A DNA stretch of 64,000 nucleotides from Euzebyales bacterium (GTDB lineage Bacteria; Actinomycetota; Nitriliruptoria; Euzebyales; JAHELV01): the NCBI GenBank assembly GCA_036374135.1, contig DASUUK010000034.1:1-64000 (forward strand), in the 5' to 3' direction. Shown here piece after piece: positions 1-64,000 of this stretch. The position numbers and the translations under genes are program-made. A model generated the notes under the pieces. That model made no database searches. It was not told where the DNA came from and was given only the letters and a program-made list of their open reading frames with translations. Numbering within the stretch: the first letter of the stretch is position 1; the number at the start of each line of letters is the position of its first letter.

Positions 1-559
1 ACCTTGCTGATGCTCGACATCCCGGCACGACGACCAACGCTCGGACCGAGCCGAGCGGAGGGACCGAGAGGCGATGTCAGTGGGAACGACACGAGATGCG
101 GTCACGATCGGTGCGCCACTCCCCCGCCGGCGGGTGGCCCGTGGCGACAGCCGGCGGATTGACAGCCGCCACCGCCGGATGTTGGCTGACGACCCGACTC
201 GCTCACGGGCCGGACGCCGGGTGGTATTGGACGCAGCATGACGAGTGGAGCTGCAGGCACCCTCCGCGTCGATCGGACCACAGTGACCGCAGTGCCGACC
301 ACTCGGTCGGACCCAGGCGCCGCGGAGTGCAACTTCACGTTCGGACTCCGAGGTGCGAGGCTGTCCACCATGGCCGACCCGACAGTGACCGCGGACGCGG
401 CGTGGCATTCCATCCCATCAGACGACATCAGCGTGACGGTCCCCGGCAGGCCTCCGAGCACCTGACGGCGACCATCGCCCGGAGCCCTGCAGTCCGCCAT
501 CGCGCGCCCCGAGTTGCCCGCCAGCGCCCGGTGGTGCCGCCCGCAACGAGGAGGACATC
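1..559. other. Region without a confident gene (left edge)
   Basis: No recognisable gene lies left of the hydrolase start at 560. Two tiny plus-strand frames are coupled by an ATGA overlap: 74-241 (55 aa, Arg-rich, preceded by GAGAGGCG) and 238-465 (75 aa, no known domain). Neither resembles a family I know, so I do not call them as genes. The longer frames here are Arg/Pro/Thr-rich and look like translation of GC-rich non-coding DNA. The sequence may be decayed, as other stretches in the first 5 kb clearly are. Confidence 0.5.
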
Positions 560-1381
560 ATGACCGAGCCATCGACCACTGGCCGCCCCGACACCGGGTA
601 CGCACCGGTGAACGGCCTGCGGATGTACTACGAGATCCACGGGTCGGGCGGGACGCCGCTGCTCCTGCTGCACGGCGGACTGTTCAACATCGACCTGCAG
701 TTTGGTCAGGTACTGCCCGGCCTGGCGCAGACGCGGCAGGTCATCGCCACGGACTTCCAGGCCCACGGCCGGACCAACGACATCGATCGCCCCCTGACGG
801 CCGCCGATCTGACGTCCGACGTCGTTGACATGCTCGAGCACGTGGGGATCGGTCGCGTCGACGTCTTCGGGTTCAGCGTCGGCGGTGCTGTCGCTCTCCA
901 CCTCGCCATCACGCACCCACAGTTGATCCGCAAGCTGATCGTGTCGTCCGTTTCGTTCCACCCGGACGGTGATCGACCCGAGAACGCAGAGGCGGTCGGC
1001 CAGATGACGGTCGACATGATCGCCGGCACCCCGATGGAGCAGGACTATCTGGCCAAGTCGCCGAACCCCGACAAGCTGCAGGACCTGCTCGACAAACTGG
1101 GCACCTTCGACCAGGGGTTCACGGGCTGGGCCGACGCGGAGATCGAAGGGATCGCCGCGCCGACCCTGATCACGGTCGGTGACTGCGACGCCGTCACCCT
1201 CGAGCATGCGGTCCGCTTCCTGCAACTGCGCGGTGGCGACGTCAACGGCGACTTCGTCGGTGTCCCCGCCTCACAGCTGGCCGTGTTCCCTGGCACCACG
1301 CACTTCTTCGGCCTGGCCCGCACCAACCTGGTGCTGGACGCGGTCACGACGTTCCTCGACGCACCGGCCGCCGCGTCCTGA
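560..1381 (+). CDS. Alpha/beta hydrolase
   Basis: A 273-aa alpha/beta-fold hydrolase, the usual length for the family and without a signal peptide, so cytosolic. The oxyanion-side HGG motif is at residues 38-40 and the nucleophile elbow GFSVGG puts the catalytic Ser at 106. The acid is in VGDCDAV (Asp208 or Asp210) and the His in GTTHFF (His248), so the triad looks complete. The start is preceded by GAGGAGGACATC. The substrate cannot be read from the sequence; esterases, lactonases and C-C hydrolases share this layout. It stands alone, with about 750 bases of apparently non-coding DNA behind it. Confidence 0.9.
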   Translation: MTEPSTTGRPDTGYAPVNGLRMYYEIHGSGGTPLLLLHGGLFNIDLQFGQVLPGLAQTRQVIATDFQAHGRTNDIDRPLTAADLTSDVVDMLEHVGIGRVDVFGFSVGGAVALHLAITHPQLIRKLIVSSVSFHPDGDRPENAEAVGQMTVDMIAGTPMEQDYLAKSPNPDKLQDLLDKLGTFDQGFTGWADAEIEGIAAPTLITVGDCDAVTLEHAVRFLQLRGGDVNGDFVGVPASQLAVFPGTTHFFGLARTNLVLDAVTTFLDAPAAAS

Positions 1382-2138
1382 CCCGGATTCGGGCCGGACT
1401 CGAGCAGGTTGGCCGTGCTCGAGGACATCACCGGCGATGCGGACGATCGATGACGGCGTCCCGCTGGCGTTCTCTTGCGTCGGTGATCGTGACGTGCGCC
1501 TCGCCGATCGCGAACACGCCTCGTCGAGGCAGCGGCCAGCCGCCGTTGCGTGCCTGCTCGCGTAGCCGGCCGCTGGTCGAACACAGCTCGACACCGTGCA
1601 CCCGCCGTCACCGCTGGACGGGATCGACGAGCAGATCAACCAAGGGCGGGCCGCGGCCGGGCCGGGGCCGCTCGCCAGCACCGGTCGTGGTGCGAAGTGT
1701 CGACGTGCCGCCCAACCGGCTGCCCGAGATCCAGGCGTTCGCACCCGTCGATCCGCATCCTGACAACGCCTGATCCGGACGGCTTCGGACGGGCGGATCA
1801 CTTCGCGCGGGTGTGGGGCGTCGAAACCTGTCTCTGGCGACCAACGGCTCATTCCGGCCCGACTGTCCGTGAACCGACATTGACCGCGACCGCGCGGCAC
1901 ACTCGCAGCGCCGACCACATCACGGCAGCTGAGGTCCGCACTTCAGACGTTGACCACAGCGCCCCGGCCGCTGACGTCGCCGACGACCACGTCTGCATTG
2001 TGATGTATCAGCAGGGCCGCGTGCGACATCCACCTACCGACGTCCGCGGGACCCCACCCCGGGCACACGCCGATCCGTGGTCATGACGAACGGACACCCA
2101 GGCTGCGGTTCGGCGCTCCGACAACGAGGAGACGACCA
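1382..2138. other. Long intergenic region, possible gene decay
   Basis: About 750 bases without a convincing gene. Open frames on both strands are Arg/Pro-rich and show no family motif. A minus-strand stretch near 1426-1606 reads as a plausible protein fragment (VHGVEL, then GVFAIGEAHVTITD) without a start, which could be a remnant, but I cannot name it. The sequence is visibly less GC-rich than the genes on either side, particularly after 1800. Confidence 0.4.
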
Positions 2139-2537
2139 ATGACTCACGTTCCGCAAATGACCGATCTTCCGCAGACGATCCGGCGAGGATCGAAGGGCGG
2201 CGTTGTGAAGGGCCTGCAGAACGTCCTTCGTCAGCGCGGCCACCACGTAGTGATCGACGGCGTGTTCGGACCCGCGACCGAGGCTGCGGTCGTGCAGTTC
2301 CAGCACGTTGTCGGCCTCGCCGTGGACGGGATCGTCGGACCGAACACCTGGAGTGCGCTCAACGTGCACCTCGTGCAGTCCGGCGAGACGCTCTTCCAGA
2401 TCGCAGCGGCGGCTCTCGGCGACGGCAGTCGCTGGCCTGAGATCTTCGACCTCAATCGCGACATCGTCGCCGACGCGAACCACATCGTCCCGGGCCAGGT
2501 GCTGGCGCTGCCGAGCGAGGGGTTGACCGCGATCTGA
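2139..2537 (+). CDS. Peptidoglycan-binding (PG_binding_1) plus LysM protein
   Basis: A 132-aa protein made of two wall-binding modules. Residues 14-74 are a PG_binding_1 domain with the typical tandem pattern GVFGPATEAAVVQFQ followed by DGIVGPNTW. Residues 77-126 are a LysM domain (VQSGETLFQIA, then NHIVPGQVLALP). A GAGGAGACGACC sequence precedes the ATG. No signal peptide or membrane segment is visible, which is odd for modules that bind extracytoplasmic glycan; the protein may leave the cell by a non-classical route or act inside. There is no catalytic domain, so this is a binding protein rather than a hydrolase. Confidence 0.88.
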   Translation: MTHVPQMTDLPQTIRRGSKGGVVKGLQNVLRQRGHHVVIDGVFGPATEAAVVQFQHVVGLAVDGIVGPNTWSALNVHLVQSGETLFQIAAAALGDGSRWPEIFDLNRDIVADANHIVPGQVLALPSEGLTAI

Positions 2538-3398
2538 CCGCGCGGCCAATGTCCAGGTCCTACCCCGGTGGTAGCGGGACGCGGCCCGAGCGGTGGCCGA
2601 CAACGTCGGTGAGCGCGAGGTGCTCCGGTCGTTGTGACGGGTGACCGCCTCGATCTTCACGTGCACAGCGCCCCGGCTGTGCACGTGGACCTCCGACGGC
2701 AGGCTCGCGTACGGCCGAGCATCAGCACCCCACCGGCTCCGACACTGAACGGGCGCCGTGAACGCAGCCGTACGGTCGCGTCATGGCCGGACGCCTCCAC
2801 AGACACACGGCCGCCGCGCCCGACGGTCATGACGGCCCGCATCGGCCATCCCTCGGAACGGGCGTCACGGGCGGGTAGTCGCCAACACCGATGAACAGGT
2901 ACGGCCCGTCGTACCGGATCCTCGAACTGGCGACGTCGCAGGCGCACCCGGTCGCGACGCCCGTTCCGCTCGTGGGCCTCCGCGCGACACACGGTCGCCC
3001 AGAAGGTGCGATCGCTGGCCGCCGACCACCGTGCGATGCGTTGCAGCCACGTGCAGGCGCGCGACGGGCCGGCGTGCGCGCGATGGGGAACGCCTCCACT
3101 CCCCCGAGGTCGTCCGCGCCGCGCTGTCGCACCCCGACGCGCGCCTGCCAGACCCAGTCCAGGTTGATGCCGTCCGGGCCGGTGAACGCGCGCCCGCGGG
3201 GCACCTTCCCAGGTGGCGGCGCGCTGGAACCGGAGGTGCCGATCGGCCGTGCCGGGACACCAGCCCGACGTGCTCGCCGATGTCCCCACCGGACCCACCG
3301 GTGATCCGTTCCCGCACCGCGACGATCGCTGCGGTGGACGCGAGGGTCGTCGAAGCGGACCGTGTGGAGGATCGGGCGGGCGTGAACGGCACGCGCCG
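2538..3398. other. Long intergenic region, probable decayed minus-strand gene
   Basis: 860 bases without an intact recognisable gene. On the minus strand, all three frames contain protein-like stretches one after another (for example GPDGINLDWVWQARVGVRQ near 3150, TWLQRIARW near 3040, RYDGPYLFIGVGDY near 2900), which is how a frameshifted gene looks. None matches a family I can name, and the frames also contain many Arg/Pro-rich runs, so this stays a suspicion. Nothing is seen on the plus strand. Confidence 0.35.
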
Positions 3399-3710
3399 TC
3401 AGCCGGACGACGACGTCCCGTCGGAGCGCAGACGGCGCTCCACCTCGCGGACGGTGGCGTCGACCGCGTCGAGGAACGCCTGCTTGGCGTCGCGGGCGTC
3501 AGCGCGGACCGCCTCGTCGTCAGAGGCGGCCTGGATGCCGTCCAGTGCCTCGTTGACCGCCGCCCGGGCCTTGTCAAAGCCGACCTTCGACGACAGGTCC
3601 GCCCGCGACAGTTCCTCGTCCGCGTGCAGCTTCAACTTCAGCGCCAGCGCCGACAGGCGGTCGGCAACCCGCGACCACGCCTCGCCCGTGTCCACCACGT
3701 CATCTCCCAT
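3399..3710 (-). CDS. Small helical protein of unknown function
   Basis: A 103-aa acidic protein, predicted to be almost entirely alpha-helical with long amphipathic stretches rich in Ala, Asp, Glu, Arg and Lys (around residues 10-30 and 40-95), so probably a helical bundle or coiled coil. There is no signal peptide, membrane segment or catalytic motif. I chose the ATG at 3710 because GTGAGG lies a few bases upstream and the helical pattern starts there; the frame stays open a further 30 codons but that extension is Arg-rich and implausible. It stands alone on the minus strand. I do not recognise a named family. Confidence 0.65.
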   Translation of the reverse strand: MGDDVVDTGEAWSRVADRLSALALKLKLHADEELSRADLSSKVGFDKARAAVNEALDGIQAASDDEAVRADARDAKQAFLDAVDATVREVERRLRSDGTSSSG

Positions 3711-3972
3711 CGCAAGCCTCACGTCGCCCCAGTTGACCACGTCGGACGCTGGCTCGCAGGGCCGAAGGATCCGCCGACGGCGAAGTGACCAGCGCGGCAC
3801 GGCGCCGGGACAGCCCCGTGTCGACCAGTTTCACATCATCGCCAGTCGGCTGAGCGTGGTCGGACATCGGGTGCGACCCCAGACTGGCCGCGTCCGACGT
3901 GGGTATCGAGTACCTGTGGTCCCACCCCCCGCGCGCGGCCGGGCATCGTCCGCACGGACCAGGAAGCTCGAC

Positions 3973-4311
3973 ATGTTCGATGAACTGCTCGACGACCTCG
4001 ACCCGGATCGCCGTGCCGCGGTGTCCAACGTGATCGCGCAGGTCCTGGCGGTCGTCCCGGATGCCGAGCAGGGCAGGAGCTACGGCGTGCCGGCCTTCCG
4101 GTGGCGCGGCCGGCCGCTGCTCGGCGTGTCCGTCACGAAATCCCACCTGAGCCTGCTGCCGTTCAGCTCCGACGTCGTCGAGGCCGTCGCCGGTCGACTG
4201 GACGGCTTCCGCGTCACGAAGGGAGCGGTCGGATTCACCACCGACAATCCAGTGCCGGCGGACATCATCGCCGACATGGTGCGGCTGCGGATGGCTGAGA
4301 TCGACGCGTGA
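3973..4311 (+). CDS. DUF1801 (YdhG-like) family protein
   Basis: A 112-aa protein with the DUF1801 pattern: an N-terminal helix (residues 5-27), then SYGVPAFRWRGRPLLGVSV with the family's conserved Tyr-Gly-x-Pro, SHLSLLPFS, and a C-terminal helix following the FTTDNPVPADI stretch. The fold is that of the YdhG/Fra family, for which a role in iron delivery has been proposed in Bacillus; that role is not shown here. AGGAAG precedes the ATG. The stop overlaps the GTG start of the next gene, so the two are probably translated together. Confidence 0.85.
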   Translation: MFDELLDDLDPDRRAAVSNVIAQVLAVVPDAEQGRSYGVPAFRWRGRPLLGVSVTKSHLSLLPFSSDVVEAVAGRLDGFRVTKGAVGFTTDNPVPADIIADMVRLRMAEIDA

Positions 4312-4661
4312 CCGAAGGACCGTGCATGCCGAGGCTACGCCCGCAGGATGACGTTGACGTCGAGCCACTGGTCGCGTTGGCCCGGCGCGCCTGGACCGAT
4401 GTCGAGAGGACGATCGACGAGATCCTGGTCATCGGCGTCGATCCACGTGCGCGCAACCGGGGCGTAGGCGGAGCGCTTCTGGACCGGGCCGTGGCGGATC
4501 TCCGCGAGCAGGGCGCGCCGGTCATCATGGTCGAGACCGGCGGTGACGACGGGCATGCCCGCGCACTGTACGAGTCGGCCGACTTCACCCGCCTCCCGGT
4601 CGCCCAGTACTGGCTGCCCGGCAGCGCGGCAGCCAGCCCGCAGTCCGGATCGTCATCGTGA
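4308..4661 (+). CDS. GNAT acetyltransferase lacking its central region
   Basis: An open frame of 117 aa that starts as a GNAT protein (residues 8-35, the first strand and helix) and then jumps to the acetyl-CoA-binding motif VDPRARNRGVG at 44-54 and a normal C-terminal half (VETGGDDGHARALYESADF). GNAT proteins of this subfamily are about 150-180 aa; roughly 60 residues, covering strands 2-4, are missing around residue 38. The reading frame is kept. The GTG start overlaps the DUF1801 stop (GTGA). With half the substrate-binding side absent it is probably inactive. The two downstream genes also carry internal deletions, so I treat this as part of a decaying segment. Confidence 0.7.
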   Translation: MTEGPCMPRLRPQDDVDVEPLVALARRAWTDVERTIDEILVIGVDPRARNRGVGGALLDRAVADLREQGAPVIMVETGGDDGHARALYESADFTRLPVAQYWLPGSAAASPQSGSSS

Positions 4662-4729
4662 CAGTCGGCCTCAGGCGCCGACGTGTGCCCGGAAGGTCGT
4701 TGCCGATGGGAAGTTGCGGGCGACTGGCG

Positions 4730-4887
4730 TCAGCGGGCCATGTAGCCGCCGTCGACGTACACCTCCGAACCGGTCATGAAGGCCGCATCGTCGCTGGCGA
4801 GGTACGCGACGACGGCTGCGCACTCGCGCGGCCGATCCCGCTGGCTCCGCCCGTGACGAGCGCGACCTTGCCCGTCCAGTCCTCTCA
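4730..4887 (-). pseudogene. SDR oxidoreductase remnant (both ends only)
   Basis: Read on the minus strand, the segment starts with the nucleotide-binding end of a short-chain dehydrogenase (GKVALVTGGASGIGRA, seen in the +1 frame relative to the ATG at 4887). It passes within a few bases into the C-terminal end of the same family (CAAVVAYLASDDAAFMTG, then VYVDGGYMAR and a stop at 4730). An intact enzyme has about 250 aa; some 200 residues, including the catalytic Tyr-Lys, are gone and the two ends are in different frames. The ATG frame itself is also shifted against the start. It lies directly behind the damaged UspA gene, so the two may once have formed an operon. Confidence 0.8.
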
Positions 4888-4900
4888 TGCGGATCTCCTC

Positions 4901-5277
4901 GCTATCCCCTCACCACGAGCACGGGGCACATGGCGTGGTGCACTGAACGCGGTGCGCTGCACCTCGAGCCCACTCAGGTCGACCTCGGCCTGGTTGATGA
5001 ACTGGCGCAGCAGACCCTCGGCGTGGTCGTGATGGGCGCGGCGTTCCTCTTCGTCACGAGCGGTCGCCTCACGCATCACGGCCTCATCGGTCGGGAACGT
5101 CATCGACGTGCCAGCGGCGACCACCAGTGCCGCAGCGGACGCCTGTCCGGTGCGCAGCGGCTCGTACATGTACATGACGTGCAGTGCAGCCGAGCGGCAG
5201 CGGGCCACCTGAGCCGCGAGCCGAAGCGCCTCGAACGAGTGCTGTGATCCGTCGATTCCCGCTACGACCTGTGCCAT
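4901..5277 (-). pseudogene. Universal stress protein UspA, internal deletion and frameshift
   Basis: The N-terminal two thirds are a good UspA protein: MAQVVAGIDGSQHSFEAL at the start, an amphipathic region, and a sequence up to about residue 118. There the frame changes. The expected ATP-binding motif (G-x2-G-x9-G-S/T) is absent, and the family's C-terminal end HHAMCPVLVVRG, followed by a stop at 4901, is found in another frame. The frame opened by the ATG instead runs to 4885. The loss of about 30-40 residues plus the shift removes nucleotide binding. The ATG at 5277 fits the family start better than the one at 5292. An intact double UspA gene lies just upstream. Confidence 0.78.
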
Positions 5278-5284
5278 GAAGACC

Positions 5285-5327
5285 CCGTTCACTCCTGCGC
5301 TGTCCTCCGTTCACTCCTGCGCTGTCC
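5285..5327. repeat. 21-bp direct tandem duplication
   Basis: The 21 bases at 5285-5305 (beginning ccgttcactcctg) are repeated exactly at 5307-5327, one base apart. The pair lies in the short gap between the intact double UspA gene and the damaged UspA gene and covers the leader of the latter. It has no inverted symmetry, so it looks like a slippage duplication rather than an operator. Confidence 0.9.
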
Positions 5328-5339
5328 GGTGGACGCGCA

Positions 5340-6194
5340 CTACGGAACGACGACGACAGTGCCTGGGGCGTGGTGGAGGACCTGGTGACTCGTCGATCCC
5401 AGGACTGCCCGACGCACGCGACCGAACCCGCGCGTGCCAAGCACCGTGAGGTCCGCGGAGGTCGCGTGCGCGAGGATCGCCCCGGACGGCGTGCCGGGCA
5501 CGATCTGCGGCGTCACCGTGACGCCGTCGGGAACCCCGACCGCCGCAAGCGCGGACTCCACGACGCGGTCCGCTGACGTGCGGGCCTCGGCGCGCGCGGA
5601 CTCGATGTGCTCCCGCGTCGCGACACCGCTGAGCAGGGCGGTGTCGGGCAGGGCGAAGCCGTGGACCAGCGTGACGCCGACACCACGCAGTGCCGCCTCC
5701 GCCAGTGCCCACCGCAGGGCGCGCCGCGCGGCCCGCGAGCCGTCGATGCCCACCACGACGGACGCGACGTCCGCGCCGCCGCCGGCATCGCGGATCACCG
5801 CGACCGGGCACGTTGCGTGTGCGGCGACCCGGTGGCTGGTGGATCCCAGCAGCAGCTCGGTGAACCCTCCGAGCCCGCGGGATCCGACGACGACGAGGTC
5901 GGCGTCGTCACTCTCCTCGAGCACCGCATCCGCGTACGGTCGGCCGAGCAGGGGAACGACGGCTGTCGTCCACGCGACCCGCCCGAGCGCCTTGGCGTTG
6001 TGCTCGATGACCGCCTCCATGGTCGCCTCGGCGATGTCCCTGCTGGACGTCGTCATCGCCGCGCGGTGCACCTGCATGACGAACCCGAGAACGAGCTCGA
6101 TCTCCGCGTCGTGCAGTTCCGCTTCGCCGACCGCCCACTCGAGCGCACGGTCCGCGCCATCGCTGCCGTCCACACCCACCACGATGCGACCCAT
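5340..6194 (-). CDS. Tandem-domain universal stress protein
   Basis: A 284-aa cytosolic protein of two UspA domains. Domain 1 starts with MGRIVVGVDGSDGADRAL and ends with the ATP-binding motif GSRGLGGFTELLLGSTSHRV. Domain 2 starts with VVVGIDGSRAARRAL and carries GTRGFGRVRRAVLGSTSHQV. Both copies have the G-x2-G-x9-G-S signature of ATP-binding Usp proteins. The ATG at 6194 is preceded by GGAGGTGTGTG, which is a better start than the earlier in-frame ATG at 6278. It is divergent from the sulfide:quinone reductase-like gene and upstream of a broken single-domain UspA. Tandem Usp proteins typically respond to hypoxia or redox stress in actinobacteria; this is family knowledge, not seen here. Confidence 0.92.
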   Translation of the reverse strand: MGRIVVGVDGSDGADRALEWAVGEAELHDAEIELVLGFVMQVHRAAMTTSSRDIAEATMEAVIEHNAKALGRVAWTTAVVPLLGRPYADAVLEESDDADLVVVGSRGLGGFTELLLGSTSHRVAAHATCPVAVIRDAGGGADVASVVVGIDGSRAARRALRWALAEAALRGVGVTLVHGFALPDTALLSGVATREHIESARAEARTSADRVVESALAAVGVPDGVTVTPQIVPGTPSGAILAHATSADLTVLGTRGFGRVRRAVLGSTSHQVLHHAPGTVVVVP

Positions 6195-6442
6195 CACACA
6201 CCTCCGGCGTAGCAACCCTGGAGGTCGAGTCTGCGGCGTTCTACCTGTCACCCGCACGGCACTTGGTCCCGCACGCATGCGACGATGGACCGTGTCATTG
6301 GCGCGGCGTGGGCCGTTGTCCGGCGCGGGCCGCCGAAGGTCCCGGCCTCGACAGGTGGTTGGGCCCCGACGTCGCTGCGGCCGGTCAGCAGACTGTAGGC
6401 TGCACGCGCCGGCATGCGGCGGACCTCGCTGGAGGTGTCACG

Positions 6443-7645
6443 ATGACAGACGTCCTCGTCCTCGGATCGAACTTCGGCGGTCTCACGGCCGCGTTGAGCG
6501 TCAAGCACGAGCTCGGTGAGGACGTCGACGTCACGGTCGTGAGCGCGTCGGACCACTTCCTGTTCAACCCGTCTCTGATCTGGCTGCCGTTCGGTGAGCG
6601 GACCGCGGAGGACATCACGTTCCCGGTGTCTCCGACCCTGGAGAGCCACGACGTGCACTTCGTCCACGGTGCGGCGACGGCCATCGATCCACCCGCGAAG
6701 GCCGTCGAGACGACGGCGGGGCCATTCACCTACGACTACCTGGTGATCGCCACCGGCTACCGCAACGACTTCTCGGTCGTGCCCGGGCTCGGACCGGATG
6801 GCAACGCGTTCACGATCACCACACTGGAGGACGCCGAGGCCGCCGGCGAAGGCTGGCGTCGGTTCGTCGAAGACCCCGGCCCCGTGGTGATCGCGGCCAC
6901 GCAGGGCGCCGGATGCTTCGGAGCTGCCTACGAGTTCCTGTTCAACATGAGCTACCAGCTGCGCAGGGCGAAGCTGAAGGACCGTGCACCGCTGACCTAT
7001 GTGACGGCCGAGCCGTTCCTGGGCCACTTCGGCATCGGCGGGCTGCCTGGTGGCGAGAAGCTGTTGAAGCTGTTCCTGCGCAAGGAGCACATCACGGCCG
7101 CGCTCAGCACGGCCATCGACGAGGTCCAGCCCGGCGAGCTCCGCCTCGACGATGGCTCCTCGATGCCCTTCCGATACGCGATGGTGATCCCACCGTTCCT
7201 GGGTCAGCAGGTGATCGCCGACACGCCGGGTCTCGCTGATGACAAGGGCTACGTGCCGGTCCACGACACCTATGAGTCGAAGGCCTACGACGACATCTAC
7301 GCGGTCGGCGTGGCGGCCGCGGTGGCCGTCCCGTGGCAGACGGCCGTCCCGACCGGGGTGCCCAAGACCGGGTTCCCCACCGAGATCCAGGCGCACGCCG
7401 CCGCGGAGAACATCGCCGCCCATGTGCGCGGTCAGGACCCCGTCGCGCACAAGGAGTTCGGCGACATCCCGGCGGTCTGCGTGATGGACGCCGGCAACAA
7501 CGGCGTGATGATCCTGGCCGACAAGATGCTGCCGCCGCGCCGGGCCGGCGTCATGATCCCGGGGCCGCAGTCGCACGCCATGAAGCTGGCGTTCGAGAAG
7601 TACTTCCTGTGGAAGGCCAGGCACGGCTACGTCCGCCTGCCGTAG
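6443..7645 (+). CDS. Sulfide:quinone oxidoreductase-like flavoprotein
   Basis: A 400-aa FAD-dependent NDH-2/SQR family protein. The N-terminal dinucleotide-binding motif LGSNFGGLTAAL is at residues 7-18, and a second conserved segment YLVIATGYRND is at 99-109. Cys158 (QGAGCFGAAYEF) and Cys346 (PAVCVMDAGNNG) lie where SQR has its two essential redox cysteines; the third cysteine of some SQRs is not seen. The C-terminal amphipathic helices (AFEKYFLW) fit monotopic membrane attachment. The start has a GGAGGTGTCACG leader. Likely reaction: oxidation of sulfide to polysulfide with electrons passed to the quinone pool. No sulfur-oxidising partner genes are adjacent, and a flavocytochrome-c-sulfide-dehydrogenase-like role is the main alternative. 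Confidence 0.83.
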   Translation: MTDVLVLGSNFGGLTAALSVKHELGEDVDVTVVSASDHFLFNPSLIWLPFGERTAEDITFPVSPTLESHDVHFVHGAATAIDPPAKAVETTAGPFTYDYLVIATGYRNDFSVVPGLGPDGNAFTITTLEDAEAAGEGWRRFVEDPGPVVIAATQGAGCFGAAYEFLFNMSYQLRRAKLKDRAPLTYVTAEPFLGHFGIGGLPGGEKLLKLFLRKEHITAALSTAIDEVQPGELRLDDGSSMPFRYAMVIPPFLGQQVIADTPGLADDKGYVPVHDTYESKAYDDIYAVGVAAAVAVPWQTAVPTGVPKTGFPTEIQAHAAAENIAAHVRGQDPVAHKEFGDIPAVCVMDAGNNGVMILADKMLPPRRAGVMIPGPQSHAMKLAFEKYFLWKARHGYVRLP

Positions 7646-7668
7646 CCGCGCCCCCGTCGGCGGGCGAC

Positions 7669-7701
7669 GCCGGCGGGTTCGGGTCCGCCGAGCCCGCCGG
7701 C
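7669..7701. terminator. Bidirectional hairpin terminator
   Basis: A 14-bp stem (gccggcgggttcgg at 7669-7682 with ccgagcccgccggc at 7688-7701, one G-T wobble) closes a 5-base loop. It lies between two convergent genes, the SQR-like gene ending at 7645 and hsp20 ending at 7719, and can serve both. There is no T-run, as is common for terminators in GC-rich actinobacteria. Confidence 0.75.
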
Positions 7702-7718
7702 ACGCCGTCGCGTCCTAG

Positions 7719-8177
7719 TCAGACGCGACGCACGGGCACCCGCGTGCGCTCGCCTCGGTCACGGTCGATGGGCAGGCGGACCGTCAGGATGCCGTCCTCG
7801 TACGACGCGTCGACGTCAGCGGCGCCGGCGTCGGCGGGGAGGCGGATGGTGCGTGAGAACGCGCCGTAGCGCCACTCCGAGCGGTACCGGTCGGGTTTGT
7901 CGTCCTCGTCCCGCTCGCGTCGCTCGGCACGGATGTGCAGCAACCCGGCGTCGACCGAGACCGAGATGTCCTCGTCCGGGTCCACACCCGGCAGTTCGGC
8001 GCGGACGACCAGGTGATCGTCCTCGACGAACTCCTCCACCGGGATCGCCATCGCGTCGCGCTGCTCGGCGAACCACCGCAGCGGCTCCCAGCGGTCCAGC
8101 ATCTCGGCCAGTCCGAAGTGGCGGGGGAACGGATACGTCGACTCACGCGTCGAGGGATCGCGCTGTTCGAGCTCCAT
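7719..8177 (-). CDS. Hsp20/alpha-crystallin small heat shock protein
   Basis: A 152-aa small heat shock protein. The alpha-crystallin domain spans about residues 45-145 and includes LVVRAELPGVDPDEDISVSV and the family-defining C-terminal motif GILTVRLP. The short N-terminal arm (about 40 residues, with FPRHFGLAEML) drives oligomerisation in this family, and the C-terminus ends in a VPVRRV extension resembling the I/V-x-I/V tail. ATP-independent holdase in the cytosol. GGAGGTGCACC-like leader before the ATG. It ends convergently with the upstream gene across a hairpin terminator. No CIRCE or HAIR-type operator was recognised upstream. Confidence 0.92.
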   Translation of the reverse strand: MELEQRDPSTRESTYPFPRHFGLAEMLDRWEPLRWFAEQRDAMAIPVEEFVEDDHLVVRAELPGVDPDEDISVSVDAGLLHIRAERRERDEDDKPDRYRSEWRYGAFSRTIRLPADAGAADVDASYEDGILTVRLPIDRDRGERTRVPVRRV

Positions 8178-8338
8178 GGTGCACCTCCTCGTGGTCCGGC
8201 GACGTCCAGCCGGACCACTGAGATCGCCGTTTCACCGTCCACAGTATGGCGGCCGCCGCGTGGTGGACAGGCCTCTCGGCCTCCGGCCGCGCGGCGGAGG
8301 ACCTTGCATCCCCCTGCGTCGTGGTGAGGGTGCGCGGA

Positions 8339-9301
8339 TCACAGCCAGCCGCGTGATCTGAACAGCCGGTACAGCACCAGCGTGCTGGCGACGATCAGCA
8401 GCAGCGCGAACGGATACCCCAGCTCCCACCGCAGCTCCGGCATCGCCTGGAAGTTCATGCCGTAGACGCCGGTGATCAGCGTCGCGACCACGAGGATCGC
8501 CCCCCACGACGACGTGGCCTGCATGACCTCGTTGGCCCGGTTCGATGCCGCCAGCACCTGCGTGTGGGACAGCCCGTTCAGCAGCAGCAGCTGTGTGTCG
8601 ATCTGGGTGCGCAGCTCGACGATGGCGTCGTGGCTGCGTCGCAACGCGGCGACGTCCTCGGCGCCCAGCACCGCGGCACCCGCGTCGATCATCTCGGCGA
8701 GCACGCGCCGCAGGGGTCCGACGACGCGGTGCAGCACGAGGATGTCGTGGCGCAGCGCCTGCAGCGCGCCATGGACGTCGTCGGTGTCGTCGACCGACGC
8801 GCGTTCGGCCGTCGCCAAACGGTCATCGAGCTGATCGCTGTCGTCCCAGAGGCCATCGACGACCACAGCGCTGACCGCCTCCAGCACATCGCCCGCCGTC
8901 GGGGTGTCCGACGCTGCCAGCCGCTCGGCGACCTCGTCCGTCAACGCGCCGGCGCCGCCGTAACGAGCGCACGTCACGACCACGGTCGACGTCGCGATCA
9001 ACACAAGCACCTCGGCGTGCAGCATCCCGTCGCGCGTACCGGTCGACGAGAGGACGACCGTTGTCGCCGGTTCGCGGCCGTGGACGCCCGGGCGCGGCGA
9101 TCGCAGCAGCCTCGACAGTGCCTGCCGGGTGATGCCGCCGATCGCCGCGACAGCGTCCAACTCGTCCTCGTCGGGCTGCGAGGCGTCCAACCAGAGCACG
9201 CTGTCCGCCGGAGCGTCCCCAGCGAGCAGCCGGTCAACGTCACCCGATCCGATCGTCTCCCGGACCAGCCCATCCACGGGGTGCCAGCGCACCGTCAACA
9301 T
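8339..9301 (-). CDS. CorA-family divalent cation transporter
   Basis: A 320-aa CorA-type channel. The N-terminal two thirds form the cytosolic alpha/beta domain and long helices (residues 1-255, acidic). Two C-terminal membrane segments follow: WGAILVVATLITGVYGMNF, with the signature Gly-Met-Asn pore motif, and FALLLIVASTLVLYRLF. The loop between them (QAMPELRWELGY) is shorter on acidic residues than in E. coli CorA. Likely a homopentameric Mg2+ or Co2+ channel. I chose the ATG at 9301, preceded by a GCGAGGAGGACGC leader; the 52 residues opened upstream are Arg-rich and unlike the family. Confidence 0.9.
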   Translation of the reverse strand: MLTVRWHPVDGLVRETIGSGDVDRLLAGDAPADSVLWLDASQPDEDELDAVAAIGGITRQALSRLLRSPRPGVHGREPATTVVLSSTGTRDGMLHAEVLVLIATSTVVVTCARYGGAGALTDEVAERLAASDTPTAGDVLEAVSAVVVDGLWDDSDQLDDRLATAERASVDDTDDVHGALQALRHDILVLHRVVGPLRRVLAEMIDAGAAVLGAEDVAALRRSHDAIVELRTQIDTQLLLLNGLSHTQVLAASNRANEVMQATSSWGAILVVATLITGVYGMNFQAMPELRWELGYPFALLLIVASTLVLYRLFRSRGWL

Positions 9302-9661
9302 GGCGTCCTCCTCGCGCTTGCGGTTGCGTCGGCAGGCTACGTCAGCCGGGCGCGCTGATGCGCGGTCACCGCCCTGACACGACCGCGCGAACGCCGGTAC
9401 CTCGGCCGCCATCGGACGCCGACGGGACGGCGTCGGCATGGTCCGGTCGATCGTCAACGCGTCGGACGCAGGTGCTCACGAACGGACGCCGGACCACTAC
9501 CCGGTGTTCCGCATCACATACGAGAGCTGAGGCGACGACCGCGGACGGAACCGCCCCTACCGCGAGGTCGGTGCCGCCCGTAGCATCAGGGGCGCGCGAG
9601 GCGTTCGGTCCCGCCGGACCGGCGTGTGTGGGACCGCTCACGCCTCCGGGATGGAGCAGCC
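9302..9661. other. Divergent intergenic region with short hairpin
   Basis: 360 bases separate the divergent corA-like and molybdoenzyme genes. A perfect 7-bp inverted repeat (gacgccg at 9415-9421, cggcgtc at 9428-9434) lies in the middle. A 30-codon plus-strand frame at 9438-9530 ends in HYPVFRITYES and might be a remnant C-terminus, but no family is recognisable. Promoters for both genes should lie here; I see no clear -35/-10 pair. Confidence 0.4.
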
Positions 9662-12091
9662 ATGGCCACTGCCCAGGCGACGACGCAGGTCCCGACCTTC
9701 TGTCCGTTGTGCGTGTCGCGCTGCGGCGCGAAAGCGACGGTCAGTGACGGACGGTTCGTCGCGCTGGAGCCCGACCCGTCCCATCCGACCGGCAGGGCGC
9801 TGTGCGTCAAGGGCAGAGCGGCGCCGGACATCGTTGCCCACGACGAGCGGCTGCTGCACCCGATGCGACGCACGACGCCGAAGGGTTCCGCGGACCCGGG
9901 ATGGGAGCGCATCTCGTGGGACGACGCGCTCGACGTGGTCGCGGCGCGGCTCGAGGCGCTGGCCGACGACCACGGACCTGAGTGCGTGGTGTTCGGCGCG
10001 ACGTCGCCGTCGACGTCAGCCATGAGCGACGCGGTCGACTGGGTGATGCGGCTGCGCCGCGCCTTCGGCAGCCCCAACCAGTGCGTCTACATGGAGCTGT
10101 GCGGATGGGGCCGGTACCTCGCGTCGCTCTACACCTACGGAGCCCCCGTGCCGGGCGTGTACATGCCGGACCTCGACCACGCCGGCTGCATCCTGTTCTG
10201 GGGCTACAACCCGTCGGTCTCGCGCCTGGTGCACGCGACCAGCACGGTCGCCGCGGTCCGCCGCGGCGCCCGGCTCGTCGTCGTCGACCCACGGAGGGCG
10301 GGACTGGCGGGACGCGCCGACCACTGGCTGCGGGTGCGCCCGGGGACCGACACAGCGCTGGCGCTGGCGCTGGCACACGTGATGATCGATCGTGGATGGT
10401 TCGATGAAGGGTTCGTCCGTCGCTGGACCAACGCGCCCCTGCTCGTGCGGTCCGACACCGGTCGGCTGCTGCGCGCTGACGCGCTGTCGCCGTCCGGGGA
10501 TCCGGACAGCTTCGTCGCGTGGGACGACGTCGGCGGGGTCCCGGTCCCCTACGACCCCGCGGCCGGGCGCCTCGTGGTCGACGAGTCGCACCTGGCGTTG
10601 TTCGGCGCTCGCGAGATCGCGACGACGTCCGGTGCGGTGACCTGTGCGCCGGCGTTCGAGCTGGTCGCCTCGCAGTGCCGCGCGATGGATCCCGCGGCGG
10701 CGGAGGCCGTGACCGGCGTGCCCGCGTCCGCCATCGAAGCGACGGCGCGGACGCTGTGGGAGGCCCGGCCGGTGGCGTTCTACACGTGGAGCGGACTGGA
10801 GCAGCACAGCAACACGACCCAGATGGCGCGCGCCATCAACCAGCTGTACGCGTTGACCGGCAGCTTCGACGTGCGTGGCGGCAACGTCGCGTTCACCGCT
10901 GTGCCGACCAATCCCATCGAGGGCGCCGAACTGCTGTCCGCCGAGCAGCGGGCCAAGGCCGTGGGCGTGGTCCGACGCCCGCTCGGTCCCGCACGATTCG
11001 AGTTCGTCACCGGCGAGGACGTGTTCACCGCCGCGCTCGACGGTGACCCCTACCGCGTGCGCGGCTTCGTCAACTTCGGCGCCAACATGGTGATGGCGCA
11101 CGGCGACAGTGCCCGAGGCCGCGACGCGCTCACGGCGCTGGACTTCTTCGTCCACGCCGACCTGTTCATGAACCCGACCGCCGAACTGGCCGACATCGTG
11201 CTGCCGGTGACCAGCGCGTTCGAGGCCGAAGGCCTCAAGATCGGGTTCGAGGTGAGCCAGGAGGCGCACTCACTGGTGCAGTTGCGCGCGCCGTTGGTGC
11301 CACCACGCGGCGAGGCGCGCTCGGACCTGCAGATCATCTTCGCGCTCGCGGTCCGCCTGGGGCTGGGCGACCACTTCTGGGACGGCGATGTCGACGCGGC
11401 ATGGAGCCACCAGCTCGCCCCGAGCGGCATCACGCTCGATCAACTTCGCGCCGAGCCCGCCGGCGTGCGTCTGCCGCTGGAGACCCGCCACCGCAAGTAC
11501 GCCGAGACGAACGGCGACGGCACGCCGCGCGGTTTCCGGACAGCGTCGCGCAAGGTCGAGCTGTACTCGGAGGTGCTGCTCGACCACGGACACCCCCCGC
11601 TGCCGGAGTTCGAGGAGCCGCGGACCAGCCCGCGATCGCGCCCCGATCTCGCGGAGCGCTTCCCGCTGGTGCTGACATGCGCGAAGTCACTGCACTTCTG
11701 TGAGACGCAGCATCGCAACGTGGCGAGCCTGCGCCGCGCCGCGCCCGAACCGCAGCTCGAGATCCATCCCGGGACGGCGGACGCTCGCGGCATCGCCGCC
11801 GGGGACTGGGTGCGGCTGGAGACGCCGTATGGCAGCGTGCGTGCCCGCGCGAGGTTCAACACCAGCCTCGACCCGCACGTCGTGTGCGGCCAGCACGGCT
11901 GGTGGCAGGCGTGCGCGGAGATCGACCTTCCAGGCTACGCGCCGTACGGACCGGACAGCGCCAACCTCAACCTGGTCCTGCGTCAGGGACCCAGCGACCC
12001 GATCAGCGGGAGCTCGCCTCTGCGCGCGTCGGTCTGCAACGTCACGCGCCTGCACACGGCGCCGGCGCTGGCGCAGCCGTCCGGCATGTGA
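9662..12091 (+). CDS. Solitary molybdopterin-dependent oxidoreductase
   Basis: An 809-aa protein of the DMSO-reductase/formate-dehydrogenase superfamily. The N-terminal [4Fe-4S] ligands are C14-x2-C17-x3-C21-x26-C48 (CPLCVSRCG and LCVKG). Molybdopterin-binding segments include WGYNPSVSRL and VVVDPRRAGLA, FVNFGANMVMAHGD, and the C-terminal dinucleotide-binding domain (IHPGTADARGIAAGDWV). Cys147 in MELCGWGR is a candidate Mo/W ligand by position, inferred only. No twin-arginine signal is present, so it is cytosolic. The ATG follows GGAGCAGCC. No electron-transfer or membrane subunit, nor FdhD or cofactor genes, flank it, so the physiological partner and substrate are unknown; formate dehydrogenase, thiosulfate/polysulfide reductase-like and hydratase-like members are all possible. 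Confidence 0.87.
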   Translation: MATAQATTQVPTFCPLCVSRCGAKATVSDGRFVALEPDPSHPTGRALCVKGRAAPDIVAHDERLLHPMRRTTPKGSADPGWERISWDDALDVVAARLEALADDHGPECVVFGATSPSTSAMSDAVDWVMRLRRAFGSPNQCVYMELCGWGRYLASLYTYGAPVPGVYMPDLDHAGCILFWGYNPSVSRLVHATSTVAAVRRGARLVVVDPRRAGLAGRADHWLRVRPGTDTALALALAHVMIDRGWFDEGFVRRWTNAPLLVRSDTGRLLRADALSPSGDPDSFVAWDDVGGVPVPYDPAAGRLVVDESHLALFGAREIATTSGAVTCAPAFELVASQCRAMDPAAAEAVTGVPASAIEATARTLWEARPVAFYTWSGLEQHSNTTQMARAINQLYALTGSFDVRGGNVAFTAVPTNPIEGAELLSAEQRAKAVGVVRRPLGPARFEFVTGEDVFTAALDGDPYRVRGFVNFGANMVMAHGDSARGRDALTALDFFVHADLFMNPTAELADIVLPVTSAFEAEGLKIGFEVSQEAHSLVQLRAPLVPPRGEARSDLQIIFALAVRLGLGDHFWDGDVDAAWSHQLAPSGITLDQLRAEPAGVRLPLETRHRKYAETNGDGTPRGFRTASRKVELYSEVLLDHGHPPLPEFEEPRTSPRSRPDLAERFPLVLTCAKSLHFCETQHRNVASLRRAAPEPQLEIHPGTADARGIAAGDWVRLETPYGSVRARARFNTSLDPHVVCGQHGWWQACAEIDLPGYAPYGPDSANLNLVLRQGPSDPISGSSPLRASVCNVTRLHTAPALAQPSGM

Positions 12092-12109
12092 CCACCCGTC
12101 GCGGGCGAC

Positions 12110-12405
12110 CGCCGACTTCGACGACACGGACTGGGAGTGGCACTCGGCGGCGCACGACACGCCTGCGCACCCATCGACCTGGTGGTGGCAGGCGGTCGTC
12201 GGCTCGCGCGTGGCGGTCGCGGCGGTCGCGGCGGTCCTCGCCGATGCCGACCTCGGCCAGGGCCTGGTTCACCGGTGGGATCAACCATCCAGCCTGCGCG
12301 GCCGTGATGATCGACATCATCGAGGAGTACGCCAGGCACATCGGCCACGCGGACTCATCCGCGAGTCGGTCGACGGCCTGTCCGGCGAGGACCCGCCCGC
12401 GCTGA
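12110..12405 (+). pseudogene. DinB/DUF664 family remnant
   Basis: Pieces of a DUF664 (DinB-like metal-binding) protein are found in successive frames. DFDDTDWEWHSAAHDTP opens the segment, ADADLGQGLVHRWDQPSSLR is in the middle, VMIDIIEEYARHIGHAD carries the family's conserved E-x2-R-H-x-G-H-A-D, and then LIRESVDGLSGEDP follows after a one-base frame change near 12349. The order and the motif match the C-terminal half of the family, whose intact members are about 160-180 aa. The N-terminal half and a start codon are missing. At least two frameshifts make this a pseudogene. It lies directly behind the molybdoenzyme gene. Confidence 0.75.
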
Positions 12406-12407
12406 CG

Positions 12408-12713
12408 TCACATCTCGACGCACTCACCCACCTCGACGGTGCCGCCGTCGGTGAGGATCGGGCAGCCCTTGGCGTTGGTGACCGCGTCCGACAGGTCGTC
12501 GGCTGCGATGATGCTGTAGCCGCTGACGGCGCCGCCGTCGCGTAGCGCCCCGCCCGGGTCGATCGTCTGTACGGGACCGAGCGGGCTGCCGCCGTCGACG
12601 ACCGCGTCGCCGAGATCGGCGAACCAGGACTCCCAGGCCTGCATGACCGCCGCCTGCTCCTCCTGCGTCTCGGGTGTCCGCCCGCCGGTGTAGGTCAGGT
12701 GGTACTTCGCCAT
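12408..12713 (-). CDS. YCII-related protein
   Basis: A 101-aa YciI-like (DUF1330/YCII-type) small protein with the usual start MAKYHLTYTGG, an amphipathic helix around residues 19-34 (QAAVMQAWESWFADLGDAV), a strand-rich middle (GYSIIAADDLSDAV) and a C-terminal GGTVEVGECVEM. The length is normal for the ferredoxin-like dimeric fold. Proteins of this family often sit next to ECF sigma factors or act as small-molecule isomerases; neither partner is seen here. The ATG at 12713 is chosen from the family start; the frame opens far upstream but as Arg-rich sequence. Cytosolic, unknown substrate. Confidence 0.88.
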   Translation of the reverse strand: MAKYHLTYTGGRTPETQEEQAAVMQAWESWFADLGDAVVDGGSPLGPVQTIDPGGALRDGGAVSGYSIIAADDLSDAVTNAKGCPILTDGGTVEVGECVEM

Positions 12714-12970
12714 GGTGCGTCTTTTCTTCGCTGGGGTTGTCGGCGCGCGGTGGGTGCGCACCGTCGTCTCACCATGGGGACGCAGACGTGGCCCCGCTTC
12801 GACAGCGCGCGCGAAGTCTCGGCGCACGTCGCGGCAGTCGGTCGTTGGCCGGTAACCAGGGCGGCACGAGCGCCCGCCATCGCGATCGCACCGGACCGGG
12901 CACCTAGGATGACGGCCGCGGTGCACGCAGCCCGGCCCTGATCCTGGGCATCTCGACGCGAGAGGGCGAG

Positions 12971-13675
12971 ATGACGTCACTCGTGGCTGATCTGATCCCG
13001 TTCGCGTTGGGCGCCGGGATCGTGCCAGCCGTCGTGGCGGTCACGTTGCTGCTGGTGCGCAGTCCCCACGGCCCCATCACCGCGGTGGCCTGGCTGGCGG
13101 GGATGGTCTCGACGCGGCTGATGCAGGGCGCCCTGTTCGGGTGGGTTGTTCCCGCCCAGGCGACGGTCGGGCGAACGGGGCGATCCACGATCGTCGCGAC
13201 GGTCCTGCTCGTGCTCTCGATCCTGATGTTCGGTACCGCGGCGGAGAAGGCGCTGGGCGGCGGCGAGGAGGAGGAGGAGGAGGAGGAGGAGGAGGAGGCG
13301 CAGGCGGCTCCGCCGAAGTGGATGTCGATGATCCGGTCGGTGACGCCCACGCGGGCGTTCGTGTACGGGGCGTTGCTGATCCTCGTCAGTGCCAAACAGT
13401 GGGTGTTCACGCTCGGCGCCATCGGTGCCATCGGTGCGTCGCCCGTCAGGGGACTCGCGGCGATCGTCACCTACGTCGTCTTCGTCGCGGTCGTCGTGTC
13501 GCCCTCGCTCGCGATCGCTGTCGCCGCCTATGCGTTCCCCGACCGGTCGTCGAGCGGTCTGGAAGCCATCACGGCCTGGCTGCGCGCCCACGACGACACG
13601 ATCGCCATCGCGCTCAGCCTGGTCTTCGGCACGGTGTTCGGGGTGAAGGCGCTGCTCGACTTCGGCGTGCTGTGA
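12971..13675 (+). CDS. Sap/GAP-family integral membrane protein with poly-Glu loop
   Basis: A 234-aa protein with about six membrane helices (for example residues 5-29, 35-60, 71-90, 132-152, 160-190 and 208-230). The layout (LysE-like halves separated by a charged cytosolic loop, SAKQWVFTLGAIGAI at the start of the second half) matches the actinobacterial Sap family (sulfolipid-1-addressing protein, GAP), which is linked in mycobacteria to export of cell-wall lipids. The central loop carries 11 consecutive Glu encoded by a pure GAG repeat. The substrate is unknown. The start follows CGAGAGGGCGAG. It is followed by a strong inverted repeat at 13760-13798 that may terminate it. Confidence 0.8.
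   Translation: MTSLVADLIPFALGAGIVPAVVAVTLLLVRSPHGPITAVAWLAGMVSTRLMQGALFGWVVPAQATVGRTGRSTIVATVLLVLSILMFGTAAEKALGGGEEEEEEEEEEEAQAAPPKWMSMIRSVTPTRAFVYGALLILVSAKQWVFTLGAIGAIGASPVRGLAAIVTYVVFVAVVVSPSLAIAVAAYAFPDRSSSGLEAITAWLRAHDDTIAIALSLVFGTVFGVKALLDFGVL
13265..13297 (+). repeat. (GAG)11 trinucleotide repeat
   Basis: Eleven uninterrupted GAG codons inside the Sap-family gene, encoding poly-Glu in the predicted cytosolic loop. Codon choice elsewhere in the gene varies normally. Being a trinucleotide repeat, changes in copy number alter loop length without a frameshift. Confidence 0.97.
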
Positions 13676-13759
13676 CCATGATCTTCGACGACCCGCGGGG
13701 GGAGGCCTGCAAGGTCCGTTGAGGTCCGTCCGTCGCAGAAGGGGACACGAACGTCGTCC

Positions 13760-13798
13760 TGTCACGTCCGACAGCAGCCCCGTGTGTCGGACGTGACA
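13760..13798. terminator. Perfect 14-bp inverted repeat (terminator or operator)
   Basis: The arms tgtcacgtccgaca (13760-13773) and tgtcggacgtgaca (13785-13798) are perfectly complementary around an 11-base loop. The site is 85 bases behind the Sap-family gene and 97 bases before the ornithine cyclodeaminase-family start. As RNA it would form a strong hairpin able to terminate the upstream transcript. As DNA it is a typical dyad for a dimeric regulator controlling the downstream gene. The sequence does not decide between the two. Confidence 0.7.
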
Positions 13799-13894
13799 TG
13801 AGATGCTCGACGGCTGACGCTGGTCATGAGGTGCCCGCTGGGACATGATCGATGCGACGGTGAACGAACTGCGCCAGCAGGAGGGACGAGTCGA

Positions 13895-14962
13895 ATGACC
13901 GAGCACGACGCACACGCGATCCGCTTCACCTACCTCTCGCAGGAGGATCTGCTCGAAGCCGGCTGCCTGGACTTCAGGATGGCGATCGATGCGGCGGCCG
14001 GAGCACTGACGGCCCACGCCAGGGGCGACGTGCTGTTCCCCGACAAGATCGTGCAGATCTTCGACCAGCGGACGCAGGAGCGCATCAACTGCCTGCCGGC
14101 GACGCTGACGCACGAGAAGGTCTGCGGCGTGAAGTGGGTGTCGGTGTTCCCGCCGAACGTCCCGCTGTACGGACTGCAGAACCTGACGGCAGTCTTCATC
14201 CTGTCCGAGATCGAGCGCGGGTTCCCGATCGCCGTCCTCGATGGCACGCTCGCATCCAACGCGCGCGTCGGCGCAATGGGCGCGTTGGCGGCGGAGCACT
14301 TCGCGTCACCCGATGCGGTCAGCATCGGGTTCATCGGTGCCGGCGAACAGGCCAAGATGCACCTGCTGGCCATGAAGACGATCCGTCCTTCGCTCGCTGA
14401 ATGCCGCGTCGCGGCGCTGACGGGCGAGGAGGAGGACGTGTTCGTAGCCGAACTGTCCAAAGTGCTGCCGGACATGACGTTCGTGCCGACGCGAGGTGAC
14501 CGTGAGCGGGCGATGCGTGACGCGGACATCCTGGTGACGGCGACCAGCGCACAGGCGCCCCTGTTGGAGGCCGCCTGGATGAAGCCTGGGGCGTTCTACA
14601 GCCACGTGGGAGGGTGGGAGGACGAGTTCGCCGTCGCCGAACAGTGCGAGACGATCGTGTGTGACGACTGGGAGACGGTCAAGCACCGCACGCAGACACT
14701 GAGCCGCATGTACGCGGCGGGTCGGCTCGAGGACAGCGACATCCACGCCAATCTCGGTGAGGTCGTGTCCGGCGAGAAGCCGGGCAGGCGATCGGCCGAC
14801 GAGCGCGTCTACTTCAACGCGGTCGGGCTCTCCTACGTCGACGTGGCGCTCGCGCTCGCCATGTACCGCCGTGCGACCGCAGCGGGCGGTGGCTTACAGC
14901 TGACGATGCAGGAGACGACGGTGTTCAGGCACGCCGACATCGCCGAGCACGTCCGCCTCTGA
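13895..14962 (+). CDS. Ornithine cyclodeaminase family protein
   Basis: A 355-aa protein of the OCD/mu-crystallin family. The N-terminal part contains the conserved substrate-side segments CGVKWVSVFP and YGLQNLTAV, and TLASNARVGAMGALAA precedes the NAD-binding Rossmann motif GFIGAGEQAKMH (about residues 145-156). The C-terminal part carries VTATSAQAPLLEAAWMKPG and a HVGGWEDE motif. The sequence type (DVLFPDKIVQIFD and CDDWETVKHRTQTLSRMY) is that of the subfamily some databases call tyramine oxidase subunit B. Likely NAD-dependent handling of an amino acid or cyclic imino acid; true ornithine cyclodeamination is not certain. AGGAGGGACGAGTCGA precedes the ATG. A perfect dyad lies about 100 bases upstream. 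Confidence 0.88.
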   Translation: MTEHDAHAIRFTYLSQEDLLEAGCLDFRMAIDAAAGALTAHARGDVLFPDKIVQIFDQRTQERINCLPATLTHEKVCGVKWVSVFPPNVPLYGLQNLTAVFILSEIERGFPIAVLDGTLASNARVGAMGALAAEHFASPDAVSIGFIGAGEQAKMHLLAMKTIRPSLAECRVAALTGEEEDVFVAELSKVLPDMTFVPTRGDRERAMRDADILVTATSAQAPLLEAAWMKPGAFYSHVGGWEDEFAVAEQCETIVCDDWETVKHRTQTLSRMYAAGRLEDSDIHANLGEVVSGEKPGRRSADERVYFNAVGLSYVDVALALAMYRRATAAGGGLQLTMQETTVFRHADIAEHVRL

Positions 14963-15401
14963 CGACGCGAGGGACACGTCGCCCGCACGGACCGATCGAC
15001 GCGAGCAGTCCCGCGACCGCGAACACGATCTCATTGGTGCCGACACGGATGCGCGCATCCAGCCCGCTCGGCAGGCCGATCAACGGTCGTCATCGTGTCG
15101 GCGTAGCCGGTGCCGACCGCCAGCCAGTCGAGCAGCGTGGGACCCCGGCGGGTACGGGGATCACCTGTTGCCGTTCTGGGCACCTCGCCGCGCACCTCGG
15201 CAACGCCGACGCGGGTCGATTCTGCCCCCATTTGTGACGCTGAGCAGGATCGACACTACGCATTGTCGTAGGCACTGACGTACGTCGTGTGCGGTGGTAC
15301 AGGTTTCCGCCGTCCGTTCGGCCATCGGTCCAATGCCTGCTGTACCGGAGTGGTAGTGCCTGCGGGGTGATCGCAGGACCGCCGTGCGAGAATGCCGCGC
15401 G
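14963..15401. other. Intergenic region with possible remnant and small dyads
   Basis: 440 bases without an intact gene. On the minus strand, TLLDWLAVGTGYADT (near 15130) and, after a frame change, IRVGTNEIVFAVAGLLASIG (near 15020) look like pieces of one decayed membrane protein that I cannot name. Upstream of the next gene pair lie a 10-bp palindrome gacgtacgtc (15277-15286) and an inverted repeat cctgcg/cgcagg (15359-15364, 15372-15377) 25 bases before the start codon. The latter is well placed for an autoregulatory operator. Confidence 0.45.
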
Positions 15402-15590
15402 ATGAGCCCTCTGTCTCTCGCCGATCCGCTGCGCGCTCGTGCTGACTTCAGTGATCCGCATGACCGGGCACTGGTGCGGCACATGCTGACCCTCACGCCG
15501 ACCGAGCGGCTGCGCAACGTCTCCGCCTACTGGCCGTTGATGAGGGTCGGACTCGAACGACGCGCGGCCATGGGCGCGTCTCGTCCGTGA
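15402..15590 (+). CDS. Small protein upstream of nucleotidyltransferase (antitoxin-like)
   Basis: A 62-aa, mostly helical protein with an LTPTERLRN motif (residues 31-39) followed by a Trp-containing helix. Short proteins of this kind, with a T-x-x-E-R-L pattern, are often found directly before nucleotidyltransferase-fold genes and are candidate antitoxins or scaffolds. The stop overlaps the GTG of the following gene (GTGA), so the two are translationally coupled. No DNA-binding motif is obvious. A short inverted repeat at 15359-15377 lies just before the start. The function is inferred only from the arrangement. Confidence 0.6.
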   Translation: MSPLSLADPLRARADFSDPHDRALVRHMLTLTPTERLRNVSAYWPLMRVGLERRAAMGASRP

Positions 15591-16102
15591 GCGACACCGC
15601 CGGTCTCGCACCGGCGAAGTTCTTCGAGCCTGACCGCATCCTGCGGACCCTCGACGAACACGGCGTGCGCTACGTGCTGGTCGGTGGCATCGCGGCGACG
15701 CTGCGCGGATCTCCGTCGATGACGTATGACATCGACGTGGCACCGGAGCTCACACAGGACAACCTCGAGCGCCTCACCGCCGCACTTCAGCACCTCGGTG
15801 CCGTGCGCTACACCGAGCCCGACGAGGACATCGCACCTCCGCGCGCGGACGAGATGACGGCGCGCGTCGAGCAGTTCGCGTCGCCCATCGGCTACATCGA
15901 CGTCCTCCGCGAGCTCCGCGCGATCGGCGGCTACGACCGACTCATCGGCCACGCCGACCTCATCGAGGTGGCCGGCACGGCGGTGTACGTGGCCGGGCTC
16001 GACGACATCATCGCCTCGAAGGAGGCCGCGGGACGGCCGAAGGACCTCAGCCAGCTGCCCGCGTTGTACGCCCTTCGGGACGAACTGTCGCGCCGCACCT
16101 GA
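15587..16102 (+). CDS. Nucleotidyltransferase-fold protein (AbiEii/DUF6036-like)
   Basis: A 171-aa protein with a minimal nucleotidyltransferase fold: an N-terminal helix, the VRYVLVGGIAATLRG motif (Gly33-Gly34) and the catalytic-type pair YDIDVAP with Asp48 and Asp50. The third carboxylate is not certain, and the C-terminal ADLIEVAGTAVYVAGLDDIIASKEAAGRPKD is typical of DUF6036/AbiEii-like proteins. The GTG start overlaps the preceding 62-aa gene. Relatives act as tRNA- or protein-modifying toxins in type II/IV-like toxin-antitoxin pairs (for example AbiEii, MenT, MNT). That role is inferred from fold and arrangement; a stand-alone housekeeping transferase is possible. Confidence 0.75.
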   Translation: MSDTAGLAPAKFFEPDRILRTLDEHGVRYVLVGGIAATLRGSPSMTYDIDVAPELTQDNLERLTAALQHLGAVRYTEPDEDIAPPRADEMTARVEQFASPIGYIDVLRELRAIGGYDRLIGHADLIEVAGTAVYVAGLDDIIASKEAAGRPKDLSQLPALYALRDELSRRT

Positions 16103-16121
16103 ACGTCCGGCCGGCCACCGG

Positions 16122-16679
16122 TCAGTCGCCAACCTCGGTGTCGGCGATCCCCCGGTCGCGACTGTGGATCAACGCGCTCTCGTGGTGCGGGTGCAACGCC
16201 CGCAGCAGTTCACGGATCGTCGAGTTGACCATCACGACGACCGCGATCAGCAGACCTCCGAGCAGGGACGTCAGCAGGACGATACCGAAGTAGATCCACG
16301 TGTAGACGCGTCGAAGCGTCTCGGCCTCCTCGAGGGGCACCGACAGCACCATCAGCAGGATCATCGACAGGATGATCAGGAGCGCGTCCACCGTGGAGAT
16401 CTGTCGGATGCGGTCGTAGTGGATGTCGGTGAAGTCCTCGGTGTGCGTCGCCGTGAACGCAAGCAGGGTCAGCATCAACGCCAGCATCGTGATGCCGCCG
16501 GTCAGCGTCGCCGAGCTGAGGAACCGGATCGTCGGCACGATCGCCTCCAGCAGCGCGATAGCCCGGAACGGCGATATCCGGCCGACCGTCGCGAGTCCAC
16601 CGAAGGCGATGATCGCCGTCATGACCCCACCGATGAGTGCCGATCTCAGGTGAAAGTTCTCGTGCGCCGGATCCGCCAC
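16122..16679 (-). CDS. Four-helix membrane protein of unknown function
   Basis: A 185-aa protein with about four predicted membrane helices (residues 13-33, 54-75, 98-116, 128-153) and a cytosolic C-terminal tail rich in His and charged residues (RALHPHHESALIHSRDRG). The GTG at 16679 is preferred because GGAGTG lies upstream at good spacing and the extension before it is not protein-like. It is downstream of the MFS gene on the same strand, with a gap of about 130 bases, so co-transcription is possible but not shown. I do not recognise a named family. Confidence 0.65.
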   Translation of the reverse strand: MADPAHENFHLRSALIGGVMTAIIAFGGLATVGRISPFRAIALLEAIVPTIRFLSSATLTGGITMLALMLTLLAFTATHTEDFTDIHYDRIRQISTVDALLIILSMILLMVLSVPLEEAETLRRVYTWIYFGIVLLTSLLGGLLIAVVVMVNSTIRELLRALHPHHESALIHSRDRGIADTEVGD

Positions 16680-16811
16680 CGGACGGCACTCCTTCCTGAC
16701 AGCCGCTTCCGGACCATACCCGGCCCCCTGCGCGTCCACCATCGCTCGACACGAGCCAGCCGCCAGCTTCCGGTTGCCGGATGCGGACCGTCATGGCGCG
16801 CGCGACCATCG

Positions 16812-18146
16812 TCAGTCGCTCAGCGCCTCCGAGACCTGACGAAGACGTGGCAGGCCCAGCAGGGCCAGCGCGCCCAACGGGCCGAGGGTCGTCGCGGCGA
16901 CGGCGACCGGCAGGCCGACGACGCCACTCAGTCCGCCGATGACTGCGGGGCCCATCGATCCGCCGACGAAGGTGACCATGTTGAACACGCCGAGCGCCGC
17001 GCCCTGGACGCGTGCCGGGGCCACATCGACGACCTCGTCGACCAGTGCGGCCTGCGATGCCGCGAACCCGATCGACGCGCCGCTCATGCCGACGACCAAC
17101 GCGACGACACTGGTGGGCGACGCGGACGCGACCGCGACGCCCGCAAGGGCCACGAGCGCGACAGATGACGCGGTGCGGCCACGGCCGACGGTCGGTGCCA
17201 CCCGTCCGGTGATCTGCGAAGCGACCGCACCGGCCGCCGCAGCTGGCAACAGCGCCAGACCGATCTGCAACGGCGACCACCCGCGCTCGGCCGCCAGCAG
17301 TTCCGGCACGGCGAGGAGCATGGCGAAGTAGGTCGCGAGCAGCGCGAGCGTGGCGACGGCCGCGCGCATGATGCGGCCGTTCGCGATGACCTCTCGTGGC
17401 AGGAACCCGTCGGGCCGCCTGCTGGCGATCAGGATGACCGCGGGCACTCCCACCGCCAGCAGTGCCACACCCACGGCGCCGACGACGGCGCCCGCCGTCG
17501 GCGCCTGGAGCACGGCCAGCAGTCCTGCGATCATGGCGGAGGTAGCGACCGCCCCGGCGACGTCGAAGTGGCCCGATCCGCGATCGGATGGTGCGAGCCG
17601 CGCGATCGGCGCGATCAGCGCCACGCTGACCGCGGGCAGCGCGAACACCCATCGCCAGCCCAGCGCCGCTTCGATCCCACCGCCGATCACCGGTCCCGAA
17701 CCGCTCACGGTGGCGACGACGGCGAGCAGCGAGCCGAACATCGCCGTACGGGTGGCGCCCTGCCAGCGTGCCGCGACGATGCCGTTGACCAGGACCGGAA
17801 CCGCCCCCGCGCCCACCCCCTGCACCACGCGACCGGCCAGCAGGACCGGCAACGATGGCGCGACGCCGACGAGCACGGACCCGGCAGCCATCAGGCACAC
17901 GCCGACGACGAGCGGCGTACGCAGCCCGACGAGATCGGCGATCCGACCGAAGGTCGCGGTCGCCACCGCGAAGCACAGCGAGAACACCGAGAAGATCCAT
18001 GCCGCGTCGCTGACGGACAGCCCCAGGTCGGCGCGCACGACGGGTATCGCCACGGCGACCGCGCTGGATCCGATGACGGTCAGCGCGATCAGCGTGCCCA
18101 GCAGCACGACCGCGCCACGATCAGAGGTGGTGCTCACCCCTTTCAC
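16812..18146 (-). CDS. MFS efflux transporter (DHA2-like)
   Basis: A major facilitator protein of about 444 aa with 12-14 hydrophobic helices. The first-half signature is FGRIADLVGLRTPLVVG (loop 2-3 motif A type), followed by GRVVQGVGAGAVPVLVNGIV, the motif C-like antiporter segment of drug:H+ antiporters, and SGPVIGGGIEAALGWRWVF. That pattern is characteristic of DHA2 drug exporters. Two GTG codons compete for the start: 18146 has GGGGAG at about 12 bases, while 18137 has no usable site, so I prefer 18146. It lies behind the amidohydrolase and DUF59 genes on the same strand and may export or import the compound they handle. Confidence 0.85.
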   Translation of the reverse strand: MKGVSTTSDRGAVVLLGTLIALTVIGSSAVAVAIPVVRADLGLSVSDAAWIFSVFSLCFAVATATFGRIADLVGLRTPLVVGVCLMAAGSVLVGVAPSLPVLLAGRVVQGVGAGAVPVLVNGIVAARWQGATRTAMFGSLLAVVATVSGSGPVIGGGIEAALGWRWVFALPAVSVALIAPIARLAPSDRGSGHFDVAGAVATSAMIAGLLAVLQAPTAGAVVGAVGVALLAVGVPAVILIASRRPDGFLPREVIANGRIMRAAVATLALLATYFAMLLAVPELLAAERGWSPLQIGLALLPAAAAGAVASQITGRVAPTVGRGRTASSVALVALAGVAVASASPTSVVALVVGMSGASIGFAASQAALVDEVVDVAPARVQGAALGVFNMVTFVGGSMGPAVIGGLSGVVGLPVAVAATTLGPLGALALLGLPRLRQVSEALSD

Positions 18147-18258
18147 GCTAGCGCTGCGTCTCCCCGCACGTGACCGCCGCCGGCAGTGCCACCGCCCGGA
18201 CCGGCTCCCAATCCGAGCGCCTCGACGGCGGCCGTCGGGACAGCGCCGGTCGGTGCCG

Positions 18259-19299
18259 TCAGCCGTCGCCGGCGCCGCCACGCACGTCGTCGAGCGTCAT
18301 CCCATGCAGCCGCAGCAGGTTCTCACCCAGGATCTTGCGCTTGGCCTGCTCGGTCAGCTGGGGGTAGCCGAACCCGTCCACCAGGTCCTGGGGGAGCTCG
18401 AAGTTCCAGAACGCCTCGAGCGCCCACTGCGGATGCCAGATCGGCACCTCGCTGCCGTAGATGATCTTGTCCTCGCCGCACCAGAACAGCAGCTTGCCCA
18501 ACCACTCGGCGAACTGTCGCGGTGCCCTGACCACGAAGTTGACCGTCGCCGCCAGCGCCGCGTACAGGTTCGGATGGCGGATGAGCTGCCAGCAGGTCTC
18601 GTCGATGAAGGGCAGCCCGACGTGGAAGATGACGAAGTTGATGTCGCGGAAGTTGGCCGCCGCCTGGTCCATGTCCCACGTCTGGGTGTGTTCGACGGGC
18701 TGCGGACCGAGCGGGACGCCCTTGTGGACACCGATCAGGTCGATGCCGAGCTCCAGCGCCTTCTCGAAGATGGGAAACGCGATCTGCGGATCGTCCATCC
18801 GCCACGGCATCGGTGAGCCGTAGTCGTAGCGCGTGTTGTACAGCTTGAAACCCTTCGCGCCGTGCTCGTGCACCTGGATCTCCATCAGGTCCAGCGCACG
18901 GCGGCCCTCCATCGGGTTGACCGACCCCCAGAAGACCGTGTCGTCGGGGTAGGTCTGCGCCATGCGCGCACACTCCTCCCAGGGTGACAGGCCGTCGACG
19001 AACAGATCGGTCAGTGGCAGTGGCTGTGCGACCAGCATGTCGGTGTCCGACTCGTCGAACACGATCCGGTGGATCTCCTCCGGAGACCACTGCCGCATGT
19101 ACTCGTCGGGCTGCATCACCGGCAGCCCCTCCGGCGTGAGCGTGGCGTGGAACGCGTACAGGTGGTCGATGAACGACTCCCCCGCCGACCCCAGCGCGTT
19201 CTTCTTGTCCATGTTGAACACGTGTGCGACGCAGTCGAACACGAACGGCTTGTCCCCGTCGGAGGTCTGCAGCGTCGAACCTGCCGGAGCGTCAGTCAC
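18259..19299 (-). CDS. Amidohydrolase (Amidohydrolase_2 family)
   Basis: A 346-aa TIM-barrel metal-dependent hydrolase or decarboxylase of the PF04909 type. The N-terminal metal motif is FDCVAHVFN instead of the usual D-x-H. Further likely ligands are His in GVHKG and FHVGLPF, and the segment YGSEVPIWHP stands where the family has a catalytic Asp (G-x-D), so Glu may replace it. Relatives decarboxylate or hydrolyse aromatic acids (gamma-resorcylate and ACMS decarboxylases). GAGGTGACACC precedes the chosen GTG. A DUF59 gene sits 46 bases upstream and the MFS gene downstream, suggesting a small operon. Confidence 0.85.
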   Translation of the reverse strand: MTDAPAGSTLQTSDGDKPFVFDCVAHVFNMDKKNALGSAGESFIDHLYAFHATLTPEGLPVMQPDEYMRQWSPEEIHRIVFDESDTDMLVAQPLPLTDLFVDGLSPWEECARMAQTYPDDTVFWGSVNPMEGRRALDLMEIQVHEHGAKGFKLYNTRYDYGSPMPWRMDDPQIAFPIFEKALELGIDLIGVHKGVPLGPQPVEHTQTWDMDQAAANFRDINFVIFHVGLPFIDETCWQLIRHPNLYAALAATVNFVVRAPRQFAEWLGKLLFWCGEDKIIYGSEVPIWHPQWALEAFWNFELPQDLVDGFGYPQLTEQAKRKILGENLLRLHGMTLDDVRGGAGDG

Positions 19300-19345
19300 G
19301 GTGTCACCTCGTGGTCGGTTGGCGGGGTGGGTGACGACCCGGCGG

Positions 19346-19693
19346 TCATGGCACCGGGCCGCCACCCGCGGTGGCGTTCGGGGGCGGGAGGAACTGCAGG
19401 CGCTCCCGGGCGAGCGGGGTCAACCGGTCGCTGGTCCACGCCGTGTGCCACACGAGGCGGACGTCGACGTCGGCCACCGAGGGCAGGGCGGCGATGCGGT
19501 CGCGGATCGTGTCGACCAGCGGCACCATGAACGGGCACCAGCCCGAGGTGAGCACGAGGTCGATCGCGGCACGGTCGTCGTCGACATGGATGTTTTCGAT
19601 GAGACCCATGTCCACGACCGACAGCTCCCGGTCCTCGCAGCACGGGTCGTACACGTCCCGCAGCGCGTCCATGATCGTGGTTGCCTGGTCCAT
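19346..19693 (-). CDS. DUF59/MIP18 metal-sulfur cluster assembly protein
   Basis: A 115-aa MIP18-type protein. The DPxx(E) region appears as VYDPCCEDRELSVVDMGLI (residues 15-32). The conserved Cys is in TSGWCPFMVPL (Cys53), the position used in SufT/PaaD-like proteins for Fe-S cluster delivery. AGGTGCC precedes the ATG at 19693. It is the first gene before the amidohydrolase on the same strand, and such pairs suggest it matures or loads metal into that enzyme. This last point is inference, since the amidohydrolase family normally uses a mononuclear metal rather than a cluster. Confidence 0.85.
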   Translation of the reverse strand: MDQATTIMDALRDVYDPCCEDRELSVVDMGLIENIHVDDDRAAIDLVLTSGWCPFMVPLVDTIRDRIAALPSVADVDVRLVWHTAWTSDRLTPLARERLQFLPPPNATAGGGPVP

Positions 19694-19818
19694 GGCACCT
19701 CGTCGCGTGGCACGGGGCTGTCGTTCGACCGTGGACGCAGCCCGAGCAGGACGCAAGTGCCCGGTTTTCAGATGGTGAACGCGTTCCCCTGGGCCGCGAC
19801 CATCGCTACGATCCGGTC

Positions 19819-20304
19819 ATGCGCACCCGTTCGTCCCGCCCACCCTCCGCGTCCACCGTGGCCGCGACCCTGACCATCGGCGTGGTCACGGTCGCGTTCA
19901 TCGTGTACGCGGGGATCGCAATCATCGGCGTCGACCCGACGAACGCCAGTCGCGATGCCGTCCTGCTCGGGCTGTCGGGCCGCGAGGAGGGCAGCGCGAC
20001 GCTGATCGTGAGCGTCGTCATCCTCGCGCTGTCGATGCTGACGGCCCTGCAGTGCCTCGGGGTGGCCCGGCGGCGGCAGGGCGCCCGGCACGCGGCGCTG
20101 GTGACGTTCGGCATGCTCAGCTTCGTGTCGTTGGCCGCGGGGCTCACCGGTCTGCAGGCGGTGCCTCGCGCTCCCAACGCCTGGTACGGCGTCCTGGTCG
20201 GCATGCTCGACGCGGCGGTGGTCGTGCTGCTGCTGCTGCCGTCGACGGCCGACGACTTCGAACTGGCCGAGCGCGACCGCGACCGGCGCACCACCCGCGT
20301 CTGA
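19819..20304 (+). CDS. Four-helix membrane protein of unknown function
   Basis: A 161-aa protein with four predicted membrane helices (about residues 14-38, 60-82, 93-115, 122-142) and a charged C-terminal tail (DDFELAERDRDRRTTRV). No catalytic or transport motif is visible, and I do not know the family. The ATG at 19819 fits the start of the first helix with a short Arg-rich, positive-inside N-terminus; the longer open frame upstream is not protein-like. It is divergent from the DUF59 gene and about 90 bases before the IclR-type regulator on the same strand. Confidence 0.7.
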   Translation: MRTRSSRPPSASTVAATLTIGVVTVAFIVYAGIAIIGVDPTNASRDAVLLGLSGREEGSATLIVSVVILALSMLTALQCLGVARRRQGARHAALVTFGMLSFVSLAAGLTGLQAVPRAPNAWYGVLVGMLDAAVVVLLLLPSTADDFELAERDRDRRTTRV

Positions 20305-20393
20305 CGGACCTGGCGGCCATCGGCCCGAACGCACCGTTGCGCGTTGGCGACCGTTGCGTACGCTGATGGCGCACCACCCGGGTGAGGGCCCCG

Positions 20394-21152
20394 ATGTTCC
20401 AGTCGACACCGCCGTCCGATCTCATCCGCAGCGTATCGCGGGCGCTGCGGCTGCTCGAGGCGGTCGGCGATCATCCCACGGGCGTGAACGCCAAGCGGCT
20501 CGCGTCCCGGTGTGGCCTCCGCCTGGGCACCACGTACCACCTGTTGCGGACGCTGCGGTACGAGGGTTACCTGGACCGGCTGCCGTCCGGCGACTATGTG
20601 CTCGGACCGGCGCTGGCCGAGCGCTTCGCCGATTTGCCGGTGGCGGTCGCCACGCCGCCCAGCGCGGGCACCGTGCTGCGTGACCTCGTGGACGTCACGG
20701 GCCACAGCGCCTACCTCGCAAGCTTCGTCGAAGGTCGTGTGACGATAACCGACGTCGTCGAGGGGCCGGGGTCCCCGCCGCTGGAGGACCTGGTCGTCGG
20801 CTTCGACGAGGCGGCGCACGCCACCGCGCTGGGCAAGGCGCTGCTGTCGACCCTCACCGCACCGGGGCGACGACGGTACCTGCGCGAGACGGGGCTGCGC
20901 CCGTTCACCGCGGCAACCGTGCGTAACGGCGACGACCTGCTCGACGAACTGTCCGCGGTGCGCAGCGGCATCTTCACCGAGTGCGAGCAGTACCGGAACG
21001 GGGTCGCGTGCGTGGCGGCGCTGGTCACGCGGCCGGACAGCAGTTACCCCGCCGCGATCGGCCTGAGCCACCGCGCGCGCAACGTGGTCCGCCGCCGCGC
21101 ACATCTGCTGCCCGCGCTGCGCGGTGCTGCACGTGATCTGGCTGCCGCCTGA
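20394..21152 (+). CDS. IclR-family transcriptional regulator
   Basis: A 252-aa IclR-type regulator. The N-terminal winged helix-turn-helix spans about residues 10-65 (SVSRALRLLEAVGDHP, then NAKRLASRCGLRLGTTYHLLRTL, and a wing ending GDYVLGP). The C-terminal GAF-like effector domain contains FVEGRVTITDVVEGPG, HATALGKALLSTL and the late motif SSYPAAIGLSHRA. IclR proteins bind small acids and usually control neighbouring catabolic genes. GGTGAGG precedes the ATG at 20394. The gene is 24 bases before an RraA/aldolase-like gene on the same strand, a plausible target or partner. Confidence 0.9.
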   Translation: MFQSTPPSDLIRSVSRALRLLEAVGDHPTGVNAKRLASRCGLRLGTTYHLLRTLRYEGYLDRLPSGDYVLGPALAERFADLPVAVATPPSAGTVLRDLVDVTGHSAYLASFVEGRVTITDVVEGPGSPPLEDLVVGFDEAAHATALGKALLSTLTAPGRRRYLRETGLRPFTAATVRNGDDLLDELSAVRSGIFTECEQYRNGVACVAALVTRPDSSYPAAIGLSHRARNVVRRRAHLLPALRGAARDLAAA

Positions 21153-21175
21153 GCCGCTCGGCTATCGTGAGGCGG

Positions 21176-21652
21176 ATGGATCCCGTCACCGACCTCAGCG
21201 ACGCCCACAGTGACCTGCTCGCCCACTGCGCACCGATCTTCCGCAACTTCGGTGGCCGGATGCGGTTCGCCGGTCCCATCGCCACCGTCACATGCCATGA
21301 GGACAACGTGCTGTACGAGCAGGCGCTGGGCGACGTGCCCGAGGGCACGGTGATCGTCGTCGACGGCGGCGGGTCGACCGCGTGCGCGCTGATGGGCGAC
21401 CGGCTGGGCGGTATCGCCGTCGAACGCGGGTTGCCCGGGGTGATCATCAACGGGTGCGTCCGTGACATCGATGAGCTCGCCGAACTGGACGTCGCGGTGC
21501 TCGCGCTGGCACCACACCCCCGTCGCAGCGACAAGCGTGGGCGCGGTGCCAGGGAGGTGCCGGTCTCGTTCGCCGGTGTCCTGTGGATCCCCGGCCACCA
21601 CGTCTACGGCGATCCCGACGGCGTTGTCCTTTCGCCGGACCCACTGGCCTGA
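21176..21652 (+). CDS. RraA-like / HMG aldolase-type protein
   Basis: A 158-aa protein of the RraA/4-hydroxy-4-methyl-2-oxoglutarate aldolase family. It shows the flavourless core fold signatures VIVVDGGGSTACALMGDRLG and GLPGVIINGCVRDIDEL, where the Arg-Asp pair is the metal-site signature of the aldolases. The C-terminal segment with PVSFAGVLWIPGHHVYGDPDGVVL is also typical. True RraA inhibits RNase E; family members with the R-D pair cleave HMG or decarboxylate oxaloacetate with a divalent metal. Which applies cannot be told. A GTG at 21167 is an alternative start; the ATG at 21176 has GTGAGGCGG just before it. Adjacent to the IclR gene. Confidence 0.88.
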   Translation: MDPVTDLSDAHSDLLAHCAPIFRNFGGRMRFAGPIATVTCHEDNVLYEQALGDVPEGTVIVVDGGGSTACALMGDRLGGIAVERGLPGVIINGCVRDIDELAELDVAVLALAPHPRRSDKRGRGAREVPVSFAGVLWIPGHHVYGDPDGVVLSPDPLA

Positions 21653-21764
21653 ACCGCCGATCCGGCACGCCCGTGGGGCGGCTGGGCGCATCCAGAAGAT
21701 CCGCCGTGGCCGCGGATGTTGCAGTCGGACGCCTCCGGCCGGCACCCGCCGCTATCGTGGGACG

Positions 21765-23549
21765 ATGCCGCCAGCCGAGATCATCCGCGCCGTGCGGCGT
21801 GCGACGGCGGTCGCAACGTCCGGTGGACCAGCGGTGAGGGCGGGTCTGCGCTCCCGCGGCGCGGCGCTCACCGACACCGTGCGCACCGCCGTTGCGAAGC
21901 GTGGCGGTCCGTTGGTGCTGACGTTGGACCTCACCCGACCGCTGCGACCCGAGTCCCCGGGCCCGGCCGCGCTGCGGGCACGTGGACGACCGACCCTGGC
22001 TGACGTGATCGACGCGCTCGGGTCCGCGGCCACCGACCCACGTGTCGCCGCGCTGCTCGCGCGGGTGGGCGACGGCATCGGTGGTCTGGCGACGGTGCAG
22101 GAGCTGGCCGCCGCGATCCGTGCGTTCGCCGACACCGGCCGGCCGTGCGTCGCGCACGCCGACTCCTTCGGCGAGCGCGGCAACGGAACGCTGCCCTACC
22201 TGTTGGCGAGCACGTTCAGCGAGGTCCACCTGCAGCCGACCGGTGAGCTCGCGCTCCTGGGGGTCGCCGCGGAGGTGACGTTCGTGCGCGACGCGTTGGA
22301 CCGCGCCGGCATCGAGCCGCAGTTCGCGCACCGGCACGAGTACAAGAACGCGGCGGACGTGCTGACCGAACGCGGCTTCACGGCCGCGCACCGCGAAGCG
22401 CTCGACGGCCTGGTGGCGGACTGGGCGTCCCAGATCATCGCGGCGGTGGCCGCCGCGCGTGACCTCGACGTCACGGATGTCCGTGCGGCCATCGACGCGT
22501 CCCCCCTGCTGGCGGAGGAAGCGACGCAACGCGGGTTGGTCGATCGTCTGGCCTACCTGGACGAGTCGATCGACGACGTGCGGAGACGGGTCGCCACGAA
22601 CGTGTCGCTGCTGCCCGTCGACAGGTACGCCCGCATGATCCGACCCCGACGGTGGTGGCACCGGCGTGGGGCGCCACAGGTCGTCGTCCTCGACGCCACC
22701 GGCTCGATCACCGTCCGCGGTGGTGAGCTGCTGGCCGGCGGTGTCACGAGTGATCGTCTCTGCGCCGAGCTGCGCCGCGTCGCGGCCGACGACGACGTGG
22801 CGGCCGTCATCCTGCGCATCGACAGTCCCGGGGGCTCGGTCGTGGCGTCCGACGCGATCCGCCGGGAGGTCCGCCGGACCCGCGATCGCGGTACGCCGGT
22901 GATCGCCTGGATGGGCGACATCGCCGGCAGCGGCGGGTACTACATTGCGATGGCCGCCGACCGCATCGTCGCCCGCCCCGGCACGGTCACCGGCTCGATC
23001 GGAGTGATCAGCGGGAAGGCGGTGCGCACCGGCCTGGAGGAGCACGTCGGCGTGCACACCGAGGCCGTCACCCGTGGCGCGCACGCGCGGTTCCACTCGT
23101 CGGCGTCCGCGTACACCGACAGCGAACGCCAACGTCTCGAGCACCAGCTCGACCACATCTACGACGACTTCACGGCAAAGGTCGCAGACGACAGGGGCCT
23201 GCCGATCGAGCGTGTGCGCCGTGTCGCGCGTGGACGGATCTGGACGGGCGCGCAGGCACACACGCACGGGCTCGTCGACGTGCTCGGTGGCCATCGCGAG
23301 GTGCTCGATGCCGTCCGCGGAGGTCTCGGCCTCGAACCCGATGCACCGCTGCGGCTCCGGCGACCCGCCGGCCGCTCGGTGCTCGCGCGCCTACGGGGTC
23401 AGGGTCCACGGGATCCAGCGCAGCACGACGTCGCGCTGCTGCTGGCCGCCGCCGTCCCCGCCGAGTTGGCATCGTGGCTGCGCGTGCTCGACCGCACGCT
23501 GCACCCACCCGGAGCCCTGACGATGCCATGGGTACCGCGTCTGCGCTGA
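21765..23549 (+). CDS. sppA: Signal peptide peptidase SppA (67K type)
   Basis: A 594-aa protein with two S49 peptidase halves. The N-terminal half carries the general-base Lys194 in HEYKNAADVL (compare Lys209 of E. coli SppA). The C-terminal half has the nucleophile Ser389 in GDIAGSGGYYIAM, followed by GTVTGSIGV. The RIDSPGGSVVASD oxyanion/Clp-fold signature is at 352-363. The length is that of double-domain SppA rather than the short bacillar type. I see no clear N-terminal membrane anchor, so it may be peripheral or cytosolic. Role: degradation of signal peptides and other membrane-released peptides. The ATG lies in GTGGGACGATG, with no strong ribosome site. Confidence 0.88.
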   Translation: MPPAEIIRAVRRATAVATSGGPAVRAGLRSRGAALTDTVRTAVAKRGGPLVLTLDLTRPLRPESPGPAALRARGRPTLADVIDALGSAATDPRVAALLARVGDGIGGLATVQELAAAIRAFADTGRPCVAHADSFGERGNGTLPYLLASTFSEVHLQPTGELALLGVAAEVTFVRDALDRAGIEPQFAHRHEYKNAADVLTERGFTAAHREALDGLVADWASQIIAAVAAARDLDVTDVRAAIDASPLLAEEATQRGLVDRLAYLDESIDDVRRRVATNVSLLPVDRYARMIRPRRWWHRRGAPQVVVLDATGSITVRGGELLAGGVTSDRLCAELRRVAADDDVAAVILRIDSPGGSVVASDAIRREVRRTRDRGTPVIAWMGDIAGSGGYYIAMAADRIVARPGTVTGSIGVISGKAVRTGLEEHVGVHTEAVTRGAHARFHSSASAYTDSERQRLEHQLDHIYDDFTAKVADDRGLPIERVRRVARGRIWTGAQAHTHGLVDVLGGHREVLDAVRGGLGLEPDAPLRLRRPAGRSVLARLRGQGPRDPAQHDVALLLAAAVPAELASWLRVLDRTLHPPGALTMPWVPRLR

Positions 23550-23594
23550 CCGTCGGCCCCGCAGCCCGCGCTGATCGCCTGAGGGCCAGCTAGC

Positions 23595-24269
23595 GTGGCC
23601 CTGACCGACGACGAAGGGCACGACGCACCGATGGACGCCGCGCGCGAGTGGACCCGCAGCCATGTCCCCCACCTGGACGGGATCAACCACCTCGGCCACT
23701 TCGCCCTCACCGGCCTGTTGCTCGACTCGTTGCGCAGGGGCGACCATCCGCGGGTGGTGACCGTGGCCAGCGGCGCCCACCGCATGGGCAGCCTCGCGTT
23801 CGGCGACCCCAACTGGGTGCACCGGCGATACCGGCCATGGCACGCGTACGGCCAGAGCAAGCTCGCGAACCTGCTGTTCACGTTCGAGCTGCAGCGCCGC
23901 GCCACCGACGCCGGTGTCGACCTCACCGCGCTGGCAGCCCATCCGGGCTGGGCGGCCACCGCGCTGCAGGGGCGGCGACCTCAGATGCGCGGCAACGACC
24001 GCGGCGCAAGGTTGGTCGAGCTGGGCAACCGGCTGCTGGCGCGGGATGCCGCCCACGGCGCGTTGCCGACCGTCGCGGCCGCCGCACTGGTGAACGCGCG
24101 GGGCGGCGACTACTGGGGTCCAGACGGTCGCAACGAGACGCGCGGTCTGCCGACGCGTGTGCGCACCGCGCCGACGGCGACCGACGCGTCGGCGGGCGGC
24201 AGGCTGTGGGACCTGTCCGAGCAGCTGACGGCGGTGACCTTCGACACCCTGCGCGTCCCGGCGAACTGA
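23595..24269 (+). CDS. SDR oxidoreductase missing its nucleotide-binding segment
   Basis: An open frame of 224 aa that resembles a retinol-dehydrogenase-like short-chain dehydrogenase. After the usual N-terminal phrase (EWTRSHVPHLDG, near residue 18) the sequence jumps directly to NHLGHFALTGLL, which in intact proteins lies about 90-100 residues later. The Rossmann TGxxxGxG motif and the NNAG motif are therefore absent. The catalytic part is intact: VVTVASGAHRMG, YGQSKLANLLF (Tyr-x3-Lys) and ALAAHPGW. The frame is retained. Without NAD(P) binding it should be inactive as a dehydrogenase. The GTG at 23595 or the ATG at 23631 may start it; its stop overlaps the next gene (TGATG). Confidence 0.78.
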   Translation: MALTDDEGHDAPMDAAREWTRSHVPHLDGINHLGHFALTGLLLDSLRRGDHPRVVTVASGAHRMGSLAFGDPNWVHRRYRPWHAYGQSKLANLLFTFELQRRATDAGVDLTALAAHPGWAATALQGRRPQMRGNDRGARLVELGNRLLARDAAHGALPTVAAAALVNARGGDYWGPDGRNETRGLPTRVRTAPTATDASAGGRLWDLSEQLTAVTFDTLRVPAN

Positions 24270-24883
24270 TGGAGCAAGTGCTCTCGGTCGTACTGTTCCT
24301 GGTGGTCCTGGTGCCGTCGGTGATCCTGCACGAGGTCGCGCACGGGCTCGTCGCGCTGCGCTTCGGCGACGACACGGCCAGGCAGGCGGGCCGGCTGACG
24401 CTCAACCCGGTGCCCCACATCGATCCCTTCGGCACGGTCATCCTGCCCGCGCTGCTGGTGTTCACAACGGGCACGGCCTTCGGCTACGCCCGCCCGGTCC
24501 CGGTGACGACATCGCGCCTGCGCCGACCGCGTGACCACGGCCTGCTCGTCAGCCTGGCCGGACCGGCCACCAACATCGTGCTGGCCGGCGTCGCCGCGCT
24601 CGTCCTGCGCGCGCTGCTGCCCGACGGCGATCCGCTGGTGCTCGATCTGATCTTCCGCTTCGGCATCATCAACGCCGTGCTCGCCGCGTTCAACCTGCTG
24701 CCGGTCCCTCCCCTCGACGGCTCGGCGGTGGTCGAGCGCGTGCTTCCGCGCCGCATGCTGCCCGGCTGGCGACGGATGACCCGCTACGCGATGCCGGTCG
24801 TGCTGCTGCTGGTCCTGCTGGCGCCCGGCCTGCTGGGACGCGTGCTGCGCGCGGCCGGTGATCTGTGGGTGCAGCTGCTGTGA
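24269..24883 (+). CDS. Site-2 protease (M50) family membrane metalloprotease
   Basis: A 204-aa rhomboid-sized S2P/M50 protease. The zinc motif HEVAH (His21, Glu22, His25) is in the first membrane helix and the third-ligand motif NLLPVPPLDGS (Asp150) is in a later one; the family's conserved LNPVPHIDPFGT and SLAGPATN segments lie between. There are about five to six membrane helices and no PDZ or CBS domain. Such short S2P proteins cleave membrane-bound regulators within the bilayer; the substrate is not evident. The ATG overlaps the previous stop (TGATG), so translation is coupled to the damaged SDR, which may explain why that frame has stayed open. Confidence 0.9.
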   Translation: MEQVLSVVLFLVVLVPSVILHEVAHGLVALRFGDDTARQAGRLTLNPVPHIDPFGTVILPALLVFTTGTAFGYARPVPVTTSRLRRPRDHGLLVSLAGPATNIVLAGVAALVLRALLPDGDPLVLDLIFRFGIINAVLAAFNLLPVPPLDGSAVVERVLPRRMLPGWRRMTRYAMPVVLLLVLLAPGLLGRVLRAAGDLWVQLL

Positions 24884-24899
24884 CCCGGGACGCAGGCGG

Positions 24900-27131
24900 T
24901 CAACGTGCGAGCAGCTTGACCGCCGCGTCGACGATGTCGTCCTCCGACAGCAGCACATGGTCCGCGGCGGGACCCAGCGGTACGTAGCTGTCGGCGGACC
25001 GCACGGCGTCGACCGGACCGTCGAAGTGGCGTTCCGTGAGGTGCGCGACGACGGCGTCGGCGACGCCACCGGACGCGCGGCACTCGTCGGCCACGAGCAC
25101 ACGCTTGCACGCGGCCGCGTGCTCGTCGATGGCCGCCCAGGGCAGGGGCGCCAGCCATCGCAGATCGACGACCCGGGCACCGCGACCGTGGTCCCGCGCC
25201 AGGCGGTGCGCTGCCCGCAGCGCGAGGCGGACCCCGTTGCCGAAGGTCAGGATCGCGAGGTCGTCGTGGGCGGCGCCGTGGACGCCCACGGTGCCCGGCA
25301 GCAGGTGGTCGCTGGGCGGCGGGTAGTCGCTGAGCCAGGCGTCGTCACCGTCGTGCAGATCCTTGGCGTGGTACAGCGCGATCGGTTCGAGGAAGCACAC
25401 CACCCGACCGTCGACCCGAGCCATCGCGATCGCGCCGCGCAGCATCTTCGCGGCGTCGTCGCCCCGTGCGGGTGCGGCGACGATCAGGCCCGGGATCTCG
25501 CGCAGCGCCGCGACGGCGTTGTCGTTGTGGAAGTGCCCGCCGATGCCCTGCTGGTACGCGAAGCTCGCGATGCGCACGACCATCGGCGACCGGAATCGTC
25601 CGTCGGACAGGAACCCGGTGGTGCCCGCCTCACCCCGCAACTGATCGATCGCGTTGTGCAGGTACGCCAGGTACTGGATCTCGGCGACCGGCAACAGCCC
25701 ACGCAGGCCAGCGCCCTGCGCCACGCCGAGCACCGTGGTCTCGTCGAGCAGCGTGTCGAACACACGGCGCGCGCCGAACGCCTCCTGGAGCCCGGCGGTC
25801 ACGTGGTAGACGCCACCCTTGCGGGCGACATCCTCGCCGAACACGATGACGTCCGGCCGCCGCAGCATCTCGTCGTGCAGCGCGGCGTTGATGCACGCGG
25901 CGAGGGTGCGCCGCGACGGCGCCGTCGCCTGCTCGGGCAACTGGTCGTCGAAGTGCGCCCGACGTTGCCGCACGTCGGCGCTGCCGCCGGCCTCGCGGGC
26001 GACCGTGTCCCCCGAGAACGGCGCGATGGGCGCGATGATCCGCGACCGGTCGCGCAGCGGTTGCTGATCGGCGTGGCGGTCGACGGCACGGTCGACCTCG
26101 GCGCGCACATCACCCATGACGCGCCGCAGCTGCTCCGGGCCCGCGGCGCCAGTCGCCAGCAACCTGTGCACGACACCGACCAGCGGGTCCCGCCGCACGT
26201 CGTCGGCGATCTCCCGCGCGGACCGGTACGCGGATTCGACGTCACTGCCCGCATGGCCGCCCAGCCTGACGGTCGGCAGGTGCACGAACACCGGCGCGCG
26301 ACGCGTCCGGCAGTGTGCGACGGCCTGCTCGACGCGCTCCCACACCTCGTCGACCTCACCCGACGCGCGTACGTACGTCAGGTCGGGCAGCCCGGAGAAG
26401 CTGCCCGCGATCCAGTCGGATGGCGTGCGGACCGAGATCCCCAGACCGTTGTCCTCACACACGAACAGGACCGGCACGCCGCTGCCGAGCCGGGCGGTGT
26501 ACCGAGCTGCGTTGATGCCCGCCAGCGCGCTGGCATGGTTGGCGGACGCGTCCCCGAACGAGCACAGCACGATGGCGTCGTCCGGCAGGCCGACGTCGAC
26601 GCCGATGTGCACCGCCAAGTCGTGTGCGAAGGCGAACCCGGTCGCCTTCGGCACGTGCGAGGCGATCGTGCTCGTCTGCGGCACGACCCATGACGGGCGA
26701 CTGCCCCAGACCTTGTGACGACCGCCCGAGACCGGATCGGTGGCGGCCGCCAGCAGCGACAGCACGGCGTCACCCACTGGGTCGGATCCTTGGGTCTGAC
26801 GGCCCCGGGCCATCATGAACGCACCGGACCGGTAGTGCAGGAACGCAGGATCGGTCGGTCGCAGCAGGGCGCCGAGCACCGCGTTCAGCTCGTGTCCGGC
26901 GCTACCGATGGTGTAGTAGCCACGACCGGCGGCGCGAAGGTGACGGGCGGCGATGTCCAGCTCGCGCGACCGCAGCTGATCGACGAACAGGTCGACGGCA
27001 CGAGCGGCGGTCAGTCCACCCCGCAGCGGCCGCGTCCGCGCTGTGCCCGCAGCCGCCGCCCCGACACCCTCGGCCTCCGCCAGCACCGCATCCAACGTGT
27101 CCCGGATCGCATCCAGACGACCTGCAGCCAT
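24900..27131 (-). CDS. Fused 2-oxoacid dehydrogenase E1 (alpha and beta subunits)
   Basis: A 743-aa thiamine-diphosphate enzyme in which the E1 alpha chain (about residues 40-370) and beta chain (about 420-740) are fused. The ThDP/Mg motif in the alpha part is CSFGDASANHASALAGIN (GD followed by N). GRGYYTIGSAGHE and HYRSGAFMMARG are alpha-type substrate segments, and FGEDVARKGGVYHVT with LLDETTVLGVAQGAG are beta-type. Closest in pattern to branched-chain 2-oxoacid dehydrogenase E1. Two subunits in one chain implies an internal linker (DRSRIIAPIAPFSG region). No E2 or E3 gene is nearby, so the acyl acceptor complex must be encoded elsewhere. It is convergent with the M50 gene, 16 bases apart. 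Confidence 0.88.
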   Translation of the reverse strand: MAAGRLDAIRDTLDAVLAEAEGVGAAAAGTARTRPLRGGLTAARAVDLFVDQLRSRELDIAARHLRAAGRGYYTIGSAGHELNAVLGALLRPTDPAFLHYRSGAFMMARGRQTQGSDPVGDAVLSLLAAATDPVSGGRHKVWGSRPSWVVPQTSTIASHVPKATGFAFAHDLAVHIGVDVGLPDDAIVLCSFGDASANHASALAGINAARYTARLGSGVPVLFVCEDNGLGISVRTPSDWIAGSFSGLPDLTYVRASGEVDEVWERVEQAVAHCRTRRAPVFVHLPTVRLGGHAGSDVESAYRSAREIADDVRRDPLVGVVHRLLATGAAGPEQLRRVMGDVRAEVDRAVDRHADQQPLRDRSRIIAPIAPFSGDTVAREAGGSADVRQRRAHFDDQLPEQATAPSRRTLAACINAALHDEMLRRPDVIVFGEDVARKGGVYHVTAGLQEAFGARRVFDTLLDETTVLGVAQGAGLRGLLPVAEIQYLAYLHNAIDQLRGEAGTTGFLSDGRFRSPMVVRIASFAYQQGIGGHFHNDNAVAALREIPGLIVAAPARGDDAAKMLRGAIAMARVDGRVVCFLEPIALYHAKDLHDGDDAWLSDYPPPSDHLLPGTVGVHGAAHDDLAILTFGNGVRLALRAAHRLARDHGRGARVVDLRWLAPLPWAAIDEHAAACKRVLVADECRASGGVADAVVAHLTERHFDGPVDAVRSADSYVPLGPAADHVLLSEDDIVDAAVKLLAR

Positions 27132-27273
27132 CCCTGCAGGCTAGACGGTCGGTGGGATGCACGCCCGCCCGCGGCCCGTGTCGAGCCTGCCAGGTCCGAC
27201 AGGCATGTGGGACTAGCCTGTGCGGGTACGTGAGGGTGATCGACCACCCAGCCGCGGAGATGGCGACCGACCG

Positions 27274-28269
27274 ATGAAGCTTGACCAGGTGTTCGGAGTA
27301 CTGCTGATACTCCTGGCCATCTACCTGGGCGTCAACGCGACCGGCAACCAGATCGGCGGCGGGCTGTTGGGTGGCGAACCGGTCGAGGTCCCGCCGGCGT
27401 CGGGCGGTTCCGGCACCAACGGCAACGGCGGCGACGGCAACGGCGGATCATCGGACTCCGGCCCGGCCAGCACCGGCGATGGCAACAGCGGGTCACAGAA
27501 CGGGTCCAACCGATCGCAGAACGCCTCCGACGCCGGCCAGTCCGGCAGCAGCGGTGGCCAGCAGTCGCGGTCCGGCACGCAGCAGGGCCTTCAGGCCAGC
27601 CGCGAGACCGTGGTCGTGACCAGCGACTTCTGCGCGGCCGCGCCCGACACCACGCCCTACGACGACGTCGGCCCGACGCACGACGCGGCCATCGCCTGCA
27701 TGGACGCCGCGGTCATCGTCGGGGGCACGTCGGAGACCCTCTACTCCCCCGGCGAGGCGGTGACGCGGGGCCAGGCCGCCATCGCGATGGCCAACATGAT
27801 CGACGCTGCGAACCGCCTCGAGGCCAACGGGGTCAACCTGAGGAGCCTCCCGCGCGCGGGCGATGCCCGGTTCGAGGACTTCAAGGACGCGTCCGCCGAC
27901 TGCCCGGGTGAGCGGTCCGTCGCCCGCCTCAACGAGACGTCGATCCTCCAGGGCTACGTGGACGCGCGGTACGAGCCGTGCGGCAAGGTCACCCGCGCGC
28001 AGATGGCTTCGCTGCTCGACCGTTCGTATCAGTTCATGAACCGGACCGCGCTGCCACTCGGCGGCAACCAGTTCCGCGATGACAACGCGTCGGTGCACGA
28101 GGAGTCCATCAACGCCGTGGCGGCGGCCGACATCATGAACGGCGTCGGCAACCGGCGCTTCGACCCCGGCGGATCCGTGACACGTGGTCAGTTGGCGAGC
28201 TACATCACGCGGGTGATGATCCGCATGGAGGACAAGGGCCGCATCCGACCACTGCAGGTGACGCCGTAG
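27274..28269 (+). CDS. Membrane-anchored SLH-like surface protein
   Basis: A 331-aa extracellular protein. Residues 5-22 form an N-terminal membrane segment (VFGVLLILLAIYLGVN) acting as signal anchor. Residues 25-110 are a low-complexity linker rich in Gly, Ser, Asn and Gln. The rest contains three S-layer-homology-like repeats, recognisable by VTRGQAAIAMANMI, VTRAQMASLLDRSY and VTRGQLASYITRVM, each preceded by a short aromatic/Gly turn. The repeats bind secondary wall polymers in other bacteria. Four Cys around residues 119-232 may form disulfides. The same pattern occurs in actinobacterial surface proteins linked to peptidases, but no enzyme domain is present here. Confidence 0.85.
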   Translation: MKLDQVFGVLLILLAIYLGVNATGNQIGGGLLGGEPVEVPPASGGSGTNGNGGDGNGGSSDSGPASTGDGNSGSQNGSNRSQNASDAGQSGSSGGQQSRSGTQQGLQASRETVVVTSDFCAAAPDTTPYDDVGPTHDAAIACMDAAVIVGGTSETLYSPGEAVTRGQAAIAMANMIDAANRLEANGVNLRSLPRAGDARFEDFKDASADCPGERSVARLNETSILQGYVDARYEPCGKVTRAQMASLLDRSYQFMNRTALPLGGNQFRDDNASVHEESINAVAAADIMNGVGNRRFDPGGSVTRGQLASYITRVMIRMEDKGRIRPLQVTP

Positions 28270-28271
28270 CG

Positions 28272-29654
28272 TCACGCCCGGTACGGCGACGACGCCATGA
28301 AGTCGTGCTCGATGCAGCCGAGCTCGGTCGTCGGCTCGCCGTCCTCGCTGATCTCGAGCAGGATGTCGCCCCAGCATGCGGTCGGCTGGAGCCGGGCCAA
28401 CAGGGACGTGAGGCCGAACTGGATGCGGTTGAGCATCAGGTACGACGCCGGCATCTTCAGTTGGCGAAGCGTCTCAACGTAGCCCGCGTCGGGGTCCATG
28501 CTGGCGGCGGTGACCTCGCGCGCATACGCCGTCGTGTACGTGAATGGCTCGTCGGTCCCCATCGGCCGGTGCATCAGGCGGAACCAGTCGCGCACGACGT
28601 CGAAGTCCCCGCCGAACCGGCCGCCGAGCAGCCCGGCACCACGCATCGCACGGTCGAGCTGCGCCGCCTCGTCGTCGCGCACGGCGCGGTGCACGGCATG
28701 CAGGCGTTCCCGGTCGGCGGTGCTGAACGTCTTGCAGCTGCCGAAGTCGATGAAGACCACGGTGCCGTCGCCTGGGAAGAGGTAGTTGCCAGGGTGCGGA
28801 TCGGCGTTGAAGATCCGGAAGCGGTACAGCGAACCGAAGACGAACCGGAAGATGATCTCGCCATAGCGGTTGCGCGTCGCGTCGTCACAGGTCCGCGCCA
28901 CGTCGCCGAAGGCGCCGCCGTCGACGTAGTCGGTCACCAGCACCCGGGGCCGGCACCAGTCATGGTGCACCCTGGGCACGCGCACGAACGGGTGCCCGTC
29001 GTACCGTTCGGCGAAGGCCTGGTGGTACCGGGCCTCTGTCTGGTAGTCGAGCTCCTCGTCGAGGCGGGCGCGAACCTCGGCCAGCAGCGGTCCGGGCTCG
29101 AGTCGCGGGTTCAGGACCCGGAGCATCGGAACGAGCAGCTCGAGGTTCGCGAGATCGGCGAGCGTCGACTCGGCGACACCGGGATGCTGCACCTTCACCG
29201 CGACCTCGGAGCCGTCGTCCAGCCGCGCACGGTGCACCTGCCCGATCGAGGCGACCGCGAACGGCGTCGGTTCCCACGCGGCGAAGACCTCGTCCGCGGG
29301 AGCGCCGTACTCGGCTTGGATCACACCTGCGATCGTGGCCGCGTCCGACGGTGCCGCCGCGTCCTGCAGCTCGGACAGGCGGTCGTGGTAGCGGGCGGCG
29401 GTGGCCTCGTCCACGGGCAGGTCGAGGTAGCTCAGCAGCTGACCGGCCTTCATGGCCGCGCCCTTCATCGAGCCGAGCGTGTCCAGCACGATGTCGGCGA
29501 TGTCGTCGTGGGACAGCCCGACGCCGGCGACGTCGCCGCGGCGCTGTGCACGACGCGCCGCGAGCAGGCCTTTGCCAGCCGCAGCCGACAGGCGCGCCAG
29601 CTGGCCACCTCGTGACAGGCGCGTGCGGGCGTCGGCGGAACCATCCGAAGGCAC
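28272..29654 (-). CDS. ABC1/AarF (UbiB) family atypical kinase
   Basis: A protein of about 460 aa of the UbiB/ADCK family. It has the signature KxGQ motif (MKAGQLLSYLDLP), the Ala-rich loop region replaced by FAVASIGQVHRARL, the VAIK-type Lys in EVAVKVQHPG, the catalytic-loop analogue NADPHPGNYLF and the metal-binding DFG (IDFGSCKTF). These kinases support ubiquinone or other lipid pathways by ATPase rather than protein kinase activity. No C-terminal transmembrane segments are seen. The start is uncertain: the frame is open to 29810 but the upstream part is Arg-rich, so I use the GTG at 29654. Convergent with the SLH-like gene, stops two bases apart. Confidence 0.88.
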   Translation of the reverse strand: MPSDGSADARTRLSRGGQLARLSAAAGKGLLAARRAQRRGDVAGVGLSHDDIADIVLDTLGSMKGAAMKAGQLLSYLDLPVDEATAARYHDRLSELQDAAAPSDAATIAGVIQAEYGAPADEVFAAWEPTPFAVASIGQVHRARLDDGSEVAVKVQHPGVAESTLADLANLELLVPMLRVLNPRLEPGPLLAEVRARLDEELDYQTEARYHQAFAERYDGHPFVRVPRVHHDWCRPRVLVTDYVDGGAFGDVARTCDDATRNRYGEIIFRFVFGSLYRFRIFNADPHPGNYLFPGDGTVVFIDFGSCKTFSTADRERLHAVHRAVRDDEAAQLDRAMRGAGLLGGRFGGDFDVVRDWFRLMHRPMGTDEPFTYTTAYAREVTAASMDPDAGYVETLRQLKMPASYLMLNRIQFGLTSLLARLQPTACWGDILLEISEDGEPTTELGCIEHDFMASSPYRA

Positions 29655-29719
29655 GGCACCAGCATGCGACGCGGGCCGCCGGGGCGCATCGGCGGCCTGG
29701 ATCGCAGGTCGGGTCCGGT

Positions 29720-30772
29720 CTAGTCGCCGCTGCCCTCCGAGGTCACGGCGTCCTTCGTCTCCGTGCCGGCGTCGGCGTCGCCCTCGACATCGTCCGGTTG
29801 GTGCCGCCACGACAGCCAGAACGTGAGGGCGAGCACGACGGCGATGACGGCGAGCGACGTCCAGGTCGGGATGTGGAAGCGCTCACCGCCGACGCCCTCG
29901 GCGATGAACTTGACGCCGACGAATCCGAGGATGACCCCCAGTCCCTTGTCGAGATAGATGAACTTGTCCTTGATGCCGGCGAGCAGGAAGTACAGGGCGC
30001 GGAGGCCGAGGATGGCGAAGGCGTTGGAGCTGAAGACGATGAACTGGTCCTTCGTGATCGCCAGGATCGCCGGGATCGAGTCGACCGCGAACAGGATGTC
30101 GGTGAACTCGATCGAGACGAGGACGGTCAGCAGCGGCGTCACCATCCGCTTGCCGTTCTCGACGACGAAGAACCTGTCGCCGCGGTAGTCCTCGGTGGCC
30201 GGCAGCCACTGCCGGATCCGCACGAGCACGGGGTTGTTCTCTGGATCTATCTCGACGTCGTCGCTGGTGAACAGCTTGTAACCGGTGTACAGCAGGAACG
30301 CACCGAACACGTACACGATCCAGCTCAGCGAGTTGAGCAGCGCCACACCCGCGAAGATGAACGCCAGCCGGAACACGACCGCGCCGAAGATGCCCCAGAA
30401 CAGCACACCGTGCTGGTACTTCTTGGGCACGGCGAAGAACGTGAACAGCACCGCCCACACGAACACGTTGTCGATCGACAGGCTCTTCTCGATCAGGTAG
30501 CCCGTGATGTACTCCTGGGCGGCCGAACCACCCATCCAGACCCAGATCACGCCGGTGAACGCGACCCCGAGCGCGATCCACACCGCGCTGTAGATGGCCG
30601 CCTCGCGCGTCGACACCTCGTGCGCCTCACGCATCACGACCTTGAGGTCGATCAGCAGCAGCACGGCGATCAGCGCGAAGAACGCGCCCCAGACCCACAG
30701 CGGCTCGCCGCCGCCTCCGCCTCCTCCACTGCTGCCCTCGGCGGCTGCGAGGAGGACGTCCACCGACGACAT
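29720..30772 (-). CDS. TerC/Alx family membrane protein
   Basis: A 350-aa protein with about nine membrane helices. The family motif SLSIDNVFVWAVLFTFF is near residue 95 (the Asp pair LSIDN is diagnostic), followed by FRLAFIFAGVALLN, and SIEFTDILFAVDSIPAI carries a second conserved Asp pair. TerC/Alx proteins export manganese or calcium during protein secretion stress. The N-terminal 20 residues contain a Gly run; the C-terminal tail is acidic. GGAGACCAC precedes the ATG. A stem-loop lies 9-48 bases upstream of the start, but the manganese riboswitch common before alx/terC genes is not recognisable in it. Confidence 0.92.
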   Translation of the reverse strand: MSSVDVLLAAAEGSSGGGGGGGEPLWVWGAFFALIAVLLLIDLKVVMREAHEVSTREAAIYSAVWIALGVAFTGVIWVWMGGSAAQEYITGYLIEKSLSIDNVFVWAVLFTFFAVPKKYQHGVLFWGIFGAVVFRLAFIFAGVALLNSLSWIVYVFGAFLLYTGYKLFTSDDVEIDPENNPVLVRIRQWLPATEDYRGDRFFVVENGKRMVTPLLTVLVSIEFTDILFAVDSIPAILAITKDQFIVFSSNAFAILGLRALYFLLAGIKDKFIYLDKGLGVILGFVGVKFIAEGVGGERFHIPTWTSLAVIAVVLALTFWLSWRHQPDDVEGDADAGTETKDAVTSEGSGD

Positions 30773-30781
30773 GTGGTCTCC

Positions 30782-30820
30782 AGTCCGGGTCGAGATCGGG
30801 TGCGGAAGTCTCGTCGGACT
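30782..30820 (-). promoter_or_regulatory. Stem-loop in the leader of the TerC gene
   Basis: On the minus strand, outer arms agtccg/cggact (30815-30820 with 30782-30787) and inner arms cgaga/tctcg (30809-30813 with 30791-30795) form a two-part hairpin with a 13-base loop. It ends a few bases before the TerC ribosome site. It may be a leader element or simply a hairpin serving the divergent promoter region. It lacks the yybP-ykoY consensus loops. Confidence 0.4.
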
Positions 30821-30880
30821 GTGCCCCCGGGCGATCGCTCATATGCCGATCGGCACCTGTTCGGATGCCATCATGGCTGG

Positions 30881-32122
30881 GTGTCACTCCGATCGCGCCG
30901 CACGGCGATGGTCGCGGCGGTCATCGTCGCGAGCACCGCGTGCTCGCCGTCGGTCGACGGCGGCACCGGCGGGTCCGAGCAGGTGGTCGGGACACCATCG
31001 GCACAAGCACCGTCGTCCATCCCCGCCGCGTCACGCACGCCGGAGCCGGCGCCGTCGAGCGATCGGGATGAGCGGGCGGACCCCGACCTGGCCGCTGTCA
31101 CCCTCGTCGCCCGACCGGTCGTCGAGCTGGACGGTCCGATCGCGATGGCGGTCCGTCCTGGCGACGATGCGCTGTACGTGGCGGAGCGTGCCGGCCGGGT
31201 CGTGCGGGTGGTCGACGGCACCGCCGCTGCGACACCGGTGCTCGACATCACCGATCAGACCACCGACGACAGCGAACGAGGTCTGCTGGGACTGGCGTTC
31301 TCGCCGGCGGGCGACACGCTGTACGTGTCCTACACCGACCTCGCCGGCGACAGTCAGCTCGATGCCTACACGCTGGACGGGAACGCGGCGGGCGACCGCC
31401 GCAACCTGCTGTCGGTGCAGCAGCCGTTCAGCAACCACAACGGCGGGAACGTGGTCACCGGTCCCGACGGCCTGCTGTACCTGGGTCTCGGTGACGGCGG
31501 CTCGGCCAACGACCCGGGCGGCAACGGCCAGGACCGGTCCACGCTGCTGGGCGGCATCCTGCGCATCGACCCGTCGCCGTCGGCGGACGCGCCCTACACC
31601 ATCCCGGCGGACAACCCGTTCGTGGACGGTGACGGCCGCGACGAGCTGTGGCTGTACGGGCTGCGCAACCCCTGGAGGTTCTCGTTCGACGCCGACACCG
31701 ACGACGTATGGATCGGCGACGTCGGTCAGAGCGCGGTCGAGGAGATCGACCGCCTGCCCTTCGACCGGGCGGGCGGGACGAACCTCGGGTGGAACGCGTT
31801 CGAGGGCACCCAACGGTTGACCGACGCGCCGGCGCCGGACGCCGTGCCGCCGGTGTTCGAGTACCCACACGACGGTCGCTGTTCGGTGACCGGTGGCTAC
31901 GTCTACCGCGGCGATGACGTCGCCGGTCTCGAAGGTGCGTACGTCTACAGCGACTTCTGCGACGGGGTCGTGCGGGCCATCGTCGTCGAGGACGGGGCGG
32001 TCGTGCAGCAACGGGCGTTCGACGTTCGCGTGCCATCGCTCGTGTCGTATGGACAGGATGCGGATCTCGAGCTGTACGCGTTGTCGCTCGAGGGCACGGT
32101 CCTCCGCCTGACGGACGGCTGA
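30881..32122 (+). CDS. PQQ-dependent sugar dehydrogenase, lipoprotein
   Basis: A 413-aa exported protein. The N-terminal signal peptide ends in a lipobox-like ASTAC (residues 16-20), so it is likely membrane-anchored outside the cell. A Ser/Pro/Thr-rich linker follows to about residue 65. The rest is the six-bladed beta-propeller of soluble aldose-sugar dehydrogenases: LDGPIAMAVRPGDD, SERGLLGLAFSP, NHNGGNVVTGPDGLLY (with the catalytic-type His), LYGLRNPWRFSFD, EPINxG-type region VEEIDRLPFD and GTNLGWNAFEG. It would oxidise aldoses using PQQ and calcium; PQQ synthesis genes are not in the window. The GTG start at 30881 has no strong ribosome site; a downstream ATG at 30908 also fits a signal peptide. 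Confidence 0.86.
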   Translation: MSLRSRRTAMVAAVIVASTACSPSVDGGTGGSEQVVGTPSAQAPSSIPAASRTPEPAPSSDRDERADPDLAAVTLVARPVVELDGPIAMAVRPGDDALYVAERAGRVVRVVDGTAAATPVLDITDQTTDDSERGLLGLAFSPAGDTLYVSYTDLAGDSQLDAYTLDGNAAGDRRNLLSVQQPFSNHNGGNVVTGPDGLLYLGLGDGGSANDPGGNGQDRSTLLGGILRIDPSPSADAPYTIPADNPFVDGDGRDELWLYGLRNPWRFSFDADTDDVWIGDVGQSAVEEIDRLPFDRAGGTNLGWNAFEGTQRLTDAPAPDAVPPVFEYPHDGRCSVTGGYVYRGDDVAGLEGAYVYSDFCDGVVRAIVVEDGAVVQQRAFDVRVPSLVSYGQDADLELYALSLEGTVLRLTDG

Positions 32123-32259
32123 AGGCCGCGCCCTGGGCGACGATCCGCCTCACGGCTCACCGCGCAGGTTCACTGCCGATCCCCGCACGTGCGGGCGCAT
32201 GCGTGCCAGGGGACGTTCACGGCAACGCTGATCGGCGTACACCGACCGCAGGAGCACCC

Positions 32260-33315
32260 GTGATCGTCCTCGCCCAGACCGAACTCGTCCGACCGACGCT
32301 CATCGGGACCGCCGAGCTGCTGATCAAGCTGCTCGCGTTCATCGCGATCCTGTTCGTCGGCTACCTCGTCGCACGGGCGCTGCAGCGGGCGGTCAATGCG
32401 TTGCTGGAGCGGTTCGGCGTCGGGCGGGCGCTCGATCGCGGTGGCATCCGGGAGGCGCTGGCGCGGTCCGGCCACGACGTCGGCGGGCTGTTGTCGATGC
32501 TCGTGTTCTACGGGCTGATGCTGCTGGTGCTGCAGCTCGCCTTCGGCATCTTCGGCCCGAACCCGGCCTCGTCGCTGCTGCAGCGGCTGATCGCCTTCGT
32601 CCCGCGGATCGTGGTCGCCATCGCCCTGCTCATCGTGGCGGCCGCCGTCGCTGCGGCGGTACGCGACATCATCAGAGCGCTGATCGGTGGCCTGTCCTAC
32701 GGCGGCGCGCTGGCGACCGCCGCGTACGTCCTGATCGTTGGCCTGGGGGTCTTCGCAGCGTTGGACCAGCTCGCCGTGGCGCCGACGATCGTCACCGGTC
32801 TGTTCTACGCCGTGCTGGCGATCGTGGTCGGTGTCACCGTCGTTGCGGTCGGTGGAGGCGGCATCGCACCGATGCGCGACCGCTGGGAGCGCGCACTCAC
32901 CCGCCTGGACGACGAGGCTGTCCGCGTGCGCGACGAGGCGCAGCAGCAGCGTGAGCGTCAGCGCGAAGCCGAAGAGGAAGCCCGCCGCCAACGCGAAGCC
33001 GAGGAGGAAGCCCGCCGCCAGCGCGAGGCCGAAGAGGAAGCCCGCCGCCAACGCGACGCCGAGGAGGAAGCCCGACGCCAACGCGAGGCCGAGGAGGAAG
33101 CCCGACGCCAGCGCGAGGCCGAGGATCTGGTGATCCGGTCGACCTCGGACCTTCCTCCCCCACCGGCGGACTCGGACCGGTCAAGCGATGCATCGGACGA
33201 TGATGAGACGCGCGCATTCGAGCCCGATCTGACGGCCCCGATGGCGGCGCAGGACGACGATGACGAGACCCGCCCGATCAGGCGCGTGCGCAAGGACCGC
33301 AACAACGACGCGTGA
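32260..33315 (+). CDS. TM-helix (MscS-like) membrane protein with repeat coiled coil
   Basis: A 351-aa protein. Residues 1-215 contain about five membrane helices with the conserved TM-helix motif (LLIKLLAFIAILFVGYLVARALQ begins the first, ERFGVGRAL follows it), the type found in CmpX/MscS-like proteins but without the MscS beta domain. Residues 225-290 form a charged coiled coil built from 5.5 copies of a ten-residue unit (REAEEEARRQ). The C-terminal tail is acidic with Pro runs. The start follows GCAGGAGCACCC. Role unknown; membrane-linked scaffold or mechanosensory function is conjecture. Confidence 0.78.
   Translation: MIVLAQTELVRPTLIGTAELLIKLLAFIAILFVGYLVARALQRAVNALLERFGVGRALDRGGIREALARSGHDVGGLLSMLVFYGLMLLVLQLAFGIFGPNPASSLLQRLIAFVPRIVVAIALLIVAAAVAAAVRDIIRALIGGLSYGGALATAAYVLIVGLGVFAALDQLAVAPTIVTGLFYAVLAIVVGVTVVAVGGGGIAPMRDRWERALTRLDDEAVRVRDEAQQQRERQREAEEEARRQREAEEEARRQREAEEEARRQRDAEEEARRQREAEEEARRQREAEDLVIRSTSDLPPPPADSDRSSDASDDDETRAFEPDLTAPMAAQDDDDETRPIRRVRKDRNNDA
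32962..33126 (+). repeat. 30-bp tandem repeats, 5.5 copies, in coding sequence
   Basis: Units begin at 32962, 32992, 33022, 33052 and 33082, with a half unit at 33112. Each encodes REAEEEARRQ (one copy RDAEEEARRQ). The copies differ at only a few third-codon positions, so the array is recent or kept uniform by gene conversion. It encodes the coiled coil of the TM-helix protein. Confidence 0.95.
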
Positions 33316-33393
33316 CAGCCGCGCCAGCCACCCGATCCGCCAACATCGAAACGCCATGGGTGGATCCGGCGGTCGACCGTAGAATCCAACCGG

Positions 33394-36300
33394 ATGCACG
33401 CCGAGCGGCTCGACACGTTGACCGTCCTGTTCACCGACATCGTCGAGTCGACCAGGCTGCGGACCACACTGGGCGAACGCGACGCCGAGGACGTCCTGAC
33501 GCGTGCCGAGGTCGTGCAGGCCGACGTGATCAGATCCGAGCGAGGCAGGATCGTCAAGGGGCTCGGCGATGGGATCCTGGCGGTGTTCCCGGCCGCCGAC
33601 CACGCGCTCCGCGCGGCCGGCCGGCTGGCCGCGCGTCTCGATGCGCTCGCCGAACGCGTCGATGTGCCGATCGACGCACGCGTGGGCGTGAGCGCGGGCG
33701 ATGTCCGTGAGACCGACGATGACGTCTCCGGCACACCCGTCATCGAAGCGGCACGGTTGGTGGCCGCGGCCGACGACGGGGAGATCCTGGTCGCCGACGT
33801 CGTCCGCGCGCTGGCGGGCTCGTGGTCACAGCATCCGTTGCGTGATCGCGGACCCCGCACGCTCAAAGGCCTGGGCACGCCCATCCACTGCTGGGCGCTG
33901 GACTGGCGGCGGCTACCGCCGCCACCTGCGCCGGACACCGGGTTGGTGGTGGACGACGAGTTCCCGTTCGTCGGTCGGCGAGGCGAGCTGGCCGTGCTCG
34001 AGGACGCATGGCGGGCGGCGCGGGACGGGCGGCGGCGCGCCGTGCTGCTCGGCGGTGAGCCCGGCGCCGGCAAGACACGGGTCGCAGTGGAGATGGCGCG
34101 CCGCGTGGTCGACGACGGCGGGCTGGTGCTCGCCGGCCGGTGCGAGCGCCATGCGACGACGCCGCTCGAACCGCTCCAGCACGTGGCGGCGTCCTATGTC
34201 ACCGAGGTCGACCGCTCCATCGTCGCGGCGGACGCGGGCGTGTTCGCTCCGGAGCTGGCCCGCCACATCGCAGCCCTGGGCTTCCTCGCCGATGACCCCG
34301 GTCCACGGGACGCGGACCAGGACGCCGAGCGGTTCCGCCTGTTCACGGGGCTGACGAACCTCCTCCGAAATGCGGCGCGACGCACGCCTGTGCTGATCGT
34401 CGTGGACGACCTGCAGTGGGCCGACGCCATGAGCGCGGCGCTGCTCGAGCATCTGCTGCGTGTCCCGGATCTCGGCGCGGCCTGTCTGATCGCGACGTAC
34501 CGCGATGTCCCGACCGGTGGAAGGCAGGTCACGACCGGCGCGCTCGAACGACTTCCGGGCGTCACCGCTCTGCGCCTGGAAGGGCTGCCCACTCCGACGA
34601 TCGCCGACCTCGTATCGCGGTCCAATTCGAGCCTCGACGCCGAGAAGTTGTGGGAACGTACGCGCGGGCACCCGTTCTTCGCCGTCGAGCTGATACGCCG
34701 CGCGCGCGCCGGAGGCGGCGACACGGGCGTGCCGACGTCAGTCCGGGATCTCGTGACGGAGCGTACGACGCATCTGCGCGACGACACGACCCGGCTCCTG
34801 ACCATCGGCGCCCTGGTCGGGCACGGGTTCGACCTGCAACTGGTCGCCCGCGTCGCCGGCCTCGACAGCGCCGCCGCGCTCGAAGCCGCCGAGGAGGCGG
34901 TCGCCGCCCGAATGTTGTTGGAGGTGTCGGGTGACCCGGAGAGGTTCCAGTTCAGCCACGCCCTGATCGCCGACACGTTGGCGACACGTCCGTCCGCCGC
35001 GCGCGTCACCCGCCTGCACGCGACGATTGCGGACGTCCTCCGCGCGGATGGAGCACCCGGGACGGAGGTGGCCGCCCACATGCTGCGGGCGGCGCCGCTG
35101 CTCGGCGTCGACACGGCGGTCGGAGCGGCCCGCGACGCCGCCCGGACCGCGCTGACCGCCGGCGAGCCGGACCAGGCCGCAGCGGTGCTCGAGCATGCGC
35201 TGCGCGTCGATCTCTCGGCGATGCCACAGCTGCGCGCGGGACTGCACATCGAGCTGGGTGAGTGCCTGAACCACGCGTCGCGTCTGGCCGAGGCCGTCCC
35301 CCACTTCGAGGAGGCCGCTCGCCTGGCTGACCAGGAGGGACGGTTCGACCTGTTGTCCCGTGCGGCGCTGCGCTGCTGGGGCGGCAATCCGTGGGTGGAT
35401 AACGCCGATGACACCGCGCAGCGCCTGCTGCGACTGGCGATCAGCCGGTGCCCGCCCACGGACGAGGACCGCCGCGCGGCGCTGCAGGCTGGTCTCGCCG
35501 CGTTCTCGATCTTCACCGCCGGGCTGGCCGAGCGCGACCGCATCACCGCCGACGCCGTGGCCCGCGCCCGTGTTTCGGGTGATCCGGCGCTGCTCGCCAC
35601 CGTGCTGGTCGCGCGACACGTCGCCATCACGGCACCACTCGCCATCGATCAGCTTGACGAGGTCCGTCGTGAGCTCGGCGCGACCGCGACAGCGGTGCCG
35701 CTGGCCGTGGCACCGGGTGACCTGGTCGGGATCTCGTCCGCTGACTTCTGGCGAGCCGACGGCGCCGCCTACCGCGAGGCTGCGGCGTCGTTCGATCTGT
35801 CCGACCCGCGGCTCGCGGCGGGGGACGCCACCGTCGGGACACAGTTGGCGGCCTGTGTGGCGTTGCTTGACGGGCGGACGGCTGACGCCCGCAAGCTCGC
35901 CGACCACGCGCTGGAGGTCGGAGCCTGGGGCGACGCGTCGGTCGGCAACCACGGATGGCAGCTGCTGCTGGCCGACTGGCTCGACGGTCGGGTCGCTGAC
36001 TCGCGGGAGCGCGCGGTGGCCGCCTACGAGCGGTACGGGGGGCAGCCGATGCGGCTGACGCTGGCATGGGTCGAGGCCGACGCGGGCGCAGACGGCGCGG
36101 CCCGCGCGCTGCTCGAGCGTGTGCGTAGAGAGAGGTTGGCCCGGCTGCCTGAGCTGTTCCTCGGGACCATCGGGCTGGCGGCCGGCGCAACCGCCGTCGT
36201 CACGCTTGGCGACCGTGACTGGGCCGCGCCGTTCATCGACGCCATCGAGCCGGTGCGCCACCTGATGTCAGGAGTGCCGTGGGCGCCGTTCCCGGCCGGC

Positions 36301-36549
36301 GCGTTCTACAGCGGCATGTTGCACGGCCTCCTGGGCGAGGCGCGCACGGCGGACGACTGCTTCGAGCAGGCCCGCGAACTGCATGAGCGCATGCGGGCAC
36401 CGGCCTACCTCGCGCTCGGCGATGCCGCGCACGGCCGCATGCTGCTCGACCACGACCCTGCGCGCGCCAATCGGCTGCTCGCATCGGCCGACGAGTTCGC
36501 TCGCGACATGGGTCTCCGCGGGATCCTCGACATCGCCACCGTCACGTGA
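33394..36549 (+). CDS. Adenylate/guanylate cyclase-domain protein with AAA/STAND ATPase and TPR-like region
   Basis: A 1051-aa regulatory protein. Residues 5-170 form a class III nucleotide cyclase homology domain: TVLFTDIVEST (Asp15) and GDGILAVF (Asp59) are the metal sites. The transition-state Asn of V-N-x-A-A-R is replaced (GTPVIEAARL, Ile117; Arg121 remains), so catalysis is doubtful. Residues 193-450 form a STAND-type ATPase with Walker A GGEPGAGKTR (220-229) and Walker B LIVVDDLQWAD. The rest is helical, TPR-like repeats up to the C-terminus. No helix-turn-helix is seen, unlike MalT-like relatives. Such proteins are common actinobacterial signalling proteins; the ligand is unknown. Confidence 0.85.
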   Translation: MHAERLDTLTVLFTDIVESTRLRTTLGERDAEDVLTRAEVVQADVIRSERGRIVKGLGDGILAVFPAADHALRAAGRLAARLDALAERVDVPIDARVGVSAGDVRETDDDVSGTPVIEAARLVAAADDGEILVADVVRALAGSWSQHPLRDRGPRTLKGLGTPIHCWALDWRRLPPPPAPDTGLVVDDEFPFVGRRGELAVLEDAWRAARDGRRRAVLLGGEPGAGKTRVAVEMARRVVDDGGLVLAGRCERHATTPLEPLQHVAASYVTEVDRSIVAADAGVFAPELARHIAALGFLADDPGPRDADQDAERFRLFTGLTNLLRNAARRTPVLIVVDDLQWADAMSAALLEHLLRVPDLGAACLIATYRDVPTGGRQVTTGALERLPGVTALRLEGLPTPTIADLVSRSNSSLDAEKLWERTRGHPFFAVELIRRARAGGGDTGVPTSVRDLVTERTTHLRDDTTRLLTIGALVGHGFDLQLVARVAGLDSAAALEAAEEAVAARMLLEVSGDPERFQFSHALIADTLATRPSAARVTRLHATIADVLRADGAPGTEVAAHMLRAAPLLGVDTAVGAARDAARTALTAGEPDQAAAVLEHALRVDLSAMPQLRAGLHIELGECLNHASRLAEAVPHFEEAARLADQEGRFDLLSRAALRCWGGNPWVDNADDTAQRLLRLAISRCPPTDEDRRAALQAGLAAFSIFTAGLAERDRITADAVARARVSGDPALLATVLVARHVAITAPLAIDQLDEVRRELGATATAVPLAVAPGDLVGISSADFWRADGAAYREAAASFDLSDPRLAAGDATVGTQLAACVALLDGRTADARKLADHALEVGAWGDASVGNHGWQLLLADWLDGRVADSRERAVAAYERYGGQPMRLTLAWVEADAGADGAARALLERVRRERLARLPELFLGTIGLAAGATAVVTLGDRDWAAPFIDAIEPVRHLMSGVPWAPFPAGAFYSGMLHGLLGEARTADDCFEQARELHERMRAPAYLALGDAAHGRMLLDHDPARANRLLASADEFARDMGLRGILDIATVT

Positions 36550-36571
36550 GCGACGTCGGCCGGGCTCGCCG

Positions 36572-36752
36572 TCACACGAGCGTGGCGAACACGACGACGT
36601 TGTCGTCGTAGCTCCGGCGAACGACCCCCGCACGTGATCAGCCGCAGGGTCGCCCCGTCGGTCGGACCGTAGACCGCGTCCGTGGGGAATGCGTCCTTGG
36701 AATGTTGTTCGACTCGATCGACCGTGAACCTCGCGGGTGCCCGGGCGCTCAC
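36572..36752 (-). pseudogene. Sortase C-terminal remnant
   Basis: Read from a GTG at 36752, FTVDRVEQHSKDAFPTDAVY and GPTDGATLRLITCGG are the C-terminal part of a class E/F-type sortase, including the catalytic Cys of the T-L-T-C-like motif (LITCGG). The expected final strand YDDNVVVFATLV, followed by a stop at 36572, is present but in a different frame, so a frameshift lies a few codons after the Cys. The N-terminal two thirds, including the catalytic His, are absent; the neighbouring gene's stop lies 15 bases from the GTG. No intact sortase is in the window. Confidence 0.75.
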
Positions 36753-36767
36753 GCGACGGCGGGCGGT

Positions 36768-37100
36768 CTAACCGCTGTCGGAGCCTGCGAGCAGCCGGTC
36801 GACCCACCACAGCAGCACTGCGACCACGACGAGGTTGATGAGCTGGGTCCGCGCAGTGCCGGCGGCCTGTGATGTCGCGTCGCGGGCGCGCGACGCGGTG
36901 GCACCTGCCCAGTCGGTGGCGTGTCCGATGGTCTCCGACGACGCGCGGCGCGCGCGTTCGGCGTAGACGGGGATCTCCTGCGCGGCGGGCTGCAGCGCCA
37001 GCCACCGGCCCGTCGCCGTCACGAGATCGTTGAGCGCGCCCGCGAGATGACCGCCCGCCGACGTGACCGTGGGCGTTGATCCCGGCAATCGTAGCGCCAT
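36768..37100 (-). CDS. Small C-terminally anchored membrane protein
   Basis: A 110-aa protein with an amphipathic helical body (residues 15-80) and one membrane segment near the C-terminus (LINLVVVAVLLWWVDRLL, residues 87-104). AAGGAGAAGCACAC gives a good ribosome site before the ATG at 37100. The N-terminal helical part lacks charge clusters or motifs I can name. It sits just upstream of the sortase remnant on the same strand. Function unknown. Confidence 0.7.
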   Translation of the reverse strand: MALRLPGSTPTVTSAGGHLAGALNDLVTATGRWLALQPAAQEIPVYAERARRASSETIGHATDWAGATASRARDATSQAAGTARTQLINLVVVAVLLWWVDRLLAGSDSG

Positions 37101-37330
37101 GTGTGCTTCTCCTTCTCACGTTGCGGGTGCCACTGTTCCCATCGCGACACCGACGATGCGTGTCACGTGGCCCGCGGGCCACCGACGTCGGTGCGTACTC
37201 TTGGAGCCGACCACGTCACGGCCGACCGCATGTGAGGTGACCGATGGTGAGCAGGCGCACGATCCCGCAACGTCTCTCGTCCGGCACGCCGGTCGCGGTG
37301 CGGTCGCCGCGTCGGGGATAGTCGCACATC

Positions 37331-38599
37331 ATGCCCCCGTTGCCTCGCATCCTGGCGATCATGGGTTCCGGCGAGACCGCGCCCACGATGGTCACGGTGC
37401 ACAAGGAACTGCTGGCACAGCTTCCCGCGGACGTGCCAGCCGTGCTGATCGAAACCCCGTACGGATTCCAGGAGAACGCCGACGAGATCAGTGAACGGGC
37501 CGTCGGGTACTTCGCGCACAACGTCGGACGCGACATCACGCCGATCGGGTTGCGTTCGTCCGACGGCGACATGACCGTCGCGACCGAGACGGCGCGGCTG
37601 CAGACCGCCGGCTACGTCTTCGCGGGACCGGGCAGTCCGACCTATGCGCTGCAGCAGTGGCGCGGCTCGGCGTTCGCCGACGTCGTCGCCGACAAGCTGC
37701 GCACCGGTGGTGTCGTCGTGTTCGCCAGCGCCGCCGCGGTCGGGCTCGGGCGCGCGGCCGTACCCGTCTACGAGATCTACAAGGTCGGGCAGGCGCCCCA
37801 CTGGGTCGACGGGTTGGACCTGCTCGGGGTCGCCGGCATCGACGCCGCCGTCATCCCACACTTCGACAACGCCGAGGGCGGCACCCACGACACGCGGTTC
37901 TGCTACCTGGGCGCGCGCCGCCTGGCGCAGATGGAGGGTCAGCTCGACGCGGGCACGTACGTGCTGGGCGTCGACGAGCACACGGCGCTGATCCTCGACC
38001 TCGATGCGGACGCGGCGACGGTGCGTGGCCGCGGCGGTGTCACCGTCCGACGGGACGGGGTTGTCCTGCGCACCATTCCGAGCGGTGCGCAGATGCCGCT
38101 CGGGTCGCTCACGACGGAGCAGGCGGGCCCGCTGTCCGTCGATCTGACCAGGCACGCCGAACCCGGGGGTGACGGCGCCGCTGACGGCGACCGCGACGCA
38201 GCGACGATGACATTGACCGAGCGGGCCAAGGCGGCTGCACGCGCGTTCGATGCCGCGCTCGGGCGGGGGGACGGCGCGGAGGCCGCCGGGGCGATCCTCG
38301 AGCTCGAGGCCGCGATCGCCTCGTGGTCGGCCGACACCACCCAGACCGACGAGGGCGACCGCGCGCGCGAGACGTTGCGCGGTCTGATCGTGCGGCTCGG
38401 CGCCGCCGCCGCGGACGGCCTGACCGATCCGACCGCTCGGATCGCTGGGATGATCGACGCGGTCGTCGATGCGCGCGACCGGCTGCGCGACCGGCGTGAC
38501 TTCGCCTTGGCCGACCTGTTGCGGGACGCGGCCGACGCAGCCGGGATCGAGCTGCGCGACACACCCGAGGGAACGGTCTGGCGGTCCGTCAACCGCTGA
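37331..38599 (+). CDS. S51 peptidase/cyanophycinase-like protein with CysRS-type C-terminal tail
   Basis: A 422-aa two-part protein. Residues 1-230 are like Type-1 glutamine amidotransferase/peptidase S51 proteins: ILAIMGSGETAPTM at the start, a GPGSPTYALQQW loop, a Ser-containing turn VVFASAAAVGLG (Ser133, where S51 members have their nucleophile in GTSAGA), and IPHFDNAEGG. The C-terminal 40 residues (RLRDRRDFALADLLRDAAD and GIELRDTPEGTVW) match the end of cysteinyl-tRNA synthetase, the region following the DALR domain. Residues 280-380 are helical. The nucleophile turn lacks the Gly before Ser and after it, so hydrolase activity is uncertain. It overlaps the convergent lycopene cyclase gene by 11 bases. 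Confidence 0.75.
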   Translation: MPPLPRILAIMGSGETAPTMVTVHKELLAQLPADVPAVLIETPYGFQENADEISERAVGYFAHNVGRDITPIGLRSSDGDMTVATETARLQTAGYVFAGPGSPTYALQQWRGSAFADVVADKLRTGGVVVFASAAAVGLGRAAVPVYEIYKVGQAPHWVDGLDLLGVAGIDAAVIPHFDNAEGGTHDTRFCYLGARRLAQMEGQLDAGTYVLGVDEHTALILDLDADAATVRGRGGVTVRRDGVVLRTIPSGAQMPLGSLTTEQAGPLSVDLTRHAEPGGDGAADGDRDAATMTLTERAKAAARAFDAALGRGDGAEAAGAILELEAAIASWSADTTQTDEGDRARETLRGLIVRLGAAAADGLTDPTARIAGMIDAVVDARDRLRDRRDFALADLLRDAADAAGIELRDTPEGTVWRSVNR

Positions 38600-39821
38600 C
38601 CGCCGCCGGCAGCACGAGCGGACCGAGGCGGCGCCACGCGCCGTCCGCGACGACCGCGCGCACCACCCGGCGTCGGACGTCAGCCGGGACCCGTGCCATC
38701 AGCGCGATCATCGTGCGGTGCAGCCGCAGCGGCGAGGCGGTACGGGAGACGTACGAACGCCAGTCGGATGCGGGTAGCGCAAAGAACCCGGCGAAGAACG
38801 CCCGTGTCTGGCGAGCGTCCAGCGTCAGCAGGACGTCGAGCCCGAACCGGTACAACGCGTCGCGCCGCAGGTCGTCATGGCTCCACACCGCGCGGTGACC
38901 GGCACGGGCGGTGGCGTGGAGGTCGGCGCCGCCGGACAACGCCGTGCGCAGCACGGCAGCGAGCGCGGGCGCACGTTGCAGCGCCGTGGCGACGTGGTAG
39001 CCGGTCGCCGGATGGATCATGCCGGCCGCCGAACCGAACGCGACGGCGGGACCCGATCGCGCCACCGGAGCGTCCATGGGGAAGGCCACACGCTCGGTCG
39101 CCAGCACGTCGGTCGCCGTGCACCCGAGGTGCGCGAGCCGCTGCTCCAGGCGTCGGCGCAGCAGCCCCAGGGGTACCGCCGGACGCCCTGCCAGTGAGGT
39201 CTCCTCGACCAGCCACGTGCCGTCACCGAGATCCATCGCGTAGAGGAACGTCGGAGGGTCGTCGTCGCCGAAGGCACTGGCATCGAGATCCATCAGGCAC
39301 ATCGTGCCGTGTGGGATCGGTGGCCGGTCGAACCGCGCGACGATCCCGAACGCCGTCTGGTACGCCAGCCCAGCCGCCTGTGTGCGCCCGGCGAACCGCG
39401 GATGACCCGTCGCGTCGATGACCGCCCGTGCCGCCAGCCGCTCCCCCGCCGTCGTCGTGACGACCAGGCGGTCGCCGGCGGTCACCAGTTCCCTCGCGCG
39501 GCCGGCGGTCGTCGTCGCGTCACGGGCGCGGTCGGTCAGCGTCGTACGCAGGCGGTCGTTGTCGATCAGCGCATAGGTACGGCCGACTGGACGCAGCGCC
39601 GGCTGTGACGTGCGCACGAGCACGGTGTCCCACTGATGTCCCGCGACGGTCGGGAACCCCGCCGCGCCGAGCTCGTCGAGCCAGGCCCCGTAGGTCTGCG
39701 TCCACGTCGCGTGGGGCGCCGGTGCCAACAGGTGCACGCCGAGGCCGGCCTGCACGCACGCGGCGGCAGCGGCCCTGCCGGCCGGGCCCGCGCCCAGTAC
39801 CAGCACGTCGCTCGCTGCCAC
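38589..39821 (-). CDS. Lycopene beta-cyclase (CrtL type)
   Basis: A 410-aa flavoprotein-like cyclase. The N-terminal dinucleotide motif VLVLGAGPAGRAAAAAC is at residues 6-22, TYGAWLDELG corresponds to the cyclase motif after the FAD fold, VIDATGHPRF follows, FLYAMDLG is the conserved F-L-Y-x-M/F motif, and GMIHPATGYHVATAL is the late cyclase motif. The enzyme would convert lycopene to gamma- or beta-carotene; it is not a membrane protein in this class. No other carotenoid gene (crtB, crtI, crtE) is in the window. The stop overlaps the convergent S51-like gene. The start region reads MAASDVLVLGAG with ATG at 39821, ribosome site CGGAAGCGGTGTGGC. Confidence 0.85.
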   Translation of the reverse strand: MAASDVLVLGAGPAGRAAAAACVQAGLGVHLLAPAPHATWTQTYGAWLDELGAAGFPTVAGHQWDTVLVRTSQPALRPVGRTYALIDNDRLRTTLTDRARDATTTAGRARELVTAGDRLVVTTTAGERLAARAVIDATGHPRFAGRTQAAGLAYQTAFGIVARFDRPPIPHGTMCLMDLDASAFGDDDPPTFLYAMDLGDGTWLVEETSLAGRPAVPLGLLRRRLEQRLAHLGCTATDVLATERVAFPMDAPVARSGPAVAFGSAAGMIHPATGYHVATALQRAPALAAVLRTALSGGADLHATARAGHRAVWSHDDLRRDALYRFGLDVLLTLDARQTRAFFAGFFALPASDWRSYVSRTASPLRLHRTMIALMARVPADVRRRVVRAVVADGAWRRLGPLVLPAAVSG

Positions 39822-40056
39822 ACCGCTTCCGTTCGTCGACCCTGCCGGCGCGCCACGCTACATCGTGGGTCCGCCGCGGATCCGACTCCCCACGGGCGCC
39901 GATGACGTCACCGGTGCCTGGCGACGGCGCCCGCGTCGTCGGCACACATGACGAGCGACGAGTGCGACGGTGAGGTGATCGTGGTGGGGCTGCCGGGTAC
40001 AAGGTGCTGGCACCGGATCCGACCCCCGGTCACACACAACCCACGCAGGAGCCATC

Positions 40057-41679
40057 ATGAAGCCCGCCGATCTATACGCCCGGTACGACGTCATGCGGGA
40101 AGCCGTCATCGATCTGCAGCAGGCCGACACCGTCCAGCGGCTGTGGGACCGTGACGCCGGCGTGTTCAGCGATGATGCCGACGTTCAGAACGAGATCGCG
40201 CAGCGGCTCGGTTGGCTCGACGTCGCCGGTGGCGACCCCGCGTGGAACGCGCCGTTGGATGACCTCGCCGCAGGTGTCGACGCCGACGGGATCGACCGCG
40301 TGGTGGTCGCCGGCATGGGCGGCTCCAGCCTCGCGCCGGACGTGTTCTCACGCGTGTTCGCCGACGCGTCGGCGCGCACGCTGGTCGTGCTCGACTCCAC
40401 CCATCCCGACGTGGTGGACAAGGTCCTGCCGTCCGACGACCTGGACTCGACGCTGGTCATCGCCTCGTCGAAGTCCGGCACCACCGCCGAGACCCGGGCG
40501 TTCGCCCTGTACGCCGAGCGGCACGTGCCGAGCACCCGCAACCTGGTCGCCATCACTGATCCGGGCAGCAACCTCGACAAGGAGGCGACGGTGCGCGGCT
40601 GGCGGGCGGTGTTCCGCAACCCGACCGACATCGGCGGGCGCTACAGCGCGTTGTCGTTGTTCGGCATGGTGCCGGCCAGGCTGCTCGGCGTCGACGTCGG
40701 CGCCATCTGGCGGTCGGGGCAGTCGATGCTCACCGCCTGCGGGCCATCCCAGACCGGCGCCGACAACCCCGCACTGATGCTCGGGGCGTTCATGGGCGGC
40801 TTCGCCCGTTCGGGCCGGGACAAGCTGACGATCCTGACATCGCCCGTGCTGGCGAGCCTCGGTGACTGGCTCGAGCAGCTCATCGCAGAGTCGACCGGCA
40901 AGCAGGGCACCGGCATCGTGCCCGTCGTCGGTGAGCCGGTCGCGTCACCGCTGGTGTACGGCGACGACCGCGCATTCGTCGTGATCGACCACGCCGCCGA
41001 TCCCGTACCGGGCATCGAGGCGCTCGAGGACGCCGGGCTGCCCGTCTTCCGCATCACGCTCGACGACCGGTACGCCCTCGGTGGCGAGTTCGTGCGATGG
41101 GAGATGGCCACGGCACTGGCCGGGGTGTTGCTTGGCATCGACCCGTTCGACCAGCCGAACGTCGCGGAGAGCAAGCGCAACACCAACGACGTGCTCGCCG
41201 AGGTGGCCGCCGGAACGGCGTTGCCCGACCCGGAGGACGGCGACCTCGGGAAGCTGCTGGACTCGATCGGGCCCGGTGACTACTTCAGCATCCAGTCGTA
41301 CCTGCCACCGGACCGCAAGGTCGCCGCGGGTCTGACCGAGCTGCGCATGATCGTGCGTGACAGCCTGCGGGTGGCCACGACGGCGGGCTGGGGTCCGCGG
41401 TTCCTCCACTCGACCGGTCAGCTGCACAAGGGTGGACCGAACTCGGTCGTCGTGCTCCAACTCGTCGACGTGCCCGCCGGGGACGTCGAGATCCCGACCG
41501 AGGATCACGGCTTCGCAACGCTGATCAGGGCGCAGGCGCTGGGCGACCTCCGCAGTCTGCGATCGCACCACCGCCGGGTGATCCAGCGCAGGGTGAAGGG
41601 TCCCGAGGACATCGTCCGCGTGCTCGGCGATGCCCGTGCGCACCTGCACAAGCCCATGCCCCGCAGTGACTCGATCTGA
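40057..41679 (+). CDS. pgi: Glucose-6-phosphate isomerase
   Basis: A 540-aa phosphoglucose isomerase of the longer, PGI half of Tal-PGI fusion type. VVVAGMGGSSLAPDVFS is the phosphate-binding region, VIASSKSGTTAETRAF the sugar isomerase (SIS) signature, and AESKRNTNDVLAE plus FLHSTGQLHKGGPNS contain late active-site residues. Cytosolic; reversible Glc6P to Fru6P conversion, which links to glycogen synthesis via the GlgC-GlgA pair 4 kb away. CGCAGGAGCCATC gives the ribosome site. The end overlaps the next gene's GTG by 14 bases, so the two are co-translated. Transaldolase is not adjacent. Confidence 0.93.
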   Translation: MKPADLYARYDVMREAVIDLQQADTVQRLWDRDAGVFSDDADVQNEIAQRLGWLDVAGGDPAWNAPLDDLAAGVDADGIDRVVVAGMGGSSLAPDVFSRVFADASARTLVVLDSTHPDVVDKVLPSDDLDSTLVIASSKSGTTAETRAFALYAERHVPSTRNLVAITDPGSNLDKEATVRGWRAVFRNPTDIGGRYSALSLFGMVPARLLGVDVGAIWRSGQSMLTACGPSQTGADNPALMLGAFMGGFARSGRDKLTILTSPVLASLGDWLEQLIAESTGKQGTGIVPVVGEPVASPLVYGDDRAFVVIDHAADPVPGIEALEDAGLPVFRITLDDRYALGGEFVRWEMATALAGVLLGIDPFDQPNVAESKRNTNDVLAEVAAGTALPDPEDGDLGKLLDSIGPGDYFSIQSYLPPDRKVAAGLTELRMIVRDSLRVATTAGWGPRFLHSTGQLHKGGPNSVVVLQLVDVPAGDVEIPTEDHGFATLIRAQALGDLRSLRSHHRRVIQRRVKGPEDIVRVLGDARAHLHKPMPRSDSI

Positions 41680-43666
41680 CCCCTCGCACGACGCGTCGGA
41701 CCGGCTGACCCCGGAGGACCTCTGGGCGCTGCCGCGGGTCGGTCGGCCGGTCACAGACCGCAGGGGTCGGGTCGTGGTCGTACCGGTCACCGACACCACC
41801 CGCGACGATCCGGTCACGCGGCTGTACCGCGTCGGCGTCGACGGCCCGTCGCCGCTTACCACCGAGGACGCGTCGGCCACCGCCCCGGCCCTGTCGCCGT
41901 CGAGTGCGTTGCTGGCCTTCGTGCGCGAGCACGAGGACAGGTCGCAGGTTCACGTGCTGCCGCTGGACGGCGGAGAGGCGCAGCGCGTCACGGACCTGCC
42001 CCTGGGCGTCGCGGGACGTCCAGTCTGGCTGCCCGACGAGCGGAGCGTGATCGTCCCGGCACGCCTGTCCACCGATGATCCGTCACTCGGCGGCACGCGC
42101 GCGTACCGGGAGTCTCAGGAGCGACGCGCCGACACCGCGCACGTGACCGAACGTCGGCTGTACCGCTTCTGGGACACGTGGCTGACCGACGCGACGACGA
42201 TGCACCTGCTGCGCGTCGACCTCGACCGGCCCGGCACGGACCCGGTGGATCTGACCGGCGACGTCGGGTTCGCGATGCTGCCCGGCCTCGGCGACCCCGG
42301 CGACGAAGTCGCCGTCTCCCCTGACGGGCGCACGGTCGCGTGGTGCGCCGTCCGTGACGACGACGATGCCCCGCGCTACCTGCTGCACGTCACACCGACC
42401 GACGGCAGCGGCCCGTCACGGTGCCTGACCCCCGAAGCCCCGGCGCACGTGTGGCGGCCCCGCTTCCTGCCGGACGGCCGCATCCTGGCGGGCTTCCAAC
42501 GTGAGTTGGAGTTCTACGCGTCGCCGTGCGATCTGTTCGTCGTCGACCCGGGCACCGGCGACCGCGAGCCACTGCTCGACGACTGGGACCTCCAACCCGA
42601 CGCGTGGGAGGTCACGACCGCCGGACAGGTCGTGTTCGCCACCGAACGCAGGGGGCGGGGCGTGTTGTGCACCGTGCGCGAGCGCTCCGCGCACCCGCTC
42701 GCGGACGGGGAACGCGTCAGCGACCTGCGACCTGCGACCTCGTCGCCCGGTTCGCTGACGTCGCCGGTGCCCGCCGGCGACGACGTCCTCGCCCTGCACA
42801 GCGCGCTGACAGCACCGCCGGAGGTGGTCCGCATCGGCGCAACGACGACGCTCGTCACCGACCTGTGCGCGGACGCGCTCGAGGGCCGTGATCTCGGCAT
42901 GGTCACCGACCTCGTCGTCACCGGGGCGGCGGGCGACGACGTCGGCGTCCGATTGCTGCACCCGCCCGGGGGGACCGCCGACGGCCCGCCGTCGCTGGTG
43001 CACCTGATCCACGGAGGGCCGCACGGGCTGTTCGCGGACGCGTGGTCGTGGCGCTGGAACGCTGCCGTCGTGGCCAGCCGGGGCCATCTGGTCGCCACGG
43101 TGGACTTCCACGGCTCGACCTCGTACAGCCACGCGTTCACACGCTCGATCCACGGCGAGTGGCCCACGTTGCCGGCGGCCGACATCCACGCGACGACCGA
43201 CGCGCTGATCGCCCGGGACGCCGTCGATCCCGAACGGATGGCCATCACGGGAGGGTCGTACGGCGGGTACCTCGTCACGTGGCTGGCGGCGCACACCGAT
43301 CGGTTCGCCTGCGCGGTCGCCCACGCCGCGGTGACCGACTTCGGCGGGATGTGGGCTGGTGACTGGACGTACGGATGGGCCGACGCGCTGGGCGGCGCCC
43401 CGTGGAAGGACCACGCGGCCTCGCTCCGAAGCTCCCCCGCCGCGCACTACGCCGACTACACCACTCCGACGCTGGTCATCCACGGCGACAACGATCACCG
43501 TGTGCCGATCGACCAGGGGCTCGCGCTCTACGGCGTGCTCCGCGCCAAGGGCGTCCCGGCCCGGCTGCTGCACTTTCCCGACGAGCACCACTGGGTCGAG
43601 GGTCGCGCCAACTCCCTCGTCTGGTACGGCGAGGTGCTCGACTGGCTCGATCGCCACCTTCGCTGA
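41666..43666 (+). CDS. S9 family prolyl oligopeptidase / acylaminoacyl peptidase
   Basis: A 666-aa cytosolic protease. Residues 1-400 are a beta-propeller (repeats with APALSPSSALLAFV, DEVAVSPDGRTVAW, WRPRFLPDGRIL). Residues 410-666 form the alpha/beta-hydrolase domain with the nucleophile Ser in ITGGSYGGYLVTW, the acid in HGDNDHRVP and the His in FPDEHHWVEG. The HLIHGGPHG motif supplies the oxyanion hole. The GTG start lies inside the pgi end (14-base overlap), so the two genes are co-translated. Acyl-peptide or dipeptidyl cleavage is likely; no signal peptide. Confidence 0.92.
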   Translation: MTRSDPSHDASDRLTPEDLWALPRVGRPVTDRRGRVVVVPVTDTTRDDPVTRLYRVGVDGPSPLTTEDASATAPALSPSSALLAFVREHEDRSQVHVLPLDGGEAQRVTDLPLGVAGRPVWLPDERSVIVPARLSTDDPSLGGTRAYRESQERRADTAHVTERRLYRFWDTWLTDATTMHLLRVDLDRPGTDPVDLTGDVGFAMLPGLGDPGDEVAVSPDGRTVAWCAVRDDDDAPRYLLHVTPTDGSGPSRCLTPEAPAHVWRPRFLPDGRILAGFQRELEFYASPCDLFVVDPGTGDREPLLDDWDLQPDAWEVTTAGQVVFATERRGRGVLCTVRERSAHPLADGERVSDLRPATSSPGSLTSPVPAGDDVLALHSALTAPPEVVRIGATTTLVTDLCADALEGRDLGMVTDLVVTGAAGDDVGVRLLHPPGGTADGPPSLVHLIHGGPHGLFADAWSWRWNAAVVASRGHLVATVDFHGSTSYSHAFTRSIHGEWPTLPAADIHATTDALIARDAVDPERMAITGGSYGGYLVTWLAAHTDRFACAVAHAAVTDFGGMWAGDWTYGWADALGGAPWKDHAASLRSSPAAHYADYTTPTLVIHGDNDHRVPIDQGLALYGVLRAKGVPARLLHFPDEHHWVEGRANSLVWYGEVLDWLDRHLR

Positions 43667-43701
43667 GCGCCGCGGGACGCCGGGTCCCGCTCGCGGCTCA
43701 G

Positions 43702-43741
43702 CGTGGCAGCCCGCCCCGGGACGCCGGCGTGGGTCGCCACG
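43702..43741. terminator. Hairpin between convergent genes
   Basis: Between the S9 peptidase end (43666) and trpB2 end (43754), arms cgtggcagccc (43702-43712) and gggtcgccacg (43731-43741) pair with two mismatches. A weaker stem lies just left of it (gggac/gtccc near 43675-43690). No T-run follows. Likely a shared terminator. Confidence 0.5.
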
Positions 43742-43753
43742 GTTCGGGTTGCG

Positions 43754-45118
43754 TCAGGCGGGGACCGCGGGCAGGCGAGTCAGCGCGTCGTCGACCTTGG
43801 CCTGCGGATACTCGTGATCGACGAGTTCGCCCGCCAGGTAGCTGTCATAGGCCGACATGTCGAAGTGCCCGTGGCCGCACAGCGCTGTCAGGAGGACCTT
43901 CGCCTCGCCTGATTCGGCGCAGCGACGCGCCTCGTCGACGAGGGCCGCGAGCGCGTGCGTCGGCTCGGGTGCCGGGATGATGCCCTCGGTCCGCGCGAAC
44001 TGGATGCCGGCGGCGAAGCACTCCCGCTGGGGTCGCGCCTGCGCCTCGATCAGGCCCAGCTCGTAGATGTGGCTGAGCAGCGGCGACATGCCGTGGTAGC
44101 GCAGCCCTCCGGCGTGGATGGGGTCGGGCACGAAATCGTGACCCAGCGTGTGCATCTTGACCAGTGGGGTCATGCCGGCGGTGTCGCCGAAGTCGTAGGC
44201 GTACGTGCCACGCGTCAGCGACGGGCACGACGCCGGTTCGACGGCGACGACGCGGACGTCGTTGCGGCCTGCGAGCTTCTCGCGGAGGAACGGGAACGAC
44301 AGACCGGCGAAGTTGGAGCCGCCGCCCGTGCAACCGATGAGCACGTCAGGCGTCTCACCCGCGTCGGCGCACTGCAGCAGTGCCTCCTCGCCGATGACCG
44401 TCTGGTGCAGCAGCACATGGTTGAGCACGCTGCCCAGTGCGTACCGCGCGTTCTCGTCGGACGCGGCGACCTCGACGGCTTCACTTATCGCGATGCCGAG
44501 GCTGCCCGGGCTGTCGGGGTCGGCGTCGAGGATCGCCCGTCCGACGGCGGTGCGATCGGACGGGCTCGCGTGCACCGTCGCACCGAACGCCTCCATCATC
44601 GATCGGCGGTACGGCTTCTGGTGGTAGCTCGCCGCGACCTGCCACACCTCGCACTCGAGGCCGAACAGCGCCGCGGCGAACGCCAGCGCGCTGCCCCACT
44701 GGCCGGCCCCCGTCTCAGTCGTCAGCCGCCGGATCCCCTCCTCGGCGTTGTAGAAGGCCTGCGGCACGGCGGTGTTCGGCTTGTGGGAGCCCGAGGGACT
44801 GGTGCCCTCGTACTTGTAGAAGATCTTCGCGGGCGTACCCAGTGCCCGCTCGAGCCGTCGCGCGCGGATCAGAGGGGTCGGGCGCCACAGGCGGTAGACG
44901 TCACGCACGGGCTCGGGGATGTCGATGTACGACTCGCTCGACACCTCCTGGCCGATCAGGGCCATGGGGAACAGCGGCGCCAGGTCGTCGGGACCAACGG
45001 GGTCGAGCCGCCCGGGGTGCAGCACCGGTGGCGGCGGCGCGGGCAGATCGGGCACGATGTTGTACCAACGTTCGGGCAGTGACGCCTCGTCGAGCAGGTA
45101 CTTCGTGGGCTGCACCAT
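43754..45118 (-). CDS. TrpB2-type tryptophan synthase beta chain
   Basis: A 454-aa PLP enzyme of the TrpB2 (TrpB-like) class. The PLP Lys113 is in [26 protein letters not shown] binds the PLP phosphate, and [10 protein letters not shown] is a class marker. The extended N-terminus (about 60 residues with [11 protein letters not shown] and the LIGQEVSSE segment) distinguishes TrpB2 from TrpB1. TrpB2 works without TrpA and is thought to use serine and free indole, or O-phosphoserine. No trp genes neighbour it. AAGGAAGGGCGACGG precedes the ATG. Divergent from glgC across 85 bases. Confidence 0.93.
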
Positions 45119-45203
45119 CCGTCGCCCTTCCTTCACGACCGATTCGGGGTTCCGTTTGCCCTGTGCACGATACCTTCGCCAATCGTTGGGTACGGTCGAT
45201 CAC

Positions 45204-46436
45204 ATGGCATCACGTGACGTTCTCGCGATGGTCCTCGCTGGTGGCAAGGGAACGCGGCTGTACCCATTGAGCCGCGAGCGGGCGAAGCCTGCCGTTCCCT
45301 TCGGCGGCCAGTACCGGCTCATCGACTTCGCCCTGTCCAACCTCGCCAACGGCGGCTTCCTGAAGGTCGTCGTGCTCACGCAGTACAAGAGCCACAGCCT
45401 GGACCGACATCTCGCCCTCACATGGCGGATGTCGCCGCTGCTCGGCAACTACGTGACCCCGGTACCGGCGCAGATGCGCCGCGGCAACCGCTGGTTCCAG
45501 GGATCGGCGGACGCGATCTTCCAGAACTTCAACCTGCTCAACGACGAGCAGCCCAGGCACGTCATCGTCTTCGGGGCCGACCACATCTACCGCATCGACC
45601 CCAGGCAGATGCTCCAGGCGCACATCGACTCCGGCGCCGGGGTGACCGTTGCCGGCATCCGGGTGCCGGTCGACGATGCGGACCAGTTCGGCGTGCTCCA
45701 GGCGGGCGAGGACGGACGGATCACCAAGTTCCTCGAGAAGCCCCAGAACCCCGAACCGCTGCCAGACGACCCCGACCACGTCTTCGCGTCGATGGGCAAC
45801 TACATCTTCGAGATCGAGACCCTGCGACGCATCATGTCCGAGGACGCCAGGGACGACGAGTCCGACCACGACATCGGCGGCGACGTCATTCCCGCCCTCG
45901 TCGAGCGCGGCGAGGCGTACGTGTACGACTTCTCCGACAACGACGTGCCGGGCTCCACCGACCGCGACCGCGACTACTGGCGCGACGTCGGGACCCTCGA
46001 CTCGTACCACGAGTCGCACATGGATCTGATCTCGGTGGACCCTGACTTCAACATGTACAACCGCGAGTGGCCGATCTACACGTGGAACGAGCCGGGCCCT
46101 CCGGCCAAGTTCGTGTTCGACGACGAGGGCCGCCGCGGCCAGGCGCTCGACTCGATGGTCAGCCAGGGTGTCGTCGTGTCGGGCGGCGTCGTGCGGCGGT
46201 CGGTGCTGTCGCCCGGCGTGCGCATCCACTCCTACTCCGACGTGTCCGCATCGGTGCTGCTCAACGGCGTGAACATCGGCCGTCACGCCGTCGTCCGCAA
46301 CGCGATCATCGACAAGAACGTTCAGGTTCCGGAAGGGGCGCAGATCGGCGTGGACGTCGACCGCGACCGCGAGCGGTTCACCGTGTCCGACGGCGGCGTG
46401 GTCGTGATCGGCAAGGGCGACAAGGTCGAGGCATGA
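45204..46436 (+). CDS. glgC: Glucose-1-phosphate adenylyltransferase
   Basis: A 410-aa ADP-glucose pyrophosphorylase. The N-terminal nucleotide-binding motif is [29 protein letters not shown] follows, [11 protein letters not shown] is the conserved glucose-1-P region, FLEKP the catalytic-type signature, and [10 protein letters not shown] is typical. The C-terminal left-handed beta-helix ([36 protein letters not shown]) is the allosteric domain. It provides ADP-glucose for glycogen or maltose-1-phosphate. It is followed by glgA at 46513; the stop codon lies in the first copy of the dispersed repeat described separately. Confidence 0.96.
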
Positions 46437-46512
46437 GGGCGCGCGCAGCGAGCCGGCGGGCGGGGATCTGCCGGGTGAGGGCGAGCGCAGCGAGCCGGCG
46501 GGCGGGGATCTG
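46434..46512 (+). repeat. Dispersed repeat, tandem pair in glgC-glgA junction
   Basis: Two units, 46434-46470 and 46476-46512, are 36/37 identical and 42 bases apart in start. The first contains the glgC stop; the second ends directly before the glgA ATG and its ggggatctg supplies the ribosome site. The core (gcgcagcgagcc, then ggcgggcggggat) matches, with about one gap and two or three substitutions over 38 bases, the minus-strand sequence of a tandem pair of the same 42-bp period in the hydantoinase B gene at 52097-52176. Confidence 0.92.
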
Positions 46513-47709
46513 ATGGTGCGCGCCGCGCTGCTGACCCGCGAGTACCCACCGGAGGTCTACGGGGGCGCCGGCGTCCACGTCGAGTACCTGTCGCGGGCGC
46601 TGGCGCCTCTGCTCGACGTGGAGGTCCACTGCTTCGGCGCGGAGCGTCACGATCCGCTGGTCGCCGCCTCGTACGGACCGTGGTCCGCGCTCGACGGCGA
46701 CGCCAAGCACCTCGCCGCGCTGCGCCACTTCTCGACCGACCTGGCGATGGTCGCCGGGGTCGAGGGCGCCGATCTGGTGCACTCCCACACCTGGTACACC
46801 AACCTCGCCGGGCACCTGTCGAAGCTCGCGTACGACATCCCCCACCTGCTGTCGACGCACAGCCTGGAACCGCAGCGCCCGTGGAAGCGCGAGCAACTCG
46901 GCGGCGGCTACGAGCTGTCGACGTTCGCGGAACGCACGGCCATCACCAACGCCGACGCCGTCATCGCGGTCAGCGCACAGATGCGCGAGGACGTGCTGGC
47001 CAGCTACCCCGACGCCGATCCCGGCCGCATCACGGTCATCCCGAACGGGATCGACACCGACGAGTACCGGCCGGATCCGAACACCGACACGCTCGAGCAG
47101 CTCGATATCGACCTCGCACGCCCGATCGTCACCTTCGTGGGTCGCATCACCCGGCAGAAGGGGTTCACGCACCTGCTCGACGCCGCCGCGCACGTCGTAC
47201 CCGCCGCGCAGTTCGTGTTCTGCGCGGGTGCGCCGGACACGCAGGAACTGCAGGACGAGGTGGTCGCGAAGGTCGAGAAGCTCCGTGCCGCACGCGACGG
47301 CGTCTGGTGGATCGCCGAGCACCTGCCGCGGGCCACCGTGACACAGATCCTCACCCACAGCACAGTGTTCGTGTGCCCGTCGATCTACGAGCCCTTCGGC
47401 CTGGTCAACGTCGAGGCGATGGCGTGCGAGGCTGCGGTGGTCGGATCCGCGGTCGGTGGCATCCCCGAGATCATCATCGAGGGCCGGACGGGACATCTGG
47501 TCGAGTTCGCCTCGGGCGGCGGCGGGTACGGGACGCCCGCGGACCCGCAGCAGTTCGCCCGCGACCTGGCGACCGCGATCAACGACCTCGTCAGCGATCC
47601 CGTTCGGGCCGCCGCGTGGGGGCGCGCCGGCCGCGAGCGCGTCCTGGCCGAGTTCTCGTGGTCCTCGATCGCCGAACGCACAGCCGCCCTGTACCGGTCC
47701 CTGCTCTGA
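46513..47709 (+). CDS. glgA: Glycogen synthase / alpha-maltose-1-phosphate synthase (GT4 type)
   Basis: A 398-aa GT4 family glycosyltransferase. It begins VRAALLTREYPPEVYGGAGVHVEYLSRAL, the actinobacterial-type GlgA/GlgM start. It contains LVHSHTWYTNLAGHL, VIAVSAQMREDVL, TFVGRITRQKGFTHLL (the nucleotide-sugar site) and CPSIYEPFGLVNVEAMAC (the E-x7-E motif). Enzymes of this type in mycobacteria use ADP-glucose to make maltose-1-phosphate for the GlgE pathway; classical GlgA activity is the alternative. ATG directly behind the dispersed repeat. Cytosolic. Confidence 0.93.
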   Translation: MVRAALLTREYPPEVYGGAGVHVEYLSRALAPLLDVEVHCFGAERHDPLVAASYGPWSALDGDAKHLAALRHFSTDLAMVAGVEGADLVHSHTWYTNLAGHLSKLAYDIPHLLSTHSLEPQRPWKREQLGGGYELSTFAERTAITNADAVIAVSAQMREDVLASYPDADPGRITVIPNGIDTDEYRPDPNTDTLEQLDIDLARPIVTFVGRITRQKGFTHLLDAAAHVVPAAQFVFCAGAPDTQELQDEVVAKVEKLRAARDGVWWIAEHLPRATVTQILTHSTVFVCPSIYEPFGLVNVEAMACEAAVVGSAVGGIPEIIIEGRTGHLVEFASGGGGYGTPADPQQFARDLATAINDLVSDPVRAAAWGRAGRERVLAEFSWSSIAERTAALYRSLL

Positions 47710-47755
47710 GCTCGCGGCGCGTCCGACCACACGTCCGGGGCCGGGTCGCCGTGCG

Positions 47756-49264
47756 TCAGGCTGGTGTGCCGAGGCGGCGCAGCCGCTCGCCGCGGCGCTG
47801 CAGGCGCTCGTCCGCGGGGACGGCCGTCAATGACGTCAAGTGGTCGCCGACCCGGTCGCGCAGCGTGCCGATCCAGCCGTCGTACTCCGGCACGATGTCG
47901 TCGACCAGCCCGGCCCAGCGCAGTGCGGATGCGGTGATCGCCTGCTGGCGGGCCATGTCCGCCGCGTGGTCGGCCGACCGGAACAGTATCGCCGACGCCC
48001 CCTCGGGTGCGATCGGTGCCAGCCATGCGTGCTCGGCGGCGACGACGCGGTCGGCCGCAAGCCACGCGAGCGCGGACCCGCCGGACCCCTCGCCGAGCAG
48101 CACCCCCACCGTCGGCACCGCCAGCGCGGCCATGGCCATCATGGACAGGCCGATCTCGCGCGCGACCCCACCCGTCTCGGCGGCGGCCGAGGCCGCGGCT
48201 CCCCGGGTGTCGACGACGGTCACCAGCGGCAGGCCGAGCTCACCGGCGACGCCCATGGCCCGGCGTGCCGCCCGGTGGCCGACAGCTCCCAGACCGGCGC
48301 CCCGCTCCCCCGGTCGCCGGTCGTGACCGACCAGCACGAGACGGGTGCCCGACAGTCGACAGATCGCGGTCACGCACCCGTCGTCACGTCCGCCCGCGCC
48401 ATCACCGGCCAGCCGGACGAAGTCCTCGGTACCGGCCAGCAGCGCGCGCAGGCCGGGACGGTCCCCGCGCCGTGACACCTCGACCGCCGTCCACGCGTCC
48501 GCCCTCGTCGGCGGACCGATGCCGGGCGTCGGCACCGGATCGTCGGGCCAGGGGTGACGCGGCGCGTGAGTGCCGGGTGTCACCGGGCCGAGCGCATCGA
48601 TCGCCGCGGGCAACCGGGTCGTCAGTGCGCGTGCCGTGACGACCTCGTCGACCACGCCGTGCTCGGCGAGATGTTCCGCCCGTTGCACGTGATCGGGTAG
48701 CGCGGCGCCCTCGGTCGTCTCGATGACCCGTGGACCTGTCAGACCGATCAGCGCACCTGGCTGCGCCCAGGTGACGTGCGCGAGCGACCCCCACGACGCA
48801 AGCGACCCGCCGGTGGTCGGATGACGCAGCCACGCGATGTACCGCCCACCACCGCGCCGGTAGGCACCGACCGACGCGGCGATCTTGAGCATCTGCACGA
48901 ACGCCAGCGAGCCCTCCTGCATGCGGGTGCCGCCGGACGTCGGCAGCCCGACGACCGGCAACCGCTGTGCGGCGGCGCGATCGAACGCGCGGGCCACCCG
49001 CTCGCCGACCACGATCCCCTGGGTACCCGCGAGGAACTCGAACGCGCCGACGATCACCACCGCCGGTCGGCCCGCGATGCGCGCCCGCCCCGTGACCACG
49101 GCCTCCGACGTGCCCGCCCTCTCTGCCGCATCGTCCAGCCGGTCGGCGTAGCCGCGCGTGTCGTGGAAGTGCAGCGGATCGCCCGATCGCAGGTCGTCGT
49201 CCCACGGCGCGAAGCCACCGGCGACGGCGTCGATGACGTCGGCCGAGGACACCCGCCGGGTCAT
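47756..49264 (-). CDS. Carboxyltransferase (acetyl-/acyl-CoA carboxylase, AccD-AccA type)
   Basis: A 502-aa crotonase-fold carboxyltransferase with both halves in one chain. The beta-like N-half has VVGLPTSGGTRMQEGSLAFVQM and WGSLAHVTWAQPGALIGLTGP; the alpha-like C-half has LGLPLVTVVDTRGAAASAAAE and GEGSGGSALAWLAADRVVAAEHAWLAPIAPEG. It transfers a carboxyl group from carboxybiotin to an acyl-CoA. The Zn-finger of E. coli AccD is missing. CCGGAGCTGCG precedes the ATG. It is the last gene of the catabolic train, 36 bases behind the CoA-transferase. No biotin carboxylase or BCCP is adjacent, so these must be supplied elsewhere. The substrate acyl-CoA is unknown. Confidence 0.86.
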   Translation of the reverse strand: MTRRVSSADVIDAVAGGFAPWDDDLRSGDPLHFHDTRGYADRLDDAAERAGTSEAVVTGRARIAGRPAVVIVGAFEFLAGTQGIVVGERVARAFDRAAAQRLPVVGLPTSGGTRMQEGSLAFVQMLKIAASVGAYRRGGGRYIAWLRHPTTGGSLASWGSLAHVTWAQPGALIGLTGPRVIETTEGAALPDHVQRAEHLAEHGVVDEVVTARALTTRLPAAIDALGPVTPGTHAPRHPWPDDPVPTPGIGPPTRADAWTAVEVSRRGDRPGLRALLAGTEDFVRLAGDGAGGRDDGCVTAICRLSGTRLVLVGHDRRPGERGAGLGAVGHRAARRAMGVAGELGLPLVTVVDTRGAAASAAAETGGVAREIGLSMMAMAALAVPTVGVLLGEGSGGSALAWLAADRVVAAEHAWLAPIAPEGASAILFRSADHAADMARQQAITASALRWAGLVDDIVPEYDGWIGTLRDRVGDHLTSLTAVPADERLQRRGERLRRLGTPA

Positions 49265-49300
49265 CGCAGCTCCGGGCACGACCACGAGTGACCGGCACGG

Positions 49301-50461
49301 TCACCCATCCGGCACCCTCCACGCCTGCCCGTTGTGCTCGCCCAGCCGCGGCGGCGGTGTCGGCGGCTCGCGCTGCGATCTGCTGTAGGCCACCGGCGGA
49401 CCCGGGAGGCGGACCGGTCCGAGGGTGGGATGCTCGACCTCGTCGACCAGGCCGAGATGGGCGACCTGCGGTGAGTCGTACACCTCGTCGAGCCCGGCGA
49501 TGCGCCCCGCGGGCACGCCCGCCTCGTCGAGCCGTGCGAGCCAGGGGTCGACTCCGTCCGTCGTGAGCGCCTGTTCGATCAGCGCCTCGAGCTCGTCGAC
49601 ACGCGCGACGCGGTCGCCGTTGCTGGCGAACCGCTCGTCGTCCGGGTCGAGGCCCACCAGGGGCGCGAACCGGCGCCACAGGCCCTCCGAGCCCACGGCG
49701 AGGTTGATGCGTCCGTCAGCGCAGCGGAAGGTCCCGTACGGTTGGATGGACGGGTGCCGGTTGCCACCGGTGGCCGGCACGTCACCGGCGACCAGCCACC
49801 GCGTGCCCTGGAACGTGTGGATCGCGATCATCCCGCCGAGCAGCGAGCTGTGCACGCGCTGACCACGGCCGCTGCGCTCACGCTCGTACAGCGACGCGAC
49901 CACACCGTAGGCGCCGAACATGCCGGCGAGGATGTCGGCGATGGGCACGCCGACCTTCGTCGGCGGCCCGCCGACGGGACCGGTGAAGCTCATCAGGCCG
50001 CCCTCGCCCTGCAGGATCTGGTCGAACCCCGGACGATGTCCGTGCGGGCCGCCCCGGCCGAAGCCGGTGATCGACAGCGACACCAGCCGCGGGTTCAGCT
50101 CCTGGAGCTCCTCCTCCCCCAGGTGCAGACGTTCCATGACGCCCGGACGGAAGTTCTCGACCAGCACGTCGGCGTCGGCGATCAGGTCACGCAGCCGCCG
50201 CAGACCGCCGTCGTCCTTGAGGTCCAGCTCGATCGAGCGCTTGTTCCGGTTGATCGACAGGAAGTACGTCGACACGCGACCACCGCCGCCGTCCGGCGGA
50301 TGGGCGAACGGCGGTCCCCAGCCACGCGTGTCGTCGCCCGTCCGGGGGCGCTCGATCTTCAGCACGTCCGCGCCAGCATCGGCCAGCATCAACGTGGCGT
50401 ACGGTCCCGCGAGTGCGCGGGTGAGATCCACGACCCGTACGCCGGCCAACGGTCCGGCCAT
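49301..50461 (-). CDS. CaiB/BaiF CoA-transferase family III
   Basis: A 386-aa class III CoA-transferase. The start GVRVVDLTRALAGPYATLML is diagnostic, with DVLKIERP, LVENFRPGVMERL, SLSITGFG and GRGGPHGHRPGFDQILQ. The catalytic Asp should be in VGVPIADILAGM (about residue 175). It exchanges CoA between a donor thioester and a carboxylate via an acyl-aspartyl intermediate. The start ATG overlaps the hydantoinase B stop (TGATG). Within the train it would activate a carboxylic acid product to a CoA thioester, followed by the carboxyltransferase gene. Confidence 0.93.
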   Translation of the reverse strand: MAGPLAGVRVVDLTRALAGPYATLMLADAGADVLKIERPRTGDDTRGWGPPFAHPPDGGGGRVSTYFLSINRNKRSIELDLKDDGGLRRLRDLIADADVLVENFRPGVMERLHLGEEELQELNPRLVSLSITGFGRGGPHGHRPGFDQILQGEGGLMSFTGPVGGPPTKVGVPIADILAGMFGAYGVVASLYERERSGRGQRVHSSLLGGMIAIHTFQGTRWLVAGDVPATGGNRHPSIQPYGTFRCADGRINLAVGSEGLWRRFAPLVGLDPDDERFASNGDRVARVDELEALIEQALTTDGVDPWLARLDEAGVPAGRIAGLDEVYDSPQVAHLGLVDEVEHPTLGPVRLPGPPVAYSRSQREPPTPPPRLGEHNGQAWRVPDG

Positions 50462-52518
50462 CACCCACCCCCTGCGTCGTCACCGCGCGCGAGCGCGGCA
50501 CGCTCCGCATCGGACAGGTCATCGAACGGCGAACGGTCGGCGCCGTCCGCGAGGCGGGGATAGCCGGGGCCCCGATCGAAGAATGGCCGGTCGCCCCGCT
50601 CGGTGCGCAGGCGCTCGCGCAGCGCCGCCGTGGCCCCCACGTCGACCACGTCGACCGGCTCGTCGGGCACCGCGACGGGCGCGACCGCGGTCGGCGGCCA
50701 CCGCCGCGTCGGGTCGGTGGTGGCGAGCACCACGCCGTAGTCCCGCGTAGCCGCCTCACGCGACACCTTGCCCTGCACGACGTCGAGGAGCACCGCATCC
50801 GGGTCACGGTCCAGTGGGTCACCCCACCCGCCGCCGCCCGTCGTACGGATCCGCACGACCTCGCCGGCCCGCATCGGCTCTCCCGACGTCAGGCCCTCCA
50901 TCTCCCGCTCGTCGGGGCCGCTCGGGTCGATCGTCACGCGGAACGGTGCGCCGGCCATCCCCCCGGCCACACCCCAGCACGACAGGATCGAGCGGTCCGC
51001 GATCGACATGTACCTCGCGTCGCGCAGCATGCGGATCCACTTGTCGTACCCGAGCCCGCCCCGGTGATCGCCCGGTCCGCCCGAGTCGGTCGCCAGCGCC
51101 AGTCGTTCGACGCGGAACGGGTGCCGGCTCTCGGCGAACTCGACCGGGATGTTGCGCGAGTCGGGCACGACGTGGATGGTGTCCTCCCCGTCCGCGTACC
51201 AGCGCCCGCCCGAACCACCACCGAGCACCTCGCGCATGAGGTACGGGCGCCCGTCCTCGTCGTCGCCGTAGACGCCGGTGTAGCGGATGGTCTCCTGATC
51301 GGCCGGCATGCGCCCACCCGTCGCCTTGGCGAGCACGCCCGCAAGCACACCCAGCAGGCGCAGGATGACGAACGTCCGCGCGTTGGTCGGTGCAGGGAAG
51401 ATCGGCGTCAGCAGCGTGCCCTTGTCTGGAAAGCGCATCTCGATCAGGGGCACGACGCCCTCGTTGACGTCCAACTCGGCCATCCGCTCGGGCGTGTCGG
51501 CGAGGTTGCGCAGGATCGGCGCGAGCCACTTGGCCAGGAAGTTGCCGTTGGCGTAGTCGCCCGCGTGGTTGATCGGGCCCTTCGCCTGCGGCGACGTCCC
51601 GGTGAAGTCGATGACGATCCCGGTGTTGGACTTCGTCAGGGTGATCCGTTGGCCGTGCAGCCTCGGCGGGTCGACGCCGTCGTGCTCGGCGTAGTCCTCC
51701 CAGACGAACGTGCCGTCGGGGATCTTCGAGAGGATCTCGCGCCGGTACGTCTCGGTGGTGCGGTCGAGGATCGCGTCGAAGCACGCCTCGACGACGTCGC
51801 GGCCGTACCGGGCGAACAGGTCCGCCAACCGCCGCGCGCCCATCGTGCAGGCGCTGGCCTCGGCATCCAGGTCGCCGGCGAGGTGGTCGGGCATCCGCGA
51901 GTTCCGCGTCATGATCCGCAGCGCCGCCCGGTTGGGAACGCCGGCGTCCCACAGCTTGATCGGCGGGACCATCAGGCCCTCCTGGAAGACCTCCGTCGCG
52001 TCCGATGGCATCGACCCGGGCACCGCGCCACCGATGTCGTCGTGGTGACCGAACGCCTGGACGAAGGCGACCACCTCCGGCGCGTCGGCTGGCCGATCCC
52101 CACCCCCCGGCTCGCTGGCGCTCGCCCGCACCCGCCGGTCCCCACCCCCCGGCTCGCTGGCGCTCGCCCGCACCCGATCACCGGGATCGAAGACGGGCAC
52201 CGTGACGCACAGGTCGGGCAGGTGGCCGATGCCGCCCTCCGACGTGTAGACGTCGTTGTGGAAGTACACGTCGCCGGGACGCATCGTGTCCAACGGGAAG
52301 TCGCGCACCACCGGATGCACGAGCGCGCTGTAGCTGCGCCCCGTCAGCTTGCGCAGGCGCCGGTCGTGGATGCCGGCGCGGAAGTCGTGCGCGTCGCGGA
52401 TCATCGGTGACCGGGCGGTCCGGGCGATGGCCTCCTCGACCTCCGCCTCGACCGAGGCGAGCGTGCCCTCGACGATCTCGATGGTGATCGGATCGATGTC
52501 GGAGCGTGCGGTGCTCAC
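50461..52518 (-). CDS. hyuB: Hydantoinase B / oxoprolinase beta-type subunit with repeat insert
   Basis: A 685-aa HyuB family protein (N-methylhydantoinase B, 5-oxoprolinase C-half, acetone carboxylase alpha-type relatives). PGDVYFHNDVYTSEGGIGHLPD, AFGHHDDIGGAVPGSMP, GGGSGGRWYADGE and TTGGGGWGDPLDRDPDAV (the C-terminal G-G-G-G-x-G-D-P motif) are diagnostic. Between DPGD (residue about 114) and VVAFVQAFGHHD the protein carries two copies of RVRASASEPGGGDR (residues 115-142), encoded by the dispersed 42-bp repeat and absent from the family pattern. It starts with GTG overlapping the hydantoinase A stop. With HyuA it performs ATP-dependent ring opening of hydantoins, lactams or related cyclic amides. 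Confidence 0.9.
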   Translation of the reverse strand: MSTARSDIDPITIEIVEGTLASVEAEVEEAIARTARSPMIRDAHDFRAGIHDRRLRKLTGRSYSALVHPVVRDFPLDTMRPGDVYFHNDVYTSEGGIGHLPDLCVTVPVFDPGDRVRASASEPGGGDRRVRASASEPGGGDRPADAPEVVAFVQAFGHHDDIGGAVPGSMPSDATEVFQEGLMVPPIKLWDAGVPNRAALRIMTRNSRMPDHLAGDLDAEASACTMGARRLADLFARYGRDVVEACFDAILDRTTETYRREILSKIPDGTFVWEDYAEHDGVDPPRLHGQRITLTKSNTGIVIDFTGTSPQAKGPINHAGDYANGNFLAKWLAPILRNLADTPERMAELDVNEGVVPLIEMRFPDKGTLLTPIFPAPTNARTFVILRLLGVLAGVLAKATGGRMPADQETIRYTGVYGDDEDGRPYLMREVLGGGSGGRWYADGEDTIHVVPDSRNIPVEFAESRHPFRVERLALATDSGGPGDHRGGLGYDKWIRMLRDARYMSIADRSILSCWGVAGGMAGAPFRVTIDPSGPDEREMEGLTSGEPMRAGEVVRIRTTGGGGWGDPLDRDPDAVLLDVVQGKVSREAATRDYGVVLATTDPTRRWPPTAVAPVAVPDEPVDVVDVGATAALRERLRTERGDRPFFDRGPGYPRLADGADRSPFDDLSDAERAALARGDDAGGG
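52097..52176 (-). repeat. Dispersed repeat, tandem pair inside hydantoinase B
   Basis: Two identical 38-bp copies (52097-52134 and 52139-52176) with a 42-bp period, together adding about 28 in-frame codons to hyuB. On the minus strand each reads gggcgagcgc, cagcgagccgg and gtgggga, matching the glgC-glgA junction repeat in the same orientation relative to its gene. The 42-bp period, a multiple of three, leaves the reading frame open. Confidence 0.93.
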
Positions 52519-54587
52519 GCGGCCCCCTCCCGGCGCCGGATGACGAGGTTGGCCAGGTCGTCGACGCGCGCGACGAACCCGGGCGCGAGTGGCACGGTCG
52601 ACGAGAACTCCTGGACGACGGCGGGGCCGATCACCTCATCACCGGCCAGCAGGTCGGCACGGCGGTACAGATCCGCGTCGAGCCACCGGCCGTCGACGTG
52701 CACCGGACGCACGCCGATGCGCGCGCGCTCCACGTCGCCGTCGCCCGTCGCCAGACGACGCACCTTCGGGCGCTCGATCGGACCGATGCCACTGACCCGT
52801 ACGTTGACCCACTCGATCGCCTGCGAGGGATCGTCGCGGTAGCAGTAGCCGTACGTGGCGTCGTGGGCGTCGTGGAACCGGCGCACCACCTCGGTCGTGA
52901 ACGCGTCATCGATCGTGCCGCCGGGTGCATCCACGCGGACCTCCGACGCCTGGCCCGCGTAGCGCAGGTCGGCCTGGCGGAGGTATGTGCGATCGGCCCC
53001 GTCGAACCGCTCCGCGCGCAATGCCTCGGCCGCGCGGTCGTGCAGGCCGGCGTAGACGGCTGCGATTTCGCCGACGTCGAGATCCGCGTTCGTGCGGACG
53101 AACGTCTGCACGAAGTCGTTGCGCACGTCGACTGTCAGCAGTCCGAACGCCGACAGGTTGCCCGGGTTGGCGGGCACGAGCGCCGCCGACAGCCCCAGCA
53201 GGTCGACCAGTCGGCACACCTGCAGCGGTCCCGAGCCACCGAATGCCGCGAGCACGTGGTCGCGCACGTCCAGCCCACGCTTCACCGTCACCTGGCGGAT
53301 CGCGTTGGCCTGGTTCCACACCGCGATCTCGAGCACACCCTCGGCACAACGCTCGACATCGTCGATGCCCCACGCGCCGGCGAGCTTCGTGATTCCCCCA
53401 CGCGCGGCGTCGACATCGAGCGCCATCTCCCCCTCGAGCAGCGCGTCCGGCAGCCGTCCCAGCACGAGATGCGCGTCGGTCACGGTGGGTTCGGTGCCAC
53501 CGGTGCCGTAGCACAACGGTCCCGGATCCGCGCCCGCTGACCGTGGACCGACCTTGAGCGCGCCGTCGGCGGTCTGCCACGCGATCGATCCGCCGCCGGT
53601 ACCGACTGTCACGACATCGATCATCGGCACCTTGGTAGGGAAGCGCCCCACCGTCCCCTCGGTGGTCAGCGCCGGCTCCCCGGCGGTGACGACGCACACG
53701 TCGGTGGACGTGCCACCGCCGTCGAGCGTCAAGACCTTGTCATGACCGACGGCGTCGGCGATGACCGCGGCTCCCAGCGCACCTGCGGCCGGACCCGACA
53801 GGATCGTCGTGATCGGCTGCTGCGCCACCTCCTCCGCCGAGATGACCCCGCCGTTGGACTTCATCACGTAGAACGGGACGCCCTGCCTGACCTCGTCGAG
53901 GCCGAACCGGATCTGCGCGACGTAGCGGCCGACCCGTGGCTTGACGAACGCATCGACCAGGGTGGTGACGGCGCGCTCGTACTCCCGGTACTCCCGCAGC
54001 ACGTCGGACGAGATCGAGACGGTGCAGTCCGGGTGCTCGCGGGCGAAGATCTCGCGGACCCGCTGCTCGTGCGCGGGGTTGGCGTAGCTGTGCAAGAAGC
54101 TGATGCCGACGCACGCGATGTCCTTCGCGGCGAACCAGCGCGCGACCTGCGCGGCCGCGTCGACGTCGAGCTCGCGCACGACCTCGCCGTCGGGACCGAG
54201 CCGTTCGGGCACCTCTCGCACATGGTGCAACGGCACGATGCGCGGTGGCTTGACCCAGAAGTACGAGTTGCCGTAGCCCGAGGGCACGCTCTGCCGCGCG
54301 ATCTCGAGCAGGTGCCGGAAGCCCGCGGTCGTGACGAAGCCCAGCCCCTCGTAGTCGTCGGCCAGCAGCGCGTTCGTGGCGACGGTCGTGCCATGGCTGA
54401 CCGACGCGACGCCGTCGCCGTCGCGGCCCAGGCGCGCGAGGATCTTGCGGATCCCCGCCATGAATCCGCGCGCCGGGTCGTCGGGCGTCGACGGCGTCTT
54501 GGTGATGGTGACGGTGCCGGACGCGGAGTCGAACGCCACCACGTCGGTGAACGTGCCGCCCGTGTCGACACCGATCCGCAGCGTCAC
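52515..54587 (-). CDS. hyuA: Hydantoinase A / oxoprolinase ATPase subunit
   Basis: A 690-aa HyuA family protein with an ASKHA ATPase fold. RIGVDTGGTFTDVVAFD is the phosphate-1 motif, VSHGTTVATNALL the next family motif, LTLDGGGTSTDVCVV the phosphate-2 motif, GTGGGSIAW follows and AAFGGSGPLQV is the adenosine-side motif. The late C-terminal domain has VRRFHDAHDATYGY. It hydrolyses ATP to drive cleavage of a cyclic amide, in complex with HyuB. AAGGAGCCGGT precedes the GTG. It overlaps the amidase stop (GTGA) and the hyuB start (GTGA), so the three are tightly coupled. Substrate not determined: N-methylhydantoin, hydantoin, oxoproline and caprolactam are known for relatives. Confidence 0.94.
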   Translation of the reverse strand: MTLRIGVDTGGTFTDVVAFDSASGTVTITKTPSTPDDPARGFMAGIRKILARLGRDGDGVASVSHGTTVATNALLADDYEGLGFVTTAGFRHLLEIARQSVPSGYGNSYFWVKPPRIVPLHHVREVPERLGPDGEVVRELDVDAAAQVARWFAAKDIACVGISFLHSYANPAHEQRVREIFAREHPDCTVSISSDVLREYREYERAVTTLVDAFVKPRVGRYVAQIRFGLDEVRQGVPFYVMKSNGGVISAEEVAQQPITTILSGPAAGALGAAVIADAVGHDKVLTLDGGGTSTDVCVVTAGEPALTTEGTVGRFPTKVPMIDVVTVGTGGGSIAWQTADGALKVGPRSAGADPGPLCYGTGGTEPTVTDAHLVLGRLPDALLEGEMALDVDAARGGITKLAGAWGIDDVERCAEGVLEIAVWNQANAIRQVTVKRGLDVRDHVLAAFGGSGPLQVCRLVDLLGLSAALVPANPGNLSAFGLLTVDVRNDFVQTFVRTNADLDVGEIAAVYAGLHDRAAEALRAERFDGADRTYLRQADLRYAGQASEVRVDAPGGTIDDAFTTEVVRRFHDAHDATYGYCYRDDPSQAIEWVNVRVSGIGPIERPKVRRLATGDGDVERARIGVRPVHVDGRWLDADLYRRADLLAGDEVIGPAVVQEFSSTVPLAPGFVARVDDLANLVIRRREGAA

Positions 54588-55855
54588 ACCGGCTCCTTCG
54601 CGAGCTGATCGCCCAGCCATCGCGCTGCGGCCAGCACAGCGCCGTCGTCGTTGCGGTCGCCCACGACCTGGACGCCCAGCGGCAGACCGTCCGGGCCGCG
54701 CAGCCCTGGCACCGCCACGGCTGGCGTGCCGAGCAGCGTCCACATCCGGCAGAACACCGGATCACCCGTCGCGCCCAGACCCTCGGGCGCCTCACCGATC
54801 GCGCTCGGCACGAGCATGACCGGGTGCTGCGCGAACACTGCGGGCAGCGCGCCGCGACAGCGGTCCGCCAACGCCCGCGCCTCCTCCAGGTCGTCCGGCC
54901 GGATCGCGCGTGACTGCGCCAGCAGAGCGCGCAGGTCCTCGCTCAACACCTCCGGATGCGCCCGGTGCTCGGCATCGAGCGCGGTGACCACCTCGACGCC
55001 CATGATCAGCGCCTGCGCGTCCACGAGGTCGGCGAACTCGTCGGGCAGTGTGATGTGCGGCAACCCCAGGCGTTCGGCGAGCGCCGTCAAAACGTCCCGG
55101 GTGGCCGCAGCGGCCTGCTCCCACTGATGCGTCCGCGCGAACGCGACCGCTGGAGGCGCCGACGGCACGTCCCACGGAGCACCGTCGGCCATGACGCCGG
55201 CGGCGACCGCAAGATCGTCGACGCTCCGGGCCAGCGGCCCGAGTGTGTCCAGGCTCGGACCGATCGGCTTGACACCCGTCGTGCCGATGACGCCGAACGT
55301 CGGTTTGAAGCCGTAGATGCCGCAGAACGACGCGGGCCGCACGATCGAGCCCGCCGTCTGCGTGCCCAGCGCGAGAGGCGCCATGCGGTCGGCCACCGCC
55401 GCTGCCGATCCGCTGGACGAGCCGCCCGGGGTCCGGGTCAGGTCGCACGGGTTCGCCGTCGGTCCAGGGTGGAACAGCGCGAACTCCGTCGTAACGGTCT
55501 TTCCGAGGACCACGGCGCCGGCATCGCGCAGCCGCTGCACGCACATCGCGTCCCGCGCCGGTCGGTGTCCGGCGTAGATCGGCGACCCGTAGGACGTGGG
55601 CGCGTCGCCCGTGTCGATGAGGTCCTTGATGCCGACCGGCACGCCGTGCAGTGGTCCCGTGGGCTCCTGCTCGTCGCGCAGCCGTGCCGCGGCGAGCGCC
55701 GCATCGCGGTCGACGTGCACCCACGCCCGCACCTGCGTCTCGCGCTCGGCGATGCGGTCGAGGCACGCGGTCACGACCTGGGTCGCCGTCACGTCACCGG
55801 TGCGGATGGCTGAAGCGACCTGCGTGGCGCTGAGCTCGTGGAGACGGTCGTTCAT
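54584..55855 (-). CDS. Amidase (amidase signature family)
   Basis: A 423-aa amidase. The Ser-cisSer-Lys triad is in GVPVGIKDLIDTG (Lys), GGSSSGSAAAVADRM (cis-Ser) and GTQTAGSIVRPASFCG (nucleophile Ser), which is the complete AS signature. It hydrolyses a linear amide, ureide or carbamoyl compound; biuret hydrolase/allophanate hydrolase- and Glu-tRNA amidotransferase GatA-type relatives exist, but no GatB/C genes are near. Start ATG at 55855, 19 bases behind CoxG; the stop overlaps hyuA. In the train it would cut the open-chain amide produced by HyuAB, or the product of the hydroxylase. Confidence 0.92.
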   Translation of the reverse strand: MNDRLHELSATQVASAIRTGDVTATQVVTACLDRIAERETQVRAWVHVDRDAALAAARLRDEQEPTGPLHGVPVGIKDLIDTGDAPTSYGSPIYAGHRPARDAMCVQRLRDAGAVVLGKTVTTEFALFHPGPTANPCDLTRTPGGSSSGSAAAVADRMAPLALGTQTAGSIVRPASFCGIYGFKPTFGVIGTTGVKPIGPSLDTLGPLARSVDDLAVAAGVMADGAPWDVPSAPPAVAFARTHQWEQAAAATRDVLTALAERLGLPHITLPDEFADLVDAQALIMGVEVVTALDAEHRAHPEVLSEDLRALLAQSRAIRPDDLEEARALADRCRGALPAVFAQHPVMLVPSAIGEAPEGLGATGDPVFCRMWTLLGTPAVAVPGLRGPDGLPLGVQVVGDRNDDGAVLAAARWLGDQLAKEPV

Positions 55856-55874
55856 GACGGCCTGCCAGATGCGT

Positions 55875-56528
55875 CTAGGTCCGGCGCCGCTGACCGACCG
55901 CGACACCGGCCAGCGCGATCGCCGCGCCGACCAGGGCGGCGGAGAGCAACTGGGCGAGCATGCTGATCGGTCGTGGCGGCTCCGGCGGCCGGTAGTGGAC
56001 CACGCCGTCGCGCGGTCCGGGCCGTGTGGGGGCCCCGGTGGCCGGCTCCCGGTCCTCGGCATCGGGCGTGACGCCGACCGCCGGTTCACCACGGTCGGCC
56101 AGGTGGCCGTCGACGGCGTCGAAGAAGCTCTTCGCGTTGCGTTTGGCGACCCCGACGACGACGCGCTGACCCACGCCGGCGATCGGGCCGCCGATGACGG
56201 CGTGGGCGTCGTAGTCGACGCGGGTCGCGTCGCCGTCCTCGACGAGCGTCACGACCGCGGTCGCGTCGATGGTGCCGGGCCCGCCACTGCCGGTCGCGCG
56301 CAGGGTGTACGAGTTGGGCGGGTCCTGGTCGGTGAGCTGCACCTCGCCGTCGTAGATCCCCTTGATCGACGCGATGCCGGCGTGCACCCGTGCCGTGTAG
56401 GTGTCGTCCCCCGCCTCGGCCAGCTCCTGGCAGCCGGGAATGGTCCGCACGAGCACGGCGGGGTCCTGCAGCGCGTCCCAGACCCGCTGCCTCGGCGCGT
56501 GCACGACGTGGCTGCCGTTGACCTTCAT
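55875..56528 (-). CDS. CoxG-like SRPBCC protein with membrane anchor
   Basis: A 217-aa CoxG family protein. Residues 1-145 form the START-like domain: the first strand is VNGSHVVHAPRQRVWDALQDP, LVRTIPGCQEL is the family motif and IKGIYDGEVQLTDQ a middle strand. The region 145-185 is a Pro-rich linker and the C-terminus is a membrane segment (LLSAALVGAAIALAGVAVG) ending in RRR. CoxG proteins recruit or tether molybdenum hydroxylases to the membrane and help Mo-cofactor assembly. ATG overlaps the CoxL stop (ATGA). Confidence 0.88.
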   Translation of the reverse strand: MKVNGSHVVHAPRQRVWDALQDPAVLVRTIPGCQELAEAGDDTYTARVHAGIASIKGIYDGEVQLTDQDPPNSYTLRATGSGGPGTIDATAVVTLVEDGDATRVDYDAHAVIGGPIAGVGQRVVVGVAKRNAKSFFDAVDGHLADRGEPAVGVTPDAEDREPATGAPTRPGPRDGVVHYRPPEPPRPISMLAQLLSAALVGAAIALAGVAVGQRRRT

Positions 56529-58966
56529 GCTCGATGAACCTCCTCGAGGTGGGCGATGTTGCTGCCGAGCGCGCCGACCGGCGCGAGCACCGCCTCCCCG
56601 TCGGTGTCGAGCAGTCGGAACAGTTCGTCGGGTGACAACGGCATCCGTCTGACGGGCAGCCCGGTCGCGTCCTCGATCGCCGCGGCGATGGCCGCCGCAC
56701 CCGGGATCACACCGGCCTCGCCGGCGCCCTTGATGCCCAGCGGGTTCAACGGCGACGGGGTCTGCAGGTGGTCGGTGCGCACGGGCGGCACCTCGCTGGC
56801 ATACGGCATCAGGAAGTCCATGAACGACGCGTTGAGCAGTTGCCCGTGCTCGTCGTACGCCATCCGCTCGTACAGCGCTCCGCCGATCCCCTGCGCCACA
56901 CCCCCGTGGATCTGCCCCTCGACGATCCGTGGGTTGATGAGGTTGCCGCAGTCGTGCACCACCGCGTAGTCGAGCACGGACACGTCGGCCGTCTCGGGGT
57001 CGACCTCGACGATCACCGCGTGCATGCCGTTGGCGAACGTCGACCGCGGTGGCGAGTAGTACGCCTTCGCCTCGAGACCGGGTTCCTCCCCGTCGCGGAC
57101 CGGCGGATCGTCCGGATCGGCGGGCAGCGAGAACTGGGTCGCCGCCTGCGCCGCCTTGCTGAAGGAGTAGCGCAACGGGTTCGACAGCACCGCCACCTGG
57201 TTGAGTGGGATCCGCTCCTCCGGACTGCCCTTGACCCGGACGACGCCGTCGACGATCTCGAGATCCTCGGGGTTGGCCTCCAGTGCCCTGCCTGCGACGA
57301 GGCGGGCCTTCTCGGCGACCGCCCGCGCGGCCAACGCGATCGCGTTGCCGCTCATGACCGCCGCCCGTGACGCGAACGTGCCGACGGCGTACCCGAAGCG
57401 ACGCGTGTCGCCGGTCGTGATGTGCACCTGTTCGAGCGGTACGCCCAGCTCGGTCGCCACGATCTGCGCGAACGCGGTCTCGTGGCCCTGCCCCTGCGTC
57501 GTCAGCCCGGTCGACACCATGACGCGACCGCTGGTCTCGACATGGACGTGTGCGCCCTCGTACGGCCCCACCCCCGTCCCCTCGACGTAGCAGGCCATCC
57601 CGATGCCGATGCGTCGCCCCCGCTCGGCGGCGTCACGGCGACGCTCGGCGAAGCCGTCCCAGCCGATCAGGTCCTTCAGCCTGCGCAGCACAGCGGGGTA
57701 GTCACCGGAGTCGTAGATCGCCGGCCGCCCGTCCTGGAAGATGAGCCCGAGGTCGTAGGGGAACTCGTCGGGCTGGATGAGGTTGACGGCACGCACCGCG
57801 GTCCGGTCCAACCCCAGCTCCCTCGCGATCGCGTCGATGGTGCGTTCCATCGAGTAGACGGCCTGCGGCCTGCCGGCGCCACGGTACGGCGTGACGATCA
57901 CCGTGTTGGTGTACAGGCTCGAGAACTCGACCCGGTAGTTGGGCAACCGGTACGGCCCGGGCAGCTGCGTCGACGTGATGATCGGGACGATCACGCCGTA
58001 CGGCGTGTACGCGCCGTTGTCGTGGAGGAACCGCACGTCGAGCGCGAGCACCCGGCCACCGTCGTCGTAGCCGACGGTGACCTCGTGGACCTGGCCGCGC
58101 TCGTGCGCGCTCGAGACGAAGTGCTCGCGGCGGTCCTCGGTCCACTTCACCTCGTGGCCGAGCGTCATCGCCGCCCATGGGACCAGCAGTTCCTCGGGCC
58201 ACGGGTGCATGATCTTGACGCCGAACCCACCGCCCACGTCGGGCGCGATGACCTCGACGTGGACATCGGCCAGATCGAACACCGCCGCGATCACGGCTCG
58301 TACGCTGGTCGACGTCTGGGTCGACGAGTAGACGCGCAGGCGGCCGTCGTCGGGGTCCCACCGGGCATACACGCCGCGGCCCTCCAGCGGCGTGCTGGCG
58401 CTGCGCTCGATCTCCCAACGCAGCTCCAGGCGGTGCGGGGCTTCCGCGAGCGCCGCGTCGACGTCGCCGACCTCCTGCACGAGGTGGGCCGCGACGTTGT
58501 CGTCAACGCCGTCGTGCACCACCTCGTCGGCCGCGGCGGCGGCTTCGACGCCCACGACGGCCGGGAGGGGCTCGTAGGTCACGACCACCCGCTCGGCGAT
58601 GTCCTCCGCGACGTAGCGGTCGGTGGCGACCACCATCGCCACGGGCTCGCCGACGTGGCGGACCACCTCCGGCGCCAGGGCGTACCCGGTCCGCGGCGCG
58701 GTGAGGCAGGGGTGCGGGATCAGCAGCGGTAGCGGGTCCGCCAGCCGGCCCGGTAGGTCCTCGTGCGTGTAGATCGCGATCAGGCCGTCGAGGTCCAGGG
58801 CATCGGTCACGTCGATGTCGGTGATCCGCGCGTGCGCATGGGGGCTGCGCACGAACGCGGCGGCGTACGCGTCGTGACCGAGGTCGTCGAGGTACCGACC
58901 GTCGCCCCGGAGCAGGCGCGGATCCTCGCGACGGGCGATCGCCTCGCCGAACTGCTGCGTCGTCAC
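56525..58966 (-). CDS. Molybdenum hydroxylase large subunit (form II CoxL-like)
   Basis: An 813-aa xanthine-dehydrogenase/CO-dehydrogenase large-chain protein. DVGGGFGVK (about 243-251) and GQGHETAFAQIVA bind molybdopterin, and GIKGAGEAGVIPG carries the active-site Glu. The motif at 360-366 is PYRGAGR, the form II type, not the A-Y-x-C-S-F-R of true CO dehydrogenase; the selenide-linked Cys is lacking. Form II enzymes hydroxylate diverse aromatic or heterocyclic substrates. GTG start overlaps the small-subunit stop (GTGA). With CoxS- and CoxM-like subunits it forms an (LMS)2 enzyme, cytosolic or CoxG-tethered. Confidence 0.92.
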   Translation of the reverse strand: MTTQQFGEAIARREDPRLLRGDGRYLDDLGHDAYAAAFVRSPHAHARITDIDVTDALDLDGLIAIYTHEDLPGRLADPLPLLIPHPCLTAPRTGYALAPEVVRHVGEPVAMVVATDRYVAEDIAERVVVTYEPLPAVVGVEAAAAADEVVHDGVDDNVAAHLVQEVGDVDAALAEAPHRLELRWEIERSASTPLEGRGVYARWDPDDGRLRVYSSTQTSTSVRAVIAAVFDLADVHVEVIAPDVGGGFGVKIMHPWPEELLVPWAAMTLGHEVKWTEDRREHFVSSAHERGQVHEVTVGYDDGGRVLALDVRFLHDNGAYTPYGVIVPIITSTQLPGPYRLPNYRVEFSSLYTNTVIVTPYRGAGRPQAVYSMERTIDAIARELGLDRTAVRAVNLIQPDEFPYDLGLIFQDGRPAIYDSGDYPAVLRRLKDLIGWDGFAERRRDAAERGRRIGIGMACYVEGTGVGPYEGAHVHVETSGRVMVSTGLTTQGQGHETAFAQIVATELGVPLEQVHITTGDTRRFGYAVGTFASRAAVMSGNAIALAARAVAEKARLVAGRALEANPEDLEIVDGVVRVKGSPEERIPLNQVAVLSNPLRYSFSKAAQAATQFSLPADPDDPPVRDGEEPGLEAKAYYSPPRSTFANGMHAVIVEVDPETADVSVLDYAVVHDCGNLINPRIVEGQIHGGVAQGIGGALYERMAYDEHGQLLNASFMDFLMPYASEVPPVRTDHLQTPSPLNPLGIKGAGEAGVIPGAAAIAAAIEDATGLPVRRMPLSPDELFRLLDTDGEAVLAPVGALGSNIAHLEEVHRA

Positions 58967-59700
58967 GACCCGTCCCCCTCGTCCTCGTCGCGGTTCGTGT
59001 CGCCGGCGTCGTCATGGTCGCCGGGGACGGCATCGCCGGCCGGTGCGTACGGTGCCGTCGCGACCGCCTCCGGCGGCGGATGGTGCGAGGCCACCTCGCC
59101 GGCGTCGGCGCGAGGAACGGCGTCGGCGTCCGCGCCGACCGGCTCGTCCGCGCGCAGGAGCTCGGCGGCACGCTCGACCGCGGCGACGATGTTGGCGTAG
59201 CCGGTGCAGCGGCACAGGTTTCCGGAGATGCCTTCGACGATCTCGTCGCGGTCGGGATCCGGGTTGCCGGCCAGCAACCCGGCGACCGACATGAGGAAGC
59301 CGGGCGTGCAGAACCCGCACTGCAGCCCGTGACACTCCTGGAACGCCCGCTGGATCGGATGGAGCTGATCGTCACGGTCGTCATCCGCCCCGGCGCCGGC
59401 ATGCCGGCGCCCGGGCGAGAGCCCCTCGACGGTCGTGATCTCGTGGCCCTCCGCACTGACCGTGAACATCAGACAGCTGCGCACCGGCGCACCGTCGAGG
59501 AGCACGGTGCAGCAGCCGCAGACGCCGTGCTCGCATCCGACGTGGGTGCCGGTCAGCCGCAGGTCGTGGCGCAGCGCGTCGCTCAGCAGCCGCCGCGCCG
59601 GAACGTCCACCGTGTGGGTCGTGCCGTTGACGCGCAGGGTGACCTGGATGGTCTGACCGCGGTACGCGCCGCCGTGGCGTGCTGACGTCTGGTCAGACAT
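58963..59700 (-). CDS. [2Fe-2S] small subunit of molybdenum hydroxylase, with insertion
   Basis: A 245-aa CoxS-type protein. The plant-type [2Fe-2S] cluster is at Cys56, Cys61, Cys64 and Cys76 (CEHGVCGCC), and the second cluster is at Cys128, Cys131, Cys163 and Cys165 ([16 protein letters not shown]). Two oddities: about 16 extra residues (96-111, [17 protein letters not shown]) between the domains, encoded by DNA with a 20-bp perfect palindrome, and an acidic, Ala/Pro-rich C-terminal extension of about 65 residues after the last helix. The typical length is 155-175 aa. GGAGGTCACCG gives the ribosome site, within the CoxM end (8-base overlap). Confidence 0.9.
59392..59411. repeat. 20-bp perfect palindrome inside the CoxS-like gene
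   Basis: ggcgccggca followed directly by its complement tgccggcgcc, centred at 59401/59402. It lies in the segment that encodes the extra residues 96-111 of the small hydroxylase subunit. Perfect symmetry without a loop is unusual in coding DNA of this size. Confidence 0.9.
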
Positions 59701-60601
59701 CGGTGACCTCCGCATCCGATGACAACGCTGTCCGTGCTCTGGCGTGCGCCGTCGCCCGCCGCAGCGCGCGTTGGGTCAGGACCCGCGTCAGATGCCGACG
59801 GTAGGCCACCGTGGCGTGCAGATCCGCCTCCGGCCGGCTCGCGTCGTCGACGAGCTCCGCGGCCGCGGCGAACGCGGTGTCGTCGGGAGCGGAGCCAACG
59901 ACGGCATCGGTGCAGTCGACGACCAGCGGCGTGGGATGCACGCTGATGGCCCCGACCCGTGCGGTCGACACGGCACCGTCACGATCGAGCGTGACGGTCG
60001 CCCCGACGCCGCACAGCGCATAGTCGCCGTGACGGCGTGCGATCTCCACGAACGCGCTCCCGCCGGCGTCGGGCTGACGCGGGAATCGGACGGACTCGAC
60101 CATGTCGCCCGGCTCCAGACTGCTCTCGAGCGGGGCCACGAAGAAGTCCGCGGGCGAGACGTCGCGCGGTTCACTGCCGTGCCGGACGATCCGCACCGTG
60201 CCGCCGAGCACTGCGAGCACGGCCGTCATCTCGCCCGCGGGATCGGCGTGCGCGATGCTGCCGCAGGTCGTGCCGCGGTTGCGGATGACCGGGTGGGCGA
60301 CGAGCCGGAGCGCCTGACGCAGCAACGGGGCGGCGCGGTCGGCGGCCTCGTGGCGTTCGAGCGCCGCGTGCCGTACGGCAGCGCCCACCGTGACGGCGTC
60401 TTCGTCGACGTCGATGTGGTCCAGCGCGGCAATGCGGTTGATGTCGACCAGGTTGGCCGGCGCGGCCAGGCGCATGTTCAGGAGCGGGATCAGGCTCTGT
60501 CCGCCGGCGAGGACCTTGGCCTCGTCACCGAGGTCGTGCAGGGTCGCCAGCGCTTCGTCTACGGTCGTCGGCGCGTGGTAGGCGAACGGTGGGGGCTTCA
60601 C
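59693..60601 (-). CDS. FAD-binding medium subunit of molybdenum hydroxylase (CoxM-like)
   Basis: A 302-aa PCMH-type flavoprotein. AGGQSLIPLLNMRLA and RNRGTTCGSIAHADPAGE are the two FAD-binding motifs; IVRHGSEPRDVSPADFF and ARRHGDYALCGVGATVTL are middle-domain family segments, and the C-terminal CO_deh_flav_C domain covers about 180-285. It accepts electrons from the iron-sulfur subunit. The GTG start follows the DUF1116 stop by one base; its end overlaps the CoxS-like start. Cytosolic. The set has the order M-S-L as in cox-like operons. Confidence 0.92.
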   Translation of the reverse strand: MKPPPFAYHAPTTVDEALATLHDLGDEAKVLAGGQSLIPLLNMRLAAPANLVDINRIAALDHIDVDEDAVTVGAAVRHAALERHEAADRAAPLLRQALRLVAHPVIRNRGTTCGSIAHADPAGEMTAVLAVLGGTVRIVRHGSEPRDVSPADFFVAPLESSLEPGDMVESVRFPRQPDAGGSAFVEIARRHGDYALCGVGATVTLDRDGAVSTARVGAISVHPTPLVVDCTDAVVGSAPDDTAFAAAAELVDDASRPEADLHATVAYRRHLTRVLTQRALRRATAHARARTALSSDAEVTDV

Positions 60602-60602
60602 G

Positions 60603-62051
60603 TCATGCGACCTCTCGCTCCGCTGCTGGCGGCGGCTCCTCGGCCCGCTCGGCGAGCGCCTCGACGGCGGCCACGAAGCACGCCATCGGTGGCTCGACCA
60701 ACCCGGCACCGACCTGACCGGTACCGGCCTCGCGACCCGCCATGCCGGTGTTGACCGCGGGCACGACGCCGGTGCGGACGACCCGCGTGGCATCGATGCC
60801 CACCGGGGTACCGCGGAACCCGAGGATCGGGATCTGGTACGCCGTGTGCTCGGCCAGCGCGATCTCATACATCGCCAGTGTGAACGCCAGGGCGTCGGTG
60901 ACGTCGCCACCGACGAACCGCACGATGGCCGGTGCCGCGGCCATCGCGAACCCGCCGATGCCGGCGGTCTCGGTGATGGTCGAGTCGCCGATGTCCGGGT
61001 TGGCGTCCTGTGGGCCGTAGCCCGAGAGGAACAGCCCGTCGGGCACACCGGCGGGGCCTGTGAACCACGCGTCTCCCGTGCCCGAGCACTGCACCCCGAA
61101 CTCCGTCCCGTTGCGAGCCATGGCCACGACCATGCTCGAGCCCGCGATGTCGCGTGCCGCGTCGGCGGCGCACTTGGCGGCGGGCATGACCAGGTTGAGG
61201 AAGAAGTGGTCGTTGCCGTTGATGAACCGCAGGACCTGCGCGATGTCGACGGCCGGGGCATCGACCTCGACCAGGTCGCCCGCGATCTCGCGGAGGAACA
61301 ACGACGAGCCGGCGCGGTTGCGGTTGTGCCCCTCGTCACCCATCTGCAGCGCCTGCACGATCAGCGCCCGGATGTCGATCGGTCCGTGCGCCCGCAGCGC
61401 CGCGCGGGTCAGCGGCGCCAACGTGTGCTCCATCCACCGGAGCCGCTCGATGACCTCCTGGCCGAACGCGCCGTAGCGCAGCACCTTGCCGAGCCCCTCG
61501 TTCTGCGTGCAGTGCGCAGTCACGCCGTGCTCGTCATCGTGGAGCACGTACATCGGCATCGACGGGCTTACGACGCCGGCCATCGGTCCGACCGCGCCGT
61601 GCTCGTGGCACGGCGCCAGGTTGACCTCGCCCCGCTCGGCCATGGCGATCGCGGCGCCGGGATCGTCGGCCCATCCCTCGTACAGCAGCGCGCCGATGAT
61701 CGCGCCCCGCAGGGGTCCCGACGCGTCCGCCCACGCGATGGGCGGCCCGGCGTGCAGCAGCGTGCGGTCGCCGAGGCCGTCGATGGCGTCGCGCGCGGTC
61801 ACGACGTCGACCAGGTGTGGCCGCGCGGCCTGCAGGCGCGCCACGCCCCGTGCGTTGGCGTCGTCGAGCCGGGGGTCGCCGGCCACGCGTGCCAACGCGT
61901 CGCCCGCCCCGGCCGGCGGGCGCCATTCGGTGCGCACGGCAGTGGCGCCCTGCGCGTCGAGCGCGTCGGCGAACATCCCGACACCGGCGGTCACGACCCT
62001 GGGTTCGTCCGCCAGCAACGCGGCCAGCGGCGTGTCCGACGCGCCGTTCAT
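60603..62051 (-). CDS. DUF1116 protein (AllG/YlbE-like)
   Basis: A 482-aa DUF1116 family protein. Conserved segments are GALLYEGWADDPGAA, NLAPCHEHGAVGPMAGVVSPSMP, MGDEGHNRNRAGSSLF, FLNLVMPAAKCAADAA and GTGDAWFTGPAG (all typical). In E. coli the homologue YlbE is AllG, a subunit of oxamate carbamoyltransferase with AllF (FdrA) and AllH (YlbF, DUF2877). Here all three are adjacent. GGAGGGCTCCGC gives the ribosome site and the ATG overlaps the FdrA stop (ATGA). The enzyme would phosphorolyse a carbamoylated compound to carbamoyl phosphate; the exact substrate is inferred. Confidence 0.86.
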   Translation of the reverse strand: MNGASDTPLAALLADEPRVVTAGVGMFADALDAQGATAVRTEWRPPAGAGDALARVAGDPRLDDANARGVARLQAARPHLVDVVTARDAIDGLGDRTLLHAGPPIAWADASGPLRGAIIGALLYEGWADDPGAAIAMAERGEVNLAPCHEHGAVGPMAGVVSPSMPMYVLHDDEHGVTAHCTQNEGLGKVLRYGAFGQEVIERLRWMEHTLAPLTRAALRAHGPIDIRALIVQALQMGDEGHNRNRAGSSLFLREIAGDLVEVDAPAVDIAQVLRFINGNDHFFLNLVMPAAKCAADAARDIAGSSMVVAMARNGTEFGVQCSGTGDAWFTGPAGVPDGLFLSGYGPQDANPDIGDSTITETAGIGGFAMAAAPAIVRFVGGDVTDALAFTLAMYEIALAEHTAYQIPILGFRGTPVGIDATRVVRTGVVPAVNTGMAGREAGTGQVGAGLVEPPMACFVAAVEALAERAEEPPPAAEREVA

Positions 62052-63559
62052 GCGGAGCCCTCCACAGCGGAGACGAGCCGCACGGCTTCGCGGGCGGCCT
62101 CGGCGTTCGACAGGCACACGATCGCTCCGGCGTCCGTCAACGCCTTGGCCTGGCGGTCCAGCCCCTGCGGGTCGTCACCGGTCCCACAGAGCGACACGAC
62201 GACGGCCAGGCGGTCGCCGCGGTCGTCGGCCGTCCGCCGTGCGGCGGCGAGGGCCGGCGCGAGCGCGCCGGCCGGGTCGGCGTCGGCGCCGTGCCCGAGC
62301 ACGACATCGAGCAGCAGTGTGTGGCTGCCGGGGCGTTGCGCCGTGCGTTCCATCCGGGCGATGCGCAGACCGTGGTCGATCATGGGATGCGGACGGCCCC
62401 GTGTCATGTCGTCCTCGCCGAGGTCGATCATCACGTGGCCGTCCGCGTCGTCGCCGTCGGGCAGCGCCCAGTCGGGCTCCAGCGGGATGTTCGACCGGAC
62501 CGGTCCGAGCGCCTCGGCGGCGATCACCATGGCCTCGTCGCACAGCGTGCCGCCACTGAACAGGCCGCGCACATCACCGTGCGCGGGTGCGGGCGGGTCC
62601 GCCGGATCCCAGCGCAGGTGCGCGTCGACCGCGTGGCCGGCGTACGCTGCGACCTCGTCGGCGACCGCGGTCAGGTCCCGCTCGCCCCGCCCGACGAAGC
62701 CGAGCACGACATGCGTGGCGCAGGCCGCGGCCGCCTCGCGCACCCTGGCGGCCACCTGTGGGTCCGGCGGTTTGGACACGATGACGATGAGCTCGGTACG
62801 GGGGTCGGCGTCCAGCGCCCTGAGCGCCGTGAGCGTGGAGGCACCGCCGATCTGCGCCGACAGGTCGCGTCCACCGACACCCAGCACGTGGCGGAGGCCG
62901 ACGCCCGCCGCGTCGAGCAGGCAGCACACCTGTTGGGCGCCGGTGCCCGACGCGGCGACCATGCCGACCGGCCCCGGACGGACGACGTTGGCGAACCCGA
63001 GACCGACGCCACCGACGATCGCGGTGCCGCAGTCGGGTCCCATCACCAGCAGACCGCGTCGATCGCCTTCGGCCTTGAGGGCGATCTCCTGCGCGACGGG
63101 CACGTTGTCGCTGAACAGCATGACGTGCAGCCCGGCGCGCAGCGCATCCATCGCCTCGACGTACGCGTGCTCCCCCGGCACGGAGATCAGCGCGAGGTCC
63201 AGATCGGTGGACCGCGCGGCTCCACCGACGGTGCGCGGGGGCGGCGCGCTGAAGTCACCGCCCACGCTGGACGTCGATGTAGCCGCGAGCGCGGCATCGA
63301 TCTGCGCGCGCGCCGCGGCTACCGTCGCGTCGTCGGCGGCGCGCACCGCGACGACGAGATCGTTGGGCGTCGCGTCGTCGATGTGCTGGCCGAACCCGAG
63401 ATCGGCCAGGATCCCGAGGTTCAGCTCGGTTGCCATCGCGACGACCGCCTCGTCGACGCCATCGATCGCGGTGATGTCCCGCGAGACCTGCAGCAGCGTC
63501 ACCGAGTCGTGGTAGACGCCGTGCCGGAGCTCGAGGTGGGTCGTGCTCGCGGCGCTCAT
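62048..63559 (-). CDS. fdrA: FdrA (AllF-like) acyl-CoA-synthetase-fold protein
   Basis: A 503-aa FdrA family protein: succinyl-CoA-synthetase-alpha-like folds arranged as CoA-binding/Rossmann parts. It has MGPDCGTAIVGGVGLGFAN, VGMVAASGTGAQQV, GVGGRDLSAQIGG, IVIVSKPPDP, FSGGTLCDEAMV and RGRPHPMIDHGLRIARM (a C-terminal family motif). E. coli FdrA (AllF) is a subunit of oxamate carbamoyltransferase in allantoin breakdown. ATG at 63559 overlaps the DUF2877 stop (ATGA). The neighbouring DUF1116 and DUF2877 genes make the complete set of three subunits. Confidence 0.9.
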   Translation of the reverse strand: MSAASTTHLELRHGVYHDSVTLLQVSRDITAIDGVDEAVVAMATELNLGILADLGFGQHIDDATPNDLVVAVRAADDATVAAARAQIDAALAATSTSSVGGDFSAPPPRTVGGAARSTDLDLALISVPGEHAYVEAMDALRAGLHVMLFSDNVPVAQEIALKAEGDRRGLLVMGPDCGTAIVGGVGLGFANVVRPGPVGMVAASGTGAQQVCCLLDAAGVGLRHVLGVGGRDLSAQIGGASTLTALRALDADPRTELIVIVSKPPDPQVAARVREAAAACATHVVLGFVGRGERDLTAVADEVAAYAGHAVDAHLRWDPADPPAPAHGDVRGLFSGGTLCDEAMVIAAEALGPVRSNIPLEPDWALPDGDDADGHVMIDLGEDDMTRGRPHPMIDHGLRIARMERTAQRPGSHTLLLDVVLGHGADADPAGALAPALAAARRTADDRGDRLAVVVSLCGTGDDPQGLDRQAKALTDAGAIVCLSNAEAAREAVRLVSAVEGSA

Positions 63560-64000
63560 CCTTCGATCCTCTCCGATGTGAGCACGTCGACGGCGATGGT
63601 GATGCCTGCCAGCAGATCCTGCCCGGATGTGTGACCGATCCTCGTCAGCGCTGTCACGGCGCCGTCGAGCCGACCCTGCCCGGCCAGGGCCCGGAGCACC
63701 CGTCCGGCCGCGCCGACCACCGCGGCGTCGTCGGCGCACCGCAGCAGCGTCGATGACAGCGCGGTGGTGTGGTGCGCGTGACGGCGGCTGTGCCGTGCGA
63801 GCGCATCGGCCACAGGTGCCGTCGCGCCGGTGCCGAGCACGCGCAACGCCGCCAGTGCCCCGGCCACCACGTCGTCGCCGGCGGGCGTGGATCCAGCGCC
63901 GCGGCCGATCAGCTCGGCGACGGCCGGTCCGAGCGCCGACAGATCGTGGCGCATCGCGGCGGCCGCCAACCGCCGCACGCCGGCGCGCACCCCGAACGCG
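63556..64000 (-). CDS. DUF2877 protein (AllH/YlbF-like), 5' end beyond window
   Basis: The frame is open to the window edge, so only the C-terminal 148 or so residues are seen. ELIGRGAGSTPAGDDVVAGALAALR is the DUF2877 signature (L-I-G-x-G-x-G-x-T-P-x-G-D-D). TTALSSTLLRCADD and ALTRIGHTSGQDLLAGITIA (the S-G-x-D-x-L-x-G motif) follow. This is the third subunit (AllH-type) of the FdrA-DUF1116-DUF2877 set. It is the first gene of the train visible here; more genes may precede it. Confidence 0.85.
   Translation of the reverse strand, partial: AFGVRAGVRRLAAAAMRHDLSALGPAVAELIGRGAGSTPAGDDVVAGALAALRVLGTGATAPVADALARHSRRHAHHTTALSSTLLRCADDAAVVGAAGRVLRALAGQGRLDGAVTALTRIGHTSGQDLLAGITIAVDVLTSERIEG

What the first reader, a model, noticed from the sequence alone, without database searches (positions are those of the whole stretch)
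47756..64000. Twelve-gene catabolic train joining a molybdenum hydroxylase, ATP-dependent hydantoinase, amidase and an oxamate-carbamoyltransferase-like set
Seen: on one strand, DUF2877, FdrA, DUF1116, CoxM, CoxS, CoxL (form II motif PYRGAGR), CoxG, amidase, HyuA, HyuB, CaiB CoA-transferase and carboxyltransferase, most with 1-8 base overlaps (ATGA, GTGA, TGATG). Known: HyuAB opens cyclic amides with ATP; form II CoxLMS enzymes hydroxylate heterocycles; FdrA-DUF1116-DUF2877 is the oxamate carbamoyltransferase set of E. coli allantoin breakdown. Inference: a single pathway hydroxylates a nitrogen heterocycle, opens the ring, cleaves the amide, recovers the carbamoyl group as carbamoyl phosphate, and activates and carboxylates the carbon skeleton as CoA ester. 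I know no described pathway with this full set.
Basis: partly seen in the sequence, partly recalled or inferred. Interest (0 to 1): 0.85.

Follow-up and report, generated by a model that had tools for sequence, protein, structure and literature searches.

The report
Energy-saving pyrimidine breakdown operon
A 16-gene bacterial operon appears to break down pyrimidine bases through barbituric acid and, instead of releasing the leftover urea group as waste, to cut it off with phosphate so that the cell gains an energy-rich molecule it can turn into ATP.

Summary
All twelve genes are there as described, but they are the downstream part of a longer operon. Four more genes lie just right of the window on the same contig: barbiturase, a cytosine-deaminase-like hydrolase, a nucleobase permease and carbamate kinase. 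These 16 genes are joined by gaps of 23 bases or less. The barbiturase changes the reading. I propose oxidative pyrimidine catabolism in which AllFGH (FdrA-DUF1116-DUF2877) phosphorolyses the barbiturase product ureidomalonate (the CH2 homologue of oxalurate, the E. coli substrate) to carbamoyl phosphate plus malonamate. Carbamate kinase would then make ATP; amidase, CaiB and carboxyltransferase would handle malonamate, malonate and malonyl-CoA. Support: in 396 phylum genomes, 25 of 25 with a barbiturase-type gene have AllG against 27 of 371 others; AllG of barbiturase genomes form one clade apart from E. coli AllG; two gammaproteobacterial loci read barbiturase-carbamate kinase-AllHFG-malonyl-CoA decarboxylase-malonyl-CoA synthase. 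AllD (oxalurate supply) is over cut-off in 0 of 25; the window's genome has no urease hit and no urea carboxylase over cut-off. The roles of the molybdenum hydroxylase (uracil dehydrogenase?) and HyuAB are unproved. No activity was tested. Nine searches of an open-access library listed no paper proposing this (two listings capped).

The parts
47756..49285 (-). Carboxyltransferase, AccD-like N half and AccA-like C half fused (509 aa); proposed malonyl-CoA decarboxylase-type carboxyltransferase
   Evidence: Pfam ACCA/Carboxyl_trans; weak matches to biotin-independent malonate decarboxylase subunits below cut-off; CaiB-CT also beside ArcC-Bar in L145 and L149
49301..50461 (-). CaiB, CoA-transferase family III; proposed to make malonyl-CoA
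   Evidence: PF02515 409 bits; nearest NCBIfam models are dicarboxylate CoA-transferases, below cut-offs
50461..52518 (-). HyuB, ATP-dependent hydantoinase/oxoprolinase B
   Evidence: PF02538 451 bits
52515..54587 (-). HyuA, ATP-dependent hydantoinase/oxoprolinase A
   Evidence: PF01968, PF05378, PF19278; best NCBIfam caprolactamase alpha 497 bits, below its cut-off of 1000
54584..55855 (-). Amidase-signature amidase (GGSSSGS motif, seen); proposed malonamate amidase
   Evidence: PF01425; 50-58% identical copies in G005, G030, G031, G034, G039
55875..56528 (-). CoxG
   Evidence: PF06240
56525..58966 (-). CoxL, molybdopterin subunit, motif PYRGAGR; proposed uracil dehydrogenase
   Evidence: Pfam; best solved relative 1t3q quinoline 2-oxidoreductase 463 bits, best CO dehydrogenase 8uem 409 bits; motif
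58963..59700 (-). CoxS, [2Fe-2S] subunit
   Evidence: PF01799, PF00111
59693..60601 (-). CoxM, FAD subunit
   Evidence: PF00941, PF03450
60603..62051 (-). AllG (DUF1116), transcarbamylase subunit
   Evidence: PF06545 320-322 bits; one clade with the other AllG of barbiturase genomes
62048..63559 (-). AllF (FdrA), transcarbamylase subunit
   Evidence: NCBIfam FdrA 419.9 bits (cut-off 433); best solved relative 3dmy 'Protein fdrA'
63556..64000 (-). AllH (DUF2877), transcarbamylase subunit, cut by the window end (whole gene 63556-64416 on the contig). The operon goes on outside the window, same strand, contig coordinates: carbamate kinase 64413-65399, NCS2 permease 65396-66874, cytosine-deaminase-like amidohydrolase 66898-68292, barbiturase 68306-69400
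   Evidence: PF11392 75.9 bits; start at 64416 read from sequence. Carbamate kinase: NF009007 303 bits over cut-off 266; permease: NCS2_1 67.6 bits over cut-off 40; deaminase-like: PF07969, PRK07572 233 bits, cut-off 438; barbiturase: PF09663 480 bits, PDB 5hwe 523 bits against 318 for the best cyanuric acid hydrolase, 245 of 364 residues identical to 5hwe

Best explanation
A 16-gene operon for oxidative pyrimidine catabolism with a phosphorolytic, ATP-yielding step. Proposed order: a nucleobase permease imports cytosine/uracil; the deaminase makes uracil; the molybdenum hydroxylase CoxMSL(G) oxidises uracil to barbiturate; barbiturase opens the ring to ureidomalonate; AllFGH attacks the terminal carbamoyl group with phosphate, giving carbamoyl phosphate plus malonamate; carbamate kinase makes ATP, ammonia and CO2; the amidase hydrolyses malonamate to malonate plus ammonia; CaiB makes malonyl-CoA and the carboxyltransferase decarboxylates it to acetyl-CoA. 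Shown by sequence: gene content, contiguity, barbiturase-type identity, linkage of AllFG and carbamate kinase to barbiturase across families and two phyla, a separate AllG clade. Inferred: every substrate and every reaction. Least certain: that CoxMSL is the uracil dehydrogenase, what HyuAB does, and the amidase's substrate.
For: Barbiturase-type gene in the operon. AllG in 25 of 25 phylum genomes with a barbiturase-type gene (66-86% identity to 5hwe, one of them a fragment), in 0 of 3 with only a cyanuric-acid-hydrolase-like gene and in 27 of 368 with neither (Fisher p about 2e-25, not corrected for kinship); 20 of the 25 pairs lie on one contig, 2.7-43 kb apart. Among 80 named barbiturase loci ArcC lies within 10 kb in 46 (directly upstream in 41, directly downstream in 2) and AllF and AllG in 29 each; of 50 of the other 51 genomes 38 hold AllG elsewhere. 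Two gammaproteobacterial loci: Bar-ArcC-AllH-AllF-AllG-malonyl-CoA decarboxylase-malonyl-CoA synthase (783 and 795 bits, cut-off 558). The 55 AllG rows from barbiturase genomes form one side of one branch, apart from E. coli AllG. AllG and AllF keep 82 and 47 columns across these and the E. coli enzyme. AllD over cut-off in 0 of 25. Own genome: no urease hit, no urea carboxylase and no RutA over cut-off. The precedent enzyme makes carbamoyl phosphate from oxalurate and shares an operon with carbamate kinase (PMC11326118; part 1 of 6 of its text read).
Against: No activity measured. 12 of 50 barbiturase genomes tested genome-wide have no AllG, so barbiturase does not need AllFGH everywhere. 27 phylum genomes have AllG but no AtzD-family gene, and in G202 and G090 CoxMSL-HyuAB-AllFG stand together without barbiturase, so CoxMSL/HyuAB may serve another ring. 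The own permease scores better as xanthine than as uracil permease (278 against 126 bits, both under cut-off); the deaminase is under its cut-off. The carboxyltransferase is found in 1 of 19 phylum regions and 8 of 80 loci, the amidase in 6 of 19 and 1 of 80 (many regions are cut by contig ends or the 10-kb flank). Urease is present at strong score in 6 of 25 barbiturase+AllG genomes. Below-cut-off AllD-like matches exist in 6 of 25 genomes, the own one included (146 bits, cut-off 496).
Confidence: 0.72

Rival explanations
1. AllFGH is an ordinary oxamic transcarbamylase acting on oxalurate, as in E. coli, and happens to sit beside pyrimidine genes.
For: All three subunits and carbamate kinase are present, and a core of residues is shared with E. 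coli.
Against: AllD over cut-off in 0 of 25 genomes (6 of 25 have weaker matches); linkage is to barbiturase; the clade is separate from E. coli AllG. Allantoinase and the other allantoin genes were not searched for.
Confidence: 0.1
2. The classical hydrolytic route: the amidase is the ureidomalonase giving malonate plus urea, and AllFGH/carbamate kinase serve something else.
For: The described pathway is barbiturase plus ureidomalonase to malonate and urea (PMC3758960, passages). In Pseudolabrys L161, whose genome has no AllG, an amidase directly follows barbiturase.
Against: Own genome has no urease hit and no urea carboxylase over cut-off, so urea would be a dead end by the two routes tested; tight linkage of barbiturase with AllFG and carbamate kinase.
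Confidence: 0.1
3. Two parallel ring-opening branches share one operon: barbiturase for uracil-derived barbiturate, HyuAB for a second ring (for example 5-methylbarbiturate from thymine, or a hydantoin), both feeding AllFGH.
For: HyuAB was not found in the stretches read of the compact Bar-AllHFG-XDH-like clusters but stands with CoxMSL-AllFG without barbiturase in G202 and G090; HyuAB is in one row with Bar in Alphaproteobacteria L168 and L170.
Against: No direct evidence for the second substrate.
Confidence: 0.35

Closest known systems
E. coli AllFGH oxamic transcarbamylase with carbamate kinase AllK (PMC11326118)
   Same: Three-subunit AllF-AllG-AllH set plus carbamate kinase in one operon; 82 AllG and 47 AllF columns shared
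   Different: Coupled to barbiturase and a molybdenum hydroxylase instead of allantoin genes; separate AllG clade; AllD over cut-off in 0 of 25 genomes; proposed substrate ureidomalonate
Oxidative pyrimidine pathway: pyrimidine oxidation to barbiturate, barbiturase, ureidomalonase (Soong and co-workers, as cited in PMC3758960, passages)
   Same: Barbiturase 67% identical to the solved barbiturase 5hwe; a molybdenum hydroxylase for the oxidation slot; malonate handling
   Different: Known route ends in urea plus malonate; here a phosphorolytic split to carbamoyl phosphate is proposed
Cyanuric acid hydrolase (TrzD/AtzD) cassettes with fdrA-DUF1116-carbamate kinase on plasmids (Aminobacter, Klebsiella, Citrobacter)
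   Same: Ring opener, AllFG and carbamate kinase in one row
   Different: Ring opener is a cyanuric acid hydrolase (Klebsiella 810, Citrobacter 584 bits to solved ones against 327 and 324 to barbiturase); AllG elsewhere in the tree
Nitrifier allFGHK beside triuret/biuret genes (PMC12625717, passages)
   Same: allFGHK linked to ureide genes other than allantoin genes
   Different: Authors read it as oxalurate degradation; no occurrence of 'barbitur' in that paper

Membership tests
Barbiturase (AtzD/TrzD family) | PF09663 over cut-off and nearest characterised relative a barbiturase, not a cyanuric acid hydrolase | tested here: met
   523 bits and 67% identity to 5hwe; best cyanuric acid hydrolase 318 bits
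Barbiturase (AtzD/TrzD family) | Catalytic Ser/Lys dyad of the family | tested here: met
   K158 and S226/S227 invariant in 9 rows; dyad described in PMC4051656 (passages); my matching of the numbers is by motif
Barbiturase (AtzD/TrzD family) | Residue replacing Arg188 of cyanuric acid hydrolase | tested here: inconclusive
   Asn here and in 5hwe, Arg in TrzD (position matched by motif); PMC4051656 says Gln for the barbiturase subgroup
Barbiturase (AtzD/TrzD family) | Hydrolysis of barbiturate | not testable with these tools
   Needs enzyme assay
Oxamic transcarbamylase AllFGH (EC 2.1.3.5) | AllF, AllG and AllH together with carbamate kinase | tested here: met
Oxamic transcarbamylase AllFGH (EC 2.1.3.5) | Oxalurate supply (ureidoglycolate dehydrogenase AllD) | tested here: not met
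   0 of 25 genomes over cut-off (weaker matches in 6); E. coli control over cut-off
Oxamic transcarbamylase AllFGH (EC 2.1.3.5) | Groups with E. coli AllG | tested here: not met
   55 rows from barbiturase genomes on one side of a branch (SH-aLRT 97), E. coli on the other
Oxamic transcarbamylase AllFGH (EC 2.1.3.5) | Oxalurate + phosphate to oxamate + carbamoyl phosphate | not testable with these tools
   Needs enzyme assay
Classical oxidative pyrimidine pathway to urea | Ureidomalonase | tested here: inconclusive
   An amidase is in the operon, but no reference ureidomalonase sequence was available to compare
Classical oxidative pyrimidine pathway to urea | A urea-using enzyme in the genome | tested here: not met
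   No urease hit; only partial (carboxylase and carrier domain) matches below the urea carboxylase cut-off in own genome; genome 96% complete
Aerobic CO dehydrogenase (form I) | Form I loop motif with the cysteine, AYxCSFR (recalled) | tested here: not met
   Loop reads PYRGAGR; note that NCBIfam names the group 'CODH_aero_grp5'
Rut pyrimidine pathway | RutA over cut-off | tested here: not met
   Best own hit 55.7 bits, cut-off 498

The most novel reading that the evidence does not exclude
AllFGH is not one enzyme for oxalurate but a family of acylurea phosphorolases whose substrate is set by the ring opener beside it: ureidomalonate after barbiturase (a new reaction in pyrimidine catabolism, giving substrate-level ATP and malonamate) and 1-carboxybiuret or biuret after cyanuric acid hydrolase on catabolic plasmids, besides oxalurate in E. 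coli.
Probability: 0.55. Interest if true: 0.8.

Novelty: new variant of a known kind. Interest (0 to 1): 0.68.

Why it matters
If true, pyrimidine breakdown through barbiturate has a branch in many Actinomycetota that conserves a phosphate bond and needs no urease; a three-subunit transcarbamylase known for one substrate becomes a family with at least two; candidate genes are named for uracil dehydrogenase, a step for which I recall no gene; and annotations that call this locus 'CO dehydrogenase', 'acyl-CoA synthetase FdrA' and 'DUF1116' can be corrected. Each step can be tested with purified enzymes.

Tried and rejected
Cyanuric acid as the substrate here: rejected, because the ring opener is barbiturase-type while the plasmid ones tested are cyanuric acid hydrolases. 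CO oxidation by CoxLMS: rejected on the loop motif and on the nearest solved relatives. Oxalurate supply by AllD: not found over cut-off. Rut pathway: RutA not over cut-off. A count of dihydroorotate dehydrogenase family members told nothing about reductive pyrimidine breakdown, which was not tested further. Reading conserved neighbours as pathway genes: chorismate synthase, dehydroquinate synthase and a ribosomal S4 protein look like housekeeping neighbours; an aminotransferase family seen in 18 loci, in several of them just upstream of ArcC, was left unexplained. Residues that set AllF/AllG specificity: one AllG column (R431) and no AllF column separates the clade, too little to use. My first ORF caller missed the permease and chose shadow ORFs in places; counts of gene presence rest on tblastn with own proteins and a few relatives' proteins, not on that caller. 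The first tblastn used an amidase query in a wrong frame, so the amidase was counted only later. Urease difference (6 of 25 with AllG, 8 of 12 without; p 0.027) is confounded with Actinomycetota against mainly Alphaproteobacteria and used only for the own genome; weak fragments in G001 and G423 were not counted as urease.


Full report
WHAT IS THERE. The twelve genes of the finding are present in the stated order on the - strand. Eight of their eleven junctions overlap by 1, 4 or 8 bases, the other three are gaps of 1, 15 and 19 bases. The window is bases 1-64000 of a 149,874-bp contig. The same train goes on beyond its right edge: carbamate kinase 64413-65399, an NCS2 nucleobase permease 65396-66874, a cytosine-deaminase-like amidohydrolase 66898-68292 and an AtzD/TrzD-family hydrolase 68306-69400. 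Sixteen genes from 69400 to 47756 have no gap over 23 bases. An M24-family gene lies 305 bases further upstream. Relatives of the same class (G045, G055) have AllG identical to loci L124 and L143, which are named Nitriliruptorales/Nitriliruptoraceae, so the organism belongs to Actinomycetota, class Nitriliruptoria by inference.

THE RING OPENER. The AtzD/TrzD-family protein matches the solved barbiturase 5hwe at 523 bits and the best cyanuric acid hydrolase at 318; 245 of 364 aligned residues equal 5hwe. Over the loci compared here, members fall into two groups: 62-86% identity to 5hwe, and 48% or less. The low group holds the Citrobacter and Klebsiella plasmid proteins, whose best solved matches are cyanuric acid hydrolases (584 and 810 bits against 324 and 327 for barbiturase), the Aminobacter one, and G107, G205 and G233 (G233: 461 against 276 bits). 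Catalytic residues K158 and S226/S227 are invariant in nine barbiturase-type rows.

LINKAGE OF AllFGH TO BARBITURASE. In the same 396 genomes of the phylum (85% complete or more), the AtzD/TrzD family is in 28 and AllG in 52. Of the 28, 25 carry the barbiturase type (66-86% identity to 5hwe; G054 is a fragment of 187 residues) and all 25 have AllG; the 3 with only the low-identity type have none; of the 368 with neither, 27 have AllG. Fisher p is about 2e-25 without correction for kinship: 20 of the 25 are of the window's own class, the other five (G117, G137, G316, G363, G364) are in five other families. On coordinates, 20 of the 25 pairs lie on one contig, 2.7-43 kb apart; the other five (G003, G017, G035, G041, G042) are on different contigs of draft assemblies. 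Within 10 kb of barbiturase, ArcC was found in 46 of 80 (directly upstream in 41, directly downstream in 2), AllF and AllG in 29 of 80 each. Of the 51 loci without AllG in the flank I tested 50 genome-wide: 38 have AllG elsewhere, 12 do not; by record title these 12 are ten Alphaproteobacteria, one actinobacterial and one Dehalococcoidia assembly.

WHAT THE NEIGHBOURS SAY ABOUT CHEMISTRY. Two gammaproteobacterial loci (L097, L098) read barbiturase - carbamate kinase - AllH - AllF - AllG - malonyl-CoA decarboxylase - malonyl-CoA synthase - TRAP binding protein (the decarboxylase and TRAP protein of L098 by similarity to those of L097); the ligases score 783 and 795 bits for malonyl-CoA synthase, cut-off 558. 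In L145 and L149 the order is CaiB - carboxyltransferase - ArcC - barbiturase. Both fit a malonate product. Compact clusters (L095, L096, L100, L114, L151, G316, G363) have barbiturase - AllFG(H) - XDH-like molybdenum hydroxylase; here the hydroxylase is the CoxL type, whose nearest solved relatives are quinoline 2-oxidoreductase (463 bits) and 6-hydroxypseudooxynicotine dehydrogenase (452), ahead of CO dehydrogenases (409 for 8uem, 380 for 1n5w). So the oxidation slot seems to be filled by two different molybdenum hydroxylases. The amide slot holds an amidase in the window and in G005, G030, G031, G034, G039, and a carbon-nitrogen hydrolase in L149, with matches also in the regions of G137 and G364.

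THE PROPOSED PATHWAY. Barbiturase makes ureidomalonate (3-oxo-3-ureidopropionate; PMC3758960, passages). This is oxalurate with one more CH2. E. coli AllFGH splits oxalurate with phosphate into carbamoyl phosphate and oxamate, and its operon holds carbamate kinase (PMC11326118, part 1 of 6 of its text; gene order seen). By analogy AllFGH here would give carbamoyl phosphate and malonamate; carbamate kinase would give ATP; amidase, CaiB and carboxyltransferase would bring malonamate to malonate, malonyl-CoA and acetyl-CoA. That the carboxyltransferase works as a decarboxylase is inference: it is a fused AccD-AccA with only weak matches to malonate decarboxylase subunits, and none of the 16 genes is a biotin carboxylase or carrier protein by the family searches.

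INDEPENDENT CHECKS. All 55 AllG rows from barbiturase genomes (Actinomycetota and two Gammaproteobacteria; in a few the two genes are on different contigs or over 10 kb apart) form one side of one branch (SH-aLRT 97; one change against a shuffled mean of 12.1), with E. coli AllG, two cyanuric-acid-linked AllG, two other plasmid AllG and eight AllG from genomes without the AtzD family outside (68 rows, short search, root unsure, several long branches). AllG and AllF keep 82 and 47 columns (95% or more of the barbiturase rows, all of the others, E. coli included). AllD, which makes oxalurate in E. coli, is over cut-off in 0 of 25 barbiturase+AllG genomes; six have weaker matches, the own genome among them (146 bits against a cut-off of 496). 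The own genome has no urease match and no urea carboxylase over cut-off, so urea from a hydrolytic route would be waste as far as these two tests go. RutA is not over cut-off.

THE WIDER PATTERN. On plasmids AllFG and carbamate kinase also stand beside cyanuric acid hydrolase: Aminobacter sp. SR38 (fdrA - DUF1116 - ring-opening amidohydrolase - arcC), Klebsiella quasipneumoniae (the same, with allophanate hydrolase close by) and Citrobacter freundii (hydrolase - nucleobase symporter - DUF2877 - fdrA - DUF1116 - arcC). Carboxybiuret, the product of that hydrolase (PMC4051656, passages), is the aza analogue of ureidomalonate. An E. coli plasmid and Peptoclostridium pair AllFGH and carbamate kinase with a cysteine hydrolase and nucleobase permeases. 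This suggests a family of acylurea phosphorolases; it is my boldest reading and untested.

WHAT DOES NOT FIT OR IS OPEN. HyuA is in 10 of 19 phylum regions and 5 of 80 loci (HyuB in 8 of 80), was not found in the stretches read of the compact clusters, and in G202 and G090 stands with HyuB, CoxMSL and AllFG in genomes without any AtzD-family match; a second ring substrate is likely but unknown. The carboxyltransferase is in 1 of 19 and 8 of 80, the amidase in 6 of 19 and 1 of 80; many stretches are cut by contig ends or by the 10-kb flank. The own permease resembles xanthine permeases more than uracil permeases, while those of L149 and G072 resemble RutG (all under the RutG, uracil-permease and xanthine-permease cut-offs). 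The deaminase scores below its family cut-off. Strong urease matches are in 6 of 25 barbiturase+AllG genomes.

LITERATURE. Nine searches of the library listed no paper that links barbiturase with AllFGH/FdrA or proposes phosphorolysis of ureidomalonate; two searches listed only the best 30 of 33 and 25 of 712 papers. 'Barbitur' with 'fdrA' gives one unrelated virus paper, and 15 papers hold barbiturase or ureidomalonase (listing; passages read of two). A 2025 paper (PMC12625717, passages) reports allFGHK beside triuret/biuret genes in nitrifiers and reads them as oxalurate degradation. PMC3364942 (passages) had ranked the three E. coli genes as candidates by context, without experiment; of PMC4016543 only the outline was seen. 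Most subscription papers are not held; two looked up by id, on the family's sequence space and on cyanuric acid, were not, and the original barbiturase papers were seen only as references.

Noticed in passing
L175 (Aminobacter sp. SR38 pSR8), L176 (Klebsiella quasipneumoniae plasmid), L181 (Citrobacter freundii IncA plasmid): Ring-opening hydrolase genes of cyanuric acid type sit in one row with fdrA-DUF1116-carbamate kinase; the Citrobacter row lies between IS26 copies, and the Klebsiella protein is a near-match of TrzD (810 bits to 5t13). Suggests carboxybiuret or biuret phosphorolysis.
   Followed up: partly
L180 (E. coli plasmid pEC5931-1) 5807-13017: Cysteine hydrolase - DUF2877 - fdrA - DUF1116 - carbamate kinase - hypothetical - cytosine permease cassette on an E. 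coli plasmid; 96 Escherichia plasmid records match AllG.
   Followed up: no
L178 (Peptoclostridium acidaminophilum plasmid) 3589-12351: Two xanthine permeases, a cysteine hydrolase, DUF2877, fdrA, DUF1116 and carbamate kinase in a row, with a PucR regulator upstream: another AllFGH context.
   Followed up: no
L073 (G202) 6302-16742 and L074 (G090) 9722-19984: CoxMSL-HyuAB-AllFG in a row in genomes without any AtzD-family match; their AllG branch lies next to the barbiturase-linked clade.
   Followed up: partly
contig 71635-79189, right of the window: Divergent branched-chain-amino-acid/urea-type ABC transporter genes with an AMP-forming ligase; not obviously part of the operon.
   Followed up: no
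contig 69706-71043, right of the window: M24 family protein (435 bits to DddP, cut-off 600) 305 bases upstream of barbiturase, kept in G001 and G002; another M24-like protein also lies upstream of barbiturase in L097.
   Followed up: partly
window 56525-58966: NCBIfam model NF040766 names this CoxL group 'aerobic carbon-monoxide dehydrogenase' (1458 bits, cut-off 950) although the loop reads PYRGAGR and the nearest solved structure is a quinoline oxidoreductase: a likely misnaming.
   Followed up: yes
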